From contig NC_092582.1 of the NCBI RefSeq assembly GCF_037975245.1, forward strand, positions 16,146,077 to 16,210,076: a stretch of 64,000 nt of DNA, in the 5' to 3' direction. A model generated the notes under the pieces. It was not told the DNA's origin. It saw only the letters and a list, made by a program, of their open reading frames with translations, and ran no database searches. Source of the DNA: Apostichopus japonicus (Eukaryota; Echinodermata; Holothuroidea; Aspidochirotida; Stichopodidae). Numbering within the stretch: the stretch's first letter is position 1; every line of letters begins with the position of its first letter. Below, one piece after another: positions 1 to 64,000 of this stretch. The position numbers and the translations under genes are program-made.

Positions 1-169
1 CATGCAGCACCAGAAAACCTGACAATTTTTAATGTTGGTTACCTGACAGAGTTACAGCAATGAAGTTTGGTAGCCCGAACAGGCCTAGCCTAGGCCTATG
101 TAAAATTATAGCGTTCTTATTTTATTGAAGGAATTGTCTGGTGGAAGATTTTGATACATTGTCCTTGTA
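1..169. other. left-edge sequence, no feature seen
   Basis: I see no gene or recognisable repeat here. The last eight bases (162-169, TCCTTGTA) are the left target-site duplication of the element that follows. Confidence 0.5.
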
Positions 170-1184
170 CATAGGCGTAGGAGGCTGCAGCCCCCCCAAC
201 CATAATTTTTGGTGAAAATTCGGGCAATATGCTGAGAATTTTTCGGGCACCTACTGGAAGAATAATAATTTGCAGTGTGTTTTTCATTTTTTGGGGGTAA
301 AATTCGGCAATATGCTGAGAATTTTTCTGGCATCTACTGAAAGAATAATAATTTGCAATGTGTTTTTCAAATTTTTGGTGAAAATTCGGGCAATATGCTG
401 AGAATTTTCCAGCACCTACTGAAAGAAAATAATTTGCAATGTGTTTTTCAAGTTTTTTGGTGAAAATTCGGGCAATAAGCTGAGAATTTTTTGGGCACCT
501 ACCAGTGGCGGAGCGTCCATACAGTCAGAGGGGGCGGATGCCCCTCTGACGGACTCAAATGGACTGCTGGTGCCCTATTCAGCCTTTTACCACTCTTTAC
601 TTATTCGCGATTATTGACTTTTTTATTGCGCTCTCAAATACCTTTGACATTTGTCACATTTTGTTGGTGCAATTTTCTGACAAATGGCGATGGCACCTAT
701 TTATTCTTCGTTTATCTTGAAATTAGCAAGGCCTGGAAAGGGTCATTTCCGGCGATCTAGGGAGTATCTTTACTCAAACAATTTACGCTCCGCGCCAACC
801 TGTGGTGGCGATCCGCTTAGATAGTGTCGAAAAAGCGCCCCTACAGACCATTCTCTCCCCCCTGACCACTACCCCTATAGCTCCGCCACTGGCACCTACT
901 GAAAAGAAGAAGAATTTGCAATGTGTTTTTCAATGGTTAAACTGATATTATTATCATTATTGTTGTAACGACTTGCCCAATAATTCTAACCAATATGGAA
1001 GGGTAAAAACACGGAAAATGATTGTTTGTTATTGGCATGTGATGTAATAACCGAAGAATGCCTACTGTATATGATAAGCACAATAACATGTGAAACGCGC
1101 GCGGAGCGCGTGAAAAATTTTGGTCATATTTTTCGGGCAAGTGGTTACAGCCCCCCCAAATCAAATGAGGCTCCTACGCCTATG
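170..1184. mobile_element. hAT-like non-autonomous DNA transposon carrying ~80-bp tandem repeats
   Basis: The left end reads CATAGGCGTAGGAG and the right end is its inverted complement. The element is flanked by a perfect 8-bp duplication, TCCTTGTA, at 162-169 and 1185-1192. Inside the left end a run of G/C follows, and then about four units of roughly 80 bp. Each unit contains GGGCAATATGCTGAGAATTTT and ends in TTTGCAATGTGTTTTTCAA (about 205-500, resuming at 892-935). A second element is nested at 503-891. There is no transposase reading frame. The 8-bp duplication is typical of the hAT superfamily; the assignment is by structure only. Confidence 0.8.
503..891. mobile_element. hAT-like MITE nested in the 170-1184 element
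   Basis: The terminal inverted repeats are CAGTGGCGGAGC and GCTCCGCCACTG, with a perfect 8-bp target duplication GCACCTAC at 495-502 and 892-899. That octamer belongs to the host tandem repeat, so it is clear the MITE landed inside the repeat. Length is 389 bp and it has no coding capacity. The right half (about 730-835) carries the ~105-bp module shared with several other elements in this window. Confidence 0.88.
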
Positions 1185-2829
1185 TCCTTGTAGTTATTAT
1201 TTTTCTCTTTCTAACCATGTAAAAATTGTCCCCATTTGATGTTTCTTCTTGTAGAAATCTGGTTTTCAAATTCACCAGTTTCTCACCAAAAGTACCGTTT
1301 GTTCGAACGCTTCAATATGGTGATTGACGTGGTGCTTGCAAATACGCAAAACAGACGACTTGAAGTTAGCACTCCCATTTCCGCAGCAAATGAGCTCTCA
1401 CGTGTAAGCACACTGGATTGCCTAATATATATAATGTACATACTCGCGAACGTATATCCTACGATGCCCAGTTGGTGTACTTTTATAGCGTTGCAAATAG
1501 TAAACTCACACTCAAACCACAGTTCATAAACTGTTCTTCGAAATCGCTGTTCAAAATAAAATTCACAGATCAAATTAACAGTAAAAGGAAACTTGTAAAG
1601 TATTCGTAACATCGAAAGATGAAACTTGGCGGAATCGATGTCAGAGCAGAATGTAGCACCGAGAAGCTTATGCTTCGCAGAACTGTCCGTTGTAATTGTA
1701 AACGTTAGAGTTGCCTACACATGCGAACATTCTTCGCGCTGGAGCTGGATAGCGCTATGTATAAACAACGAAGAGTCTGCTGTTAAAACTTATCTTGTGT
1801 TCAACAAGGACCACGAAACCACCGATCTACTACATATATGGCGGCTTAAGGAGTTTTTTAAATCACATCTAATTAACAAGAAATTTCACTGGAAATTATG
1901 GAAGAAATTTATCGGAATCGTTGTCTGAGCAGAATGTAGCACTGAGAAGCTTAGGCTTCGCAGAACTGTCCAATTGTCAGCGTTAGTATAGCCTACATGC
2001 GAACATTCTTCGCGTTGGAGCTGGATAGCGCGATGTATAGCCTAAACAACGAACAGTCTGCTGTTAAAATTTACCTTGTGTTACACAAAGACCACAAAAT
2101 CACCGATCTACTACTTGGCGGCTTAGGGAGTTTTTGAAAACATATCTTATTTCTAAGAAATTTCACCGGAAATTAAGGTAGAAATTTATCTGTATACAAA
2201 CGCGTTCTTGTTGTGATTACCGTATAGGTACTGTACGGAGGGTGGATTATGTCGCAATCTGCATTAGCATAGCTGACGTCACGTTCTGTACTATTCAAGT
2301 CATATTTGAAATGTCTATCCTTAACGATTAAAAAATCGTTGCTCTGTCAAACGCAACATTAGCGTTCTCATACTTTGACAACATGTTTGGAAAATTATTT
2401 ATAATTTTTTAAGGTAACTTCTTTGGGCCACCAGACAATCCTTTAAAGGAGCCTGGGCACCCAGCGCATAGGATTTTTCAAATCTTGTACCTAATGCTCG
2501 GTCCTACTACTGTTACTAGTCTACTTGTTATTTCTGTAGGCCAAGCTTGAAGTTAGTACTATTCTGCAGGCTAACCACAGTCTAAGGCTTGAAGTAAATT
2601 TTGAACCTTGGCCTAAGTTGGGCTTACAGCATACAGTAGCTTAGGCTTAACCTAATAAGGGGCTCCCGTACGGCTTGCAGTACTGTTACTGTGTTAGCCT
2701 ACACAATATTTCTATAGGCTAAGCTTAGGCTCAAATACTGTGTTGGTTGCATAAGTAGGGTGCGAAAACATGCGCTTGTGCTAGGCCTTGGGCGATCGAC
2801 TAGACCTGTGAAGAAGAAATTGCAAGCTA
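1185..2829. other. intergenic, mostly unannotatable; contains a 283-bp tandem duplication
   Basis: Apart from the duplication at 1630-2195 I see no convincing exon or repeat. Short open frames on both strands show no family signature. If the Pin1-like gene at 2887-2836 is real, this whole stretch lies in its first intron. Confidence 0.4.
1630..2195 (+). repeat. 283-bp direct tandem duplication, two diverged copies
   Basis: The first copy begins at 1630 (CGGAATCGATGTCAGAGCAG) and the second at 1913 (CGGAATCGTTGTCTGAGCAG). They stay alignable for most of the unit, sharing GAATGTAGCAC, GCGAACATTCTTCGCG and GTCTGCTGTTAAAA, with point changes and small indels. The open frame in the first copy (1626-1928) is not kept in the second, which argues against coding. 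Confidence 0.75.
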
Positions 2830-2835
2830 AATTAC

Positions 2836-2887
2836 CAGTGCTTTTACTGGTTTTGAGCATCCATCCTTCTGGTAAATCATCCGCCAT
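2836..2887 (-). CDS. first coding exon of a Pin1-like WW/peptidyl-prolyl isomerase gene (partial)
   Basis: On the minus strand an ATG at 2887 opens a frame reading MADDLPEGWMLKTSKST plus the first base of a Gly codon. It then meets a GT donor (GTAATT) at 2835-2834. Pin1 proteins phosphorylate-dependently isomerise Ser/Thr-Pro bonds, and they begin with a WW domain of the form [20 protein letters not shown]. The start, the LPxGW motif, the Ser-Thr-Gly position and the phase-1 exon end all match what I recall of human PIN1, whose first coding exon ends at the equivalent Gly. The next exon should start with the Tyr-Tyr-Phe-Asn strand. I could not find it between 1 and 2830, so it would lie outside the window. 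A different WW-domain protein, or a chance match over 17 residues, cannot be excluded. Confidence 0.5.
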
Positions 2888-3299
2888 GTTGCTTCAATCT
2901 GTTTTAATATATACACAGAGCAGTAGACCTGGACGAAACGAAGTGCTTATTCGCAGGGCAGCTCAGCAGATAACGTACACAGACACCTTATTCGCAGGGC
3001 TGTGACGATTTTTGAAAATAGGTTTATTATTGGCTTTCAGTGACATCTTTTTGATGTGACGTCATTCATTTGACCTCTAACCTTAACGGCGCGGCAAACC
3101 CGAAGTTCCTTCATGTCTCTCAGTTTCAGGCTTTCAGAATCAGATTCACCGTCTTTGCCGGGTTTTTTTAATGGAGAGAGTTCCTGCTACATTTTAAATA
3201 TCATGAATTATTAAGAAAATATTGCTTTTGAACCGACTGATATAAGAAGAACTTAATTGCATTTGCGCTCTAAATTTACGATCCAGCCCTATAGGGGCC
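2888..3299. other. intergenic, nothing recognised
   Basis: This stretch is upstream of the Pin1-like exon and would hold its promoter. I see no TATA box or repeat that I would defend. Confidence 0.35.
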
Positions 3300-3307
3300 T
3301 AGGCCAC

Positions 3308-3921
3308 GGGTGTTACTAAAACGAATGACAATTGCGTTACACATAACGAATGACAATATGTTGTACACACTAAAAAATTGCGTTGACTAAAACGAATGAC
3401 AGCACAGACATTTGCTTCAACCGGATATCACAGTTCAGACTTCGTGGGTATCTAGATCTAGTAAAGTACGGATAAAAACGCACCTTATAGTAAGCGAAAT
3501 TGTAAGTCTAAATTTAAAAAGTAAATTTAACGTCATTTTTCCGATATTAATTGTTAGAAACTAACAATACTATAATCTTGAAACGGCTTCAGTTATCTTT
3601 CTATATAAATCTACAGAGGTAAAAAGCACAGCACTCAAGCGCATTCTCACACATAAAACTTTCCCTGTGGTTTCTATCCGTAAATTACACCAAAACCCTG
3701 CAACCACGTAACATGCGATTTTCCTCAAATCATTTTTGCGCAGAAAACCAATAACCATATTTTATCCACTCCGTTAATCATTCTATCTCTTCTCAACACT
3801 GTCATTCGTTGTCATTCGTTGTCATTCGCTGTCATTCGCTGTCATTCGCAAATGATAATTAACCCTGTACAAAGTCAATTGTCATTCGGTCATTCGCTGT
3901 CATTCGTTTTAGTTTGTCCCC
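3308..3921. mobile_element. 614-bp MITE with subterminal arrays of a CGAATGACA motif
   Basis: The left end GGGTGTTACTAAAACGAATG is inverted at the right end (CATTCGTTTTAGTTTGTCCC). Perfect 8-bp duplications TAGGCCAC flank it at 3300-3307 and 3922-3929. The motif AACGAATGACA occurs three times just inside the left end (3322-3404). It occurs about eight times in inverted orientation inside the right end (3798-3908), partly as a 10-bp tandem GTCATTCGCT/GTCATTCGTT. There is no coding capacity. Confidence 0.85.
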
Positions 3922-3929
3922 TAGGCCAC

Positions 3930-4308
3930 TGACTTCTACCAACTGAGATGATCGGAACCTAGTCTTTTTCGGCGGGTAGAGTGTTGAATGAAACAACACG
4001 CGATAGAAATGACAGCCTAGATGACAGAAGAATTGGTCACCTAATTTATTTAGCCATGTTCTTGCTACGTTCATTTCAATAGTTTTTCCTGTCTAGACAA
4101 TAGCTAGTCTAGCACTGTATATACAGTGCATACATATATGTACTGGCTACGCCCCTGATAGTTCTAAATTAGGATTAGATCTCTTACTGAAATATCGCTG
4201 GCCTAATATAAGGTGACCAAGAGTACAATTTTTATGTAGAAAAAGGGCACATTTGTAACCCGAGGAAAAGTTGGGGGGGGGGCACGTGCCCCCGGTTCCG
4301 CCGCCCTT
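3930..4308 (+). mobile_element. right part of the transposon family seen at 60212-61114
   Basis: From about 3950 the sequence matches 60690-61114 closely, including TTTTTCGGCGGGTAGAGT, GACAGCCTAGATGACAGAAG, CTTGCTACGTTCATTTC and the G-rich end before CCGCCGCCCTTG. The complementary left end (CAAGGGCGGCGG) is not found upstream, so this is a truncated copy. Confidence 0.7.
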
Positions 4309-4828
4309 GACGTAGCTTCTGAGGGGCGGGGGTTCGGGTTAGTTTTGCGAAAAAGTTGGTGCCTGTTATTTAGTCAAATGAATAGTACACCTTTTCAATT
4401 TCGTAATTAAAAAGAACCTGCCCTTTATTTTGATGTGAGAAATTGAGTAAATGGTGCCCATTTTGTTTTCGAAAAAATACAGTTTTGTTAAAAATAGTCA
4501 AATACATTTTTATAGGCTCAGTACTTGAATTTGTGGTGCAGACCATTGCACTGCACCGAGGGTTCATTTTTCCGAAAAGTGCGAGGTGATCTTAATTGTG
4601 GTCCCCCCGGCCCCCACCTCCCCCAAATTAAACTTAGTGTCCCACTACATCCTTATAGCGGCTCAGTTTGTACCCTCACCCTGCCCTCAATTCGACCACA
4701 CCCCCCCCCCAAGGGTCAACCCTCTTCCTTCGCCGTCCGACTGCAGTGGGATTATCCGGTTCAAAGACCTTTCAACTCTGTTTGTTCATGATTAGGTCTA
4801 TAATATATTTACCAATATGCGATGAAGT
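4309..4828. other. 5' flank of GH3 gene 1, C-rich, no feature recognised
   Basis: It contains C-rich tracts (about 4600-4720) and a G-rich tract (4321-4335). They resemble the low-complexity parts of the local transposons, but I could not find paired termini. Confidence 0.35.
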
Positions 4829-4829
4829 G

Positions 4830-4915
4830 TATAAATAAATGTAGACAAAAACGTATGCAAGGTATATGCGTCACACGCGAAAAGGCTCGATCTGTCGTAC
4901 ACTAGTTTCACGAAG
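4830..4915 (+). promoter_or_regulatory. candidate core promoter and 5' leader of GH3 gene 1
   Basis: TATAAATA at 4830-4837 lies 86 bases before the start codon, a sensible place for a TATA box. The 4864-4915 segment (GCGTCACACGCGAAAAGG ... TTTCACGAAG) aligns with the bases just before exon 1 of gene 2 (19758-19809) and with the relic at 12452-12487. The upstream block therefore duplicated together with exon 1 and is partly conserved. The transcription start is inferred, not seen. Confidence 0.45.
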
Positions 4916-7900
4916 ATGGCTCTGAAATATGCGGCCACAGCAGTTACTTGCTTCTTGATATCTTTTTTACTGTGCACAATACTTAGGTGCTGTGCTTTAG
5001 AATGGTCGGTAACCAGCATTATCATTGTATTCATCACAGGTAAGCAAGTCTTTCAATTTACTGTCTACTCAAATGGCAGATTCCTTCTATCAACACGCGA
5101 TGCATAATTGTCTAACAGTTTCTGCCGATTCACGCACACACCTTTGTATTCAAATGCACGGTAAATGCACGGGATTTTGTTCACTGCACTGTACACTGAT
5201 CACAGAACTACATGCAGTGTGTCCTCGAGTACTGTATATATACTGTATATATATCTTACACCTACGTGTATGGCAGGCCATTTTGGACAAAAACCAGTTA
5301 GTTTGCTTCAAGAAGTAGTTTTTAACATGCTATTTATCGCATGATCATTCAAAATCATAAGCAACTTATTCGAAAATGTGCGCAACCATGGGGTGCTATT
5401 TAAGCGTCGTGTTAAGATGATTTGGGGGATGGGGATGGGAGGGGGGGTGGGGGTGGGGAGGTCTTTGTATGGCCATGGTCTATGATCGTACTATCCAACT
5501 GTCCTAATGTATCTTTTGAAAAGACTGACAGTTATAGGTAGGCCTAATGCTGATGAACTTTACCTCACTTTTTAGTTACTAATTTCCATGCAATATAAAC
5601 TGTGGAAGTTTCAATTGTTACGAATATTTCTCTTTCTCCTTTCAGGACCTATGGTTTTGGTGAGTTTTCTTCTGGGCGTGATTTATCTCTTCATATCAAC
5701 TCGTCGTGTTTCCAAGTACCACACCCTCCTCTCAGCACTGGCATGCTTTATGTTACGATACTACTCACTTCACCTCGGAAGAAAGGCGATTGGTGACTTA
5801 CGTAGGAGCTGCTTGAATCCTCGGGGTGTTCAAGAAGATAGAATCCGGTTTATAATGAAGAAAAACCAAAATACAGATTACGGACGAAAGTTTAACTTGA
5901 AAGACATTAACAGCTTGAAAGATCTGCAGTCAAAACACCCGCTGACGCAATACGACCACTACAAGCAGTTCGTTCAGAGGGTAGCGAAGGGTGAGAAGAA
6001 CGTGATGACGGTTGAGCCGGTGACTCGATTGGTAGTGACGAGTGGCACCACTGGAGAGGGGAAACAAATCCCACAAGATGTATTTCAATTAAGTCATTAC
6101 TACGGTGTAACATCCCTGATTCAATCTGAGGGTTTCCCTGACGTCCAACCAATGCAAAAAGAGTTTAGGATCCATTGCAACTCAAAGATCAGGAGAAGCG
6201 AAGGTGGAATAATCGTATCATCGGCAGGAGCTATAAACGAAACCATGAAAAACTGGTTACTAGCTTACTCTACTCCACCAGATGGATTCTTAATTGAGGA
6301 CATCCAAGTTGCCTTTTATATACATTTCTTGTTCGCTCTTAGAGAGAGAGAACTTGGGTCAACCTTCGCTATTTTTACAAGTATCATGGTAGATGGGTTT
6401 AAGTACTTGGACCAACACTGGCCTGAAATGGTGGAGGATATTACCAACGGTACCATTAATGCGAAGGTGACTCTTCCTGCGTCCGTCAGGGAAGAATTAA
6501 CAAAGGCAATGGGCGAGGGTGACCCTGAGAGGGCACAGGAGGTCAGACGAGAATGTGAGAAAGGTCAACAGGGGATCATGCGAAGACTATGGCCTAATAT
6601 GAGGAGTGTAACTGCCATTGATAACATCCGAATGAGAGAAACATTAATGCAGACTATTGCTGAAGGTAAGTCGGAGCATTTACGTATTCGAATAGAATGT
6701 TGACCGCCTTGATTTGGTACAGTAGTACGGCAGTGGTATACTCTACACTATATGGCTACAGAGATTAACCAGGGAGTTGTTATGGAACAACTCCCTGGAT
6801 TAACTACAAACAAACTTTGTTCCAACAAGGTTACAATGCATACGGAAATGTTTGACGCATGCGCGCGACATGTTCTGATGCGCTGCTATTTTCAATACAG
6901 TATACTTTCGGTATCATCTAGTGATAGTTGTCTCTCTGTCCATTTATTGTCTCTTTATGAACCATTGTATCCTTTCTTTGCAGGTTTACAAGTTTATTCA
7001 ATGATGTATGGCTGTTCAGAGGCCGTCGTTGGGACAAATTTGAATCCCTTTAAAAAAGGAGACGAAGAATATGTTTTGAATATAACAGAGGCAGTTTTCG
7101 AGTTTATCAGCGAAGAGGACGTGTAAGTACATTGATCTTAAATTATCTGATTGCTGTCTATCTTAACAATTAATTGTACGACGTTATAGGATTGCTTCCC
7201 ACAAAAATGTCTTCGTTTCTCTTTGGCATTACTCGGCATATATTTGGTAATACCGTACTCTGTAAGCGCCAGTCCTTTTTTTCGCCCTAAATGGTGGTAT
7301 ACACACAGTTGGTGACTGCTTAAATAACAAAGTGACTTTTAAGGGTAGTGTTTTTGTAACAAGAATCGTCCCATATGAAATCAATCATGTCAAAATACAG
7401 ACAACTGCAGAGGTGATAGTTGCAACCCCCCCCCCCCCCCTCCACAAGGTTCTTAATAAGATATATTGATAAATGACATATTGATAAATCATATGAGGAT
7501 CGCGCCATATCAACATTGCATGCATGGTAAAGACCTTCTTCTATGTGTTTCTTTGTATGACTTATAGCAGTGTTGTTGTATAAATATTGGTACATCGTAT
7601 CGTGTCTGTCATTCTTAACAACATGTTGGTTTCGCCGGCATCGATCAGTAACCCTTAGACCCTGACGTTCTGATTCTTATCGATCCTTTGTCAAAGGTAT
7701 GAAGATAAACCAAAGACATATTTTGTGGATGAAATTGAAGTCGGTAAGAACTACGAAGTGGTTATCTCACAACTCTGGGGTTTCTACCGGTACAGATTTG
7801 GTGACGTCATACAGGTCACAGGATTTTACCAAAGTTGCCCTAAAGTCAAGTTTCTTTACAGGTAACAAAAACAACAACTTTATACCAATCTATGCTTATA

Positions 7901-10846
7901 TATTAACCAGGGCTAACGAGAGACGAGAAGGGTCATCAGGGGTGGGGGGGGGGTGGGAAACAGCCGCCAAAGAAGAAAACAAAAAACACATACTGCTACT
8001 GTCGATTTTATAACATACTGCAGGAAAATTGAATTCAAATATGGGGTCTGCATGGTAACATAATTATTCCCATGGCCTCACATGGCTCTAGACGGCACTG
8101 CTATCAACAACTTACTTGCGAGAAACAATGAGGATATTCTGCTGCACACGGTCATTCGGTACCGTCATGTCAATGAATATGACAAGAAAGGCAGGTGGGG
8201 GGGTGGGACGTGGGTGGAGGGAGTGGTCGTAAATGTAACTGAAATGTTAAGAAATGGAAGAGGACTGGATGGAGAAGAGTCATTGTTTCCTTAAGTTCCT
8301 TTAGTTTACCTCATTAATTGATTTTCTGCACCGGTTGTTATATTGTGTATTCGATGTCTGGGGTGGCAGTTAAACCATATGAATGAAATGTTTGCGAACA
8401 TTAACATTAATTATATGGAATTATTAATATTTTGAAGTATTGTAAATTGTGTGAACATGTATATAAGGAAATCTGGAAATAAATATATATTAGACACTAG
8501 TAACAGGATAAACAGGAGCCCATAGAGCCGGGCCGTGCCCCGTGGAAATTAGTGTACGCTATTCGTTATGTTATATTGATCGGGCAAGCTAATTGCCACG
8601 AGCCCGAGGACCGTACACCCGTCTGAACTCCTCCACTGGTCAGGCCTGGGGATGAAAGGTGCAAATAACTGTGAGGTGGGTTACAGGGTGTAAGGGCTAT
8701 AAGGTAAGGACAGGGGGAGTCATGGATTAGCTTATCTCAACTCCCTTGAAATTGACAGGGAAAAAAATCTCTTAGATTCCTGTCGGTAAATGTTCGCTTT
8801 AAGAACCATGACAACAAGAAACTTGTCTGACAGTTAATACCGCCATAGCCGAATTCATCGTTACGTAATGTACCGGTGCTCTAACCTCTCTCTCTCTATA
8901 CCTAACGCTTGCTTTATGAATAACCATTATACCACATACCAAACAAGAGATCGAGTTTTGTAGCGTTAAGAAATAATTACACTAAAATCATGATTTTTTT
9001 CACCATAGGACAGCAACTTTGTTGAATTTATTCGGTGAGAAGGTTAATCAAGTCGTTATCGCCGAATCTCTGGCTGCTGCCCTGGCAAACTGGCCAGAAG
9101 TGACGATGAAGCACTACTCTGTAGCTGAGAGCACGATGGTGTCAGCAGTTCAACCAAGCACAGATGGTAAAAGTATAATATTAGAGAGAAATATTCAAGC
9201 GTAGCCTGAAAGTATTAGCGAGAATGGGAGTGAGTCAGTGAGGTCTGTGATTAGAACTTCCATATGCCGACTTATTAAACATTCCGTTCCCATATTTAAT
9301 CGAGTTTGCAGTTAGCAACCAAAGGTGACACATATTATACCACACAGCACAAGAAAGGAGAATAAAAGCATACCAGTGTCATTCAATCAAACGCAGAAAA
9401 TGGCATGAGTGGGATTTCAAGAGAAGGTGTACCACTTTATATACAGTACCAGTAATTCATAAACATAAAACACTAGCTGAAGTGTTATATTTCAGTCATC
9501 TGTGTTTACGAACGAACGTAACACCTCGTTAGTCTTTACAAGGTCTCCAGCCGTCAAATGTTATACTTGAAATCAGAATAAGGGGTTTCTCTACTTCGAC
9601 GGTACAAAACCTAAGGGCCGCGAAGCAAACTTGGGTAGCGCATAAGTTATCGTTGGTCGCGGTAATTTTTCAATCCTCGAGGGGAGGTAGTCGGGGTGGG
9701 TCGTGACTTCTAGGCCGTGGGCCTAAAAGTTTGGGGATAACTGACTTCGGCTCACTTCATAAATCGGGTAGGGGAGAGTTGGAGAGATTCAGAGAGATAT
9801 TCCATAGGCCCCTCTGTATATATGTGCATTGGTCGACGTACTCATGCTACATCTTTGAAAAGGTCCAGTTCTATACCGTGTGGCCTTGTATCTCTTCCTA
9901 TAAATACAATTACTGCACGATATGTAAGAAACATCATCCTTGTTCTCCATCCCACAAAGCTGCATTCGTTTGATGTTTTGCCTTAGTGTTGACGTTGCAG
10001 GTCGACGTGATAACCTCTCTTTGCATAAGATATGATATAACATTCCCTCGTTATCCTTAACCACAATTAACTTTCTTTTTCCAGATAAGAGCAGAGGAGC
10101 CCACTACATATTCTTCCTGGAGTTGGAAGCGAACGAGAAGAGCCAGTCGGTGCAAAACGTTGATACAGATAAACTTGGCCAGGTATATACGCTTTTAAAA
10201 TGTCTTTTGATCGTTCACAATATAAGATCTACATCAGTCTCAAAAGTACACTAAGACCCAATGGCGTGGGCAGGTGGGCAGGTGGGCGGGAGGGGTGGAA
10301 ATGTTCCAAAAAACTTTGCGTTTAGGGCTTATTTTATAGACGTAATTTATAGGAAGTAATTATGCACCATTTGACGTCTAAATTTGTTACATTTGGGAGG
10401 ACCCCCCCCTCCCCGTAACTCCCCATACATAGGCGTCGGCTTCAGTGACCCACTGCAGCCCCCTCCTTTATAAAATCCATCATTCGCCTCTGGCCCTTCC
10501 ACAAAAGTTCCATTCCCCTACCTTAATCAGTGGCGGTAAATTTTTATTCGGCCCTTGAGCGTATTAAACTATTATTAGTATCATTATTCAGTGTAGACCT
10601 ATATGTTTATTTCTTCCTTCACAGCAAGTCGATGAAAACATTTACCAACGTCATGAGTTCTTCAGAACATTCAGGGACACCAAACAGATATCATCTTCCG
10701 ACGTGTACCTGGTGAAGCCAGGCGCGTTTGAAAAATTGAAGAGCTTTGTCCTGGCAACGTCCACGACTTCCGTGCTCCAATTCAAGATGCCTCTGAAACT
10801 GAGAACCAAAGAAATGACCAAACTGATGCTGGACAATTTACTATAG
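4916..10846 (+). CDS. GH3-domain protein, tandem copy 1 (seven exons, 641 aa)
   Basis: Exons: 4916-5039, 5646-6665, 6984-7122, 7697-7861, 9009-9166, 10085-10182 and 10625-10846, all with GT..AG introns and one continuous frame ending in TAG. The protein begins with two hydrophobic stretches (about residues 7-27 and 33-58) followed by STRR, so it is probably anchored in or inserted into the ER membrane. The GH3 fold follows: RKFNL..HPLTQYDHY, then the nucleotide-binding motif TSGTTGEGK (173-181), then YGCSE (390-394, the YxSSE motif of plant enzymes) and YRYRFGDVIQVTGFY (from 458). GH3 enzymes of plants adenylate a carboxylic acid and join it to an amino acid. The animal relative GHDC has no agreed substrate, so the substrate here is unknown. 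At 641 residues it is longer than mammalian GHDC as I recall it. Intron 2 holds a 13-bp hairpin (6769-6798). Intron 4 has G-rich tracts but no exon. Confidence 0.93.
6769..6798. repeat. perfect 13-bp inverted repeat with 4-base loop
   Basis: CCAGGGAGTTGTT, loop ATGG, then AACAACTCCCTGG, in intron 2 of GH3 gene 1. The flanks GATTAA and ATTAAC extend the symmetry loosely. It could be a relic of a small palindromic element. Confidence 0.7.
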
Positions 10847-11341
10847 AAACGAGTTATCGGAAGTTGAAAAAAATATATAATATGTAAGGGAAAGGAATGG
10901 ATGGGCTTTGCGATAGGGTAAAGAGTTATCCCAGAATCGAAGACATGACACGAAAGGGGTGGTGAAGAGGAAAGGGTGGGTCCTTTGGATAGGATCAGCA
11001 AAACTTCGGAACAGGAAAAAAGCCCATGCAAGTTGATGCTACAAATTATGCTATATAAAAGAGAGCATGTGATTTCTCCAAAGGTCATGAATGATGGAAA
11101 ATTGGATTTGAAGGAGACGAGTGCGGAGACAAAGGATATTGGATGTGGGTATGGGTATGGTCAGGGGCGTCGAGGATCAGTCCATGGCTGGCTCGGAGGC
11201 AACTATAACTTACCGCCCCCCTTTTAAGTCTTCATTTGCTCTTATCTAACTTTCATCATATGAATACACGATGTGTTCTTATCGGGTCCGCTAATTGATC
11301 CCAGGCACCAGTGTTTATCTCCTCTCATTATTATGGCCAGA
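10847..11341. other. 3' flank of GH3 gene 1
   Basis: No canonical AATAAA lies close behind the stop codon; AATATATAATATG at about 10873 is the nearest AT-rich stretch. Nothing else is recognised. Confidence 0.35.
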
Positions 11342-11395
11342 GGAAAGCTCAAGAACAGGAAAATAACCAACTTGATGGTAGACAATTTGCTATAG
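11342..11395 (+). pseudogene. relic of a GH3 exon 7 (C-terminal end)
   Basis: Read in frame to the TAG at 11393-11395, it gives GKLKNRKITNLMVDNLL. The live genes end KLRTKEMTKLMLDNLL (gene 1) and KLRTKEMTVLMLDNLL (gene 2). The similarity stops at the left, where the rest of exon 7 is missing. It lies about 500 bp behind the complete exon 7 of gene 1. It is therefore a fragment of a dead copy or of a partial duplication. Confidence 0.75.
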
Positions 11396-12440
11396 ATAAA
11401 GAGTAAGAAATCCAAGAATATGATACAGTTTGTTAGCTCCCACGTATTTACTGTTTACATGAATAAGAAAGGGTAATGGGCCGGGTCCTCCAAATATTTT
11501 GCATAGTACTTTGTAAATTAGGCAATATGTGCAGCTATTTTTGTAGTTTTTTTTTATCATTGAACTACACGCTTTCTCCTAGAACTAGAACATAAATTTC
11601 TTGAGCAAGATTACATTTTGTTCGATAGTAGATTTATGTGTTTTGGCGTAATATGGACGATATTTTTAAGCCTCCAAGTTGTGAGTAATTTACACGGTTG
11701 ATGGTTTTCAGACAGGACCAAGGTAACCGTAAAATAGTGAGCCTATCATAATCAAGGAACGTTTTATGGGAGGACGAACCTTCATTACCATTGTCGTCGC
11801 TCGTTATTGCTTAATGCTTGTAAATAATATTGGTGTTATTCGTTAAAGTTTTACGGTACATGGATCACGAATTTCAAAGTCGTTATCCTCGTAAAAGACA
11901 AGATTGGTGACATTGTCGTGAAACGTCTTACTGGTTGACGATGGTAAGAGTCTCAAGCAAGAGGTTAGTAACCTAAAGTTACCTAAAGAGCATTTGGAAA
12001 AGGTCACTCTGGAGGTGAAACCTCTCACCAATGTCCTTTGAGACGATTATTAAATTTTTAAACAGAATGGGAAGAAGTAACATCCACACATATATTTACA
12101 CGTCTATATGAATGACCATGGAAAACAAACATCAATAGTAACAATAAAATATATGATATAAAATATAATATTTTACCAACACCCTGAACTAAAATATCAA
12201 CAAACATATTTTTTTTAGTAAGTATGGTATCTTAATTCGTCTCGTTCGTTCGTTCTATGGTCGTAATTGTTTATGATATGGCACTTTTAGTTTTCCGTCT
12301 CAAAGTCTATTGGATATACCTCTGTATACTTTATTTACAAAGTATTCTCAGGGATGTTTATTTACCATACATTGTTTACAAAGGTTTACAAGGTGTCCAT
12401 AAACACTGATAATCTATGTCAACTTTAATCTGCTGTACTT
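11396..12440. other. intergenic between the two GH3 relics
   Basis: AT-rich sequence. I looked for decayed exons 2-6 of a GH3 copy and saw none that I could defend. Confidence 0.35.
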
Positions 12441-12591
12441 TATACGTGACACGGAGAAAGGCCAGACCAAAGTCAAGTTTCATCAAGAATTAGGCTATAA
12501 AATAATTCTACTGTCATCTTTCTTATTATCCAAAGCAACTATTGAAATTCCTGACTCTAGAATGGTCGATAACTGTAGTACTATCCATAGC
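12441..12591 (+). pseudogene. relic of a GH3 exon 1 with its upstream block
   Basis: The segment TATACGTGACACGGAGAA ... TTTCATCAAG matches the leader of GH3 gene 2. It is followed by a decayed exon 1 in which TCTTTCTTATTATCCAAAGC and CTCTAGAATGG align with gene 2 exon 1. The start codon position reads AATT instead of ATGG, the frame is broken, and the donor is lost (CATAGCTAG instead of CATAGGTAA). No matching exon 2 follows before the 13190 transposon. Confidence 0.78.
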
Positions 12592-13181
12592 TAGAACGAA
12601 AAACAAGAATGTTCGATATGTTAATTACTAACCTCTCATGCATGCCTGTTAAGTTCCGTTTTCAAATGTCGTTCGGTTACTCCAATAACCCTGGTCAGAA
12701 TGGTTGGTAATTAACATTACAAAGAGCGACTTGCATGAACTGCGCACATGCACGCTGTATACAATTAACGGAGAGAACTGCCCAGTAGGTTTTGGTATGG
12801 ATGCCTATGAAAATGACAACAGAGATGATTCAGTTGAAAACGACTGTTCATGATGACTTCATTTACTCAAACCTCTAGCAGCAGGGAAAGGAAATGCTAC
12901 TCCCTACACTATAAAGCCACAGACTTTGTTCTCCGGGAATGTTCTCTCATAATTTAGCCTATTACGAGTAGAAACAGTTTTGCTCCTGTTATAGAACTAC
13001 TTCACATTTTTTACGTGCTGCTTTTACTAGTGCAGGCGTTTCGAAAACAATGTGATAAAAAAAGATCGTACTGTCATAAACAATGTCGCGAGCCTGTATA
13101 AGTCTCTGATCGGCATGGCTGCACGATTCAAGTGTCACTTTACCAATGTGCATGCAGAAACGAAATACGAAACTATGTTTA
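12592..13181. other. intergenic, nothing recognised
   Basis: No exon or repeat seen. This is where the exon 2 of the dead GH3 copy would be expected; it may have been deleted. Confidence 0.35.
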
Positions 13182-13189
13182 GTCACCCC

Positions 13190-15303
13190 CAGGGACGTAG
13201 CCAGGGGGGGAGCGACCGCTCCCCCCTTTCAGTGTTGATTTTTTTTTTACAAACTGTCGTTTTTTAGCATGGTATTTTGTCAGTGCTCTTTTGATCTTGA
13301 ATACTCGTCAGCTCCGTTAACTCGATTGTAATCGTAGTAACATTCAGGCCTACTGATTCAGCTACTTACTTAGTTTGGCAGATGCAATTAGCTAAATTTA
13401 GCTTATAGCCAATTACAAGCCTACAGTTGGCCACTGCGTAATAAAATACATATATATTGCCTACCTAACCGCACTCTATGGAATGTCATGAACTGTACTG
13501 TAGGCACAACAACGTCGACAACGTTCGTTCTATGAGTCGTCCTAAGTTGTTGCACGAACAGCATGTTATGAAGATAAGCTAGCAATCGTACGTGATACGC
13601 ACTTCCTATAATAATTATTACACTGCTAATACACTGCGATAACGATATTTGTTTTTAGGCCACTGCATACAGGGGCGTAGCGAAGGGTTTTTTGTTGGGG
13701 GGTGTGGAGAATTTGATTTGCCGACGGATCTGGAAGTGGTGACTGAAATGGGGGAGGGGTCTAAGGGGAGGGGGTGTCCCCCTCCCCTTTGGCAATTTTT
13801 TAGATTTGAAACGTCCTTAGATGCAATCTGGTGCATATTTTAAGTCAAATTTGAATTGCCGACGGATCTGGAAGTGGTGACTGAAATGGGGGAGGGGTCT
13901 AAGGGGAGGGGGTGTCCCCCTCCCCTTTGGCAATTTTTTAGATTTGAAACGTCCTTAGATGCAATCTGGTGCATATTATAAGTCAAATTTGAATTGCCGA
14001 CGGATCTGGAAGTGGTGACTGAAATTGGGGAGGGGTCTAAGGGTAGGGGGTCTACCCCTCCCATTTTGGATTTTTTTTACTTTTGAAACGTCCTTAGATG
14101 CAATCTGGTGCATATTTTAAGTCAAATTTGGCACGGAAGAAGCTCCCGTTCTCCTTTTCTCTATTCAGCTTTCCTTCTTTCTTCCCCTTCCGCTCTCTTC
14201 ACCTTTTCTCCTTTTGCCGACAGACCCAAAATTTGCCGACAGCGACCAAATTATTGGGGGGGGGGTGTGACACCCCCCACACCCCCGCTCGCTACGCCCC
14301 TGACTGCATATCTGGCTATATTACAAAATATGAAAGTTTATATTGTCCATCAGTTAAAGTTCGTCAAATTTATTAAAGTCCAGACATTTGACAATAAACA
14401 AGAATCATCCTACTGGAAAAAATTGTAAAAGAGCACTATGTTTGTCTTTCGATATATTATGTAAAAGAACATGTAAAAGAATTCAAACAGGAGACAAAAT
14501 CTGTTGATAATGATATCATATGATCAGGGGCGTAGCCAGTATATATATGTAGCACTGTAGGCCCGGACCTACATTTTTTTGGCCAAGTTATCTTTTTATT
14601 AAAAACACCCATAATTCATAATTCTTGCTGGACGAGTTTAAGAGTCTATAGACAGGAAACACTATTGAAATGAACGTAGCAAGAATATGGCTAAATTAGG
14701 TGACCTATTCTTCTCATCTAGGCTGTCATTTCTATCGCGTGCCATTTCATTCAAAAGACTAGGATCCGATCTTGTCAGTTTTTTAACATGTAGTTAAGAA
14801 CCCGTTTACGCAGATAATACTTCAGTTGAGAAAACAGTTGAGAAATTTGCATCAGATGGCAATCGTCGGATAGCTCTCGCCTTCTCTTATTAGGCTAACT
14901 TAAACATTTACTAGCTACAGTTGTATCAAAGACATTTCTGGCCTATCTTTGTATCTACAAGTATCAGAAGTTGAAAAGTAAGACTACTCTGTACATGTAC
15001 CTTGCTAATTTTAATACATTATGTAGTATTGAATTACGTACTATTTTAACTCGTTTGTTTTTTGGGTTTAAAAGTGGTATTGAATGAGGTGTCTCAAGTT
15101 AGCAAGAGGCCAGGGAACTAGAATGAACACTCGGGAAGGGCCGTTTCCGGCCATCTGGGGGGTTTGTAAAACCAAAGATTTTCTTGTACGCTCCGCGCCA
15201 ACCGATGGTGGCGCTCCGCTCAGATAGTCGTGCCTACAATTTTGAGAATCCATATCAATCGCAAAAAGTGCTCCCCCCTTTCAAATTCCTGGCTACGTCG
15301 CTG
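13190..15303 (+). mobile_element. hAT-like non-autonomous transposon, copy A (2114 bp)
   Basis: Its termini are CAGGGACGTAGCCAGG at the left and CCTGGCTACGTCGCTG at the right. Perfect 8-bp duplications GTCACCCC flank it at 13182-13189 and 15304-15311. The interior matches the element at 59899-62118 in inverted orientation over most of its length. It carries a nested insertion at 13670-14302 that the other copy lacks. A further internal part (about 14525-14790) resembles the family at 60690-60950. The ~105-bp shared module lies near the right end (about 15130-15235). There is no transposase frame. Confidence 0.9.
13670..14302 (+). mobile_element. hAT-like MITE with three 138-bp tandem units, nested in copy A
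   Basis: Termini CAGGGGCGTAGCGA and TCGCTACGCCCCTG, with perfect 8-bp duplications ACTGCATA at 13662-13669 and 14303-14310. The paralogous transposon at 59899-62118 shows the uninterrupted site, with a single ACTGCATA (in reverse, near 61640). That is direct evidence for insertion. Internally GCCGACGGATCTGG recurs at 13720, 13858 and 13996, a 138-bp period, followed by a partial fourth unit. Confidence 0.92.
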
Positions 15304-15311
15304 GTCACCCC

Positions 15312-18215
15312 ACCCTCATCTCCTTCCACATCCTTTCCCTACGAACCATTCATCCGTCTCATTAAAATGTGACACTGAGTGCATTCGCTCCTCCATGCAT
15401 ACCAAAAAAAAAAAAAACGTAAGATGCGATAATAATAACAGCAGATAAAGTAGAAATGCAGACACAGCAGATATCCTTGAGAATAAAACTAGCAGCATGG
15501 AGGATTCAAATATGACAAAACTAGGATTTTCTGCTGGCAAACTTTACGCCTTGTCGAATGAATCTCTCTAATTTCTCAGCTACACTATCTAGATTTTGCT
15601 GTTTGTAACCGACACGCACTTCAATATATAGCGTATTATGACAAAAACATGATTAAAATACATAAATTTTCCATGGAATTTGTATTTCCGTCTACGAATA
15701 GTTCCGTTTGGATATGAAACGTTCCGTTGCTATGGTCAAACCACGAAATTACAGAAAGTTCATCCGGCATATTTATAGTAAAAGGTTGCCTACCTATATG
15801 CGCTTCGCTCATTAACAAAGTCTAAACTAGCAAAACGTTATCAAATGGACAGCCTATACATTGACTTTTAAGGCATACACAAACATTTCTTCATTTTAAT
15901 AAATAATAGCCATGCCTGTAGATGGCACATAGAAGTTGTTCATTTATGACGCTATCAGCATCTCGTGCAATGTGTGCAAAGTACAAGAAGTAACCGACGC
16001 TTTTGTTGGCGCAATCTCGACATAACTGTTTTTACTATTTTAACTAGCCCTCAGACAGTTGACGAAAGTTATCTTTTGGCACTTTCCATGACGTACAATG
16101 ACTCACGTCGAGGATGAAAACATGAATTCCAAAGCAATTTCGTGCCCGATTTCTTTCTCTCGATTTTTCGTGCCCAGGTTCTCTCCATGGTGACTTTTCT
16201 TGAAAAGATTATAGATATACGCCCACGTACGGATGATTTCTGTACGTACAACAATCGTACAGTTATTTCGCAATTCGGAACGCGACGCGCCTCTGATCTT
16301 TTGCTGTGAGCGTTCTTGTATCACTGTATCTCAAGCTTGAAACTTTGCTCAGTACTGTCATGAGCAGAAATTGGGGACGACCCTTTCAATTGTGACATTA
16401 TATCTGCCACAGTGTTATTTCTTTGGGCCTACATCATTTTCTCCCAAACTGATCTTATCTGGCTCCTCTATATAACTGCACTTTTCCATCAACTACCTGG
16501 CTTTAGATATTACTGACATTTTAACACTGCGATAACTTGACTCACTACCACTTTCACTTCCTTCCGAATACCATCAGCCTGGTAGACTGAAAACCGTTGC
16601 AATAGTAGAGAGGAGACAGGTAAGCACAGTAAATACCCATTCTGTACTTGCATATTTTGCGACACGTGATTTCCATACGATTATATAAAAATATAGTATA
16701 TAACAATATTTTTATACGAAAAATAATAAAACCAAAATAAACATATAAAAAAAGTTGGAATTATAGAGTAAGTCTAAGAAAACAGTTTGTAGTTAAAAAC
16801 GAAACCAATGCAGAAAATAGACGAAGAAAAACAAAAAAGTCAGGTATTTAAAGAAAATGGGATAATTACATCAACCAATCCCCCAAAAAAAGGGGGGGAG
16901 GGCGGTGGGCGGGGAATTTCTATGAAGTTGCCGATCTCATCCCGAAATTTGCGTATATGGGCAAAATTTCAAACAATGCATTCAATATCGTACTTCTTCA
17001 TGATACAGCCCTTTCAGCTATTATATCGTTCGGCATTTACATAGAAGCCAAAAGTACAGGTTATCTTTTCAAATAAATTGACATTTCTAGCAATTTTATA
17101 AAGCCATCAGATTTATCTACAGGAATATCAATGACTTGACCTTTAACCGAGTAACCTTTCGCATTTTATATTAATTAAGGGCTATGAATTGGCTATTTGA
17201 CTCTGAACCTGTGGCGTGATTAGTCAAACAGGAACATATTATATGAGCAATGGGTTGTTTGCGAAACGCTTTTTCGCACATACTTGACCGAGCTTGACCT
17301 TAGAGCTCCTTTCATCGCGTGGCCTTTGGTGTTTAACATTAATTAATGTTCTGTAGACATACAGCTCGTGATAACCTACTTGTGTTTGAAGTATTGCGCC
17401 ATGTTGTCATTTAGGTGTAAGTGTAATGGTCACAATACTGTTTTGGGGTAATCAACCTGTGATCTTTGACCTATGGCGTCATTAGTCACGTAGGTGCAAG
17501 GTTTGGCAAAGTGACCGTTTTGTAATTGTTTTCTAGTCATTTGTTATCATACGGTGAAATATATTGGGAAACGTTAACACGTGATCACCATTCGAGTTTG
17601 ACAACTCTGTTGATTGAGCTCAGGAATTTTTTTCCAGACAATTTCTTAAAAAACTTAATTAATATCATTAGTTTTCTCACAGATTTGTTATATGACACCA
17701 TCAAAATAGTAATTTACTCAGACTAACTAATTTAGTGTTAACTAACTTAATGGTAAGGTTAGCCAGATTTTGGGGGAAATTGTGTGGCTTGACACTGTAA
17801 CTTCCACATGGTTACGTTGCCAGATTGGTATTTTTATGCAATTAAAATAGATAATTAACTCCATTAATGATGAGACGCTCTTTGAATAAAAGTAAACAAA
17901 AAGTCAACCAAAGGACTTATAATTATGTAACTGATTGTTTCAAGATTATTTATTACAGAAACTTTACATTAGTATCCGTATGTATTCGTTTTAAATAAGA
18001 AAAGAAAATTAACATATTATGGGTCGCACATAGGTAAATTCAGAATAACACAAGGTAATCAATTTCAGTCACTTTTAAAGTCTGTCAGGAAGTAAACAAT
18101 TTACGTTAAGACAAAAACAGAAACAACAACAATTAAGCAGAATAAGCCATAAAAAAACGAGGAAATTGTTGGAGCGAATGTGTTAATAATGTATTCCAAT
18201 TCTAGTTTGAAGACA
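15312..18215. other. intergenic, no gene recognised
   Basis: The stretch holds an A-run (15400-15416) and AT-rich sequence. About 45 bp at 16162-16207 (TTTTTCGTGCCCAGGTTCTC ...) recur at 45250-45295, so a dispersed repeat is present. Similar phrases around CCTGTGGCGTGATTAGTCA (17210) and CCTATGGCGTCATTAGTCA (17470) hint at an old local duplication. No open frame shows a family motif. Confidence 0.4.
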
Positions 18216-18223
18216 TTTGAGAG

Positions 18224-19008
18224 CATGGGCGTCAACAGGTGGGGGACGGGGGGGACATGTCCCCCCCACTTTCAAAAGTGGAGGGGATATCATATCATTT
18301 GTCCCCCCACTTTTCAGAGCAGTTATTAAAAAAATCACATGCATATGCGCGATTTTCTATCACAATTGCTGAGCTGATTCAAGTAGAATCTAACTTAGGA
18401 ATCATTATCAATAAATTGCACTGGAAATTAGAACAGTGCTTGGCCCTTTATCCCCCTTCCACTGATATTCACCCTCCCCGCTTCGTCCGAGACCTCTGAT
18501 AAAAGTTTGTGCGATGTTTGAACGATGTTTTAGAGTGTTTTGTGGAAGCACCCCTTCTCGCCAGAAATGGAATTCCCCTTGCCCTACACTGTGAATCAGA
18601 GAAAACGACGCATTTCAACTTGAAAACAAGTCGAAGACCCCACCAGGAAGGTAATATCATATATTTTAGGCCCTACAGACAGTATTCTGCCTGTATGCAG
18701 GGTATTATATGATACCAAACTACCGAAAATATTTCGTTTGAGATGGACGCTGTGTAATTCGTTTCCCTTGGTGTCAGAACGGCATCTTTCTACCAGTACT
18801 TTCTGTCGGAATTTAGTTTTGTGAGACAAAATTTCTCCTCACAGATCTGGTTCTGATGTAACTAAAACGACTCAGGAAGGCCGTCTCCTGCGATCTAGGG
18901 GGTCTTATGTACCCAAAATTTTCTGGTACGCTACGCGCCAACCAATGGTGGCGCTCCGCTTAGATAGTATAGTGTCCCCCCACTTTCTGAAACCTGCTGA
19001 CGCCCATG
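18224..19008. mobile_element. hAT-like MITE (785 bp)
   Basis: Termini CATGGGCGTCAACAGG and CCTGCTGACGCCCATG, with a perfect 8-bp duplication TTTGAGAG at 18216-18223 and 19009-19016. Just inside each end is a complementary G/C tract (GTGGGGG...; CCCCCCACTTTC). The ~105-bp shared module lies near the right end (18868-18970). There is no coding capacity. Confidence 0.9.
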
Positions 19009-19016
19009 TTTGAGAG

Positions 19017-19757
19017 GAGAGTAGAATAGAGTCATCTAACCCCGTGTCACAAGTTGAACGAATAACAATTAAAACCCATAATGAAAACAAATAAACAACA
19101 GCCCGTCCTCTAGTCTAAGCCGGTATGTTTGCAAATTATGAGGGGTGGGGGGGGGGGGGGTGAATCGACGATAAGATCATATTATTACTATTTTCTTAAT
19201 ATTATATTTATAAATTACTAATTTTTCCTTAAATGGTAGAGAGGCACTAACATATGAATATATGTTCCCATTTGACCGACCACAACTTTCTTGAAGTGTG
19301 GTGTCATTGCATGAATAGTTATGTCTTTTAAAAAGTATAGAGCAACTACAATACGTTTACCTGGATATTCTATTTATACACGTCTTTGTGGACGACCTTT
19401 GAGACTTCACCCTGGTCACATTGTCTCTCTTATCTCTGTAATATTATACGGAAGACTCATTGGGTCGCAACAACAAAGGGCAACATCAATGATTAAATGA
19501 TAATAATCATAAAATCTACACCACAAATATGAAATCCACAAAATTTGTACAAAAATATCGATTTATGGTGTACTTTCTTTTCATTCATGTACTTTTCGAG
19601 GGGTGTTGTAGATGTTGTGTCTGCTTTATCTGGCGGACATGTGTAATGGATTATTATTTACTTAATTTATCAGGCTTTCGTGAATGACATGAACCTTTGC
19701 TATGCACGTTTGGTTAAAGGTTAATCTGATTATGATGTAGATATATTTATATATATG
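19017..19757. other. 5' flank of GH3 gene 2
   Basis: A G-tract lies at 19140-19161. Otherwise AT-rich with no repeat recognised. TATA-like TATTTATATATATG at about 19744-19757 lies roughly 60 bases before the start codon. Confidence 0.35.
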
Positions 19758-19809
19758 TACGTGACTCTCAGAAGACGGGGCATATAGGACATAATCAACT
19801 TTCATCAAG
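19758..19809 (+). promoter_or_regulatory. 5' leader block of GH3 gene 2, shared with gene 1 and the relic
   Basis: TACGTGACTCTCAGAAGACG ... TTTCATCAAG directly before the ATG matches the relic at 12452-12487 and, less closely, gene 1 (4864-4915). The shared ACGTGAC/GCGTCAC core could be a bZIP- or bHLH-type site. This is an inference from conservation only. Confidence 0.4.
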
Positions 19810-22800
19810 ATGGATCGAAAGTATACGGCCGCAGGAGTTATTTGCTTTCTTATATCTTTCTTATTATCCAGAGCAGCTGTTCAATGTCTTGCTCTAGAAT
19901 GGACGACGACAGGGATCATTGCTGTATTCATCATAGGTAAGCATAACATATCAATCTAAGTATTTATACAAAAAAAGGTTTCTGACTCAAAGGGACTTGA
20001 GAACACGGTATGATAAATACACCTACCTACCACCGAGACTTGAAATACTCAGCCAATAGTTGTGGACCAGGTACGCCCATTTCACGTCTTATAGTCGTAG
20101 TAGATTTCGATTACAATTCCTACGATTCTAGCGTAGTAAGCTACATAACATCTATTAGCATGATCAGTATGTTATGCAGTATCTCGAGAACTTCGATCCA
20201 TGTAAACATTGCCATAACTAAAAGTACTATATGATTCGATTGTAGGTAGACACGTATGGACAGTCCCGTTGGGCTGAGCTTTCGATAGGTATTACAGTTT
20301 ACACTAATCGACTATGCGTAAGGAACATAAAGCAAACATATTTACGGTGGCCGGTATAATACAGGTATCTTCTTCAGGAATCTCTTACATGCGTATCCCA
20401 TAAAAAGTAATAAACATGATATAATAATTGCAGGATCGCTGGTCATTGTTGTTGGTTTCTATATGTAGTGTAGCTTAAAGAAATTGCAGTATGTTGCTTA
20501 ATCAATATTTCAAAAACGATTACTGCTCATTACTATTGATATCATTTCACCAGATCTACACTACACAGTTCATCTTCTATGTATATATCATTAGTGTGTT
20601 TTGTTAATATTCATGCATATGTTCATGTTAATATTCATGTATTTATTTTTGTTGTCACTTTGCGCACAAAGCACTGATGAGTATTTCTTTTACACACCCA
20701 TTTAATGTTTGTGTAAAATTTATACTCTCAGGAACAACACCAAATATGGAAAATTAGGCATTAGCCTACACTTGAATATGACTATGACAGATAGACTAGT
20801 AGTGGAATAATAGTTCATATTCGCTTTAGATAGCTGTGGTTGGTTATTCACTTCGACAGTTCATAGCAACTTTGTGTTTTGAATGTTTGGGAGATATCTA
20901 GTCCAAAATATACCTCGGGTGGAGGTTTAAGGAACTCTGAATCCAATCCAATCAATCCAAACTCCGAGTTTACAGAACAATGGTCGAATAGTACAGTTGT
21001 GATCGAGTAATACAACACTGGTGCCTAAACGTCGAACATGCAAATACTAAATGGTAAAAATAAACTATTTTCCTGATCTATTCTTGACGTAAATTTTCCA
21101 ATCTCAGACCAAGCTGAAATGTAATTTGTGTAAAAGTACTGCTCATGAATTTTATTTTCTCCCTCCTCGTTGAGAGTGAAGATAAATCTCAACATTTTAT
21201 CATTACAGGGGTTTTGATCATTGCGAGCTTTCTCCTGGGAGTTATTTATCTCTTTATATCAACTCGTCGTGTTTCCAAGTATCACACCCTCTTCTCAGCG
21301 CTCGCATGTTTTATGTTCAAATACTACTTATTCTACATTGGAAAGAGAAGACTCGTTGAGTTACGTCGGGGCTGCGTGGATTCTCGAAGCACACAAGAAG
21401 ACAGACTTCAACTGATCATGTCGAAAAACAAAAATACAGATTACGGACGAAAGTTTAACTTGAAAGACATTCACAGCTTGAAAGATTTCCAGTCAAAACA
21501 CCCGCTGACGCAATATGACCACTATAAGCAGTTCATTCAGAGGGTAGCGAAGGGCGAGAAGAACGTGATGACGGTTGAGCCAGTTACACGATTGGTACTG
21601 ACAAGTGGTACCACGGGATTGGGGAAGCAAATTCCGCAAGACATTAATCAAATGTACAATGCTCACGCTATCACACTACGAATCCAATCTGAGTTTTTCT
21701 CGAACTTTCAACCACTGAATAAGGAGTTCAGGATACACTGCAACTCAAAAATCAGGGAAAGCGAGGCTGGTATCACAATAGCAGCTGGAGCAGCAGTTGA
21801 CCGAAGGATCAAATCTCTGTTAATAGCATATTCCACGCCACCGGACGGATTCCTAATTGAGAATATCCAGGATGCTTTTTATGTTCATTTTTTGTTTGCT
21901 CTTCGGGAGAGAGAGCTTGGCTCGACCTTCGCTATTTTTACTAGTATCATAGTAGATGGGTTCAAGTACTTGGAGCAGCATTGGCCAGAAATGGTAGAAG
22001 ATATTGCCAACGGCACTATCAATGCCACGTTGACTCTTCCTGCGTCAATCAGAGAAGAATTGACAAAGGCAATGGGAGAGGGAGACGCTGAGAGAGCAGC
22101 GGAGGTCAAACGAGAATGTGAAAGAGGTCAAGATGGGATAATGCGAAGACTCTGGCCTACAATGCAGAGTATTACTGCCATTGATAACATCGGATTAAGA
22201 GAAACACTAATGCAGACTGTTGCTAAAGGTGATTTCTGTATTCCTAAATTACAACTGCTTATAAATTAAATCCAACTTAAAACTGACAAAGCTGACTTCC
22301 GTCATGTTCATGCGTCATTAAATTTCAAGGCATATCCGGTAACTTTTCGTGTGATTACGAAATTAACAGGGTTTTGTCTTTCACACAATAAATGACAGAA
22401 TAATATGAATGTCAATTGAAAGATTATAGGTGGTCGATGGATTGCTATGGGTCAATTGACTACCATAATTTTTCCGAAGTCACAATTCAGTGAGATATTC
22501 ATCAGGGGTCAAGGGAATGTACAATTTGACAAACGTGATAAAAAGTACTAAGTATGTACCAATCTGAAGTAGAAAACTCTTGAGAGTAACACAATCGTCG
22601 AAGAGGTTTCGACCTTGGAAAAATAAAAGAGTATTGCAAAGAAAAGTAAGTAAAACTTGATTAGATTACACACTAAAATGGAAAGTTTGCATTCGAGTAA
22701 ATGGACGATAATGCTCACCAACTAGATAAGCTTTTCACAAAATTAGAAACATCTTGTACCTATCTTGGGTAATCTCGTCCACATGCGTTCGCAGTTGCTA

Positions 22801-25800
22801 AAGATTACCCCTTGGATTGACATTTCTGGGGCCCCACTCCATCGGCGACACGTCTATCCATCATTTCTATTACCAAAAATATATTGCGCACTGCATGATG
22901 ATAGTTTAAGCTAAACAATAACAAAAATTCAATTTTTCAGGCATTCGGGTTTATTCTATGTTGTACGGATCGTCAGAGGCCCTCATTGGCTTCAATTTGA
23001 ATCCTATCAAGGAAGGATACGAAGAATTCGTTTTGAATATAAGAGATGTCATTTTCGAATTCATCAACGAGGGTGATGTGTAAGTGTAACTTGTTTTTGC
23101 ATCAGATTTATTCCTCTCTTGAATCAAGTCATTAATGTACAGCCTGAGTGCAATGCTCCCGACGTATCTCATGGAGTTGTTCACCTCTTTCAAAAATCTG
23201 GTAATTACAGGCCATCACTCTATAAAGTTGCAAATCCAAACAGCTTATTGATCATTCATGTACAAGACTTCTTACACGTGTGGTCCTGCCACTCTCAAAT
23301 TTAAACATAACTGTCCAATTCAATACTCCTATGTATATGTCTGTCAAACTTTTGAAGAAACAGAATCTCGTAGAAATATCTTTTAAAAACGTTTAAGCAA
23401 CTTTTAGCATTCTCACATTTACGATTGACTTTTAACAAACTCTTTGACAATAACAAATCACAGCCTCAATAATGTAATGACAATAACAAATCATAACCGC
23501 AACAATATAATGGGCTCAGTCTATATAAGTAGGGTTGTTATTCACATTTGTTGTAACAAACTATTCAAGAGACTCAATTTTCTTTTGATTGACATAATTA
23601 AGCAGATGTTTGTGATTAAACTAATTATCCGGCTTTTAATGAGTGATTGCATTACCATCGCTGTTCATTGCATGTTTTCAAAGACGTGTCTATCGGAGTT
23701 ACGTGTTGATACTTCATTTTAGAAAGTTTACTTTATGCAAAAAATACGTTATTGCTTGACCTCGTAACTATTTTATATTGTTATTGAGGAACTGTTGCTC
23801 TTCAACCCGCTCTCTTTCTGCAATACGGAACTTGTCAGCAATCAATTTCTTGAAATCATTCGTCTGGATTTTTTTCACCGAAGGTACGAAGATAATCCAA
23901 AGACCTTCTTAATTGATGAAGTTGAAATCGGGAAGAAGTACGAACTGGTCATCTCACAGCTGTGGGGCCTTTACCGCTACAGGTTTGGTGACGTCATACA
24001 GGTTACAGGATTTTACCAAAACTGTCCCAAAGTAAAGTTCCTTTACAGGTATAATGAAAATAATGTTTACAAAATCACCATTGCAGTAAGGAATTGCATT
24101 GGGAAACATTTATAAATAGTTCCACGAAGTCATTCGGTCATTTGATATAGAAGGTGGAGGGGGTGTGCAAAATTCCATATATAATGGGGGATGAATTGAA
24201 GAGTAATAATGAGCATGGATCAGTACTAGTCTGACATGCTTCACTCGGGTTGCCTTATCAATAACTGTGTAACCGATTGATTTTCAATTTATCAGTTCGT
24301 GTCTATGTCAATATACTGTGGCATGAGCCAATATGCTTTTGATGAATCTAATTCATCAATTAGTTTCAAAGCATTTATTGAATTATTTATGACTAATAGT
24401 TCATGCTACTCAAGATGTTAATCATATTTCATGTTAGTTGGTAATGTGTTAACCTTATGTTATTGTTTTCACAGGACAGCGACTTTGTTGAATTTATTCG
24501 GTGAGAAGGTTGATCAAGTTGTTATCACGGGATCTTTGGCTGCTGCCCTGGGAAATTGGCAGGGAGTTACGTTGAAACACTATTCTGTAACTGAGAGCAC
24601 CATGGTATCAACAGCACGAGCAAATACAGACGGTAAAGTTGACATGTAATTAACCCAACACTAAACCGACTAGCTTATCTAGTCGGTAGCACCTATCAGC
24701 CATTTCTATTATCGGGATGAGGAGACCGTTGGGGCAACCTGAAGGCCGACAACCGTGCATTAACGCAAATTAGACTTCCAAACTTCACTAATAAATCTGA
24801 TAGTTAACTGCACCAAAGAGATAGCTTCTACGCATAATAATGTGTCTGCCATGATGCTGACCTTGTACATTGATAACCTTGCTTTGGTTATCGCAATCTA
24901 CTCTCCATAAGGACAATACTATGCATTATGAGATAATGAAACATACCCTAACTACCCTAAACCACGTTCAATTTTCGTTCCCCCAGACAAGAGTAAAGGA
25001 GCCCATTACGTGTTCTTCCTGGAGATGGAAGGGAACGACGAAGATACGTCAGTGCGAAACATTGATACAGATAAGCTTAGTGAGGTCAGTGCTTTACTTT
25101 GTTCGAAGAGGGAGCGGGTGGAGAGGGGGAGAGGGAAAATACATGGAATGCCGATAGTCCTTGAAGATGTTACTTTGAATGTGCACATTTGGTTATACGC
25201 ATCTGAATTGTTACCTGTTAGTCTGTTAGTTTATTTCGTTTGACTCGATCCATGAAAGATGAAATTAGGCAAAACTTTCAAAGATTTACCAAGTAGATAA
25301 TACAGGATTACATTATATTTGTGAGACACAGATGGACTGGTTTCAATCGGTAATAATTCACTTTTTAAGAGTAGACTGATGGCTTTCACTCTTATATAGC
25401 TATATCGAGAGCGTCCAACCATGTATGAATAATACAATGCCTCGTCAGACTGATGTAAAGTCACAACCTGTAGTAAACTTTGGGTTTAAAGGGTCACTCC
25501 AAACACATTTGATTTATTTTTTACATAACCTGTAGATATTTATTCCATGTCACCATATATGGTTTATACACAACAGGGTGGTACTTTTTTGCCTAAATAT
25601 ATTTTGAATTAATTATATTCCTTGCTCTCCGCAGCAAATTGACGAGAACATTTACAACCGTCATGAGTTTTTCAGAACCTTCAGGGATACCAACCAAATA
25701 TCATCTTGCAAAGTATACTTGGTCAAGTCCAATACCTTTGGGAAGTTGAAAAGCTTTGTGCTTGCGAATACTACGGCTTCCGAAGTACAGTTCAAGATGC

Positions 25801-25856
25801 CAAAGAAACTCAGGACTAAGGAAATGACCGTGCTAATGCTGGACAATTTGCTTTAA
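19810..25856 (+). CDS. GH3-domain protein, tandem copy 2 (seven exons, 642 aa)
   Basis: Exons: 19810-19936, 21209-22228, 22941-23079, 23884-24048, 24475-24632, 24987-25084 and 25635-25856 (stop TAA). From exon 2 on, every exon has exactly the length of its counterpart in gene 1; exon 1 is one codon longer. It has the same layout: two N-terminal hydrophobic segments, TSGTTGLGKQIPQ, YGSSEALIG, YRYRFGDVIQVTGFY, and the C-terminal KLRTKEMTVLMLDNLL. All motif residues expected of a working GH3 enzyme are present, so I expect it to be functional. It is probably a recent duplicate of gene 1, since the two are close in sequence. The substrate is unknown. An AATAAA lies only at about 26497, 640 bases behind the stop. 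An open frame that runs 31 residues past the exon-2 donor is intron read-through, not coding. Confidence 0.93.
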
Positions 25857-27640
25857 AATTACAGATAAAAAATGCTTATAGTCTTGTATTTGTCACAACC
25901 ACACATCCGAGTGTGGATCGACAGTCCAAACAGTCCCGCCATGATGATATACGTGTCCCTGGGTAACTTCCAATAGGGTACAGCCACAAACCGGTGCACG
26001 CAGCTATAATTACAAATTACCCCACAAGTCTCCATTTAAACACAAGATGCGGCCAGAAATCGAATCTTTAGATGGCAATCAATCTTATATCGCAAGTTTA
26101 TTGTCGTTCCATTTGACCACCACGCTCCACGTATATATTACTTCCACACGAAAAAGGGGCGGGGGGGGGGCGGACAAGGAGAAGGAACAGAACGTAGTGA
26201 GATCGCCAATGTTAGTACCCTTTGGGGTGGCGTTTTTTGATGGCCGTCATTGCTATTCACATATAGATAGTATCAGTCCATTACGAACTTTTGTGCGTCA
26301 TTTTGATCCCCGTCAACCCCCCCCCCTCCAACCCCAACACACATACACACAATTATGACGGTAAAGCCTACGTGGTATGGTGTTACTAATTGTTTTGTGC
26401 GAATGTAACATCTGAGAGAGGTGAGAGAGCCTATGGTGAAATTGCTTTGCATGAAGAGCATAATATGACAAAGTTAATCAGTTGCTACTACAACCAATAA
26501 ACATTTTGTACAAGAAATACTCATTTACTCGTGTACAAATGTGAAATGGAGAGAGAAAAACATAAGCAATGATATCAAGGTAATTATCACAGATTAAAAA
26601 CTAATCACCAAATAATGAATTATCTTGATATAATAATTGTAACACAACAGACATACGTGGGGAGGGGCGGGCGAACTAAGCCATCAATGTTAGCTTATCA
26701 TCAGAATAAATAACGTTTTAAAAGTAATAGAAATGTAGATATGATGCAATAAGCTTCCCTTTGTAACAGCCGTTTACTTATTTTTAAAACATTATAATTG
26801 CTGATAGTAAATGAAGAAGTCTCAGTCTCAGTGAGGTAAACTGCCTTGGATCTACTTGAACCCGGGTAACCATTTGAGCTAGAAACAAAGGTTTTGGAAT
26901 TTGATAACGTTAGTACAGAAGGATAGACTTATTACATGGCTGATGAAAGCACCAGGCTTGCATTACTCGAGTACCGCTACTTAAATAGCTGCATTAACAT
27001 AGATCACCACACTATTGACTGCTTGATAGACTTGGTAGCGTATTACTGATCATGATTATGAATCTCCCTCTACTCTTTATTCGACATTCTGCGTTTATCA
27101 GACCTACCAAGTAATTACTCTAAAATAAGATATATCGAGCCATGGAATCAGCCTCCAAGTTTTGCCACCATGTGGATGTTGACTGTGCCCTGTTTCTTCA
27201 AACCGAAATGTATAATTCGAGCAAGAGAGGTATAAGTCTATTTCTGTTTTGATCCAATGTATGTATAGTAGCCAAAAACATTTGATCTAATAATGTGTTC
27301 GAAGTTCAATTTCAAGTGACTGTTCCTGCTGTGTCATCTATGCATGTTTGCCTATTTTATCTGTTAATTGAACAAAGAGATTGAACGAGTACCTCGGTAC
27401 TTGAACTGACGATAACCTTATTCAGACTATTCCATACGGTGTTTTGAAAGGGACTCACACAGTACAATAATTCGTTTGTCTATGAGGAACATCGTAATTT
27501 AAAGACTATTCAGTAAAACTAAAGCCAGAGTATAGCACTGTAGAGTCGCAGATCAGTTGAAAGACGACATCTTTGATAGCGACATCTTTGTCAATTGGAA
27601 AGGCATCCTTAAGAATGCTTCGCTTGAATTAATGGCCTTG
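25857..27640. other. 3' flank of GH3 gene 2, no gene recognised
   Basis: Contains CCAATAAACA at about 26494, a possible distal poly(A) signal, short G- and C-tracts (26160-26172, 26318-26326), and AT-rich sequence. No exon or paired termini seen. Confidence 0.35.
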
Positions 27641-28790
27641 CAAATAAGTATTTGTCGAAAAACCATTCACGAACTTAGCCACGAAATTGATTCCAAAACC
27701 AGAAAACCGCAAAAAGAACTCCCAAAGAACTAGTTCGAAAGCAAGCTTGACTCCATCTCCAAAATATGCTTGAAACTCTCACATACCCTAGCTTCAAGAC
27801 AATTTCACAAACTGGTGAAAGTGTGAACCCAACTTGAAAAATAAAAAAGAACCAGGTCTCGCAGACTCCGTCGCAAAGAGATACAGACTGCATGCAACAC
27901 CACCAAAAGTGCAGTTGTTACCATTGAGTGCCAACTCTCGGTAGGAGAACAAACCTACTCTCCAGAGGTCTAAATTTTTGCCTTAAACCACGGCAAGTTA
28001 ACGCTCAGAAACTTTCTCTTGACCTAAATATGTTCTATCGACGCTTACGTGTACGTACATTTTTTTGCGGACAAAAATGGCAATAACACCACGCAACAAA
28101 CCAACGGCTTGCATTCCAATTTTAAGCCAATAAGCTCGTGGAATCCGCCCAAAGGCACATTGTGCGCATCTTGAATCATTTATTTCGGTAATTGAAGAGG
28201 ATGTAAAAACACAGACCTCTGCCCCAGACTTCCGCGAAAACCTCAGCAAAACTGAGAGACGGCTATCATTGAACTCCGGAAACACGATGACATTGTCATC
28301 AAGCCAGCCGACAAGGGTTCTGCAATTGTCGCTATGGGCAAACAATTCTACAGAGAGGAAGCTAATAGACTACTCGACAACCCTCAACAATACAAACTCC
28401 TGGATTCTGATTCTACTCACGAAGTCACACAAAACGTGAAATAAAGTAATCTAAAAGATAGTCTCTAACAGTTCCATTGACCGCAAGTTAGGCCAAAACC
28501 TCAATGAAAACGACCTAAAACCTGGTCGCTTTTTTTTTCTGCCCAAAATTCACAAAGAAGGCAATCCAGGGAGGCCCATAATATCTGGTAATGGAACAGC
28601 GACTGAATAAAAGAAATCAAAACTCGTGGATCTTTTCATCCAACCATTTGTTTCGGCCCTATCGCCTTATGTGCAGGACACTACGGATTTCATCCGGAAA
28701 ATTGGGGAAATAAACAATCTACCTCCATCTACTTTGTTAGTTACCTTGGATGTGTCTTCGTGATACACATATATCCCTTACAATAAATAT
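27640..28790 (+). mobile_element. decayed Penelope-like retroelement (5' part of the RT region)
   Basis: Three-frame reading gives fragments typical of Penelope-like elements, in order. They are LLSRGLNFCLKPRQ (about 27955-27998), DIVIKPADKGSAIVAMGKQ (about 28290), LPKIHKEGNPGRPIISGNG (about 28540), and YVQDTTDFIRKI ... LPPSTLLVTLDVSS (28670-28760). In family members the RT motif continues SLYTNIPH. Here a stop follows directly and the sequence diverges. Frameshifts and several in-frame stops show it is dead. The GIY-YIG end is not present. Confidence 0.8.
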
Positions 28791-29727
28791 GTGCAAGAAA
28801 ATTTCATTACGCAGATGGAAAAGCCATAATAACTCTTTAGTGAGTCTATTATAAAGTAATGATCAACAACACAGGGGACCAGTTTACTTTGATTAGCATA
28901 TTCTGCCCTGAAAGTAGTTCTGGCGAACAGTGTCAGTTACTAGTAGACAGATGAACTGACATCAAATGTCAATTGAGGGTAAGGGGTGATACACATTCAG
29001 GGTAATTGATATACGCATGGATAAGTACCTAGTCAGCTTTGGAACAGATTTGGCATAGGAAGGATTTGCCTCATGTTTTACCTCAACATGAGTTCGCAAT
29101 GTGTATCAGTCCTTATCATTCAATGAGCATTTGTCTAAGGTGGCTTTATGACTCCATTTGAATATGAATCCCTCCCAGCAGTCCGTTATATAGCCAGGCT
29201 GGGCCCAGGGGAATGCTCCATCATCCACTTTCAGACAAGTGTTTTCCAACCCCAACCGGGCCTTGTCCCACCATCATGTAAACAAAAGCTTCACAAGTAA
29301 GAGAACATGAGTATTGATCCCGTCCTTTAAATATTGGCGTCCCTCCATAACTTGTTGTTGCAATCCAGCTCGCAGTACCTGCTCCCAGGGGCTCAAACAT
29401 TTTCTGTACAGTGGTCTCCCTAACATTTCGATCTAATCGGAATTTACATGGTGGACAATATAGAAGGCTGGACTTTGTGACCTTTGTATGTAGCTAAGGG
29501 CCTAACGTAAGATTGTAGCCTACATTTGCGAACATGCTAGGATTTTTTTCTTCAAAAAAGAACAACTGTCTAAGTAGCATATTGTTTCCACAAAGTTCGA
29601 GCTAATTTGAGGAATCAAGTGTTTCTTTATGTAAACTGAAAGGTATTTTGACGATAAAATCAGGATTTCGTCGAAACCTCGTACTATAACGCGGGTACCC
29701 TTTGCGCGAGTAAATGTTTTGGGTGTA
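28791..29727. other. intergenic between the Penelope relic and the 5.5-kb element
   Basis: No gene recognised. From about 29500 to 29727 there is weak inverted similarity to 35270-35450, so the inverted ends of the next element may reach further out than 29728. Confidence 0.35.
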
Positions 29728-29919
29728 CAAGATGGCGCGAGCGACCATCAAATAGCACAGCGTATTGTTGTCGCAGGTGCGATATGGCTCCTATGTATTA
29801 ATTTCTGTGATGTGTAGCTATGCTTACTGTTAGTTGGGGGAGAGTGGAAAATACCACAGAAAAAATACGTATAGAATCCATTTCGCATCTGCTGACAACA
29901 ACCCAGATAACATCATGCT

Positions 29920-30090
29920 AGCGGTCCACCGGCGGCCCGCCAGCTGCACCACTGGCGGTCCACCGGCGGGGAAAGCCGGCGGAACGCCAGAGATTTGGCC
30001 GGCTTTAATCCGGCGGTCCGCCGGCGACTACGCCAGAAGACCGCCGGAGAAACGCAAGCTTACCACCGGAGTACCGCCAGTGTTCCGCTG
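29920..30090. repeat. left GC-rich subterminal repeat block
   Basis: Repeated short units built on GGCGGTCCRCCGGCGG and CCGCCAG on both strands. They mirror those at 34640-35220. Dense CpG stands out from the AT-rich surroundings. An 85-residue open frame here has repetitive composition and is not a gene. Confidence 0.6.
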
Positions 30091-31491
30091 AATTTCTGTC
30101 AGAGAGAGCCACTGGCTATCCGCTAGCTAATATCCAGTGTTCTGGCGACCTGCTAGCCCAAATCTGGTATTCGGCCAGCAACCCACTAGGCAGAGATCTT
30201 CACATGAATTGCTAACCAAATATCTGTGTTCCGGCAGGAAACTGTCCGTCAAATATCTGGTTTTGTCCCAGCACATTGTCAAGGGAAAGCCAGAAAGAGT
30301 GCCAACTCGTTTGTGGTGTACTACTAGAACAGAGCTATTGGTCTACCTGCAGATTTTACTGAATTACACATGCGGTTACATATGAAGAAATAATGACTAA
30401 CACAGTGAAATTAGTTGCTACCTTTTTATTACGCCTATAAATTACAAAGCGAGAAAATGAGTTCCAGCGTTAAATATTCCAACAGCACTAAAGAAATTCA
30501 CTCGTCAACTGTTTGTGGTGTAGTCCGAGATTATCGCCCTCCCTCACAACCAGATGCACCCTTCAGAAATCTCACCACCGCCGCCTGAATATCAGATGAA
30601 GTCTATTGTGCAGTTCCTCCGTACAGCTTCTGTTAATACGAAACACATTACACAAAACATTACATAAAAGATTGCATTCTACACAAGCAATAAAATGAAG
30701 CCAATAATTGGTTCCCGATACTCATAGCTTGAACAGTTACTACTGTTCATGTTCCACAACCGTGCATCAGTTACTACTGTACTGTGCTCGTAACACAGTA
30801 ACATGTGTTACACGTGGCACGTGGCAAGTTTTTTCTATTTGCAAATTTAAAAAAATAATAATACTTTTAAATTTTAAAATTTAAAACATTAAAAAAATTA
30901 AATTTAAAATTTTTTAAAATTACTGCAAATTTTCACCTGTCTGACTCTTAGTTCAACGTGTCACAGCTTTCTGATAATTACTGTGCCAACTGTAACACTA
31001 GCTATGAGTATCGGCTGGGGTCCCATATTATGATCACAATTGGTTAAACTACATTATTCACATTTTCACACATTTACCATTTTTTCCGTGATATACGAAA
31101 TATTTCCTTTGCCTTTGACAGTCACCTTCTTTCATTTTATACTGAACACATGCATTACTGTTGCAAATCCAGGTCCCATCAATTGGGAAATTGGATGATA
31201 GAAAGTGACAATGAACTGGTCAATAAAGTCATATGGAGAATAAACTTTAAAATCAATGCTGAATGCTGCTTTACAACTGCATCTGAAACAACACATCTTA
31301 CATCAACATATATTTGTAGTAAATTTTTTAAATGACCAGAATTCAATATAAATTAAAGCAAGAATTCTCGTTGATGGGATGTTGCATTGAAAAGTTGGCC
31401 GATCCATGAGTCAAATGCACAACCCCCTCCCCACAACTCAAGATTCTCTTCACTGCTGCTGAAAACAAAAATGACACATATAAACTCACTT
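30091..31491. other. element interior, AT-rich, no exon recognised
   Basis: Includes a very AT-rich low-complexity run (30835-30925). A possible extra C-terminal exon of the DUF4806-like gene could start at about 31460 on the minus strand, behind TTTTGTTTTCAG, but its phase does not decide between models. Confidence 0.35.
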
Positions 31492-34054
31492 TCAATTATG
31501 TATTTCATACATGTAGCTTCGCAAAGGCTGTTTTCCCAGTGGTACATATGTCCAGTTCAGTGTGGTAGCAACTGCATTTGCCAATACATCACTCAGGATT
31601 CTTTTAACGCACTCCTTCAACGTGTTGCCACCAAGAATTGATAGTCTTTTCATCTTGAAACAACAAAAAGAAAGAAAAGTTAATCAGAAACCATTACAAT
31701 AATTATTATACAAACAGAAATATTCAAGTAATTCTATTTCATCCCACACTTTGGCATCTTTTGCTAATTTCTTATCAATATTTTAAGAGGAACTAGCAAT
31801 GCAGTGCTGCAATGTTCCTTTCTGGGTCCAGTCAAAAACAAGTTTGATTTAACAGCCCACTTTTGTAGAATGCACCGCAATGTAAAATCATTTCTGGCCA
31901 AACTCTTGTTACCTAAATGCTTTCATATCTGTTACTACCTTAGAGTTTTAATTGTCTCCCAGGAAAAGGAAATTAGTCCCTCAGGAAATATTTTAATTTT
32001 GTACAGACCACTGACACAATAAAACCTGACTTGGTTTCAAATTTATAATGATAAACTAACATTACACTCTGGAAAACTGTTTTCTGATTACTTTCCTTAC
32101 ACTTTTAAACTGACTCACCAAATATCTTTCCAAAGCCTTGTTTGTTTCAATAGAGTCATCCAGGTTATTAAATTTCTCCAAAGATCCCACAGGAATAGCA
32201 ATGCGCTGGCTTCTAACTTAGTTCCTGAAAATCCTTATCTGGAAAAATTGATAAATTGTGATTAAATCTGCTGACCCCATCTTCCTCAAAAAACAACAAC
32301 AACAACAGCATACTTTGGTGTTTCCATACTGCAAAGTCAACAGTAAATAAGTTCACAACAACATATTGTGCAGGAGAGGAATGGCTATCTGTCGCTTCTT
32401 TATATACTTAGAATCCTTTCACTATTAACTTCAACTGTGTCATCATGCAGCTCAAAGTTGTTATCATTATTGCATGTTTCTTGTAAAATAGCGATTTTGT
32501 ATTCACCTCATTTTGTATTTTCCTTGTTTAGTTCGCCCAGGGATTTCACAAAAAGTCATTTTTTTTTCTGTAAATCTACTGCAAAAACAACAACCTAGAG
32601 CTCTTCATTCTGTATTCATTACTTACAATGGGCATCACCCCTTCAATTGAAATGTTTTTTTTTTTGGAGAACTTCCTACAGTGTCCTTATATAAGGTCAA
32701 ATTTACATCATCAAATACAGACATATCATTTTATTTGTTACTTTGTCTGCAGAGATTTTTAAACATAATAACGACTGGTAATTACCCTCCTGCTTGCCCA
32801 AAGTTGTAATTACTTTCATTGCCATTAAATTCACCTGGGAATACAATAGAGGGGCAAATTGAACCTAAGCTACCTTCACCAACTGTGCTTTCAATGATTT
32901 ATTGCCAAGGAATTTAAAACAGTTCTCCCCGCAACACTGTAAACTTTTAACCCTTTAAAGTAACTTTCCATAGAGTTAAATAGTGGCATGTAGTACAGAC
33001 ATAGCATAGAGGCAGTTCAGCTATTGGGCAAATAAACTTTACTTTAACTGAGGATCACTTCAATGTAGGCAGTTATTTTCTTGGAAATCATGCGCAGAAT
33101 GATTCACCAGAAACTGAGCACATGGAATAGACCCAATGCAAATATTTCAAATTGACAGTAGCCAAGACAAAAAGCAACAAAAAGAGATAAGGCAGCCACA
33201 ATTTTTTTAGAAGCCTAGAGGCTATAAATATGAAATATTTTTCATTATCGTGTTGGTTGGTATCACTATACTCCACCGGAGTACTCATAAACTATAATGA
33301 CGATGATCTATTGTTCTCCAAAATGCTTAATTTGTTACATAAACTTTGAAGCCTAAGCACTAAACATGAAATCCAAAAAGATTTAACCACCAACCCATTC
33401 CTGATATTTGAAAACAACCATAGGTCTACTTATATTATTATTATTAATAAGGTTTTAAAAAACAGTACATTATTTCTTAAAAGTTATGGATGACCATGAT
33501 TTTTCAATACTGTAACATACCAAATTATTCAAATCTAGGCCTAGCCTAGTAGTACTAGTGTACTACTACTACTTAGTAACTAGTATAGTAATATATATTT
33601 CAGAATATGATATTTAAAATTAGGGGGAAACCTTCCATAGTCATCTAGTAATATTTACAGTATTAACCTTCTGCAGATAATATTTTTCTTCTAATACAGT
33701 GAGCAAACAAATTTTTCGGCATAACATTGCATAACCTAGCTATTATACAAACAACGGTCATTAGTTTACCTTTATGTGTGGTCGTTATTGCTCAGCCTAA
33801 CACAATTAACACCTACAAATGTATGCTAGGTGAAATTTATACACCGCGAAAGGCTTCTCATTAAGCGATTCATTCTAGCCTAACGCTAGATTACGTCTAA
33901 GTTTATTTAAAAAATAGTCACTTCAAATACTTGCGAAATCAATTATGTACAACTGTCAACCCTCAGTAAGAAAACACAGGTACATACCTCTTAAGCAAAT
34001 TTGTATCTGCAGACTGCAAGTACTTTCAAAAGAATAGATCAGGATATCCGACAT
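31492..34054 (-). CDS. DUF4806-like protein, four-exon model inside an inverted-repeat element
   Basis: Minus-strand exons 34054-33988, 32479-32408, 32216-32119 and 31653-31492 join in one frame (phases 1, 1, 0), giving about 132 residues to a TGA. Exons 3 and 4 carry the family signature. IAIPVGSLEKFNNLDDSIET corresponds to the LPxxSLEExxxLDxSL start of DUF4806, and LSILGGNTLKECVKRIL plus LANAVATTLNW corresponds to its GG..LK..R.IL..L..N.LA...NW core. The function of the domain is unknown; it is common in invertebrate genomes, often beside transposons. Exon 2 is acidic (ELHDDTVEVNSERIL). Exon 1 is the least certain. The usual end of the domain (KxxKKAFxxLxL) is poorly matched, so the C-terminus may be truncated or spliced differently. 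Confidence 0.5.
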
Positions 34055-34639
34055 CGAAAGAGTTGTAACGCACTACGAAAGCGACCGCTTTTCAAACTAG
34101 CTGCTATATTTGAGGACACTGAGCATTGCGGTTTAACGATTGGATGCCAGTTATACTAGACTCGTTCGATCAGTGAAAAATGTTTTCTGAACTGTTTTCT
34201 CTCAACTACGCTAAATTGTTGAATAATAAATACTTCTTTGGATAGTTGAAATTTATTAAAGTATTTGGATATCGCTTATAATGTTATTGCTCAATATTTA
34301 TTTCAGAATTTGAATTTGTTGAAAATATCATTCTGTAAGTGTTCCTGTGGTTAAGGGTATTACCCGCCCATTTTGCCCAAATGCTTGCCAACATTTCTTC
34401 ATGCGGTATCCGTCAGACTCGTTCGATCAGTAATTTGTTTTGTTTTCCCTTCAAATATTATGTAGTGTATGATAATATATATTACATTGGATGGTATGCA
34501 AAATTTAACTACTTTGAATTAGCTCAATCTTTAGTTACCTTATAGTTATTGGAGAATATAGGTTTTAGGAAAATGTTATTCTGTTTGTGCCAGTGTGGTA
34601 AGGTAACTTCCCGCCAAATCAGCACAAAAGCTATACAAT

Positions 34640-35220
34640 ATTTCCTCCGGCGGTACTGCTGTCGGCATTCCGCTGTAATATCTATCGGTCCGTTAGCGGA
34701 CCACCAGCGGTTGCCTAATTACGTATTAGCCCATGCAGCCGCACCTAAACCTGGCCTATACTAAGTACACAAAATCCAAGTATTCTTAATTTTTCTCCCC
34801 ACAGGAACAAATATATACAAAAAGCACAGGTAAAATAGTTTAATAGAAACTCATCTTTAACTAAACTTCCATATAGAGACGTAAGATTTTGGACAGACCC
34901 GATGGCCAATGTGTATGTGAGCTTGTGTAAATTGCTGAATGACTTTCATAACATACTATTTGTGGGAAATTTTCTACGGCGGTACGCTGTCGGTCAGCTG
35001 TCGGAATTCTGCTAGGTTTCTCCAAGCAACAATGTCTATCGGTCCGTTGGCGGACCTCCAGCGTGTAACCGCCGGCTTTTTTACGAAGTCGATACGCTGT
35101 TGGTCCGCTGTCGGCAATACGCTGGGTTTTTCCAAGCAGCAATATCTATCGGTCCGTTGGCGGACCTCCAGCGTTTTACCGCCAGCGTTTTTACGCCAGC
35201 GGACCGCCAGTGTGATGCGT
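34640..35220. repeat. right GC-rich subterminal repeat block with ~118-bp tandem units
   Basis: TACGCTGTYGGTCNGCTGTC starts units at about 34981 and 35094. Each runs through TTTTYCCAAGCARCAAT and CGGTCCGTTGGCGGACCTCC. A third, diverged unit lies at 34650-34720. The block ends in ACGCCAGCGGACCGCCAGTG. Several open frames here come from repeat composition. Confidence 0.7.
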
Positions 35221-35533
35221 ACTGGGAACACGCTTTGCGGCTATTAGAAGGTCACTCGCGCCATCTTGATAGACCAAAAACAAATGACTTGTGCATATTT
35301 TAAAGTAACGACTTCGGTTGATTACATCCTATATCTTTGTTCAGTTAAAACCCCATTTCAATTTCTTGAAACCCTGAAAACGTCATTAAACGTGCAGCAT
35401 ACTTCTTTAGATAATACTGTTAAGTGTTTTTACTTGTCAGCAGTAGGCCTACAGATCGAGCAGCAACAAACTGTTTCGTGGAACCATTTTTGGTTTCGAT
35501 GAAATCGTAACCTATGCATTCATGCAGGCGGAG

Positions 35534-35549
35534 AGTGTGTGTATGTGTG

Positions 35550-35587
<38 letters not shown>
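35534..35587. repeat. (TG)n/(TATG)n microsatellite
   Basis: Alternating GTGTGTGTAT and GTATGTATG units over 54 bases. Confidence 0.9.
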
Positions 35588-35694
35588 ACGCCTGGCTTGT
35601 AAACACGGTATCTCAAGTAGGGAAGCTTGGACCACTCTAATATTTGGTGTACATGAGTACCACATTGAGTAGATGTGCCCTATTTTTTGTGGTG

Positions 35695-37720
35695 CCTGTG
35701 AAGGTCACCAAAGGTCAGTTAGAGGCCAAAAACCAAAATATTAAAACAAGCAATAACTCCCATTGACAGGATCCGATATGGTTGATATTTTGGGACCAGT
35801 TGTAAATGGGGTAAGGGATCGTTTCAAAACATAACGGTCATGTGATTCAAGGTCAACAAAGGTCAAGCAGGGGTCAAAAACTAGTATTTTTGCAATAACT
35901 TGAGAACCAAATGTCCGTGAAGGTTGGGAGTTACGCTATTGTAATCAGGAAGTCGACCTGCATTTAGGTGACCTTTGACCTCAGGTTGACCTCCGGTGAC
36001 CTTTATCAGTTTTTTGGGTTATTTGAATTTTCGTGGCCATAATCGGATCTCAAAGGTACCTTCCGATCAAAATGGTCCATAGTTGACCCCTGTGCGACCT
36101 TCGTGTGCGAAGTTATCAGAGGTCAATGTTTTTGTTTTTTAATAAGTACAGTTAGGATAGTCGCACAGACTTGTCATGTTGCTTTTTGGAATCAGCGTGT
36201 CAAACTACATCTGACCGCGAGGTCAAAAGATCAAAGGTCAAATCTTAAAAAATATGCTCATTTTTGGAGATACGGGGCAAAACAAAACAGAACAAAGATA
36301 AGTTTGAAAATTTGTTGACATATGATAGAGCTTTTTGTGCTGAATATAGGAAACCAACTCCCGCTTCAATCGGACACCCAGTTCTCAAGTTATGAGGGGC
36401 CAAAGGTTGGTTTTGATACATTTCTAGCAATAACATTATGTGTGAACATTGTAGGCCAATCAAATTTTAGGACAGAGTGCACCTCATCAAGAGGAACATT
36501 TTTAATAAAAATCATCAGGTCATCCAAGGTCATTCAAGGTTGATTATGTGCAAAAAACTGCCAGCTTATGCTAATTTTTGCAACAACTTCTAGTCACGAA
36601 GTCCAACATGGCTGGTATATTAGGACAAGTTGTGAATGAAGTAGGGACATGTTTTCAAAAATAACCGTGATGTGATCCAAGGTCACTAAAGGTCATTTAT
36701 GGGTCAAAATGTGTTTTTTTTCCACCATAACTTGTGAAACTACCACTGACAGGGTCCCACATGGATGATAATTTGGGACTAGTTGTGAAATGGGGTAAGG
36801 GATCGTTTCAAAACATAACGGTAATATGATCCAAGGTCAACAAAGGTCAAATAGGGGTCAAAAACTAGTATTTTTGCAATAACGTGAGAACCAAATGTCC
36901 ACCAAGGTTGAGATTTTAGGACAGAGTGCACATCATCAAGGGGAAAATTTTTGATAAAAACCATTAGGTCATTCAAGGTCATTCAAGGTTGATTATGTGC
37001 AAAAAACTCACAACTTATGCTAATTTTTGCAACAACTTCTTGTCACGAAGTCTGACATGGCTGGTATATTAGGACGAGTTGTGAATGGAGTAGGGACACA
37101 TTTTCCAAAATAACCGTGATGTGATCCAAGGTCACCAAAGGTCATTTATGGGTCAAAATGTGTTTTTTTCTCAACAACTTGTGGAACTACCATTGACAGG
37201 GTCCGACATGGTTGATATTTTGGGACTAGTTGTGAATGGGGTAAGGGATCGTTTCAAAACATAACGGTAATATGATCCAAGGTCAACAAAGGTCAATTAG
37301 GGGTCAAAAACTAGTATTTTTGCAATAACGTGAGAACCAAGAGTCCATCAAGGTTGGGATTTTAGGACAGAGTGCACATCATCAAGAGGAACATTTTTGA
37401 TAAAAACCATTAGGTCATTCAAGGTCATTCAAGGTTGATTAAGTGCCAAAAACTCCCAACTTATGCTAATTTTTGCAACAACTTCTAGTCACGAAGTCTG
37501 ACATGGCTGGTATATTAGGACAAGTTGTGAATGAAGTAGGGACACATTTTCCAAAATAACCGTGATGTGATCCAAGGTCACCAAAGGTCATTTATGGGTC
37601 AAAATGTAACTTGTGAAACTACCACTGACAGGGTTGAGAGTTACGCTATTGTAATACAATGGTCGAACTGCATTTGGGTGACCTTTGACCTCAGGTTGAC
37701 CTCCAGTGACCTGTATTAGC
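35695..37720 (+). repeat. ~446-bp tandem repeat rich in AGGTCA direct repeats
   Basis: GGGGTAAGGGATCGTTTCAA recurs at 36792 and 37238, and GTTGTGAATG(A/G)AGTAGGGACA at about 36630, 37077 and 37524, giving a period near 446 bp. A rearranged, diverged copy lies at 35700-36480. Each unit holds AGGTCA pairs separated by four bases. Examples are AGGTCACCAAAGGTCA (35703), AGGTCAACAAAGGTCA (35849, 36833, 37279), AGGTCATCCAAGGTCA (36518), AGGTCACTAAAGGTCA (36679), AGGTCATTCAAGGTCA (36967, 37413) and AGGTCACCAAAGGTCA again (37129, 37575). Reverse-strand TGACCTTTGACCT occurs at about 35970 and 37680. The open frames here are not genes. Confidence 0.85.
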
Positions 37721-38549
37721 TTCTTTCAAGTTGATTCTTTGAAGTTTCTTAGGCATATTCCAATCTAACTTGTCCATAAGTGGACTCCTCTGCAACCCTA
37801 ATGTGCGAAGTTATTAGAGATTTGGTTTGGTTTTGTAATACTTGGTGTGTGGATTCATAACATTGAGTACAAGAACCCTATAGCTTTTGATCGAGGTGTG
37901 TATAGCCATGTACAGTAGACTGACCTGTGTTAGCATGCCATAGTGTTAGTAACAGCTAGTTCTGGTTATACTAACAAGCAGAAGTCTAGTGCATTGAAGT
38001 CATCGAAACCTCAATGCATTTTGCATTCTGGTTTTAAAATGAAAACATGTTAAAGATTCCATTTCGCTTTACATTGGCATACATATACCATTAGAAGTGT
38101 CATATAATACTGTAAATTTACTTTATTTTCTTATTTCAAGAACTTCTTACAATCTGATATATTAATTGGGAATTTCATTAACTTACGTAAAAACTCTACT
38201 TAAAATAGCAGCGTAGGTTAATTGGCTCGTTTGGGTGAGCTGTTGATCTTCAATTTGCTGCAAGCGGAAATCTAGAAGTGTCTATGTTTGAATTTCTGTG
38301 GCGATTTTTTTCGAATTGATCTCTGACCAATAGCAGTAATGGACTTGTTATCACACAGGGAAGTGACAGTACCTGCCGCTGAACCGTTCATTTGATAACA
38401 CATATCACTTTGTGTACGATCAATGTTTGTACACATTAACACAACGGGCAAAGTGGTAAAGCGATAACGATTTGTTTAAGGTTTTGCGGATAGCTCATTT
38501 TTTTGGCAAAGTTTCTGCTATTGGCTTGAAGAACATATATCTTTCCAAA
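37721..38549. other. 5' flank of GH3 gene 3
   Basis: No repeat recognised and no clear match to the leader blocks of genes 1 and 2. The frame of exon 1 is open upstream to about 38472, but without an ATG before 38550. Confidence 0.4.
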
Positions 38550-41500
38550 ATGGCGAATAAATTACTAGGAGCTGGCATGATGTGTTTTGTCTTCACTGCA
38601 GTGATCGGTAGATTATTGCTTCTTGGTGGTCCTGTTTGGTCTTTACAATGGGTCGTTGGCTCTATCCTGGTCGGTAAGTCATGTCATACAATTAAACTAA
38701 GTGTAACTTTCATAAACCCAAGTATTATTAATATTTTTCTTGGTCCTGCGAGGTATTTACAAAGGGTTATTGTCTCTCCTGATCTGTAAGTCTAGGGCAC
38801 TCGACTGAGTTAGCCTTAGTAAAAGCTACTGACAAGATTACCAAAGCAAGTGACACGACTTTACTTAAACTGCCCTAGCTGGTGGTGTTTTCTTGGATTT
38901 ATCAGAAACGTTTGATGCAATAGACCATGGTATCCTACTGTACAAGCTAGCCAACTACTAGCATGAGATTTCTCACTAGCTTGGGTTAAGAGTTACTTAG
39001 GTCTGACTCATCGGAAGCAATAAGTTTCATTAAAAAATGGTAAATCCATATATCTTCCGCAAGGTTCCATTCTTGGCCTTCTCCTGTTTATAATTTATAT
39101 GAATGACAAAAATTCTGATCCATGTATGCTATTCTTATTCTGTTTACCGACGACACATACATCCTTTTCTCAAATATTGACTTGTCAACACTCGAACAAT
39201 ATTCACTGCAGCGAGTTGTTGGCATTCTCAAAACAGCTTTGCAGCTGTAACTAAGTTATATGTCTGAATACTGCTACACTATATAATAAACAATCTATAT
39301 TGATTTACGGGAAAATGCAATTTCATTTGGTTGCCACCATTTTCCAAGTAGAATATATGTTAAAAATGTCTTTCTTTCACTCATAATATACATTCCCACA
39401 ACACCAGGTCCTCCCAACACTTATTTTCTCTTCCCATTAATTCTAACCTTTTCAAACGCTCAATTGTATCTGATGTTACTAAGTTCTGGAATCCAATCTG
39501 TGATTCAATAAAAAACGCAAAAACCGTAAAGTTATATTCTTATAGGTTAAAAAAGACACTTATATCTAAATATGAACACTTCTAGTGCACCCCTATGTAT
39601 TTTCATCTCTATTTTTGTTTGTTTCTATTAGACATCTTTCTATTTCATTCCAACTGACTGCTCCATTACTTTTCTTTTATGCAAGAAGAACCTTCTTCTA
39701 TACAAGTTAAGCTTTTCCACTGTCACTAATCTCAGACTTACAAGCTCACTATAATTCTGCTACTGAAGGTACTGAACAGGGATTTCCCCGAAATTGTTAT
39801 CCACTATAGGGCCAGGAAAGGTTATATCAATGGCATTGAAAGTATAGAGAACCGTTTAACAGACAAAGGTCAATGATTATGACCTTTTGCATTCACACTG
39901 GCGCCTTTCTCCAGGATTTGGAGCGATATTCAGCACACTTCACAAAATATCAATCTATATATAGTGATTCCATTTACTGTGTATAGCACTGATACAGTTT
40001 TAAGGGTTTGAACTATACAGCAGTGGTTAACCATGTAAACGAAAGAATTCCATGACCATGATGTGTGGTGTATAGAGTCAGTGGCAATTATACTGTAAAA
40101 GTCACTTAAATCAAGGTGATATCTTGCTACTCTATCTTAAAGTACGACAAAACAGTTGTCCAGCTGTTAACCAGCTGCTCTGTACTATAGATCATGTCAT
40201 CAGTTCAGGGGGTAGGCAGCTTCCAAAAAGCGGGGGGGGGGGCAGAACATCAGAGGGGCACTTTTTCATTCCACAACAAGCACTCGTTATACTATAAACC
40301 GATACACACCGGTCATATCACTTAAATGCATATGATGTGTTAATGTGCTATCAATACTATTTATTGAGATTGTTTATTGTTAACCGTGCTACAAAAAAAT
40401 ATGGGATGCCATTTTAAAAACAGCATGTAGAGACTAAAAATAAATAATTCAAATAAAATATTAAAATTAACAGAGGTTTAAGATTTCCAAAAGACAGTTC
40501 TTCGTCAAAGGGGCACATTTTATTTGCCAGTAGGGTACATTTGCTATTTTGGAAAAAAGTGTGGGGGGTGGGTCACGTTCCCCCAGTGCTCCCCCCCGGC
40601 TCCTACCCCCTGCTTCAGTTCCAAGCTGATATCTATATGTAAGATTTGCAGGAATTTGCCAAACAAAGAGCTGCAACACACTTTGAGGGCGCTATTCACA
40701 ATAGTCCTTCATCATAAGTAAATCGAAATAAATACCACTATTCCTTTGTTTTTTGTAGTACGGAGACTTCAAATGATCATAACTTCTTTTTTTTTTTAAA
40801 CAAAACAGATAGGTAGTAGTATGACAGAACTACTGAAATTAGGAAATTGGAAGATTTGGGGCGCAAATATCGCCTCATTTTTTTTACCATTTTCATGCCA
40901 TTTCAAAAAACTATTATTTTAATTTAAATAAAATATCTCAGACAAACAAAGGACGCCCTGAAAATAGCGCTAAGATTCATGTCGAATGATGATCATGTTT
41001 GACCATTCTATGGCATCAGTTACCCGTGCAGATCAGGTGTACGTTTTCCTTTTGAAATTAATTAACACTAATCGTTTTTGAAATCACATAACTTTGCGAT
41101 TTATTACATGGGCTGATTGAGAAAGTCAAACTGCGATTTACTCTGAATGTTGTGTTAGATTTTAGGCTACCTATTGTGATAACAGTGGCGGAGAAACAGG
41201 GGGGTTGGGGGGGTTTTAACCCCCCCACTTTTTGAAGAGGGGGGTTGGCCCACACAATCAACCCCCCCTAGTTTTTGCCAGTAATGTTCTGTTATAGCCT
41301 ATGTTATGTGTTCCAAATGGCATAATAAATCAAATTATTAAATTTGAAATTGTTAGAGTCATTTCAACCTTTTACCTGGTAGGCTACATCAACAATTAAC
41401 GACAGTAAACCGAGTTAGAATTGACCCACACATTATTTCTAGCCCCTTTCCCCCACCTTGCGCATTGGAACTTGTAGCTCATAGCGCTAACTTCACCCCA

Positions 41501-44500
41501 CAACAGACATACACAAAATAACGTTTTGCTGTTGAATAGCTTTGGAACTGTATACACTTGCCAACTTCAACGAGGTGAAGGAAGGAAAAGAAAAAGAAGA
41601 AAGAGAGAAAAGGATGGAGTAGAAAATACGGCAAGAAAACGGGAAGAGAAAGAGGAACAGTGACAAAATTATTCGAATTTGTAAAGCAAACAGCAGATAT
41701 CACATCATATCAGTGAGCATGAAAATGGCGTTCCACGATAAACAGCCTCCAAACCATGGGCGCAGATCCTGGTGAGGACAGCGGGACGCGTCCCCACCAA
41801 CTTTTTCAGTAGTGGTGACATGATATACCGTATCCCCACCAATTTTTCTTGACCAATAGCTGCATTTCAAGTTCCCCTGTATTGAACTTTGGCGCAGTTT
41901 GATCCAGCATTATGCAAATGACATGCAGCAGTTCTCATTTTATTGTATTTTATCCAGTTGTTAAATATAGGACGGAAATCGCATTTGGATTATTTGTCCC
42001 TGATTTGTTTTCTGCAGACGCCCAAGTATTAACCCAAACTAAATTTCCAAGCCATGAAATCTAAAAGTTAAGGAGGTTTGGGAGCATTATTAGGTCTGGG
42101 AAGTGTTATTTCCGGCGATCTGGGAGGTATATTTCCCAAAAAAAATCGTACGCTACGCGCGAACCCATGGTCGCGCTCCGCTTAGATAGTGTCATAGAAC
42201 AGACACGCGTCCCCACCATTATCCAAGACTGATCTGCGCCCATGCTCAAAAACTGTCGATGTGTGTAGTGTTCGGTTTCGGAAATATCTGGTATATTTTT
42301 ATTTCCTTCAAAGAAATTTTTTAGTAGCCGTCTGAATTTTCGAAAATTCCCTAACCAACATTCTTCATCATACTTCATCATACTCGTGCAATTTTGACCC
42401 GTCTGTTAGGGTTTGAAGGAGGTTTTTCTATATCGGTTGTCCATAGATGATATTTTGTGCAACATTATGGGTATGTTTTGAAGTGAATTTATTCACGAGA
42501 ATTGTGAGTTTTCAAATTCTGAACAGTGAGGCTGACGGATATTGTGGGCCGCGATGAAGAATCACCTACAAAAGCAATGATCCACAGGATATGTGATGAA
42601 GTCGAGCATGATGTGTGACTGGTGACAATCTTCAAAAAGGTTATAGATGAGAGAAAAAGTATTTGGAAAAAACTTGGTTCTCAGGCAAAATTGTACATAT
42701 GGTTGGTCAGTTTCAAGCCCGAGAAGTGCCATTTCCGGTGATCTGGGGGTACCAAAACCAGAAATTTGCTTGTACGCTGCGCGCCAACCAATGGTGGCGC
42801 TCCGCTTAGATAGTAATACGCGCCCCCGGGTTAGAAAATCCTGCATACGCCCCTGGTTAAATGCAGCTTTTCAAGGCTTGGGCAATGCCATTTACTGCAA
42901 TCTGGGAGGCAATATTTGCCAAAAATTTCTTGTGCACTTCGCGCCAACTTATGGTGGCGCTCCACTTAGATAGTGAGCCAGCAGTTATGACTTTTTATTT
43001 CATCAATGGCCTGCAACCCCCCCACTTCTGACAAGAAATCTCCGCCACTGTGTGATAACCCTGTTGACGTTTATAGACGGAGAATCCCGTTACTGTATAG
43101 CAATGAAAGGTAAAAAACATGTTTCTTTATTTCTTTTACAGGAACTATAATGTTCATTTTATGTACATTAGGGGTCGTCCTTCTCTTCATTGCATCTCAA
43201 AGAGTTTCCCAGAATTCCTCGATACTCTCGGCATTACTGCATTTCGCATTTGCTTATTACGCATTATATTCTGGTAAGAAGAGGTTGGTTAAACTACGAT
43301 CATCGACGCGCGATCCGAGGCGAGCCCAGCAAAACAGACTGACAGCGATACTGACGAAAAATAAATATACAGCTTATGCAATCGAGCATAAACTTGATGA
43401 AATCAAAAGCTTAAAAGAATTTCAATCGAAACATCCACTAACGCATTATGATCGATACGAGACATTTGTAGAAAAACTTGCTAAGGGAGGCACGAACGAT
43501 ATGACGGCTGAGAGGACGACGAGGTTAGTTGCAACGAGCGGTACTACAGGAGAGGGTAAATTAATCCCTAAAAATACGATGGAGTACTTAAATGACTTCT
43601 CTGTAATGACTGCAATCTTCACAGAATCCTTTCCGAACTACCGACCTATGCAGAAAACATTTCGACTGCATTGCAATGCCGAACAAAGCAGAACCAAGGG
43701 CGGTCGTCTTAGCATAGCTTCAGGAATGGTGATAGAAAAAAGGATGTTGCCATACATGGTATCCTTTTCAACACCTGCGCATGGGTTTCTGATCGAAACA
43801 ATTCACGATGCGTTCTACGTCCACTTTCTATTTGCTTTAAAAGAGCGAGAAGTTGGAATGACATTGGCTCCGTTTATTAGCATGATCGTTGAAGGATTTA
43901 AATATCTAAATCAACACTGGCCAAAAATGGTGACAGACATACAGAATGGCACAATTAACGACTCAGTCAAACTACCATCGGAAATCAGAGAGAATCTCGT
44001 ACGGTTAATTGGCAATGGAGATTCACAGAGGGCAGAAGAGGTCCGACAAGAGTGTGAGAAGGGTCAACAGGGGATCATGAAGAGGCTTTGGCCAAACATG
44101 ACACATGTGACAGCTATTGATAATCTTGGTATAAGGAACCAATTAATGGAGACGATAGGAAAAGGTAAAATGATTTATTCGTATTTTTATAAGTCGATCA
44201 ATGACGTCAGCAGCACATGCACAAAGCAAATCTTAGTTGAGATGAACGGAATATATCAGTTATTACAGTGACGATGGCTTATATTTCTTCTCTCATGGGA
44301 ATCATGGGACATGGTATTTAAATCGTGGAGTTGCGGTTAGAAAATGGAGCGGTATTGTGTTAGAGGTGGAGATAAAAAACAGAACTGATCTCTTGAGGCT
44401 ATGTGAGTAGCCATCTTATGATCTTCTTGTTTCCACCAATTAATATTATAGAATCTAAAAAGGCTCCCCTCTCTGGATTTAACAATGGCAACCCAACATA

Positions 44501-47500
44501 AATACAACAACGAATTGGAGACATTTTGCCAATACCATTGGGGGAAAAGAACAAATAGGAAGGAAGCTTCTACTTTTTGAACTGGTAAATAGTTAATTAC
44601 AAGATAGAACAAATAAATGCAACTTACTTATGAAAGTTAAGTCTTAGGACACACCTTCTCACGTGCGGGTAGCCACGGCAGCTCTACACTAAATTCAACT
44701 AAATCATTTGTCCTGACGCCCTAGTAGTAAAACTGTTACAGTAGTTACAAAGGAACAGCAGTGTGGGTGGGATGCGGGTGAATGGAAATGAATTGAGATG
44801 TATTATTGATTTGAAGTGTTAGTCAAATTAGGTGAGCATGAGATGAAGGTAATTAGCATGCCTTAACTATATTCCAGTAGTATTAGTTAAATGAGGTGAG
44901 CATCTGATGAGGGTAATTAGCATGCCTTAGCTATATTGAAGGAGTGGAATGTGACGGAATGATTTAGTGAATGACTGGAGATGAATGAATGGGTTACTAA
45001 CAATACAAATAGAAGTTGTCTTACTAGGGACTCTATCGGAGTCTGCTACGCCTAAATGCTGCATCATAGCTCCTATATCCACGTTTCAACTAGTATTGCC
45101 AGACGTCACAACATTTTGGCTAAGATCATGTGTAGTATCTGTTCCCTTTCGAGGGGAATGGGGATGCACACCGGACGATGATCACACAGTCACAGTCCCG
45201 ATGCAAGGGGACTGGGGTTGAGAGCGGATCAGTCGTTCGGTAGTTTGGTTTTCGTGCCCAGGTTCTTTCCTGGGCGACTTTTTCTTAAAAAGTACTTTGA
45301 AAACTAGTGCCGTTAGATGCTGCAGTCAGTACCATACCAGAAAAATTTGGATAAAGTTTCCCTTTTCAAAACTTTTTCCATCCTCTAAGGAGTAAGCACA
45401 AATTCGATTACTTATAGTTTAGAAACTACAAGACTTGCTCATAGTATTTGCTAAAGACTAACCAAAACTCACAAAGCTATATAACATATTGTAATGTAGA
45501 TTTAACGTTCAATCGGTTTAACCTGAAAGAAGGAAGAAAGTTTAGAGGTTGTGGGTATTAATTAATCGCATCGCTTACAAGGTATTGTTTTATACCTTGT
45601 CGTTGTCTACGGATTATGATTTGTTGTTCACCGTCCCAAAACAATACTACCACTACAGTTTGTATATTCTATAACGGTGTTAATTTGTGAGTAATGACCC
45701 CGTTAACAATGAAAGTGGCTAGACGACTTAGTCTAACAAACGGACCGTACCGCACGATCCTCAATGGGAAAATATAATAATTTTATGGCCTTAAATGTAT
45801 TACAATACATGACAAATTTACCAATGAAAAAAATATCGTTGAATGTCATCCAAGGAGGCTCCGTTCTTTACATGAACTTTGGTTATTACACGAACTTAAA
45901 AGAACATGTTTTGATTCAGTTATTTACATTTCTTTCACAACAATGGATTAACGTTTAGGCCTGCACTGAGGAACCGAAGCCTTAAAGAAGCTTCACATAG
46001 CATATTCCAAAGGTAAATATTTTGGAAACATTACTAAACAATACTACATATTTTTTTTTGGGGGGGGGGATTTTAACACAACAAAAGTATATTTTTGCCT
46101 AAAGTCATCCTATACCAGTGCTATATCTTCATAATTATGTCACACTTCAAAGTGAAAGCACAGTACATCAAAATATCATACTTTGTCTTTGGCAGGAATA
46201 CCATTTTACTCACCAATGTATACGAGCGCAGAGGGTACCATGGCTTATAATGTAGACCCGTTGCAAGAGGGAAACGAAGAATATTTACCGACAATAGATC
46301 ATATCGTCTACGAGTTCATCCCCGAAGATGAAATGTGAGTGTATTCATGTTTATCTCATCGATTCAGTAGTAAGAAAGGCTTAGGATTTCATGGAAAACT
46401 CAATACACTCGTCCTATTGAGTCTCCACGAAAACCAGTGGCGTTCACAGGATTTCGATGTAGATCAAATTCTTAACTTCTAGACTGATTTGTATAGGAAT
46501 GTGACTCTTATGGAAAGACCAGAGACGAGTAAAGGATGGATTATGTCATCGGGATAATCGCTGGAACCGTCTCCCGTGGATGGGTGTCTTCTCCCAGAAA
46601 AAGAAAGAAAGTTAGACGTCAAATTTTGCAGTTTGAGGCATATTGAGAACTATACAATTAGATCTAGCTAATTGGTTCTAAATTCATTGTTGCCCTAATA
46701 AATACTCTACGACTTAGATCGTGTCCAATCCTCCCACCCAACCGCTCCCCATCCTCCGCGACCATGCGAACGCCACTGACAAAATCCGGCCTCCATCCCC
46801 CTCAGTTGCAAGAAATGGTACAACAGAGTTTCCATTTTCAATCTTATATTCTGATCATTCACTATCTGGAATGAAACTTTCGTGCTGACAATAATGACCT
46901 ATATATTATGCAAGGATGTTACAAAATCCAATGAAAAGTCTGTTTTTTTTCTCCATCTGAAGATCTCTTCTAATGTCTTTATGATTCTCTTTAAAGCGAC
47001 GCTTCTAACCCAAAGACCTACTTTGTCGATGAGATACAAGTCGGCAGAAAGTACGAGGTGGTCATCACACAAATATCGGGTCTCTACAGGTACAGGCTCG
47101 GTGACGTCATCCAGGTGACAGGATTCTACAATAACTGTCCGAAAATTAAATTTCACCACAGGTGGGTGAATACGATGTATATGTTATATACAGGTTGTTA
47201 CTTCCCATTCCAACCCCACCTTCCCACCCAACCCAAACCATCCTAATTAGTAGCCAGACTCAAGTTCCCAATACGCCCCATGCCCGGACACACACGCATG
47301 CACAATTATAGTACACGTTACGGTACTGCTTCAATCTGCAGAATCGCAACCAATACATAATGTAGTGGTTGCCAATACTAACTAACAATCCCCTCTCGCT
47401 CCCCCTCCCCCACCCCAAAGCAAACCCTCTTAATATGACAAAATGCAACAATCTTTCTTTTTTCCTACAGAACAGGAGCCATGCTGAGTATATTTGGTGA

Positions 47501-49575
47501 AAAAGTTGACCAAGTTACCATCGCGGATTCACTGAATAGCGCCCTCACTCTTTGGCCAAAGATAGAAATAGCATTCTACTGCACAGCTGAAAGTACTCTG
47601 GTATCCAAATTACCAAACATTGGTAAGATATTAAATGGGTGTTTGGAGATGGAGAAATAACGCTCTCTCCAGATTTAATGCCGTATCAATACATGCTCGA
47701 GAGTTTGTAAATTCAATCAATAAATCAATCAATCAGAAACATTTATATAGCCCTAATAACAACAAAAGTTGTTCAAAGATTCTATGAAACATTTACATCA
47801 CATTAGCTATTGTACGCCTGTTCAAACAGATAATGTTTTAGCAGTTTCTTGAAAATATGAATAGTCTGAGCGTTTTTGATACGGTTTGGAAGATTGTTTC
47901 AATCTTTGGGACCGAAACAAGGAAAAGAACGATCAGCAAGAAGAAAATGAATCCTATTCATGTACAAGGTGCACATGTGATTGGCAGGACTGTTCATGTA
48001 GGTGTTTAGCAATAGAAATCTTCTGAGGACGTGGTTATTCCTTTCAAAAGCTATACGAGGACACACATACACACACCGGTGTGTTTTTCATTCAGACTGA
48101 GGACCCCATTGTATTTTTCAAATCCACTTACCCTTACCCCAACAATACCCCTTAAACAATATCATTCTTCTGGGGACGTGGTAATTCTTTTCAAATGATT
48201 TCTGATGACTTGGGATTCCTTTGTTCAAATCCTCAGTTATAATACAAAACAAGTGCATCCACACTCAGTCACACACACACACAACAACAACAACAACAAT
48301 AACAATAACAAACACTTAACTTTCTTTCAATAGATGCAGAAAAGTCATAACATGTAATATTTTTGACATAATCAATTTTTGCAAATGCAATATCTCTCAT
48401 TGGATTAACTCTCATTTTATAAACAAGTGAACAAAAAACCCTAAGTTACCTGTGTACATTCTTCACATCGATCTTTACATACAGAGATAGACAGTCCAGC
48501 TCGCTACATCTTTTTCATGGAGATGAAGACTGACGTCACTTACGGAACAATCGATTCTAATAAGTTGGCTAAGGTAATTTTTTTTATATTTTATATCAAT
48601 GGAGCAGTAACTACACGAAATAAGAATATACTACCATTTTTAACCACCGTGTTTGATGGCCAGTTCCTGCCTATAGTCTTGGTGGTTAGGAACACTTGTT
48701 GCCGCGTGATGAAGTCATACATGCCAAATAAACACGGTTTTACCATTACTTCTATATATATCGTCTCACGGTGGGATCTCAAAATCACACATGCAAACAC
48801 TATTAACCCGTACCTCGGTAAAGAAAAAAACGGGTAAAGAAGTTTAAATGGACTTGTGGATATTATTTCATATAATGAGTTGAAGTATGACTCGTGAATC
48901 CTATTTTACGAGGAGCAAACTAAAGACAACTTCTTAGATTGTTAAAAACAATTTTTAGTATTTATAATTCTTTTTTATAAATAAAAAATCTCCAGCATAT
49001 GGGCATCACATATTGAATGAAAAGTTTAATACATTTTGGATCTATAAGCGAACTCCATTTTATCCAAGTTTCTCAGAGGAGGATGGTCCCTTCTCAGAGG
49101 GAAGGGACCACCTTCCTCTGAGATTCCTTCCCCTGGACAGCATGACATCTTAGCCCCTCCTCAAATACCAACATGGTTAGTTGCGCCATGGTGGTCATCA
49201 TGGCTACAACTCATCCCAGTTCTCTGCGTTATGGTTACGAGAACCCTATTACAAATCATTTTCGCCATTTGCCCCGATACTATACTATACACCCCCACTG
49301 AAGTTTTAACCATTTTGAAATGTTTCCTTCTTTATATGATTCTTTGTACACAGGAAATTGACGAGAACATTCGCAGTCGTCATAATCACTATCGAAGGTA
49401 TAAACAAACCAAACAGATAGCAACGTGTATTGTATACTTGGTCGAGGTTGGAACTTTTGAAAAGTTGAAAGCATTTATTCTGAATAATACTACGGCTTCT
49501 GTGGTGCAATTTAAGATGCCCCAAAAGCTCCGAACGGCGGAAATGGTCCAAATCATGTTGGAAAACGTATTGTAA
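38550..49575 (+). CDS. GH3-domain protein, tandem copy 3, divergent (seven exons, 637 aa)
   Basis: Exons: 38550-38673, 43142-44164, 46196-46334, 46997-47161, 47471-47622, 48485-48573 and 49354-49575 (stop TAA). Intron phases are the same as in genes 1 and 2. Exon 2 is one codon longer, and exons 5 and 6 are two and three codons shorter. I chose the ATG at 38550 because it gives the same 124-base exon 1 as gene 1 and a hydrophobic N-terminus. TSGTTGEGKLIPK and YRYRLGDVIQVTGFY are intact. The YxSSE motif reads YTSAE (gene 1 YGCSE, gene 2 YGSSE), keeping the Glu, and FLYR before intron 4 reads FHHR. It is likely still an enzyme of the same type but may differ in substrate. Intron 1 (4.5 kb) is filled by a LINE relic and nested transposons, one ending 92 bases before exon 2. 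Confidence 0.92.
38755..39595 (+). mobile_element. decayed non-LTR retrotransposon (LINE) reverse transcriptase
   Basis: Translated fragments in order are GVFLDLSETFDAIDHGILL (about 38888), LPQGSILGLLLFIIYMND (about 39054), LFTDDTYILFS (the FADD box altered to FTDD), and a C-terminal part, HNTRSSQHLFSLPIN followed by FWNPICDSIKN (about 39400-39510). These match the order seen in CR1/Jockey-type LINEs. Stops and frameshifts show it is dead. It lies in the same orientation as GH3 gene 3, in its first intron. Confidence 0.8.
40206..40612. mobile_element. hAT-like MITE (407 bp) in intron 1 of GH3 gene 3
   Basis: Termini CAGGGGGTAGGCAGC and GGCTCCTACCCCCTG, with near-perfect duplications CATCAGTT (40198-40205) and CTTCAGTT (40613-40620), seven of eight bases matching. 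A complementary G/C tract lies inside each end. There is no coding capacity. Confidence 0.78.
41183..43050. mobile_element. hAT-like composite element (1868 bp) in intron 1 of GH3 gene 3
   Basis: Termini CAGTGGCGGAG and CTCCGCCACTG, with perfect 8-bp duplications TGTGATAA at 41175-41182 and 43051-43058. Inside, an AACCCCCCCACTTTTTG tract at the left pairs with CAACCCCCCCACTTCTG at the right. It contains the nested element 41755-42244 and two more copies of the ~105-bp shared module (42713-42815 and 42875-42975). CTGCATACGCCCCTG near 42843 looks like the end of another nested element whose start I could not find. Its right border is 92 bases from GH3 exon 2. Confidence 0.88.
41755..42244. mobile_element. 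hAT-like MITE nested in the 41183-43050 element
   Basis: Termini CATGGGCGCAGATC and GATCTGCGCCCATG. The flanking octamers CTCCAAAC and CTCAAAAA match at six of eight positions, so the duplication is imperfect. GCGTCCCCACCA occurs inside both ends. The ~105-bp shared module lies near the right end (42095-42192). Confidence 0.8.
44820..44940 (+). repeat. ~60-bp tandem duplication in intron 2 of GH3 gene 3
   Basis: TAGTCAAATTAGGTGAGCAT and TAGTTAAATGAGGTGAGCAT start two units that both continue through GGTAATTAGCATGCCTTA. Confidence 0.75.
47720..48060. repeat. dispersed repeat in intron 5 of GH3 gene 3
   Basis: It starts with a (CAAT)n-like stretch and ACATTTATATAGC, then CTTGAAAATATGAATAG and GGGACCGAAACAAGG, an arrangement common in invertebrate short repeats. 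A following block (48060-48210: GGTGTGTTTTTCATTCAGAC, CTTCTGGGGACGTGGT) resembles 57610-57745, so at least that part is dispersed. Family not identified. Confidence 0.4.
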
Positions 49576-49628
49576 CCACTCGTCTCATTCTTTCTCTTGA
49601 AAATGTAAATACTTCAACAAGATTTTCC

Positions 49629-49925
49629 AACGCTACGCGTATAAAACGGGAGCCCCTGGTTCGAATCCCGGTGGAAGCTGAAAGTTTTTACACTGTTCTG
49701 GATTTTCTGACTCACTACAATTACATTATATACATATATATTTTCATTGTCGTTTATATCCATTTCATTTTACAGAGTCTGTTCAAAGTATCTCTTTCGA
49801 GATCAGGCTTTAGGAATCACAAATGATTTCGAGTTGGTTAGCATCATGTTTGATCTCTAGAGTAAGACCAAATATGTAACCAAAATAGAAGTAGCATTGT
49901 TCGATACAGGTGCCAAATAAATACA
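49629..49925 (+). mobile_element. tRNA-derived SINE, family 1, copy 1
   Basis: Contains a B-box-like GGTTCGAATCC at about 49658 followed by CGGTGGAAGCTGAAAGTTTT and CACTGTTCTGGATTTTCTGA. Its tail has TATCTCTTTCGAGATCAGGC, as in the next copy. The tRNA-like front half is truncated. It lies just behind the stop codon of GH3 gene 3 and carries AAATAAATACA at about 49914, which could serve as that gene's poly(A) signal. Confidence 0.72.
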
Positions 49926-50236
49926 TTGGAATTACGACCTTTCTTACTGGTTTTGAACATCTGGACAAACAATTAGCGTCCACACCCTAGTTGGATAGGG
50001 TGTCCATATTATAAAGCGGGAGACCCGGGTTCTAATCCCGGTGGAGGCTGGAAGTTTTTTCCACTGTTCTTCCAAGTTAGTTCAATTTCATTATAATCAT
50101 ATATATAATATTCATTTGCCTTTGTTGTTTTTTTCCATTTCATTTAACGGGGTATGTCCTAAGTATCTCTTTCGAGATCAGGCTTTAGAAATTACAAATG
50201 ATTTCGAGTTCGTTAGCATAACGTTTGCTCTACAGT
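49926..50236 (+). mobile_element. tRNA-derived SINE, family 1, copy 2
   Basis: The tRNA-like head has a weakened A-box region (ACCCTAGTTGGATAGGG) and B-box GGTTCTAATCC, then CGGTGGAGGCTGGAAGTTTT and the same tail as copy 1 (CTCTTTCGAGATCAGGCTTT). It aligns with 63380-63545 over the head. Confidence 0.75.
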
Positions 50237-50299
50237 AATCCCGGTGGAGTCTGGAAGTTGTCTTCACTGTTCTGGATTTTCTAACTCACTACAAATTTC

Positions 50300-50375
<76 letters not shown>
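50237..50375 (+). repeat. truncated SINE family 1 fragment ending in a (TA)n microsatellite
   Basis: ATCCCGGTGGAGTCTGGAAG restarts the SINE body at the B-box end. It runs through TTCTGGATTTTCTAACTCAC and passes into about 71 bases of pure TA (50303-50373). Confidence 0.8.
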
Positions 50376-50376
<1 letters not shown>

Positions 50377-51763
50377 TTTGCCATACAATTTTTTATAAGG
50401 GACCTAAAGTTGGAGCCTAATATATATTATTGATGCACAACTTTAATAATTGTTTTCTCTTCAAAATTTAAATTCAGTCTTCTTTATTAAAAGCAGAATG
50501 CATCAGAAAATGTCAAAAACCGTTAAAAACACGTCGACAAAGACAAGAGTTGCGCCTTATCAGGCTTGAATCTAGTGGGGCAGAGTATGCCATTACACTA
50601 CAAAATCGTGTATACAATAATTTTGTTATACATAACTCATACGCTTATACTGTGTGTTTAAGTATTGTAGTTTCAGTGTGGTCTTTATTTTTCATCCTGT
50701 TGTATAAGAAATACTTTCTTTTCTTCACTAACCATATTGTCCTTCGTGGGAGTGACATGTGCTGTACTCATGTCGAGCCCGCCAGGATTTTCCGTCTATA
50801 CGTACCTGCTCTTCAAAACATTATCATTGCTTGACTGTTTAAATTGTGTACTTTCTTAACTTTGTATATTGCTGTTGTGAAGACAACAAATAAAAATAAT
50901 GAATGAATGAATTTATGTAGTTATTATAGTTTTCTGCTTTTATTACAGATTTTGGAAATAATATTTAAAGCAAGGTTCTGGGTTCGTTGTACAATATTAC
51001 CAAGCTTTACCAGGTATTACTATGTAATACAATTTAAATCGATTTCAACTAAGACATCAGTGATCTTTTCTGTAAGAAAAGAATTAATCAACGATAAGAT
51101 TTCAAGAAGGAATATAATTCGATTCTTTATCATTTGAAATATAGCAATTTGAAGAAAGAAAAAACAAACAATTACTTCATTGTTTGAAAATAAACCTTGA
51201 CTATTTCAGCTAACACCTATGTAAGTAGATAACTTAGTTTAGAGTAGCATTGGAGAGTGTTATGGTAGTAATATTTCCGCAATCTTGAAGAGTTGAATAA
51301 TTATCGAGGCACCAAACAGACCCCCTCTCCCCGGATACATGCGCCCTGCAGTTACTAGCGCCAGTTACTCAAGTTGCTCCTTTGTATCAGCCGGTGGTGG
51401 GGGGGGGGGGACCCTCTTTGTACCTAGTATACGTAATATGGTCAGTTGACGGAGTATATAAAAAGGTAACTTACACTAAACATTCGTATATGACATTGTA
51501 AAGGGCATGGCGTCTTGATCCTATTTACAGCAGCTTATTGAAAGGTGAACTGAAGGGGGAAAATGGTTTAATACGGTACCATTTATGTATAACACAATAT
51601 GATGTTCTGATAAGTTGTAATTTTCTTGAGCCATTGGGATCTATTTGTTGTCACGGTTGTGTGTGGGGGAGTGGAGGTGAGGGAAGGGAAGGGTATAAAG
51701 TAGCTATCTATGAACTCGAATGCGGGGCGGGTGTCTCACACCATTATAACACAAGTATGATTA
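50376..51763. other. intergenic between GH3 gene 3 and the sulfotransferase gene
   Basis: No gene recognised; short open frames show no motif. A G-tract lies at 51397-51410. The 3' untranslated region of the sulfotransferase gene should lie at its right end. Confidence 0.35.
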
Positions 51764-54700
51764 CTATGTTGAAAAAAGTTTCGTCTTTTGAATGTTGTAT
51801 ATTTCTTTCGCTCTTTCATATAAGACCACATCTGGATGTAAGATTTCTTTCACTCGTTGACTGGCTTGCATTGCTTTTAGTGCTTCTGTTTTCTTTTCGT
51901 CCAGCTCTCGTTTATCTTGAGTCCCATAACTTCCCGCGTTTTGCCTTGTTTCGTGGCAACGATCGTGAAAAGGGAGACCGAACGTGTGTTGCAACAAGTT
52001 CAACGTTACTTCGTATTCTTCAGTCAAACCAATCACCGCAAAGTACTTGTCTAAATGTTGCACCAAATATTGTAACATCTCCTCTTTGTGCTCCGCGTTT
52101 GCGTAGTAGGTCTTGTAATCATTACTACAGTGCCACGGCTGCTTGCTCAAGTCGTTGCAGTTATTCTCACACCGACAATCGACCGTAAGAGCTAATTGAG
52201 CAAAGAAAATACTTCCCGCGTCGATAGCAAACTCCTCTATAGTTTTGTTATCGCAAGATATGGATGATTCGCCGCCTTCTTTACAAAAGAAATAATGCGA
52301 GATCATCCGGTCGTAGGGTTCTCTGACAATCGTAAAATAAGAACACCGTCTCGAGGAGAAGCTTTCACAGACGCCGAGACTTGCTCCTCCCATCATGATA
52401 TCGTGGTCTTCCGGTTTAATAACACCGTTCATGAAACCGGTTTGGGTTGCCTCCCTGCTTACTGGTGTTACCAACAGGGGGTTGTCTTTGCCTAAGAAAC
52501 GAGATAATTTCTGCAAGCAAAACTTGAGAGTAGTGCCACCGCTTTTGGGGTTGTGTAAAAATGTCAGAATAGACTGTTGGTATGCTGTGACGTTTTCGGA
52601 ACTAGTTACGTAAGGATTGGGTAGTGTATTTTTGTAAGAGGTGACGTGAATATTCGAAAAGGTTGGTATGGGTTTTGCATAGTCAACGGGAATCTCCCCC
52701 GATGGACCGAAATCAATGACTCCTCCCACTGTGGCCAACCTATGACGGAAAAAAATAGAGATAACATGTTAAAAGATAGACGATCAAGATGAAAACAGGA
52801 GGGGGAAAGCCGGGGAAGGGGGATTGTCCCATTTTCATTCATTTGACGTGCCCCATTTTGGTAACGAAACTACCCACTTTGTTATTAAACAAAAAATTGA
52901 CGTACTAGTTGAGAAACTAACAAAACCGTCGTTCATATGTGCCGTTTTGTTAACATACAAATTTTAGTTTTAAAGGTTCCGTTTTGTTGAAGCACATTCA
53001 AGAACTGGGTTCTTTTTTGTTGTTTTTGTCTTTGGTACAGATCGATTCACAGGGGGTAACTTTTGTCGGGACGTTTAGAAGTGAGTTTGTGGATTGCTTC
53101 CTTATATTACTGTCACGTTTCCAACGGCCGTTGGAAGTATGTGTCAACTCCAGCCCCCCCCCCCCCACCACACAAAAAACAACATGACTCTAAACAAATC
53201 AATAAATCCATCCCTAAATAAGGAATTCACGAAATGTAAGCAATTCTTGATTTATTTGTCGTCTACAGGATTCATTATTTTCTCATGCGGTTATACGGTC
53301 AGTGCTTTGGTCACACGGTCAGTGCTTGATAAGGAACAGATGTGTTATCGTTAAAAGTGAGTCAAACCTAGAATATATGTCCAGTACTTCCTGTTAAAAC
53401 CCTATCTTCCTTTTTTTGCCCTTCACGTGAGTATCAGTTACATATGAGTAGCCTATGTATTGCACTTGCAACACACATATGCGTACAGACCAAATCTGTT
53501 TTGTTTTAAGGACATTCTGAAAGGAAAACAAAGCCTACGCCATTATCTGTAGGATTAATTGCTGAATAACTTCCCACCAATATTAACTCAACAAGCTACA
53601 ACTCAATTGCATCGATTCAATTAAACGGTGACCTAAGTCACAGAAATAAAAATCAATGTGATATGTTGTCGCCCATTACAAAAGGCTCATTTTAGTCCTG
53701 GTTGTAAACTTTTATGCGACTTTTAGTTTTTGGTAGTATATTCCTTTAAGCAACTGGGGCTCGTTAATTAACTAGGCTTGACTAATTAGACTCACACACA
53801 GACAATTTGGTCAGTTCCTCAGATGCAAACGCAGAGATTAATTAGTTTGATTGCATTCAAGTAACGCGTTACAATCATTTTAAATTTGTTAAGAACAAAT
53901 GGTGTTGAATATTATCAAATGGTCTTCTGCTGTCAGTATATGAAGTTAAAAGATGTTTGGATTGAGTTATTAAAATTTATCAAATGATTATACTTGGATT
54001 AACTTTAAAGCATCTAGGCCTTCACTGGATGAATAATCACTTATTTATGATGACTTAAAACATTATTCCATGTTGATATAACTATAAAGTCATAACCATA
54101 GAGCTCCTGTTCAAAAAGATATTATTCTCGGAACAGGGACATGTAGGCACCAGTTCGTCACCTTTGGAAGAATGAAATTTGGAGTATCTCTCAATACCCA
54201 TTTTGATACACCTTCAAATGAGCAACCACACATACACCCATATATACTATGTACATACATTGTCGTTATACTTAGCAGCGATTTGAATAACAACTCTTGT
54301 ACTTATCGTTAAATGGAGAATATCGCCTGTAGCTCCCATTGTAGAGTTGGCGTACTATCGTTGCCCCTGCACGGGGAAAATTATTTGGTAGGCTATTTCG
54401 GAAGCCTAGCTCCAAGCCAGCACCAATGCAATATAATTATTAAAACGTTCTGTTGATTTCAAGATGATTTGGTCTCTCCGTGATACAATTAAAAAGTGCA
54501 ATGAAACGCTGTAAAATTACTTCAAGCTATAGGTATAAATTGTATGGCCATGACAATGATCGTGAGCACTGGCTGAGGTCACATCTAATGGGGTATCTGG
54601 TCCATTATTGGTTCAATATTACCTACTTCTGCTGAACATATCATTAATATTCATCAACCATGTCACTGAATGAACCAATCATAAGTAAGAAGGAAAACAA

Positions 54701-57700
54701 CGCGCGGCCCTAATGTTGGTTTTCTCTGTCTTAAAATTGCGGGCTCCTAAACTAGACGTCTGAAAAAGGACCGAACAATTTCTAATGTATTTCTTTCTTC
54801 GGGAACCGTGGGAATTAACGAAGGGAAACTTGAAGGTCAAAAGTGCAAAGGGTATAAAGACCTTGCAGAAGTTTGATTGGAACTTAAAGGTCTGCTGTAT
54901 AGACCCCAACTATAGCGCTATCATGAAAAAGTTTCTTGAGATTACGTTATCGAACATATTTCCACAGAGTGTTTACACAATGTGCAGGCTAACGGTGTTA
55001 AGAAGCTATGCAGGCTAATTGTGGAGCATGAGGTCGACTTACGACCGTGGCAGGTCGATTACGTAATCACAAAACTGTCCTAACTATAGCGTGCTATAAT
55101 AAGAGCCAATATAGCAGATCTAAGTTAAAGGAGGTATAATTTCACCTCATGACATTAGTAATAACTTCATTGATATTTTAATGTTTTTTTCTTGCCAGTA
55201 ACTTAAAGCAGTATTTCATCATCTGGAACTTTTCAAATGTGGCTTTTATACTCAACACATACTATAATCATAACATATTATCTGCGTGTCTTCTCTGATA
55301 ACGATAGAAAACATGTGAAAGATACATTAAACTGCTTTTTGTTTGATGGTTCACCGTTATATATGACAGGATATAGGAAGAGGTAAAGGTACTTACTGGC
55401 CATCCGGATAAATAACTCCAAGATGGAAGAGACCTTACTTACAGAAAATAATTCAGGCCGCTAAATCCACATATTGTAGTGTGTCAATTGTTACAAAGGT
55501 TACTTGTCAAAAAGGTTTTCCGGTTAAAACTATGTCGTGTACCATGTAATAAGTAACGCATGGTGGTAACAAAGAAGTAAAGACCATGAGGCCATTTCAG
55601 TATTTCCGCCAGATATATTGCTAGAGAATCCAAAAATGGTCACATATGCTCAGTTTTCAACAAACTACTACTGGTCACTTCAAACGAGTTTGCTTCACTG
55701 AGATATTTCAATGTCTACCTGAATACTCCTCGCCATTTGCATGGAAGAATTTGGAGGGTCAGAATTTTCAGGAACACACTTTTGAAAACTTTTTAGAAAT
55801 TTTATCAGGTAAGAATTTGTGGTGGGGTGCCAGGGGGTGATACCGATAACACTTAATAAAGATGCCTTTGGTTTGAACTGATATAGTTAGTGCGTATACA
55901 GTGGCGGTCAGATCTGAGGTCTTCACCACAGGTGGCCCAGATGGGAAATTATGTATTTTATGTCCAAATTTCGATTGCCAGGTACTGCTTTTGACATTGA
56001 AATAGACCAAGCTAAATAAGTAAGCCATCCTGTGGAGACATGATAACCTAGTTAAATATGTTACGGAGCAGAAACATACTCCGGCACCCCCCCCCCCCCC
56101 CCGCCCCCTCTCCATCCCTTCAAATCCATTTCACTTTGAAAAGCTGAAAGACTTCAAATCTTGAAATCGTATAGATAATATCACAGAGCCTCTAGGTTCC
56201 ACGTTGTGATGCCTTCAAGGAACGTGTGGTCAAACGGCCCACGCCACCCCACCCCACCCCACCCTTTCCAGGGTCCATAATGATCGCCCTATATCTGGTG
56301 GAGATGGACATATATTGGGAAGGACTAGACTAGGTAGATTAATCTGGGCTACATGGTACCGTCCTCGAAAGAGATTCCCCTTGCATTGACCTCCTTCGTC
56401 TTCCTGTTCACAATACGTGGAGTGTTAGCCCAGTGGTTAACGCCGGTGCCTTTCATTCATAAGGTCCCGATTTCGAGTCACTCCAAGATTAATGTATGTC
56501 GTCAAGTTACAGAGTTGTTGACAATTGACAATTCATAATCATGGACGTTAAATATGAATCTAAGAGACTGACTTCGGTCAGCTTGCGGCTTTGATAAGCC
56601 AATGAGGCTTCTTCGCGGGTTCCTGCTTGCAGGAGGATATAAAAATACATACATACATACATATATACACACATATATACTCAATAGTGAAAAAACACCC
56701 TTTTCCCCACTCCCTTCCCATCCACAGGAAGGAATACGCCCCAAAGTCTCCGGAGAAATTACCGAATAAGCGGTTTCTTCTGATATTAACCTTCACCAAA
56801 TTACTACACCATAGTTTGGAGTCGTTATAGAAGTCATTCACATACACGGTTCAGACAGAAGTCCTCCCAGAAGGACCCTAGACCAGAAGATTGTAATCTA
56901 TATAGGCAAATGTATTTTAAGTACTTTAAAACTAGTTGTAACAACTTCAACATTTAAGAAACACCTTACTAATTACTTTTCAGTCAGGTTTTGTGTACAT
57001 ACAAATTTACCAATGGTTCCGATATTCGTTCTTAAAAGCGACATTAAACCTTATCGATACGATCCTTCGACCATCATCAAATCAATTCCCTGGTTGGCTT
57101 CCTGCCAACCCTTGCAGAACTGCAGATCAGAATGACCAATGTTATTTGAGATAATCGGAACGGGAGCATAACTAGGAGAGCTTTCACCTTTTCGAGCGTT
57201 TGATTGTACAGTTTACACGACCAAAGAAAGGGTTATTGCAAAGCCAAAGACAGAAAAGCTGCACCAACGTATAGGTTGGTCCAGAGACTGTAGTTTCAGA
57301 TCGCATTTTGTATTATTATGATCAGTATATTTGTTTTTTTTTTCTTCTTAAATAATTGTTAATACTAATAAACCCATAACAGAGACTCAGCTAATCAAAT
57401 TAAAATACAAAAGGGGAAAAAAGGGAGGGGTGAATAAATAGTTTTCCAGTTTGTGTAATCCATGACGATTGTTCAAAGCATAATGTTACCATTATGTACA
57501 TCATTATAGGCCCTCATATCAATCATTCATCATTTTATAAGACTACTTATCATATTTGGACAGGTGTTGGTAGATTTGGTAAAATAAACTTGGAAATTGC
57601 CGTTCAAACACACGCAGGTGTGTTTTACATTCAGACCGAGAAGCCCCCCCCCCCACCACCTCCCCCGTGCTCCTTTTTTTAATTGTTCGAATTCAAGTAC

Positions 57701-60700
57701 TCTAATCTTAAACATAGAATTCTTCTGAAGACGTAGTGAATCTTTTCTGAATGCAAAATAATTATGAACTATTCACGTACCCATGCACAATTTAAAATTA
57801 AATACAATATATCGTTTGACTTGATAGATTGTATCAAGTTTAACACTTGATGCAAATCGTCCAGTCTGGCAAAATAAAAGATATTTGTTTGGAAAGGAGG
57901 ACAAGTAAAGAATGCTTTGGCCGGAAATAATTGCTTGTTGACCAACCGATAGTTGACCAATCTATAGTCTGCGGTCACCTTAAGTTCATGGACATTACAT
58001 TTGTAAAACAGGTTTTCATTGTGGAGCTTTGTTTGTCGGGAGGAGGGGAGGGGATGTGAGAGGATGAGTGGGATGAATGGGAGGGTGGGGAGAGGGCAAA
58101 GGAGGGATTTTATCACCAGAGAGGAACTCAAATATATACATCTGACCTGTCTTTTATCGAAAAAGAATATTTGCATGTGCATGGTTGGATGCCTATTACA
58201 ATACGTGACCAATACATACAATATCTCGGATCTTCCCTATACGGGTAAAAGTTCTATAGCAAGGAACTTTATAGATTTCTAGCTTTTCCTATACTATTTC
58301 GTTTTATAGTTTCACACTTTCATATTTACATACAATAACGTTCAAATGTTGCCAAGTTTTTCATCAGCCCAAATTGTATGTATGTTTGTATTTTAGATCC
58401 TCCTGCAAGCAGCTGAGGAACTCGCAAAGAAGCCTCATTGGCTTATCAAAGCCGCAAGCTGACCGAAGTCAGTCTCTTACATTCATATTTAACGTCCATG
58501 ATTATGAAATGTCAATTGTTAACAACTCTGTAACTGGACGACATACTTAAATTGGGAGCTATTTATTTCTCGCTTACCTTAGGTACGGTAGTAACCAACC
58601 GAGAATTCTCAGCACTGATTAATGAACATATACATCAGCAGTGCAGTAATGTTTCACAGTAAGAATATAACGATGTGTATCGTGATTATAAGCGCCCAAG
58701 GTTGGTGATCGAAGAAAGTCTATACAGAAATAAGGTGTATTGGGTGACGTTTTGTGGCCTGCGCCAGATAAAAATTACCCTCCGCATCCCCCACCCGTAG
58801 CTCAGCCCCACTCTATGCAAATTCGACATAGTTTCTTATACAATCAAGGTATCTGTTAATTTGTCCATAATAGAAAAATAAATTAAATATTAGGACCGAC
58901 ATTCTGACTGTACCTAACCATAATAAACGAAATCGCACTGAACAACGCAAACTTGCATCAGGGGTGAATTCTTGGTCGCGTCGATTAGCTTGAAATAGTT
59001 CGTTCTTTTGACTTAATATGTCAATTGGTATATAACAAATCGTTTGTCCTATAGAGTAAAAGGATATTTTGGACACCAACACTGAAGATTTTGCCTTTAT
59101 TTTTTGGCCAATGATATCAACTAGCAGGTGTGTTTAATTTCAATGGGTTGTGCACCCAGCATACTTGGTCTAATTAGCCGATAGGAATCTGGCCAAACTA
59201 AACTCGCATACAGCGCGGAAGAGCTGTACCTTCCAATCATAAGGTCCCCGGTTCGAGTCACTCCAAGATCAATGTATGTCGTCCAGTTACAGAGTTGTTG
59301 ACAATTGGCAATTCATAATCATGGACGTTAAATATGAATCTAAGAGACTGGCTTCGGTCAGCTTGCGGCTTTGATAAGCCAATGAGGCAGGGTCAATGAG
59401 ACAGGGTCAATGGGGCAGGGTCTGGTACATCCTTGGTTTACATGTGACATATGAATAGTTTGTGATTTATTTTAAGCTTTCGATCAGCTAGACATGATCA
59501 TGCAGTAAGCTGCAATTACTGTTTGCGTCATCTAAAAGATAACTTTGATGAAGTGGTATAGTTTGTGTTTTGATCAAACATTCATGCAATCGTATATCAA
59601 TTTCAGTGAAGCCCTCTTTATATTTGTAGTAAGACGGTATAGGCCTATATTTCTCCCCTCTTTTCCCCCAAAGAATAGGTCCGAAATGAACTGACTGTTT
59701 CGCTTTACTAAGATTAATCTACTATTGGCTAGGACTGATCCTAACGTTATGGAGTATACGCAGCCTACGTACGTAATATATAAACAGTGCATCTGTTCAG
59801 CCTGAGCTGAGTATGGATCAAGCCTATACGCACAATTTAATGGTTGCCTGATCTGGGGTCGTCTTAGCTTTGTTTTCCTCTTATCATTTAGTTCAAGTCA
59901 GCGACGTAGCCAGGAATTTGAAAGGGGGGAGCACTTTTTGCGATTGATATGGATTTTCAAAGTTGTAGGCACGACTATCTGAGCGGAGCGCCACCATGGG
60001 TTGGCGTGGAGCGTACAAGAAAATTTTTGGTTTTACAAACCCCCCCCCCCAGATGGCCGGAAACGGCCCTTCCCTAGTGTTCATTCTGGTTCCCTGGCCT
60101 CTTGCTAACTTGAGACACCTCATTCAATATCACTTTTAAACCCCAAAAACAAACGAGTTATAATAGTACGTAATTCAATAATACATAATGTATTAAAATT
60201 AGCAAGTTACACAAGGGCGGCGGAAGCACTTTTAATCTGGGGGGGGGGGGGCACCGACGTCAAAGGGCACTTTGCAGAAATTCGATTGGACTGATGTAGC
60301 CTGATATTTAGTACCCTTTATAAATCTTATTGTATTATCTTATTTGCGTATTCACATCACTCCATCAACGCCCCCCCCCCCGCCCCCCGTCTTAGTAGTC
60401 TTACTTTTCAACTTCTGATACTTGTAGATACAAAGATAGGCCAGAAATGTCTTTGATACAACCATAGCCAGTATTTGTCTTTGATACAACTGTAGCTAGT
60501 AAATGTTTATCGAAAAGGCTGTTTTGGAACTTGGAACGCCGATCGTGACAACAACAGGCAACAAAGTGCTGCAGCTCTATACATATAAAGTCTGTTAATC
60601 AACGATAGGCTTATTTGACTGTGGAATGTTCTCAACTGAAATTTTATCTGCGTAAACGGGTTCTTAAGTAGATGTTAAAAAACTGACAATATCGTATCCT

Positions 60701-63055
60701 AGTCTTTTTCGGCGGGTAGAGTATTGAATGAAACGGCACGCGATATGAATGACAGCCTAGATGACAGAAGAATAGGTCACCTAATTTAGCCATAATCTTG
60801 CTACGTTCATTTCAATAGTTTTTCCTGTCTAGACTCTTAAACTCGTCCAGCAAGCTTATGGATTTGAATTATGGGTGTTTTAATAAAAAAGATAACTTGG
60901 CCAAAAAAAGTGTAGGCCCGGGTCTACAGTGCTACATACTGGCTACGCCCCCTGATAGTTCTAAATTAGGATTAGATCTCTTACTGAAATATCGCTGACC
61001 TAATAAGGTGATCAAGAGTACAAGTTTTATGTAGAAAAAAAAGCACATTTTTAACCTGAGGAAAAGTGGGGGGGGGGCACTTGCCCCCTGTGCCCCCCGG
61101 TTCCGCCGCCCTTGAAGGTACATGTACAGAGTAGTCTTACTTTTCAACTTCTGATACTTGTAGATACAAAGATAGTCCAGAAATGTCTTTGATACAACTG
61201 TAGCTATAGTAAATGTTTAAGTTAGCCTAATAAGAGAAGGCGAGAGCTATCCGACGATTGCCATCTGATGCAAATTTCTCATGTGTTTTCTCAACTGAAA
61301 TATAATCTGCGTAAACGGGTTCTTAACTACATGTTAAAAAACTGACAAGATCGGATCCTATAGTCTTTTTCGGCGGGTAGAGTGTTGAATGAAACTATCG
61401 TGCTACATACTGGCTACGCCCTGATCATATGATATCAGTATCAGCAGATTTTGTTTCCTGTTTAAATTCTTTTACATGTTCTTTTACATAATATATCAGA
61501 AAGACAAACATAGTGCTCTTTTACAAGTTTTCCAGTAGGATGATTCTTGTTTATTGTCCAATGTCTGGACTTTAATACATTTGACGAACTTAACTGATGG
61601 ACAATATAAACTTTCATATTTTGTAATACAGCCAGATATGCAGTGGCCTAAAAACGAATATCGTTATCGCAGTGTTTTAGCAGTGTAATAATTATTTATA
61701 GGAAGTGCGTATCACGTACGATTGCTAGCTTAGCTTCATAACATGCTGTTCGTGCAACAACTTAGGACGACTCATTGAACGAACGTTGTCGACGTTGTTG
61801 TGCATACAGTACGTGACATTCCATAGAGTGCGGTTAGGTAGGCAATATGTATTTTATAACGCAGTGGCCAACTGTAGGCTTGTAATTGGCTATTGAAGCT
61901 AAATTTAGCTAATTGCATCTGCCAAACTAAGTAAGTAGTTGAATCAGTAGGCGTGAATGTTACTACGATTACAATCGAGTTAACGGAGCTGACGAGTATT
62001 CAAGATCAAAAGAGCACTGACAAAATACCATGCTAAAAAAACGACAGTTTAAAAAAAAAAATCGACACTGAAAGGGGGGAGCGGTCGCTCCCCCTGCTCT
62101 CCCCTGGCTACGTCCCTGGTTCAAGTGTTAACATTTAGATACTCAGCTCAAGACCTATATGCGGAATGTTCAGTCTTTTAAGTCCGCTATTGAATGTCAC
62201 AAACACAAAATGTTCACCATTGTATTAGCAGGGATAAGCCTGGCTTAAACATACCCTCGATCCAGTGTTTCACAACAAATACAGTTTAGCATCTCAAGGA
62301 GGTCTTTGCGGACTACACAAATGCCCGAGGTATATAAATTCCTTCCCAACAATTGGCAAATAAGCCTATAGGCCTAAACAATTTGAAAATAACCTATGAC
62401 CAACAAACCAAATCTATACCGAGCAATGTACAATACGTTCTGAATGTATTCATCTAGTTTCGTCTATTACAAAGGATTGCACTTTATTTTTCATTTATTT
62501 ATTTCAAAATCGGTGTCAAAATGGAATTAATAGACATTCCAGTTTCATTTTCAGAATAGTTCTCTGTACTATAGTTCTCTATAATATAGTTCTCTGTACT
62601 ATGGTTCTCTGTACTGTAGTTCTCTGTACTATAGTTCTCCCACTATGGGGAACAGAGACTGGTGAAAATAACCATTTACAGATTACAACAATATACCTCT
62701 ATACCCAAAGAAATGATTAAATGATCCATTGGTATAGGCTATACTTTCACTGATTAAAACTCGAACACTTCAACGGCAGAACCAAGACAACGAGAATCAA
62801 AGCAAAACATTAATAGTCACATGCTATGAACATTAAGTAAGTGAACCCATATGTCGCTTTGCTTAAAAAACGAAAAACGTCACAACTTAAGCAAAATATG
62901 ACTTACCGTGCGTTAACTAATGCTGCCTCCCTGTTAGTTATAGTGGAAACCGTCTGCTGCTCTTGGGGTAAAAATCGTGACGCAACACAGAATACAAGCA
63001 GAACTAGCACAACTAAAGATGCATTTTTATATCTCCTGGATGCAACCAAATCCAT
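51764..63055 (-). CDS. Golgi-type II membrane carbohydrate sulfotransferase (two-exon model, 374 aa)
   Basis: Exon 1 (63055-62907) encodes a short basic cytosolic tail (MDLVASRRYKNA), a membrane segment (about residues 13-29, SLVVLVLLVFCVASRFL) and the start of a stem. It ends at a GTAAGT donor in phase 2. Exon 2 (52739-51764) follows a pyrimidine-rich acceptor ending CATAG. Joining CG to G restores the frame (Arg-Leu-Ala-Thr). The catalytic part has the PAPS 5'-phosphosulfate loop HNPKSGGTT (112-120) and the 3'-phosphate motif CSYFTIVREPYDRMISHY (182-199), then a Cys-rich region and FAVIGLTEEYEVTLNLL. These are features of the Sulfotransfer_2/HS2ST-HS6ST-like Golgi enzymes that sulfate glycans using PAPS. 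The acceptor sugar cannot be told. A further in-phase exon inside the 10.2-kb intron is possible. Exon 2 alone has no ATG at its start, which supports an upstream exon. Confidence 0.8.
52740..56400. other. left part of the sulfotransferase intron, no gene recognised
   Basis: C-runs at 53154-53166 and 56086-56102 and CCCCA-type tandem bases at 56244-56264. Short open frames on both strands lack family motifs. I found no extra exon with matching phase. Confidence 0.35.
56410..56680 (+). mobile_element. tRNA-derived SINE, family 2, copy 1 (fullest)
   Basis: A-box-like TTAGCCCAGTGGTTAA (56425) and a weak B-box GATTTCGAGTC, then a body with GTTACAGAGTTGTTGACAAT, CATAATCATGGACGTTAAAT, ACTGACTTCGGTCAGC and GGCTTTGATAAGCCAATGAG. 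It ends in CTGCTTGCAGGAGGAT and an (ATAC)n tail. Confidence 0.8.
57600..57760. repeat. dispersed repeat related to 48060-48210
   Basis: GCAGGTGTGTTTTACATTCA, a C-run, then TTCTTCTGAAGACGTAGTGA match the order seen in intron 5 of GH3 gene 3. Confidence 0.4.
58390..58552 (-). mobile_element. tRNA-derived SINE, family 2, copy 2 (inverted, lacks tRNA head)
   Basis: Reverse complement of the family-2 body: ATCCTCCTGCAAGCAG, TTGGCTTATCAAAGCC, GCTGACCGAAGTCAGT, ACTCTGTAACTGGACGAC. The tRNA-like part is missing. Confidence 0.82.
59215..59392 (+). mobile_element. tRNA-derived SINE, family 2, copy 3 (both ends degraded)
   Basis: B-box CCGGTTCGAGTCACTCC is better kept than in copy 1. The body runs from GTATGTCGTCCAGTTACAGA to GATAAGCCAATGAGGC, where it breaks into three short repeats of AGGGTCAATGRG. 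The A-box end is diverged. Confidence 0.8.
59899..62118 (-). mobile_element. hAT-like non-autonomous transposon, copy B (2220 bp, inverted relative to copy A)
   Basis: Termini CAGCGACGTAGCCAGG at 59899 and GGCTACGTCCCTG ending 62118, with perfect 8-bp duplications GTTCAAGT at 59891-59898 and 62119-62126. It is the reverse complement of 13190-15303 over most of its length. It lacks the 633-bp MITE of copy A (empty site near 61640) and carries its own insertion at 60212-61114. It lies in the sulfotransferase intron. Confidence 0.92.
60212..61114. mobile_element. transposon insertion (903 bp) nested in copy B
   Basis: Termini CAAGGGCGGCGGAA and TTCCGCCGCCCTTG, with duplications AAGTTACA (60204-60211) and AAGGTACA (61115-61122), seven of eight matching. 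Copy A has the unfilled site with a single AAGGTACA (reverse strand, about 15000). Internally it contains sequence also found in the host family (GTCTTACTTTTCAACTTCTG, TGCGTAAACGGGTTCTTAA), so the inserted element is itself mosaic. A truncated relative is at 3930-4308. Confidence 0.85.
62127..62906. other. right part of the sulfotransferase intron
   Basis: Includes five to six copies of a 16-bp unit TAGTTCTCTGTACTAT at 62557-62640. Nothing else recognised. Confidence 0.6.
62557..62640. repeat. 16-bp minisatellite
   Basis: TAGTTCTCTGTACTAT repeated about five times with single-base changes. Confidence 0.85.
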
Positions 63056-63379
63056 TCTTTTAGATCTTATCAAGTGCCTTCTTTATATTATTTTAGATCT
63101 CGCAAGTGCTTTCTACATAGCCAACACGCTTTGTTCCTGACAACCTGTTTGTCGCATCGTTCGTCTTGATATCATTTAAGCCATATCCAACTTTGTCAAT
63201 GGTGATAACTTCCTTAACAGCGTCCTTTTCTGCATGGTAAAACATGATCTGACAGACACAGGGTCAGGTCGACCATCTGTCTCTGAACAGGAAGTAGAAG
63301 ATATATGGAAAATAGTAAACAGCAACTTGGTATGGGAGACAATTACTTCCGGTAAAATATGCTGTGTGAAAGTACAGAG

Positions 63380-63545
63380 GCCATATATATATATACGCCT
63401 ACAGTGGAATTACGTCACCTTCCTTACCGGTTTCGAACCGCTGGACACACAATCAGCGTCCATAGCCTAGTTGGTTAGGGTGTCCGCGTACAGAGCGGGA
63501 GGCCCGGGTCCCGGTGGAGGCTGGAAGTTTTTTCACTGTATTTTA
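63380..63545 (+). mobile_element. tRNA-derived SINE, family 1, copy 3
   Basis: A box TAGCCTAGTTGGTTAGGG (63466) and a shortened B box (GGCCCGGGTCCCGG), then CGGTGGAGGCTGGAAGTTTT and CACTGTATTTT. The upstream GGAATTACGTCACCTTCCTT part aligns with 49929 onward. It lies upstream of the sulfotransferase start. Confidence 0.78.
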
Positions 63546-64000
63546 TGACCACATTTTCTCCTTAATCTAAACAGTAAGAATTTCAGTGTCTCATCGAAAA
63601 TTGGACTTCTCACGTCAACCATGTTGACTCTTCGAGTAAAGAAAAATCGAAAGTTATTCGTATTACGTGGTATGCGAAACATGCATGAAAAATTGATCCT
63701 TTTATTCCCTTGTACTCCGAAATGTGCTAATGCAAAAGTATCCAACTGGAAGATTTAGCACCCCTAGTCGAAATAATGGGTGGAAGAAACATACTCCTGT
63801 AGCCCACTTTTTCAACTTTTCAAATGTGGGGCAGTCGGCCCATTATCTGCCGTTCTGTTCCTATGTAAACAGGTGAATGGAAATGACTCAGACGCAGCAT
63901 TTAAATCTAATACGTTTCATTTAATAAATTATATATTAGTAGAAGAATAATATCTAGATCATAAATATCAATTTAACAATGTGCAAGTTTTCAAGTTTAT
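63546..64000. other. right-edge sequence, no feature seen
   Basis: No exon or repeat recognised. It may hold the promoter or an upstream untranslated exon of the minus-strand sulfotransferase gene. Confidence 0.35.

Follow-up and report, generated by a model that had tools for sequence, protein, structure and literature searches.

A window of 64,000 nucleotides on contig C22 of an echinoderm genome carries three GH3 genes in tandem (G1, G2 and G3), all on the forward strand, whose products, as judged from their sequences, are probably membrane-anchored, ATP-dependent acyl acid-amino acid ligases. The family is known, and the genes place it in an animal branch for which we found no functional study. 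Our search of the open-access literature, in which subscription papers are mostly missing and which is thus weak evidence of absence, returned nothing on the function or activity of any animal GH3 protein. A multi-copy animal GH3 set, in which the three genes of the window are intact and keep their active-site motifs, makes animal GH3 function directly testable with purified protein.

We rebuilt the gene models from the raw sequence, and G1 was found to span 4916-10846, G2 19810-25856 and G3 38550-49575. Each gene has seven exons, all 18 introns follow the GT-AG rule, and the phases after exons 1-6 are 1, 1, 2, 2, 1 and 0 in all three genes alike. The encoded proteins have 641 (G1), 642 (G2) and 637 (G3) residues, with no internal stops. 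These models uphold the initial annotation, which had proposed a tandem array of three GH3 genes of seven exons with the same phases; its bounds, 4916 and 49575, are the start of G1 and the end of G3. The exon lengths are 124, 1020, 139, 165, 158, 98 and 222 bases in G1 and 127, 1020, 139, 165, 158, 98 and 222 in G2, so that the equality claimed for these two genes from exon 2 on (1020, 139, 165, 158, 98, 222) is exact. G3 (124, 1023, 139, 165, 152, 89 and 222 bases) departs from them in exons 2, 5 and 6. The features, with the evidence for each, are as follows.

4916-5039, forward strand: G1 exon 1 (124 bp), start codon and first hydrophobic segment; model and spliced alignment.
5646-6665, forward strand: G1 exon 2 (1020 bp), remaining hydrophobic N-terminus and GH3 N-domain; model, spliced alignment and Pfam.
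6038-6064, forward strand: G1 nucleotide motif I, TSGTTGEGK, residues 173-181; motif comparison.
6984-7122, forward strand: G1 exon 3 (139 bp); model and spliced alignment.
7007-7021, forward strand: G1 nucleotide motif II, YGCSE, residues 390-394; motif comparison.
7697-7861, forward strand: G1 exon 4 (165 bp); model and spliced alignment.
7779-7805, forward strand: G1 nucleotide motif III, GFYRYRFGD, residues 456-464; motif comparison.
9009-9166, forward strand: G1 exon 5 (158 bp), which holds K494; model and spliced alignment.
10085-10182, forward strand: G1 exon 6 (98 bp); model and spliced alignment.
10625-10846, forward strand: G1 exon 7 (222 bp, stop included), which holds K622; model and spliced alignment.
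19810-19936, forward strand: G2 exon 1 (127 bp); model.
21209-22228, forward strand: G2 exon 2 (1020 bp); model.
22941-23079, forward strand: G2 exon 3 (139 bp); model.
23884-24048, forward strand: G2 exon 4 (165 bp); model.
24475-24632, forward strand: G2 exon 5 (158 bp); model.
24987-25084, forward strand: G2 exon 6 (98 bp); model.
25635-25856, forward strand: G2 exon 7 (222 bp, stop included); model.
38550-38673, forward strand: G3 exon 1 (124 bp); model and spliced alignment.
43142-44164, forward strand: G3 exon 2 (1023 bp); model and spliced alignment.
46196-46334, forward strand: G3 exon 3 (139 bp); model and spliced alignment.
46997-47161, forward strand: G3 exon 4 (165 bp); model and spliced alignment.
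47471-47622, forward strand: G3 exon 5 (152 bp); model and spliced alignment.
48485-48573, forward strand: G3 exon 6 (89 bp, or 83 bp from 48491); model and spliced alignment.
49354-49575, forward strand: G3 exon 7 (222 bp, stop included); model and spliced alignment.

The spliced alignment, made with a self-written aligner and a paralogue as the query, was applied to G1 and G3 and recovered the exons of both. The sole mismatch was six bases at the acceptor of G3 exon 6, which is ambiguous: it lies at 48485 in the hand model (89 bases) and at 48491 in the spliced alignment (83 bases). The start codons of all three genes have A at -3 and G at +4, and upstream of each there is an in-frame stop with no ATG between. 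Comparison of the G1 and G2 regions by blastn gave seven blocks, each of which overlaps a single exon and extends no more than 66 bases into an intron. Since the blocks track the exons, and G1 matches plant GH3s with E values down to 1.6e-52, the array is not a product of chance.

By their domains and matches, G1-G3 are assigned as full-length GH3 proteins. The Pfam domains GH3, GH3_M and GH3_C scored 204.4, 73.4 and 43.6 bits in G1 and 197, 86.7 and 47.1 bits in G3 (cut-off 23.6 for each); in G2, for which only the N-terminal GH3 domain (PF03321) was scored, it reached 204.8 bits. At E <= 0.1, G1 matched ten PDB sequences, all of them plant GH3s (best 1.6e-52, residues 88-628), and a profile built from six family members found the same ten at E <= 0.001, with a best value of 2.1e-86. 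The membership in the GH3 family originally assigned to these genes is thus confirmed. We modelled the part of G1 encoded by exon 2, which includes motif I and excludes motifs II and III and the C-terminal domain, from a 27-sequence alignment (pLDDT 84.8, pTM 0.82). According to VIA-align, the best PDB matches of this model were GH3.5, GH3.12 and GH3.6 (Z 22-23); against 5kod it gave a Z of 23.2 and an rmsd of 3.1 over 290 residues, and the first non-GH3 ligase, of the PaaK type, followed with a Z of 7.7. Foldseek at E <= 0.001 matched the model to 30 PDB chains, all of plant GH3 proteins. The echinoderm proteins thus share with the plant enzymes (VvGH3-1, AtGH3.5, JAR1, GH3.12) homology over G1 residues 88-628, the N-domain fold, the three nucleotide motifs and the C-terminal lysines. 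They differ in having a hydrophobic stretch (approximately residues 1-63 of G1) before the homology starts, and over the modelled part G1 is 21-26% identical to the plant structures.

The nucleotide motifs of JAR1 are given as S100SGTSQGRPK109, Y330GSSE334 and G397LYRYRLGD405 in PMC12493201. Motifs I, II and III read TSGTTGEGK, YGCSE and GFYRYRFGD in G1, TSGTTGLGK, YGSSE and GLYRYRFGD in G2, and TSGTTGEGK, YTSAE and GLYRYRLGD in G3. The equivalents of G1 E394, R459, R461 and D464 are invariant among the 10 echinoderm, 3 plant and 73 bacterial sequences compared, and those of K494 and K622 are each lysine in all ten echinoderm, all three plant and 72 of the 73 bacterial proteins. We take these two C-terminal lysines to match plant GH3 lysines with a catalytic role. 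The motif I serine, S174 of G1, is serine in 9/10 echinoderm, 3/3 plant and 71/73 bacterial sequences, and it aligns with S115 of the bacterial GH3-like enzyme OlsH, whose replacement by alanine is described as abolishing activity (PMC12493201). The motifs noted in the initial annotation are present and intact: motifs I-III and both C-terminal lysines are kept in G1-G3.

This conservation bears on the possibility that the proteins are pseudoenzymes or binding proteins, which keep the GH3 fold and form no amide in the animal. We consider this unlikely, as G1-G3 retain every motif residue examined along with both lysines, and purifying selection has acted between G1 and G2 (below), even though the literature search gave no report of animal GH3 activity and motifs do get lost within the family. 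The altered motifs lie only outside the window: the protein encoded on contig C15 carries R in place of the motif I serine (TRGTTG), that on C5 carries D in place of the motif III glycine (RYRLDD) and LICTE as motif II, and motif II on C7 is FNGSE. These three paralogues are candidates for altered or lost activity on the evidence of their sequences. The vertebrate GH3 protein is not known to have all of the motifs, so not every animal GH3 protein need be an enzyme.

Plant GH3 enzymes control hormone activity. Their reaction is described as the formation of an acyl-AMP, a turn of the C-terminal domain and attack by the amino acid (PMC11253546). If G1-G3 are acyl acid-amino acid ligases, homology with the plant enzymes suggests that ATP-Mg and the acid would bind the open form, that the acyl-AMP would form on the enzyme, that the C-terminal domain would then turn, and that the amino acid would attack the acyl-AMP to give an amide and AMP. 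Alternatively, as in other adenylate-forming ligases, the acid may be adenylated and its acyl group handed to CoA, taurine, a polyamine, a sugar amine or a protein in place of an amino acid. The N-domain fold does resemble CoA ligases such as PaaK, but weakly (Z 7.7 versus 23); the GH3 C-terminal domain is present, and the Foldseek matches were, to the last of the 30 chains, plant GH3s. Transfer to such an acceptor, therefore, seems improbable, and amide formation with an amino acid is the reading we prefer. The initial annotation, which saw an undescribed conjugation chemistry in the family, put the chemistry too strongly.

In the N-termini of G1-G3, two hydrophobic segments precede arginines and lysines. 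The best 19-residue Kyte-Doolittle means in this region are 2.62 for G1, 3.08 for G2 and 2.78 for G3, scored with exon 1. Among the bacterial relatives, 47 of the 73 proteins could be scored (those with a recognised motif I and a usable stretch before it), and none of them exceeded 1.6, the maximum being 1.52. The other seven loci of the genome were scored without exon 1: two on C22 (C22a and C22b) and those on C18 and C5 exceeded 1.6, and those on C15, C7 and C14 did not; the sample consisted of echinoderm and bacterial proteins. The hydrophobic stretch, thus, may anchor G1-G3 to a membrane, most likely as a hairpin with the catalytic part on the cytosolic side, as suggested by the basic residues after the second hydrophobic segment. 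Of the membrane anchor proposed in the initial annotation, the strongly hydrophobic N-terminus stands for all three proteins; the anchoring itself is a reading of hydropathy.

Since identity to the plant structures and the bacterial relatives is about 20-39%, the substrate cannot be carried over from them, and any given substrate is considerably less certain than the ligase activity. The membrane anchor would favour a hydrophobic acid, fatty or otherwise lipid-derived, and the products might then be N-acyl amino acids, which is speculative. The nearest lipid precedent for the echinoderm proteins is OlsH, a bacterial GH3-like N-acyl ornithine synthase reported to join fatty acids to ornithine with ATP and Mg (PMC12493201); one bacterium at least thus owes an amino lipid to a GH3 enzyme. 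OlsH is of the GH3 family and, by the motifs printed in that report, has the motif I TSGTT, as do G1-G3; it differs in being predicted as soluble, with 526 residues, and in its diverged motif III. We suggest tentatively, as a rather doubtful extension, that the echinoderms have evolved a family of amide ligases which are anchored in membranes, work independently of CoA and produce N-acyl amino acids, or conjugates like them, as signals or defence lipids; on N-acyl amino acids in echinoderms, the open-access literature gave nothing relevant. Such a family would be an animal counterpart to plant hormone conjugation, diversified via tandem duplication.

To find further copies we searched the genome (671.6 Mb in 35 contigs) with the PF03321 profile, which gave at least ten exon-2 loci on six contigs, locus counts being lower bounds and withheld stretches of the genome reading as N. 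Five of the ten are on C22, two at 9.56-9.58 Mb and three in the window, and there is one each on C5, C7, C14, C15 and C18. The expanded family that had been supposed from the array alone, thus, exists, with seven of the loci found outside the window. Exon 4 has 165 bases in all ten loci and exon 3 has 139 bases in six and 136 in four. The phases after exons 2, 3 and 4 are 1, 2 and 2 in 10/10 loci, and the phase after exon 5 is 1 in nine, the exception being the C5 model, which is fragmented past exon 4 (phases 2, 1 and 0 over three pieces). Exon 6 of the C14 model is split in two, and exon 2 probably starts short in the C15 and C7 models. We considered the exon plan as a special trait of the array and rejected this, because the phases of exons 2-4 are common to all ten loci; the plan is inherited, family-wide and older than the array. 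Local duplication inside the ten-locus family is the best explanation for the origin of the array.

The second cluster on C22 consists of two GH3 genes, C22a (C22:9556000-9565999) and C22b (C22:9573500-9583499). They are 96% identical over the aligned core, with a dN/dS of 0.56 from 40 changes, and are a recent duplicate pair, perhaps under relaxed constraint. A protein search added other exons and, near the C15 gene, a GH3 remnant (C15:11088000-11097999) that matches exons 5 and 7, holds a stray bit of exon 4 and lacks exon 2; a further exon-7-like match lies at C15:10974081. In the window with its exons masked, a tblastn search for extra GH3 fragments with the ten proteins gave a sole match, on the opposite strand, with an E value of 0.72. 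About 500 bases beyond the G1 stop, 17 codons on the forward strand (11345-11395) resemble the end of exon 7 (E 0.78); this stretch, which is absent from the masked-window matches at E <= 1, is a possible relic of another GH3 copy.

G1 and G2 are 73% identical and diverged under purifying selection (dN 0.155, dS 0.838, dN/dS 0.19); against either of them G3 shows 50% identity, and the silent sites are saturated. The jasmonate contacts of JAR1 are reported to lie after motif I (PMC12493201). When G1 and G2 are compared, residues 185-215, a region picked after inspection by eye, fall in the top 6 of 599 windows along the proteins for amino acid change. We nevertheless rejected positive selection on the acid pocket, as dS in this region is 1.99 and dN/dS approximately 0.20, the level of the whole protein; the high dS alongside the high dN leaves no sign of selection for new substrates. 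The lowest identity of G1 and G2 in 25-residue windows is at residues 78-103, rather than in the stretch after motif I.

These values also bear on a special case of the acyl acid-amino acid ligase reading, in which the enzymes would prepare dietary algal or plant acids (phenolic acids, auxins, jasmonates) for excretion by joining them to amino acids. The tandem copies, the expansion of the family and the recent pair C22a/C22b would fit such a repertoire for detoxification, but amino acid change after motif I is not in excess of silent change, and we hold this special case to be unlikely. That the array results from misassembly or consists of pseudogenes is most improbable, as copies 50-73% identical are not alleles, and the genes have open frames, GT-AG introns and, for G1 and G2, a dN/dS of 0.19.

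The initial annotation had set GH3 enzymes as best known from plants against their presence in an animal. The host is an animal, as its mitochondrial code and gene order (below) are those of an echinoderm; the contrast is too narrow, since GH3-like proteins are found across bacteria and a vertebrate GH3 domain is listed in Pfam (PF25146). GH3-like proteins have been described in bacteria (PMC12493201). In our own search they were widespread there, with 125 relatives found, of which 80 were kept; seven outside 500-640 residues were excluded from the tree, leaving 73. The PF25146 protein is presumably GHDC, and the comparison with vertebrates was made with the Pfam model. All ten echinoderm loci match this N-terminal model at E <= 0.06, but G1 (28.3 bits) and G3 (26.6 bits) are below its cut-off of 34.1 bits, which is exceeded only by C14 (42.8 bits) and marginally by G2 (33.0 bits, or 34.8 with its neighbours in frame).

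The ten echinoderm proteins form one group (SH-aLRT 99) in an 86-protein tree that also holds 3 plant and 73 bacterial members, and within this group the five C22 copies cluster with a support of 93, which is not decisive. Before alignment and tree building we dropped the exon-1 predictions of C18, C15, C7, C14 and C5, exon 1 of C22a and C22b, and the tiny artefact exons of the latter two; one alignment took six of the ten family proteins and another 24 of the 80 bacterial proteins. Long branches, including C14 with C5, drew a warning from the tree tool. As to the deep origin of the echinoderm GH3s, two cyanobacterial GH3 proteins adjoin the echinoderm group in this quick tree (support 90), whereas a tree joining echinoderm and plant sequences scores slightly better and is not rejected (p-AU 0.577). 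Recent gene transfer from bacteria is disfavoured, since the top-scoring blastp match of each bacterial protein to the ten echinoderm proteins is at most 39% identical (80/80) and all ten gene models have introns.

Elsewhere in the window, a single open frame on the reverse strand (51767-52768) encodes 334 residues with a Sulfotransfer_2 domain (25.8 bits, cut-off 22). At E <= 0.01, Pfam gave no match for ten further selected open reading frames of the window, and Rfam at its gathering thresholds gave none for the window. A tandem repeat with a unit of 446 bases (2.6 copies, 93% matches) lies at 36464-37607. Other repeats are a 138-base array (13710-14130) and a perfect run of TA (50303-50373). 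The mitochondrial genome is contig C35 (16,099 bases), the COX1 of which reads canonically when AAA is taken as Asn, AGR as Ser and ATA as Ile, the echinoderm code; three other codes do not give a canonical reading. The order of its genes is COX1, ND4L, COX2, ATP6, COX3, ND3, ND4, ND5, ND6 (reverse strand) and CYTB, with ND1 and ND2 on the forward strand. The genes were identified from their reading frames, and we take the order to be of the echinoid and holothuroid type and not of the starfish type; the host is thus an echinoderm and probably a sea urchin or a sea cucumber. Further pieces of COX1 were found on C29, at 14745-16086 and 30842-31219, and reflect either a copy in the nuclear genome or the mis-assembly of a mitochondrial contig.
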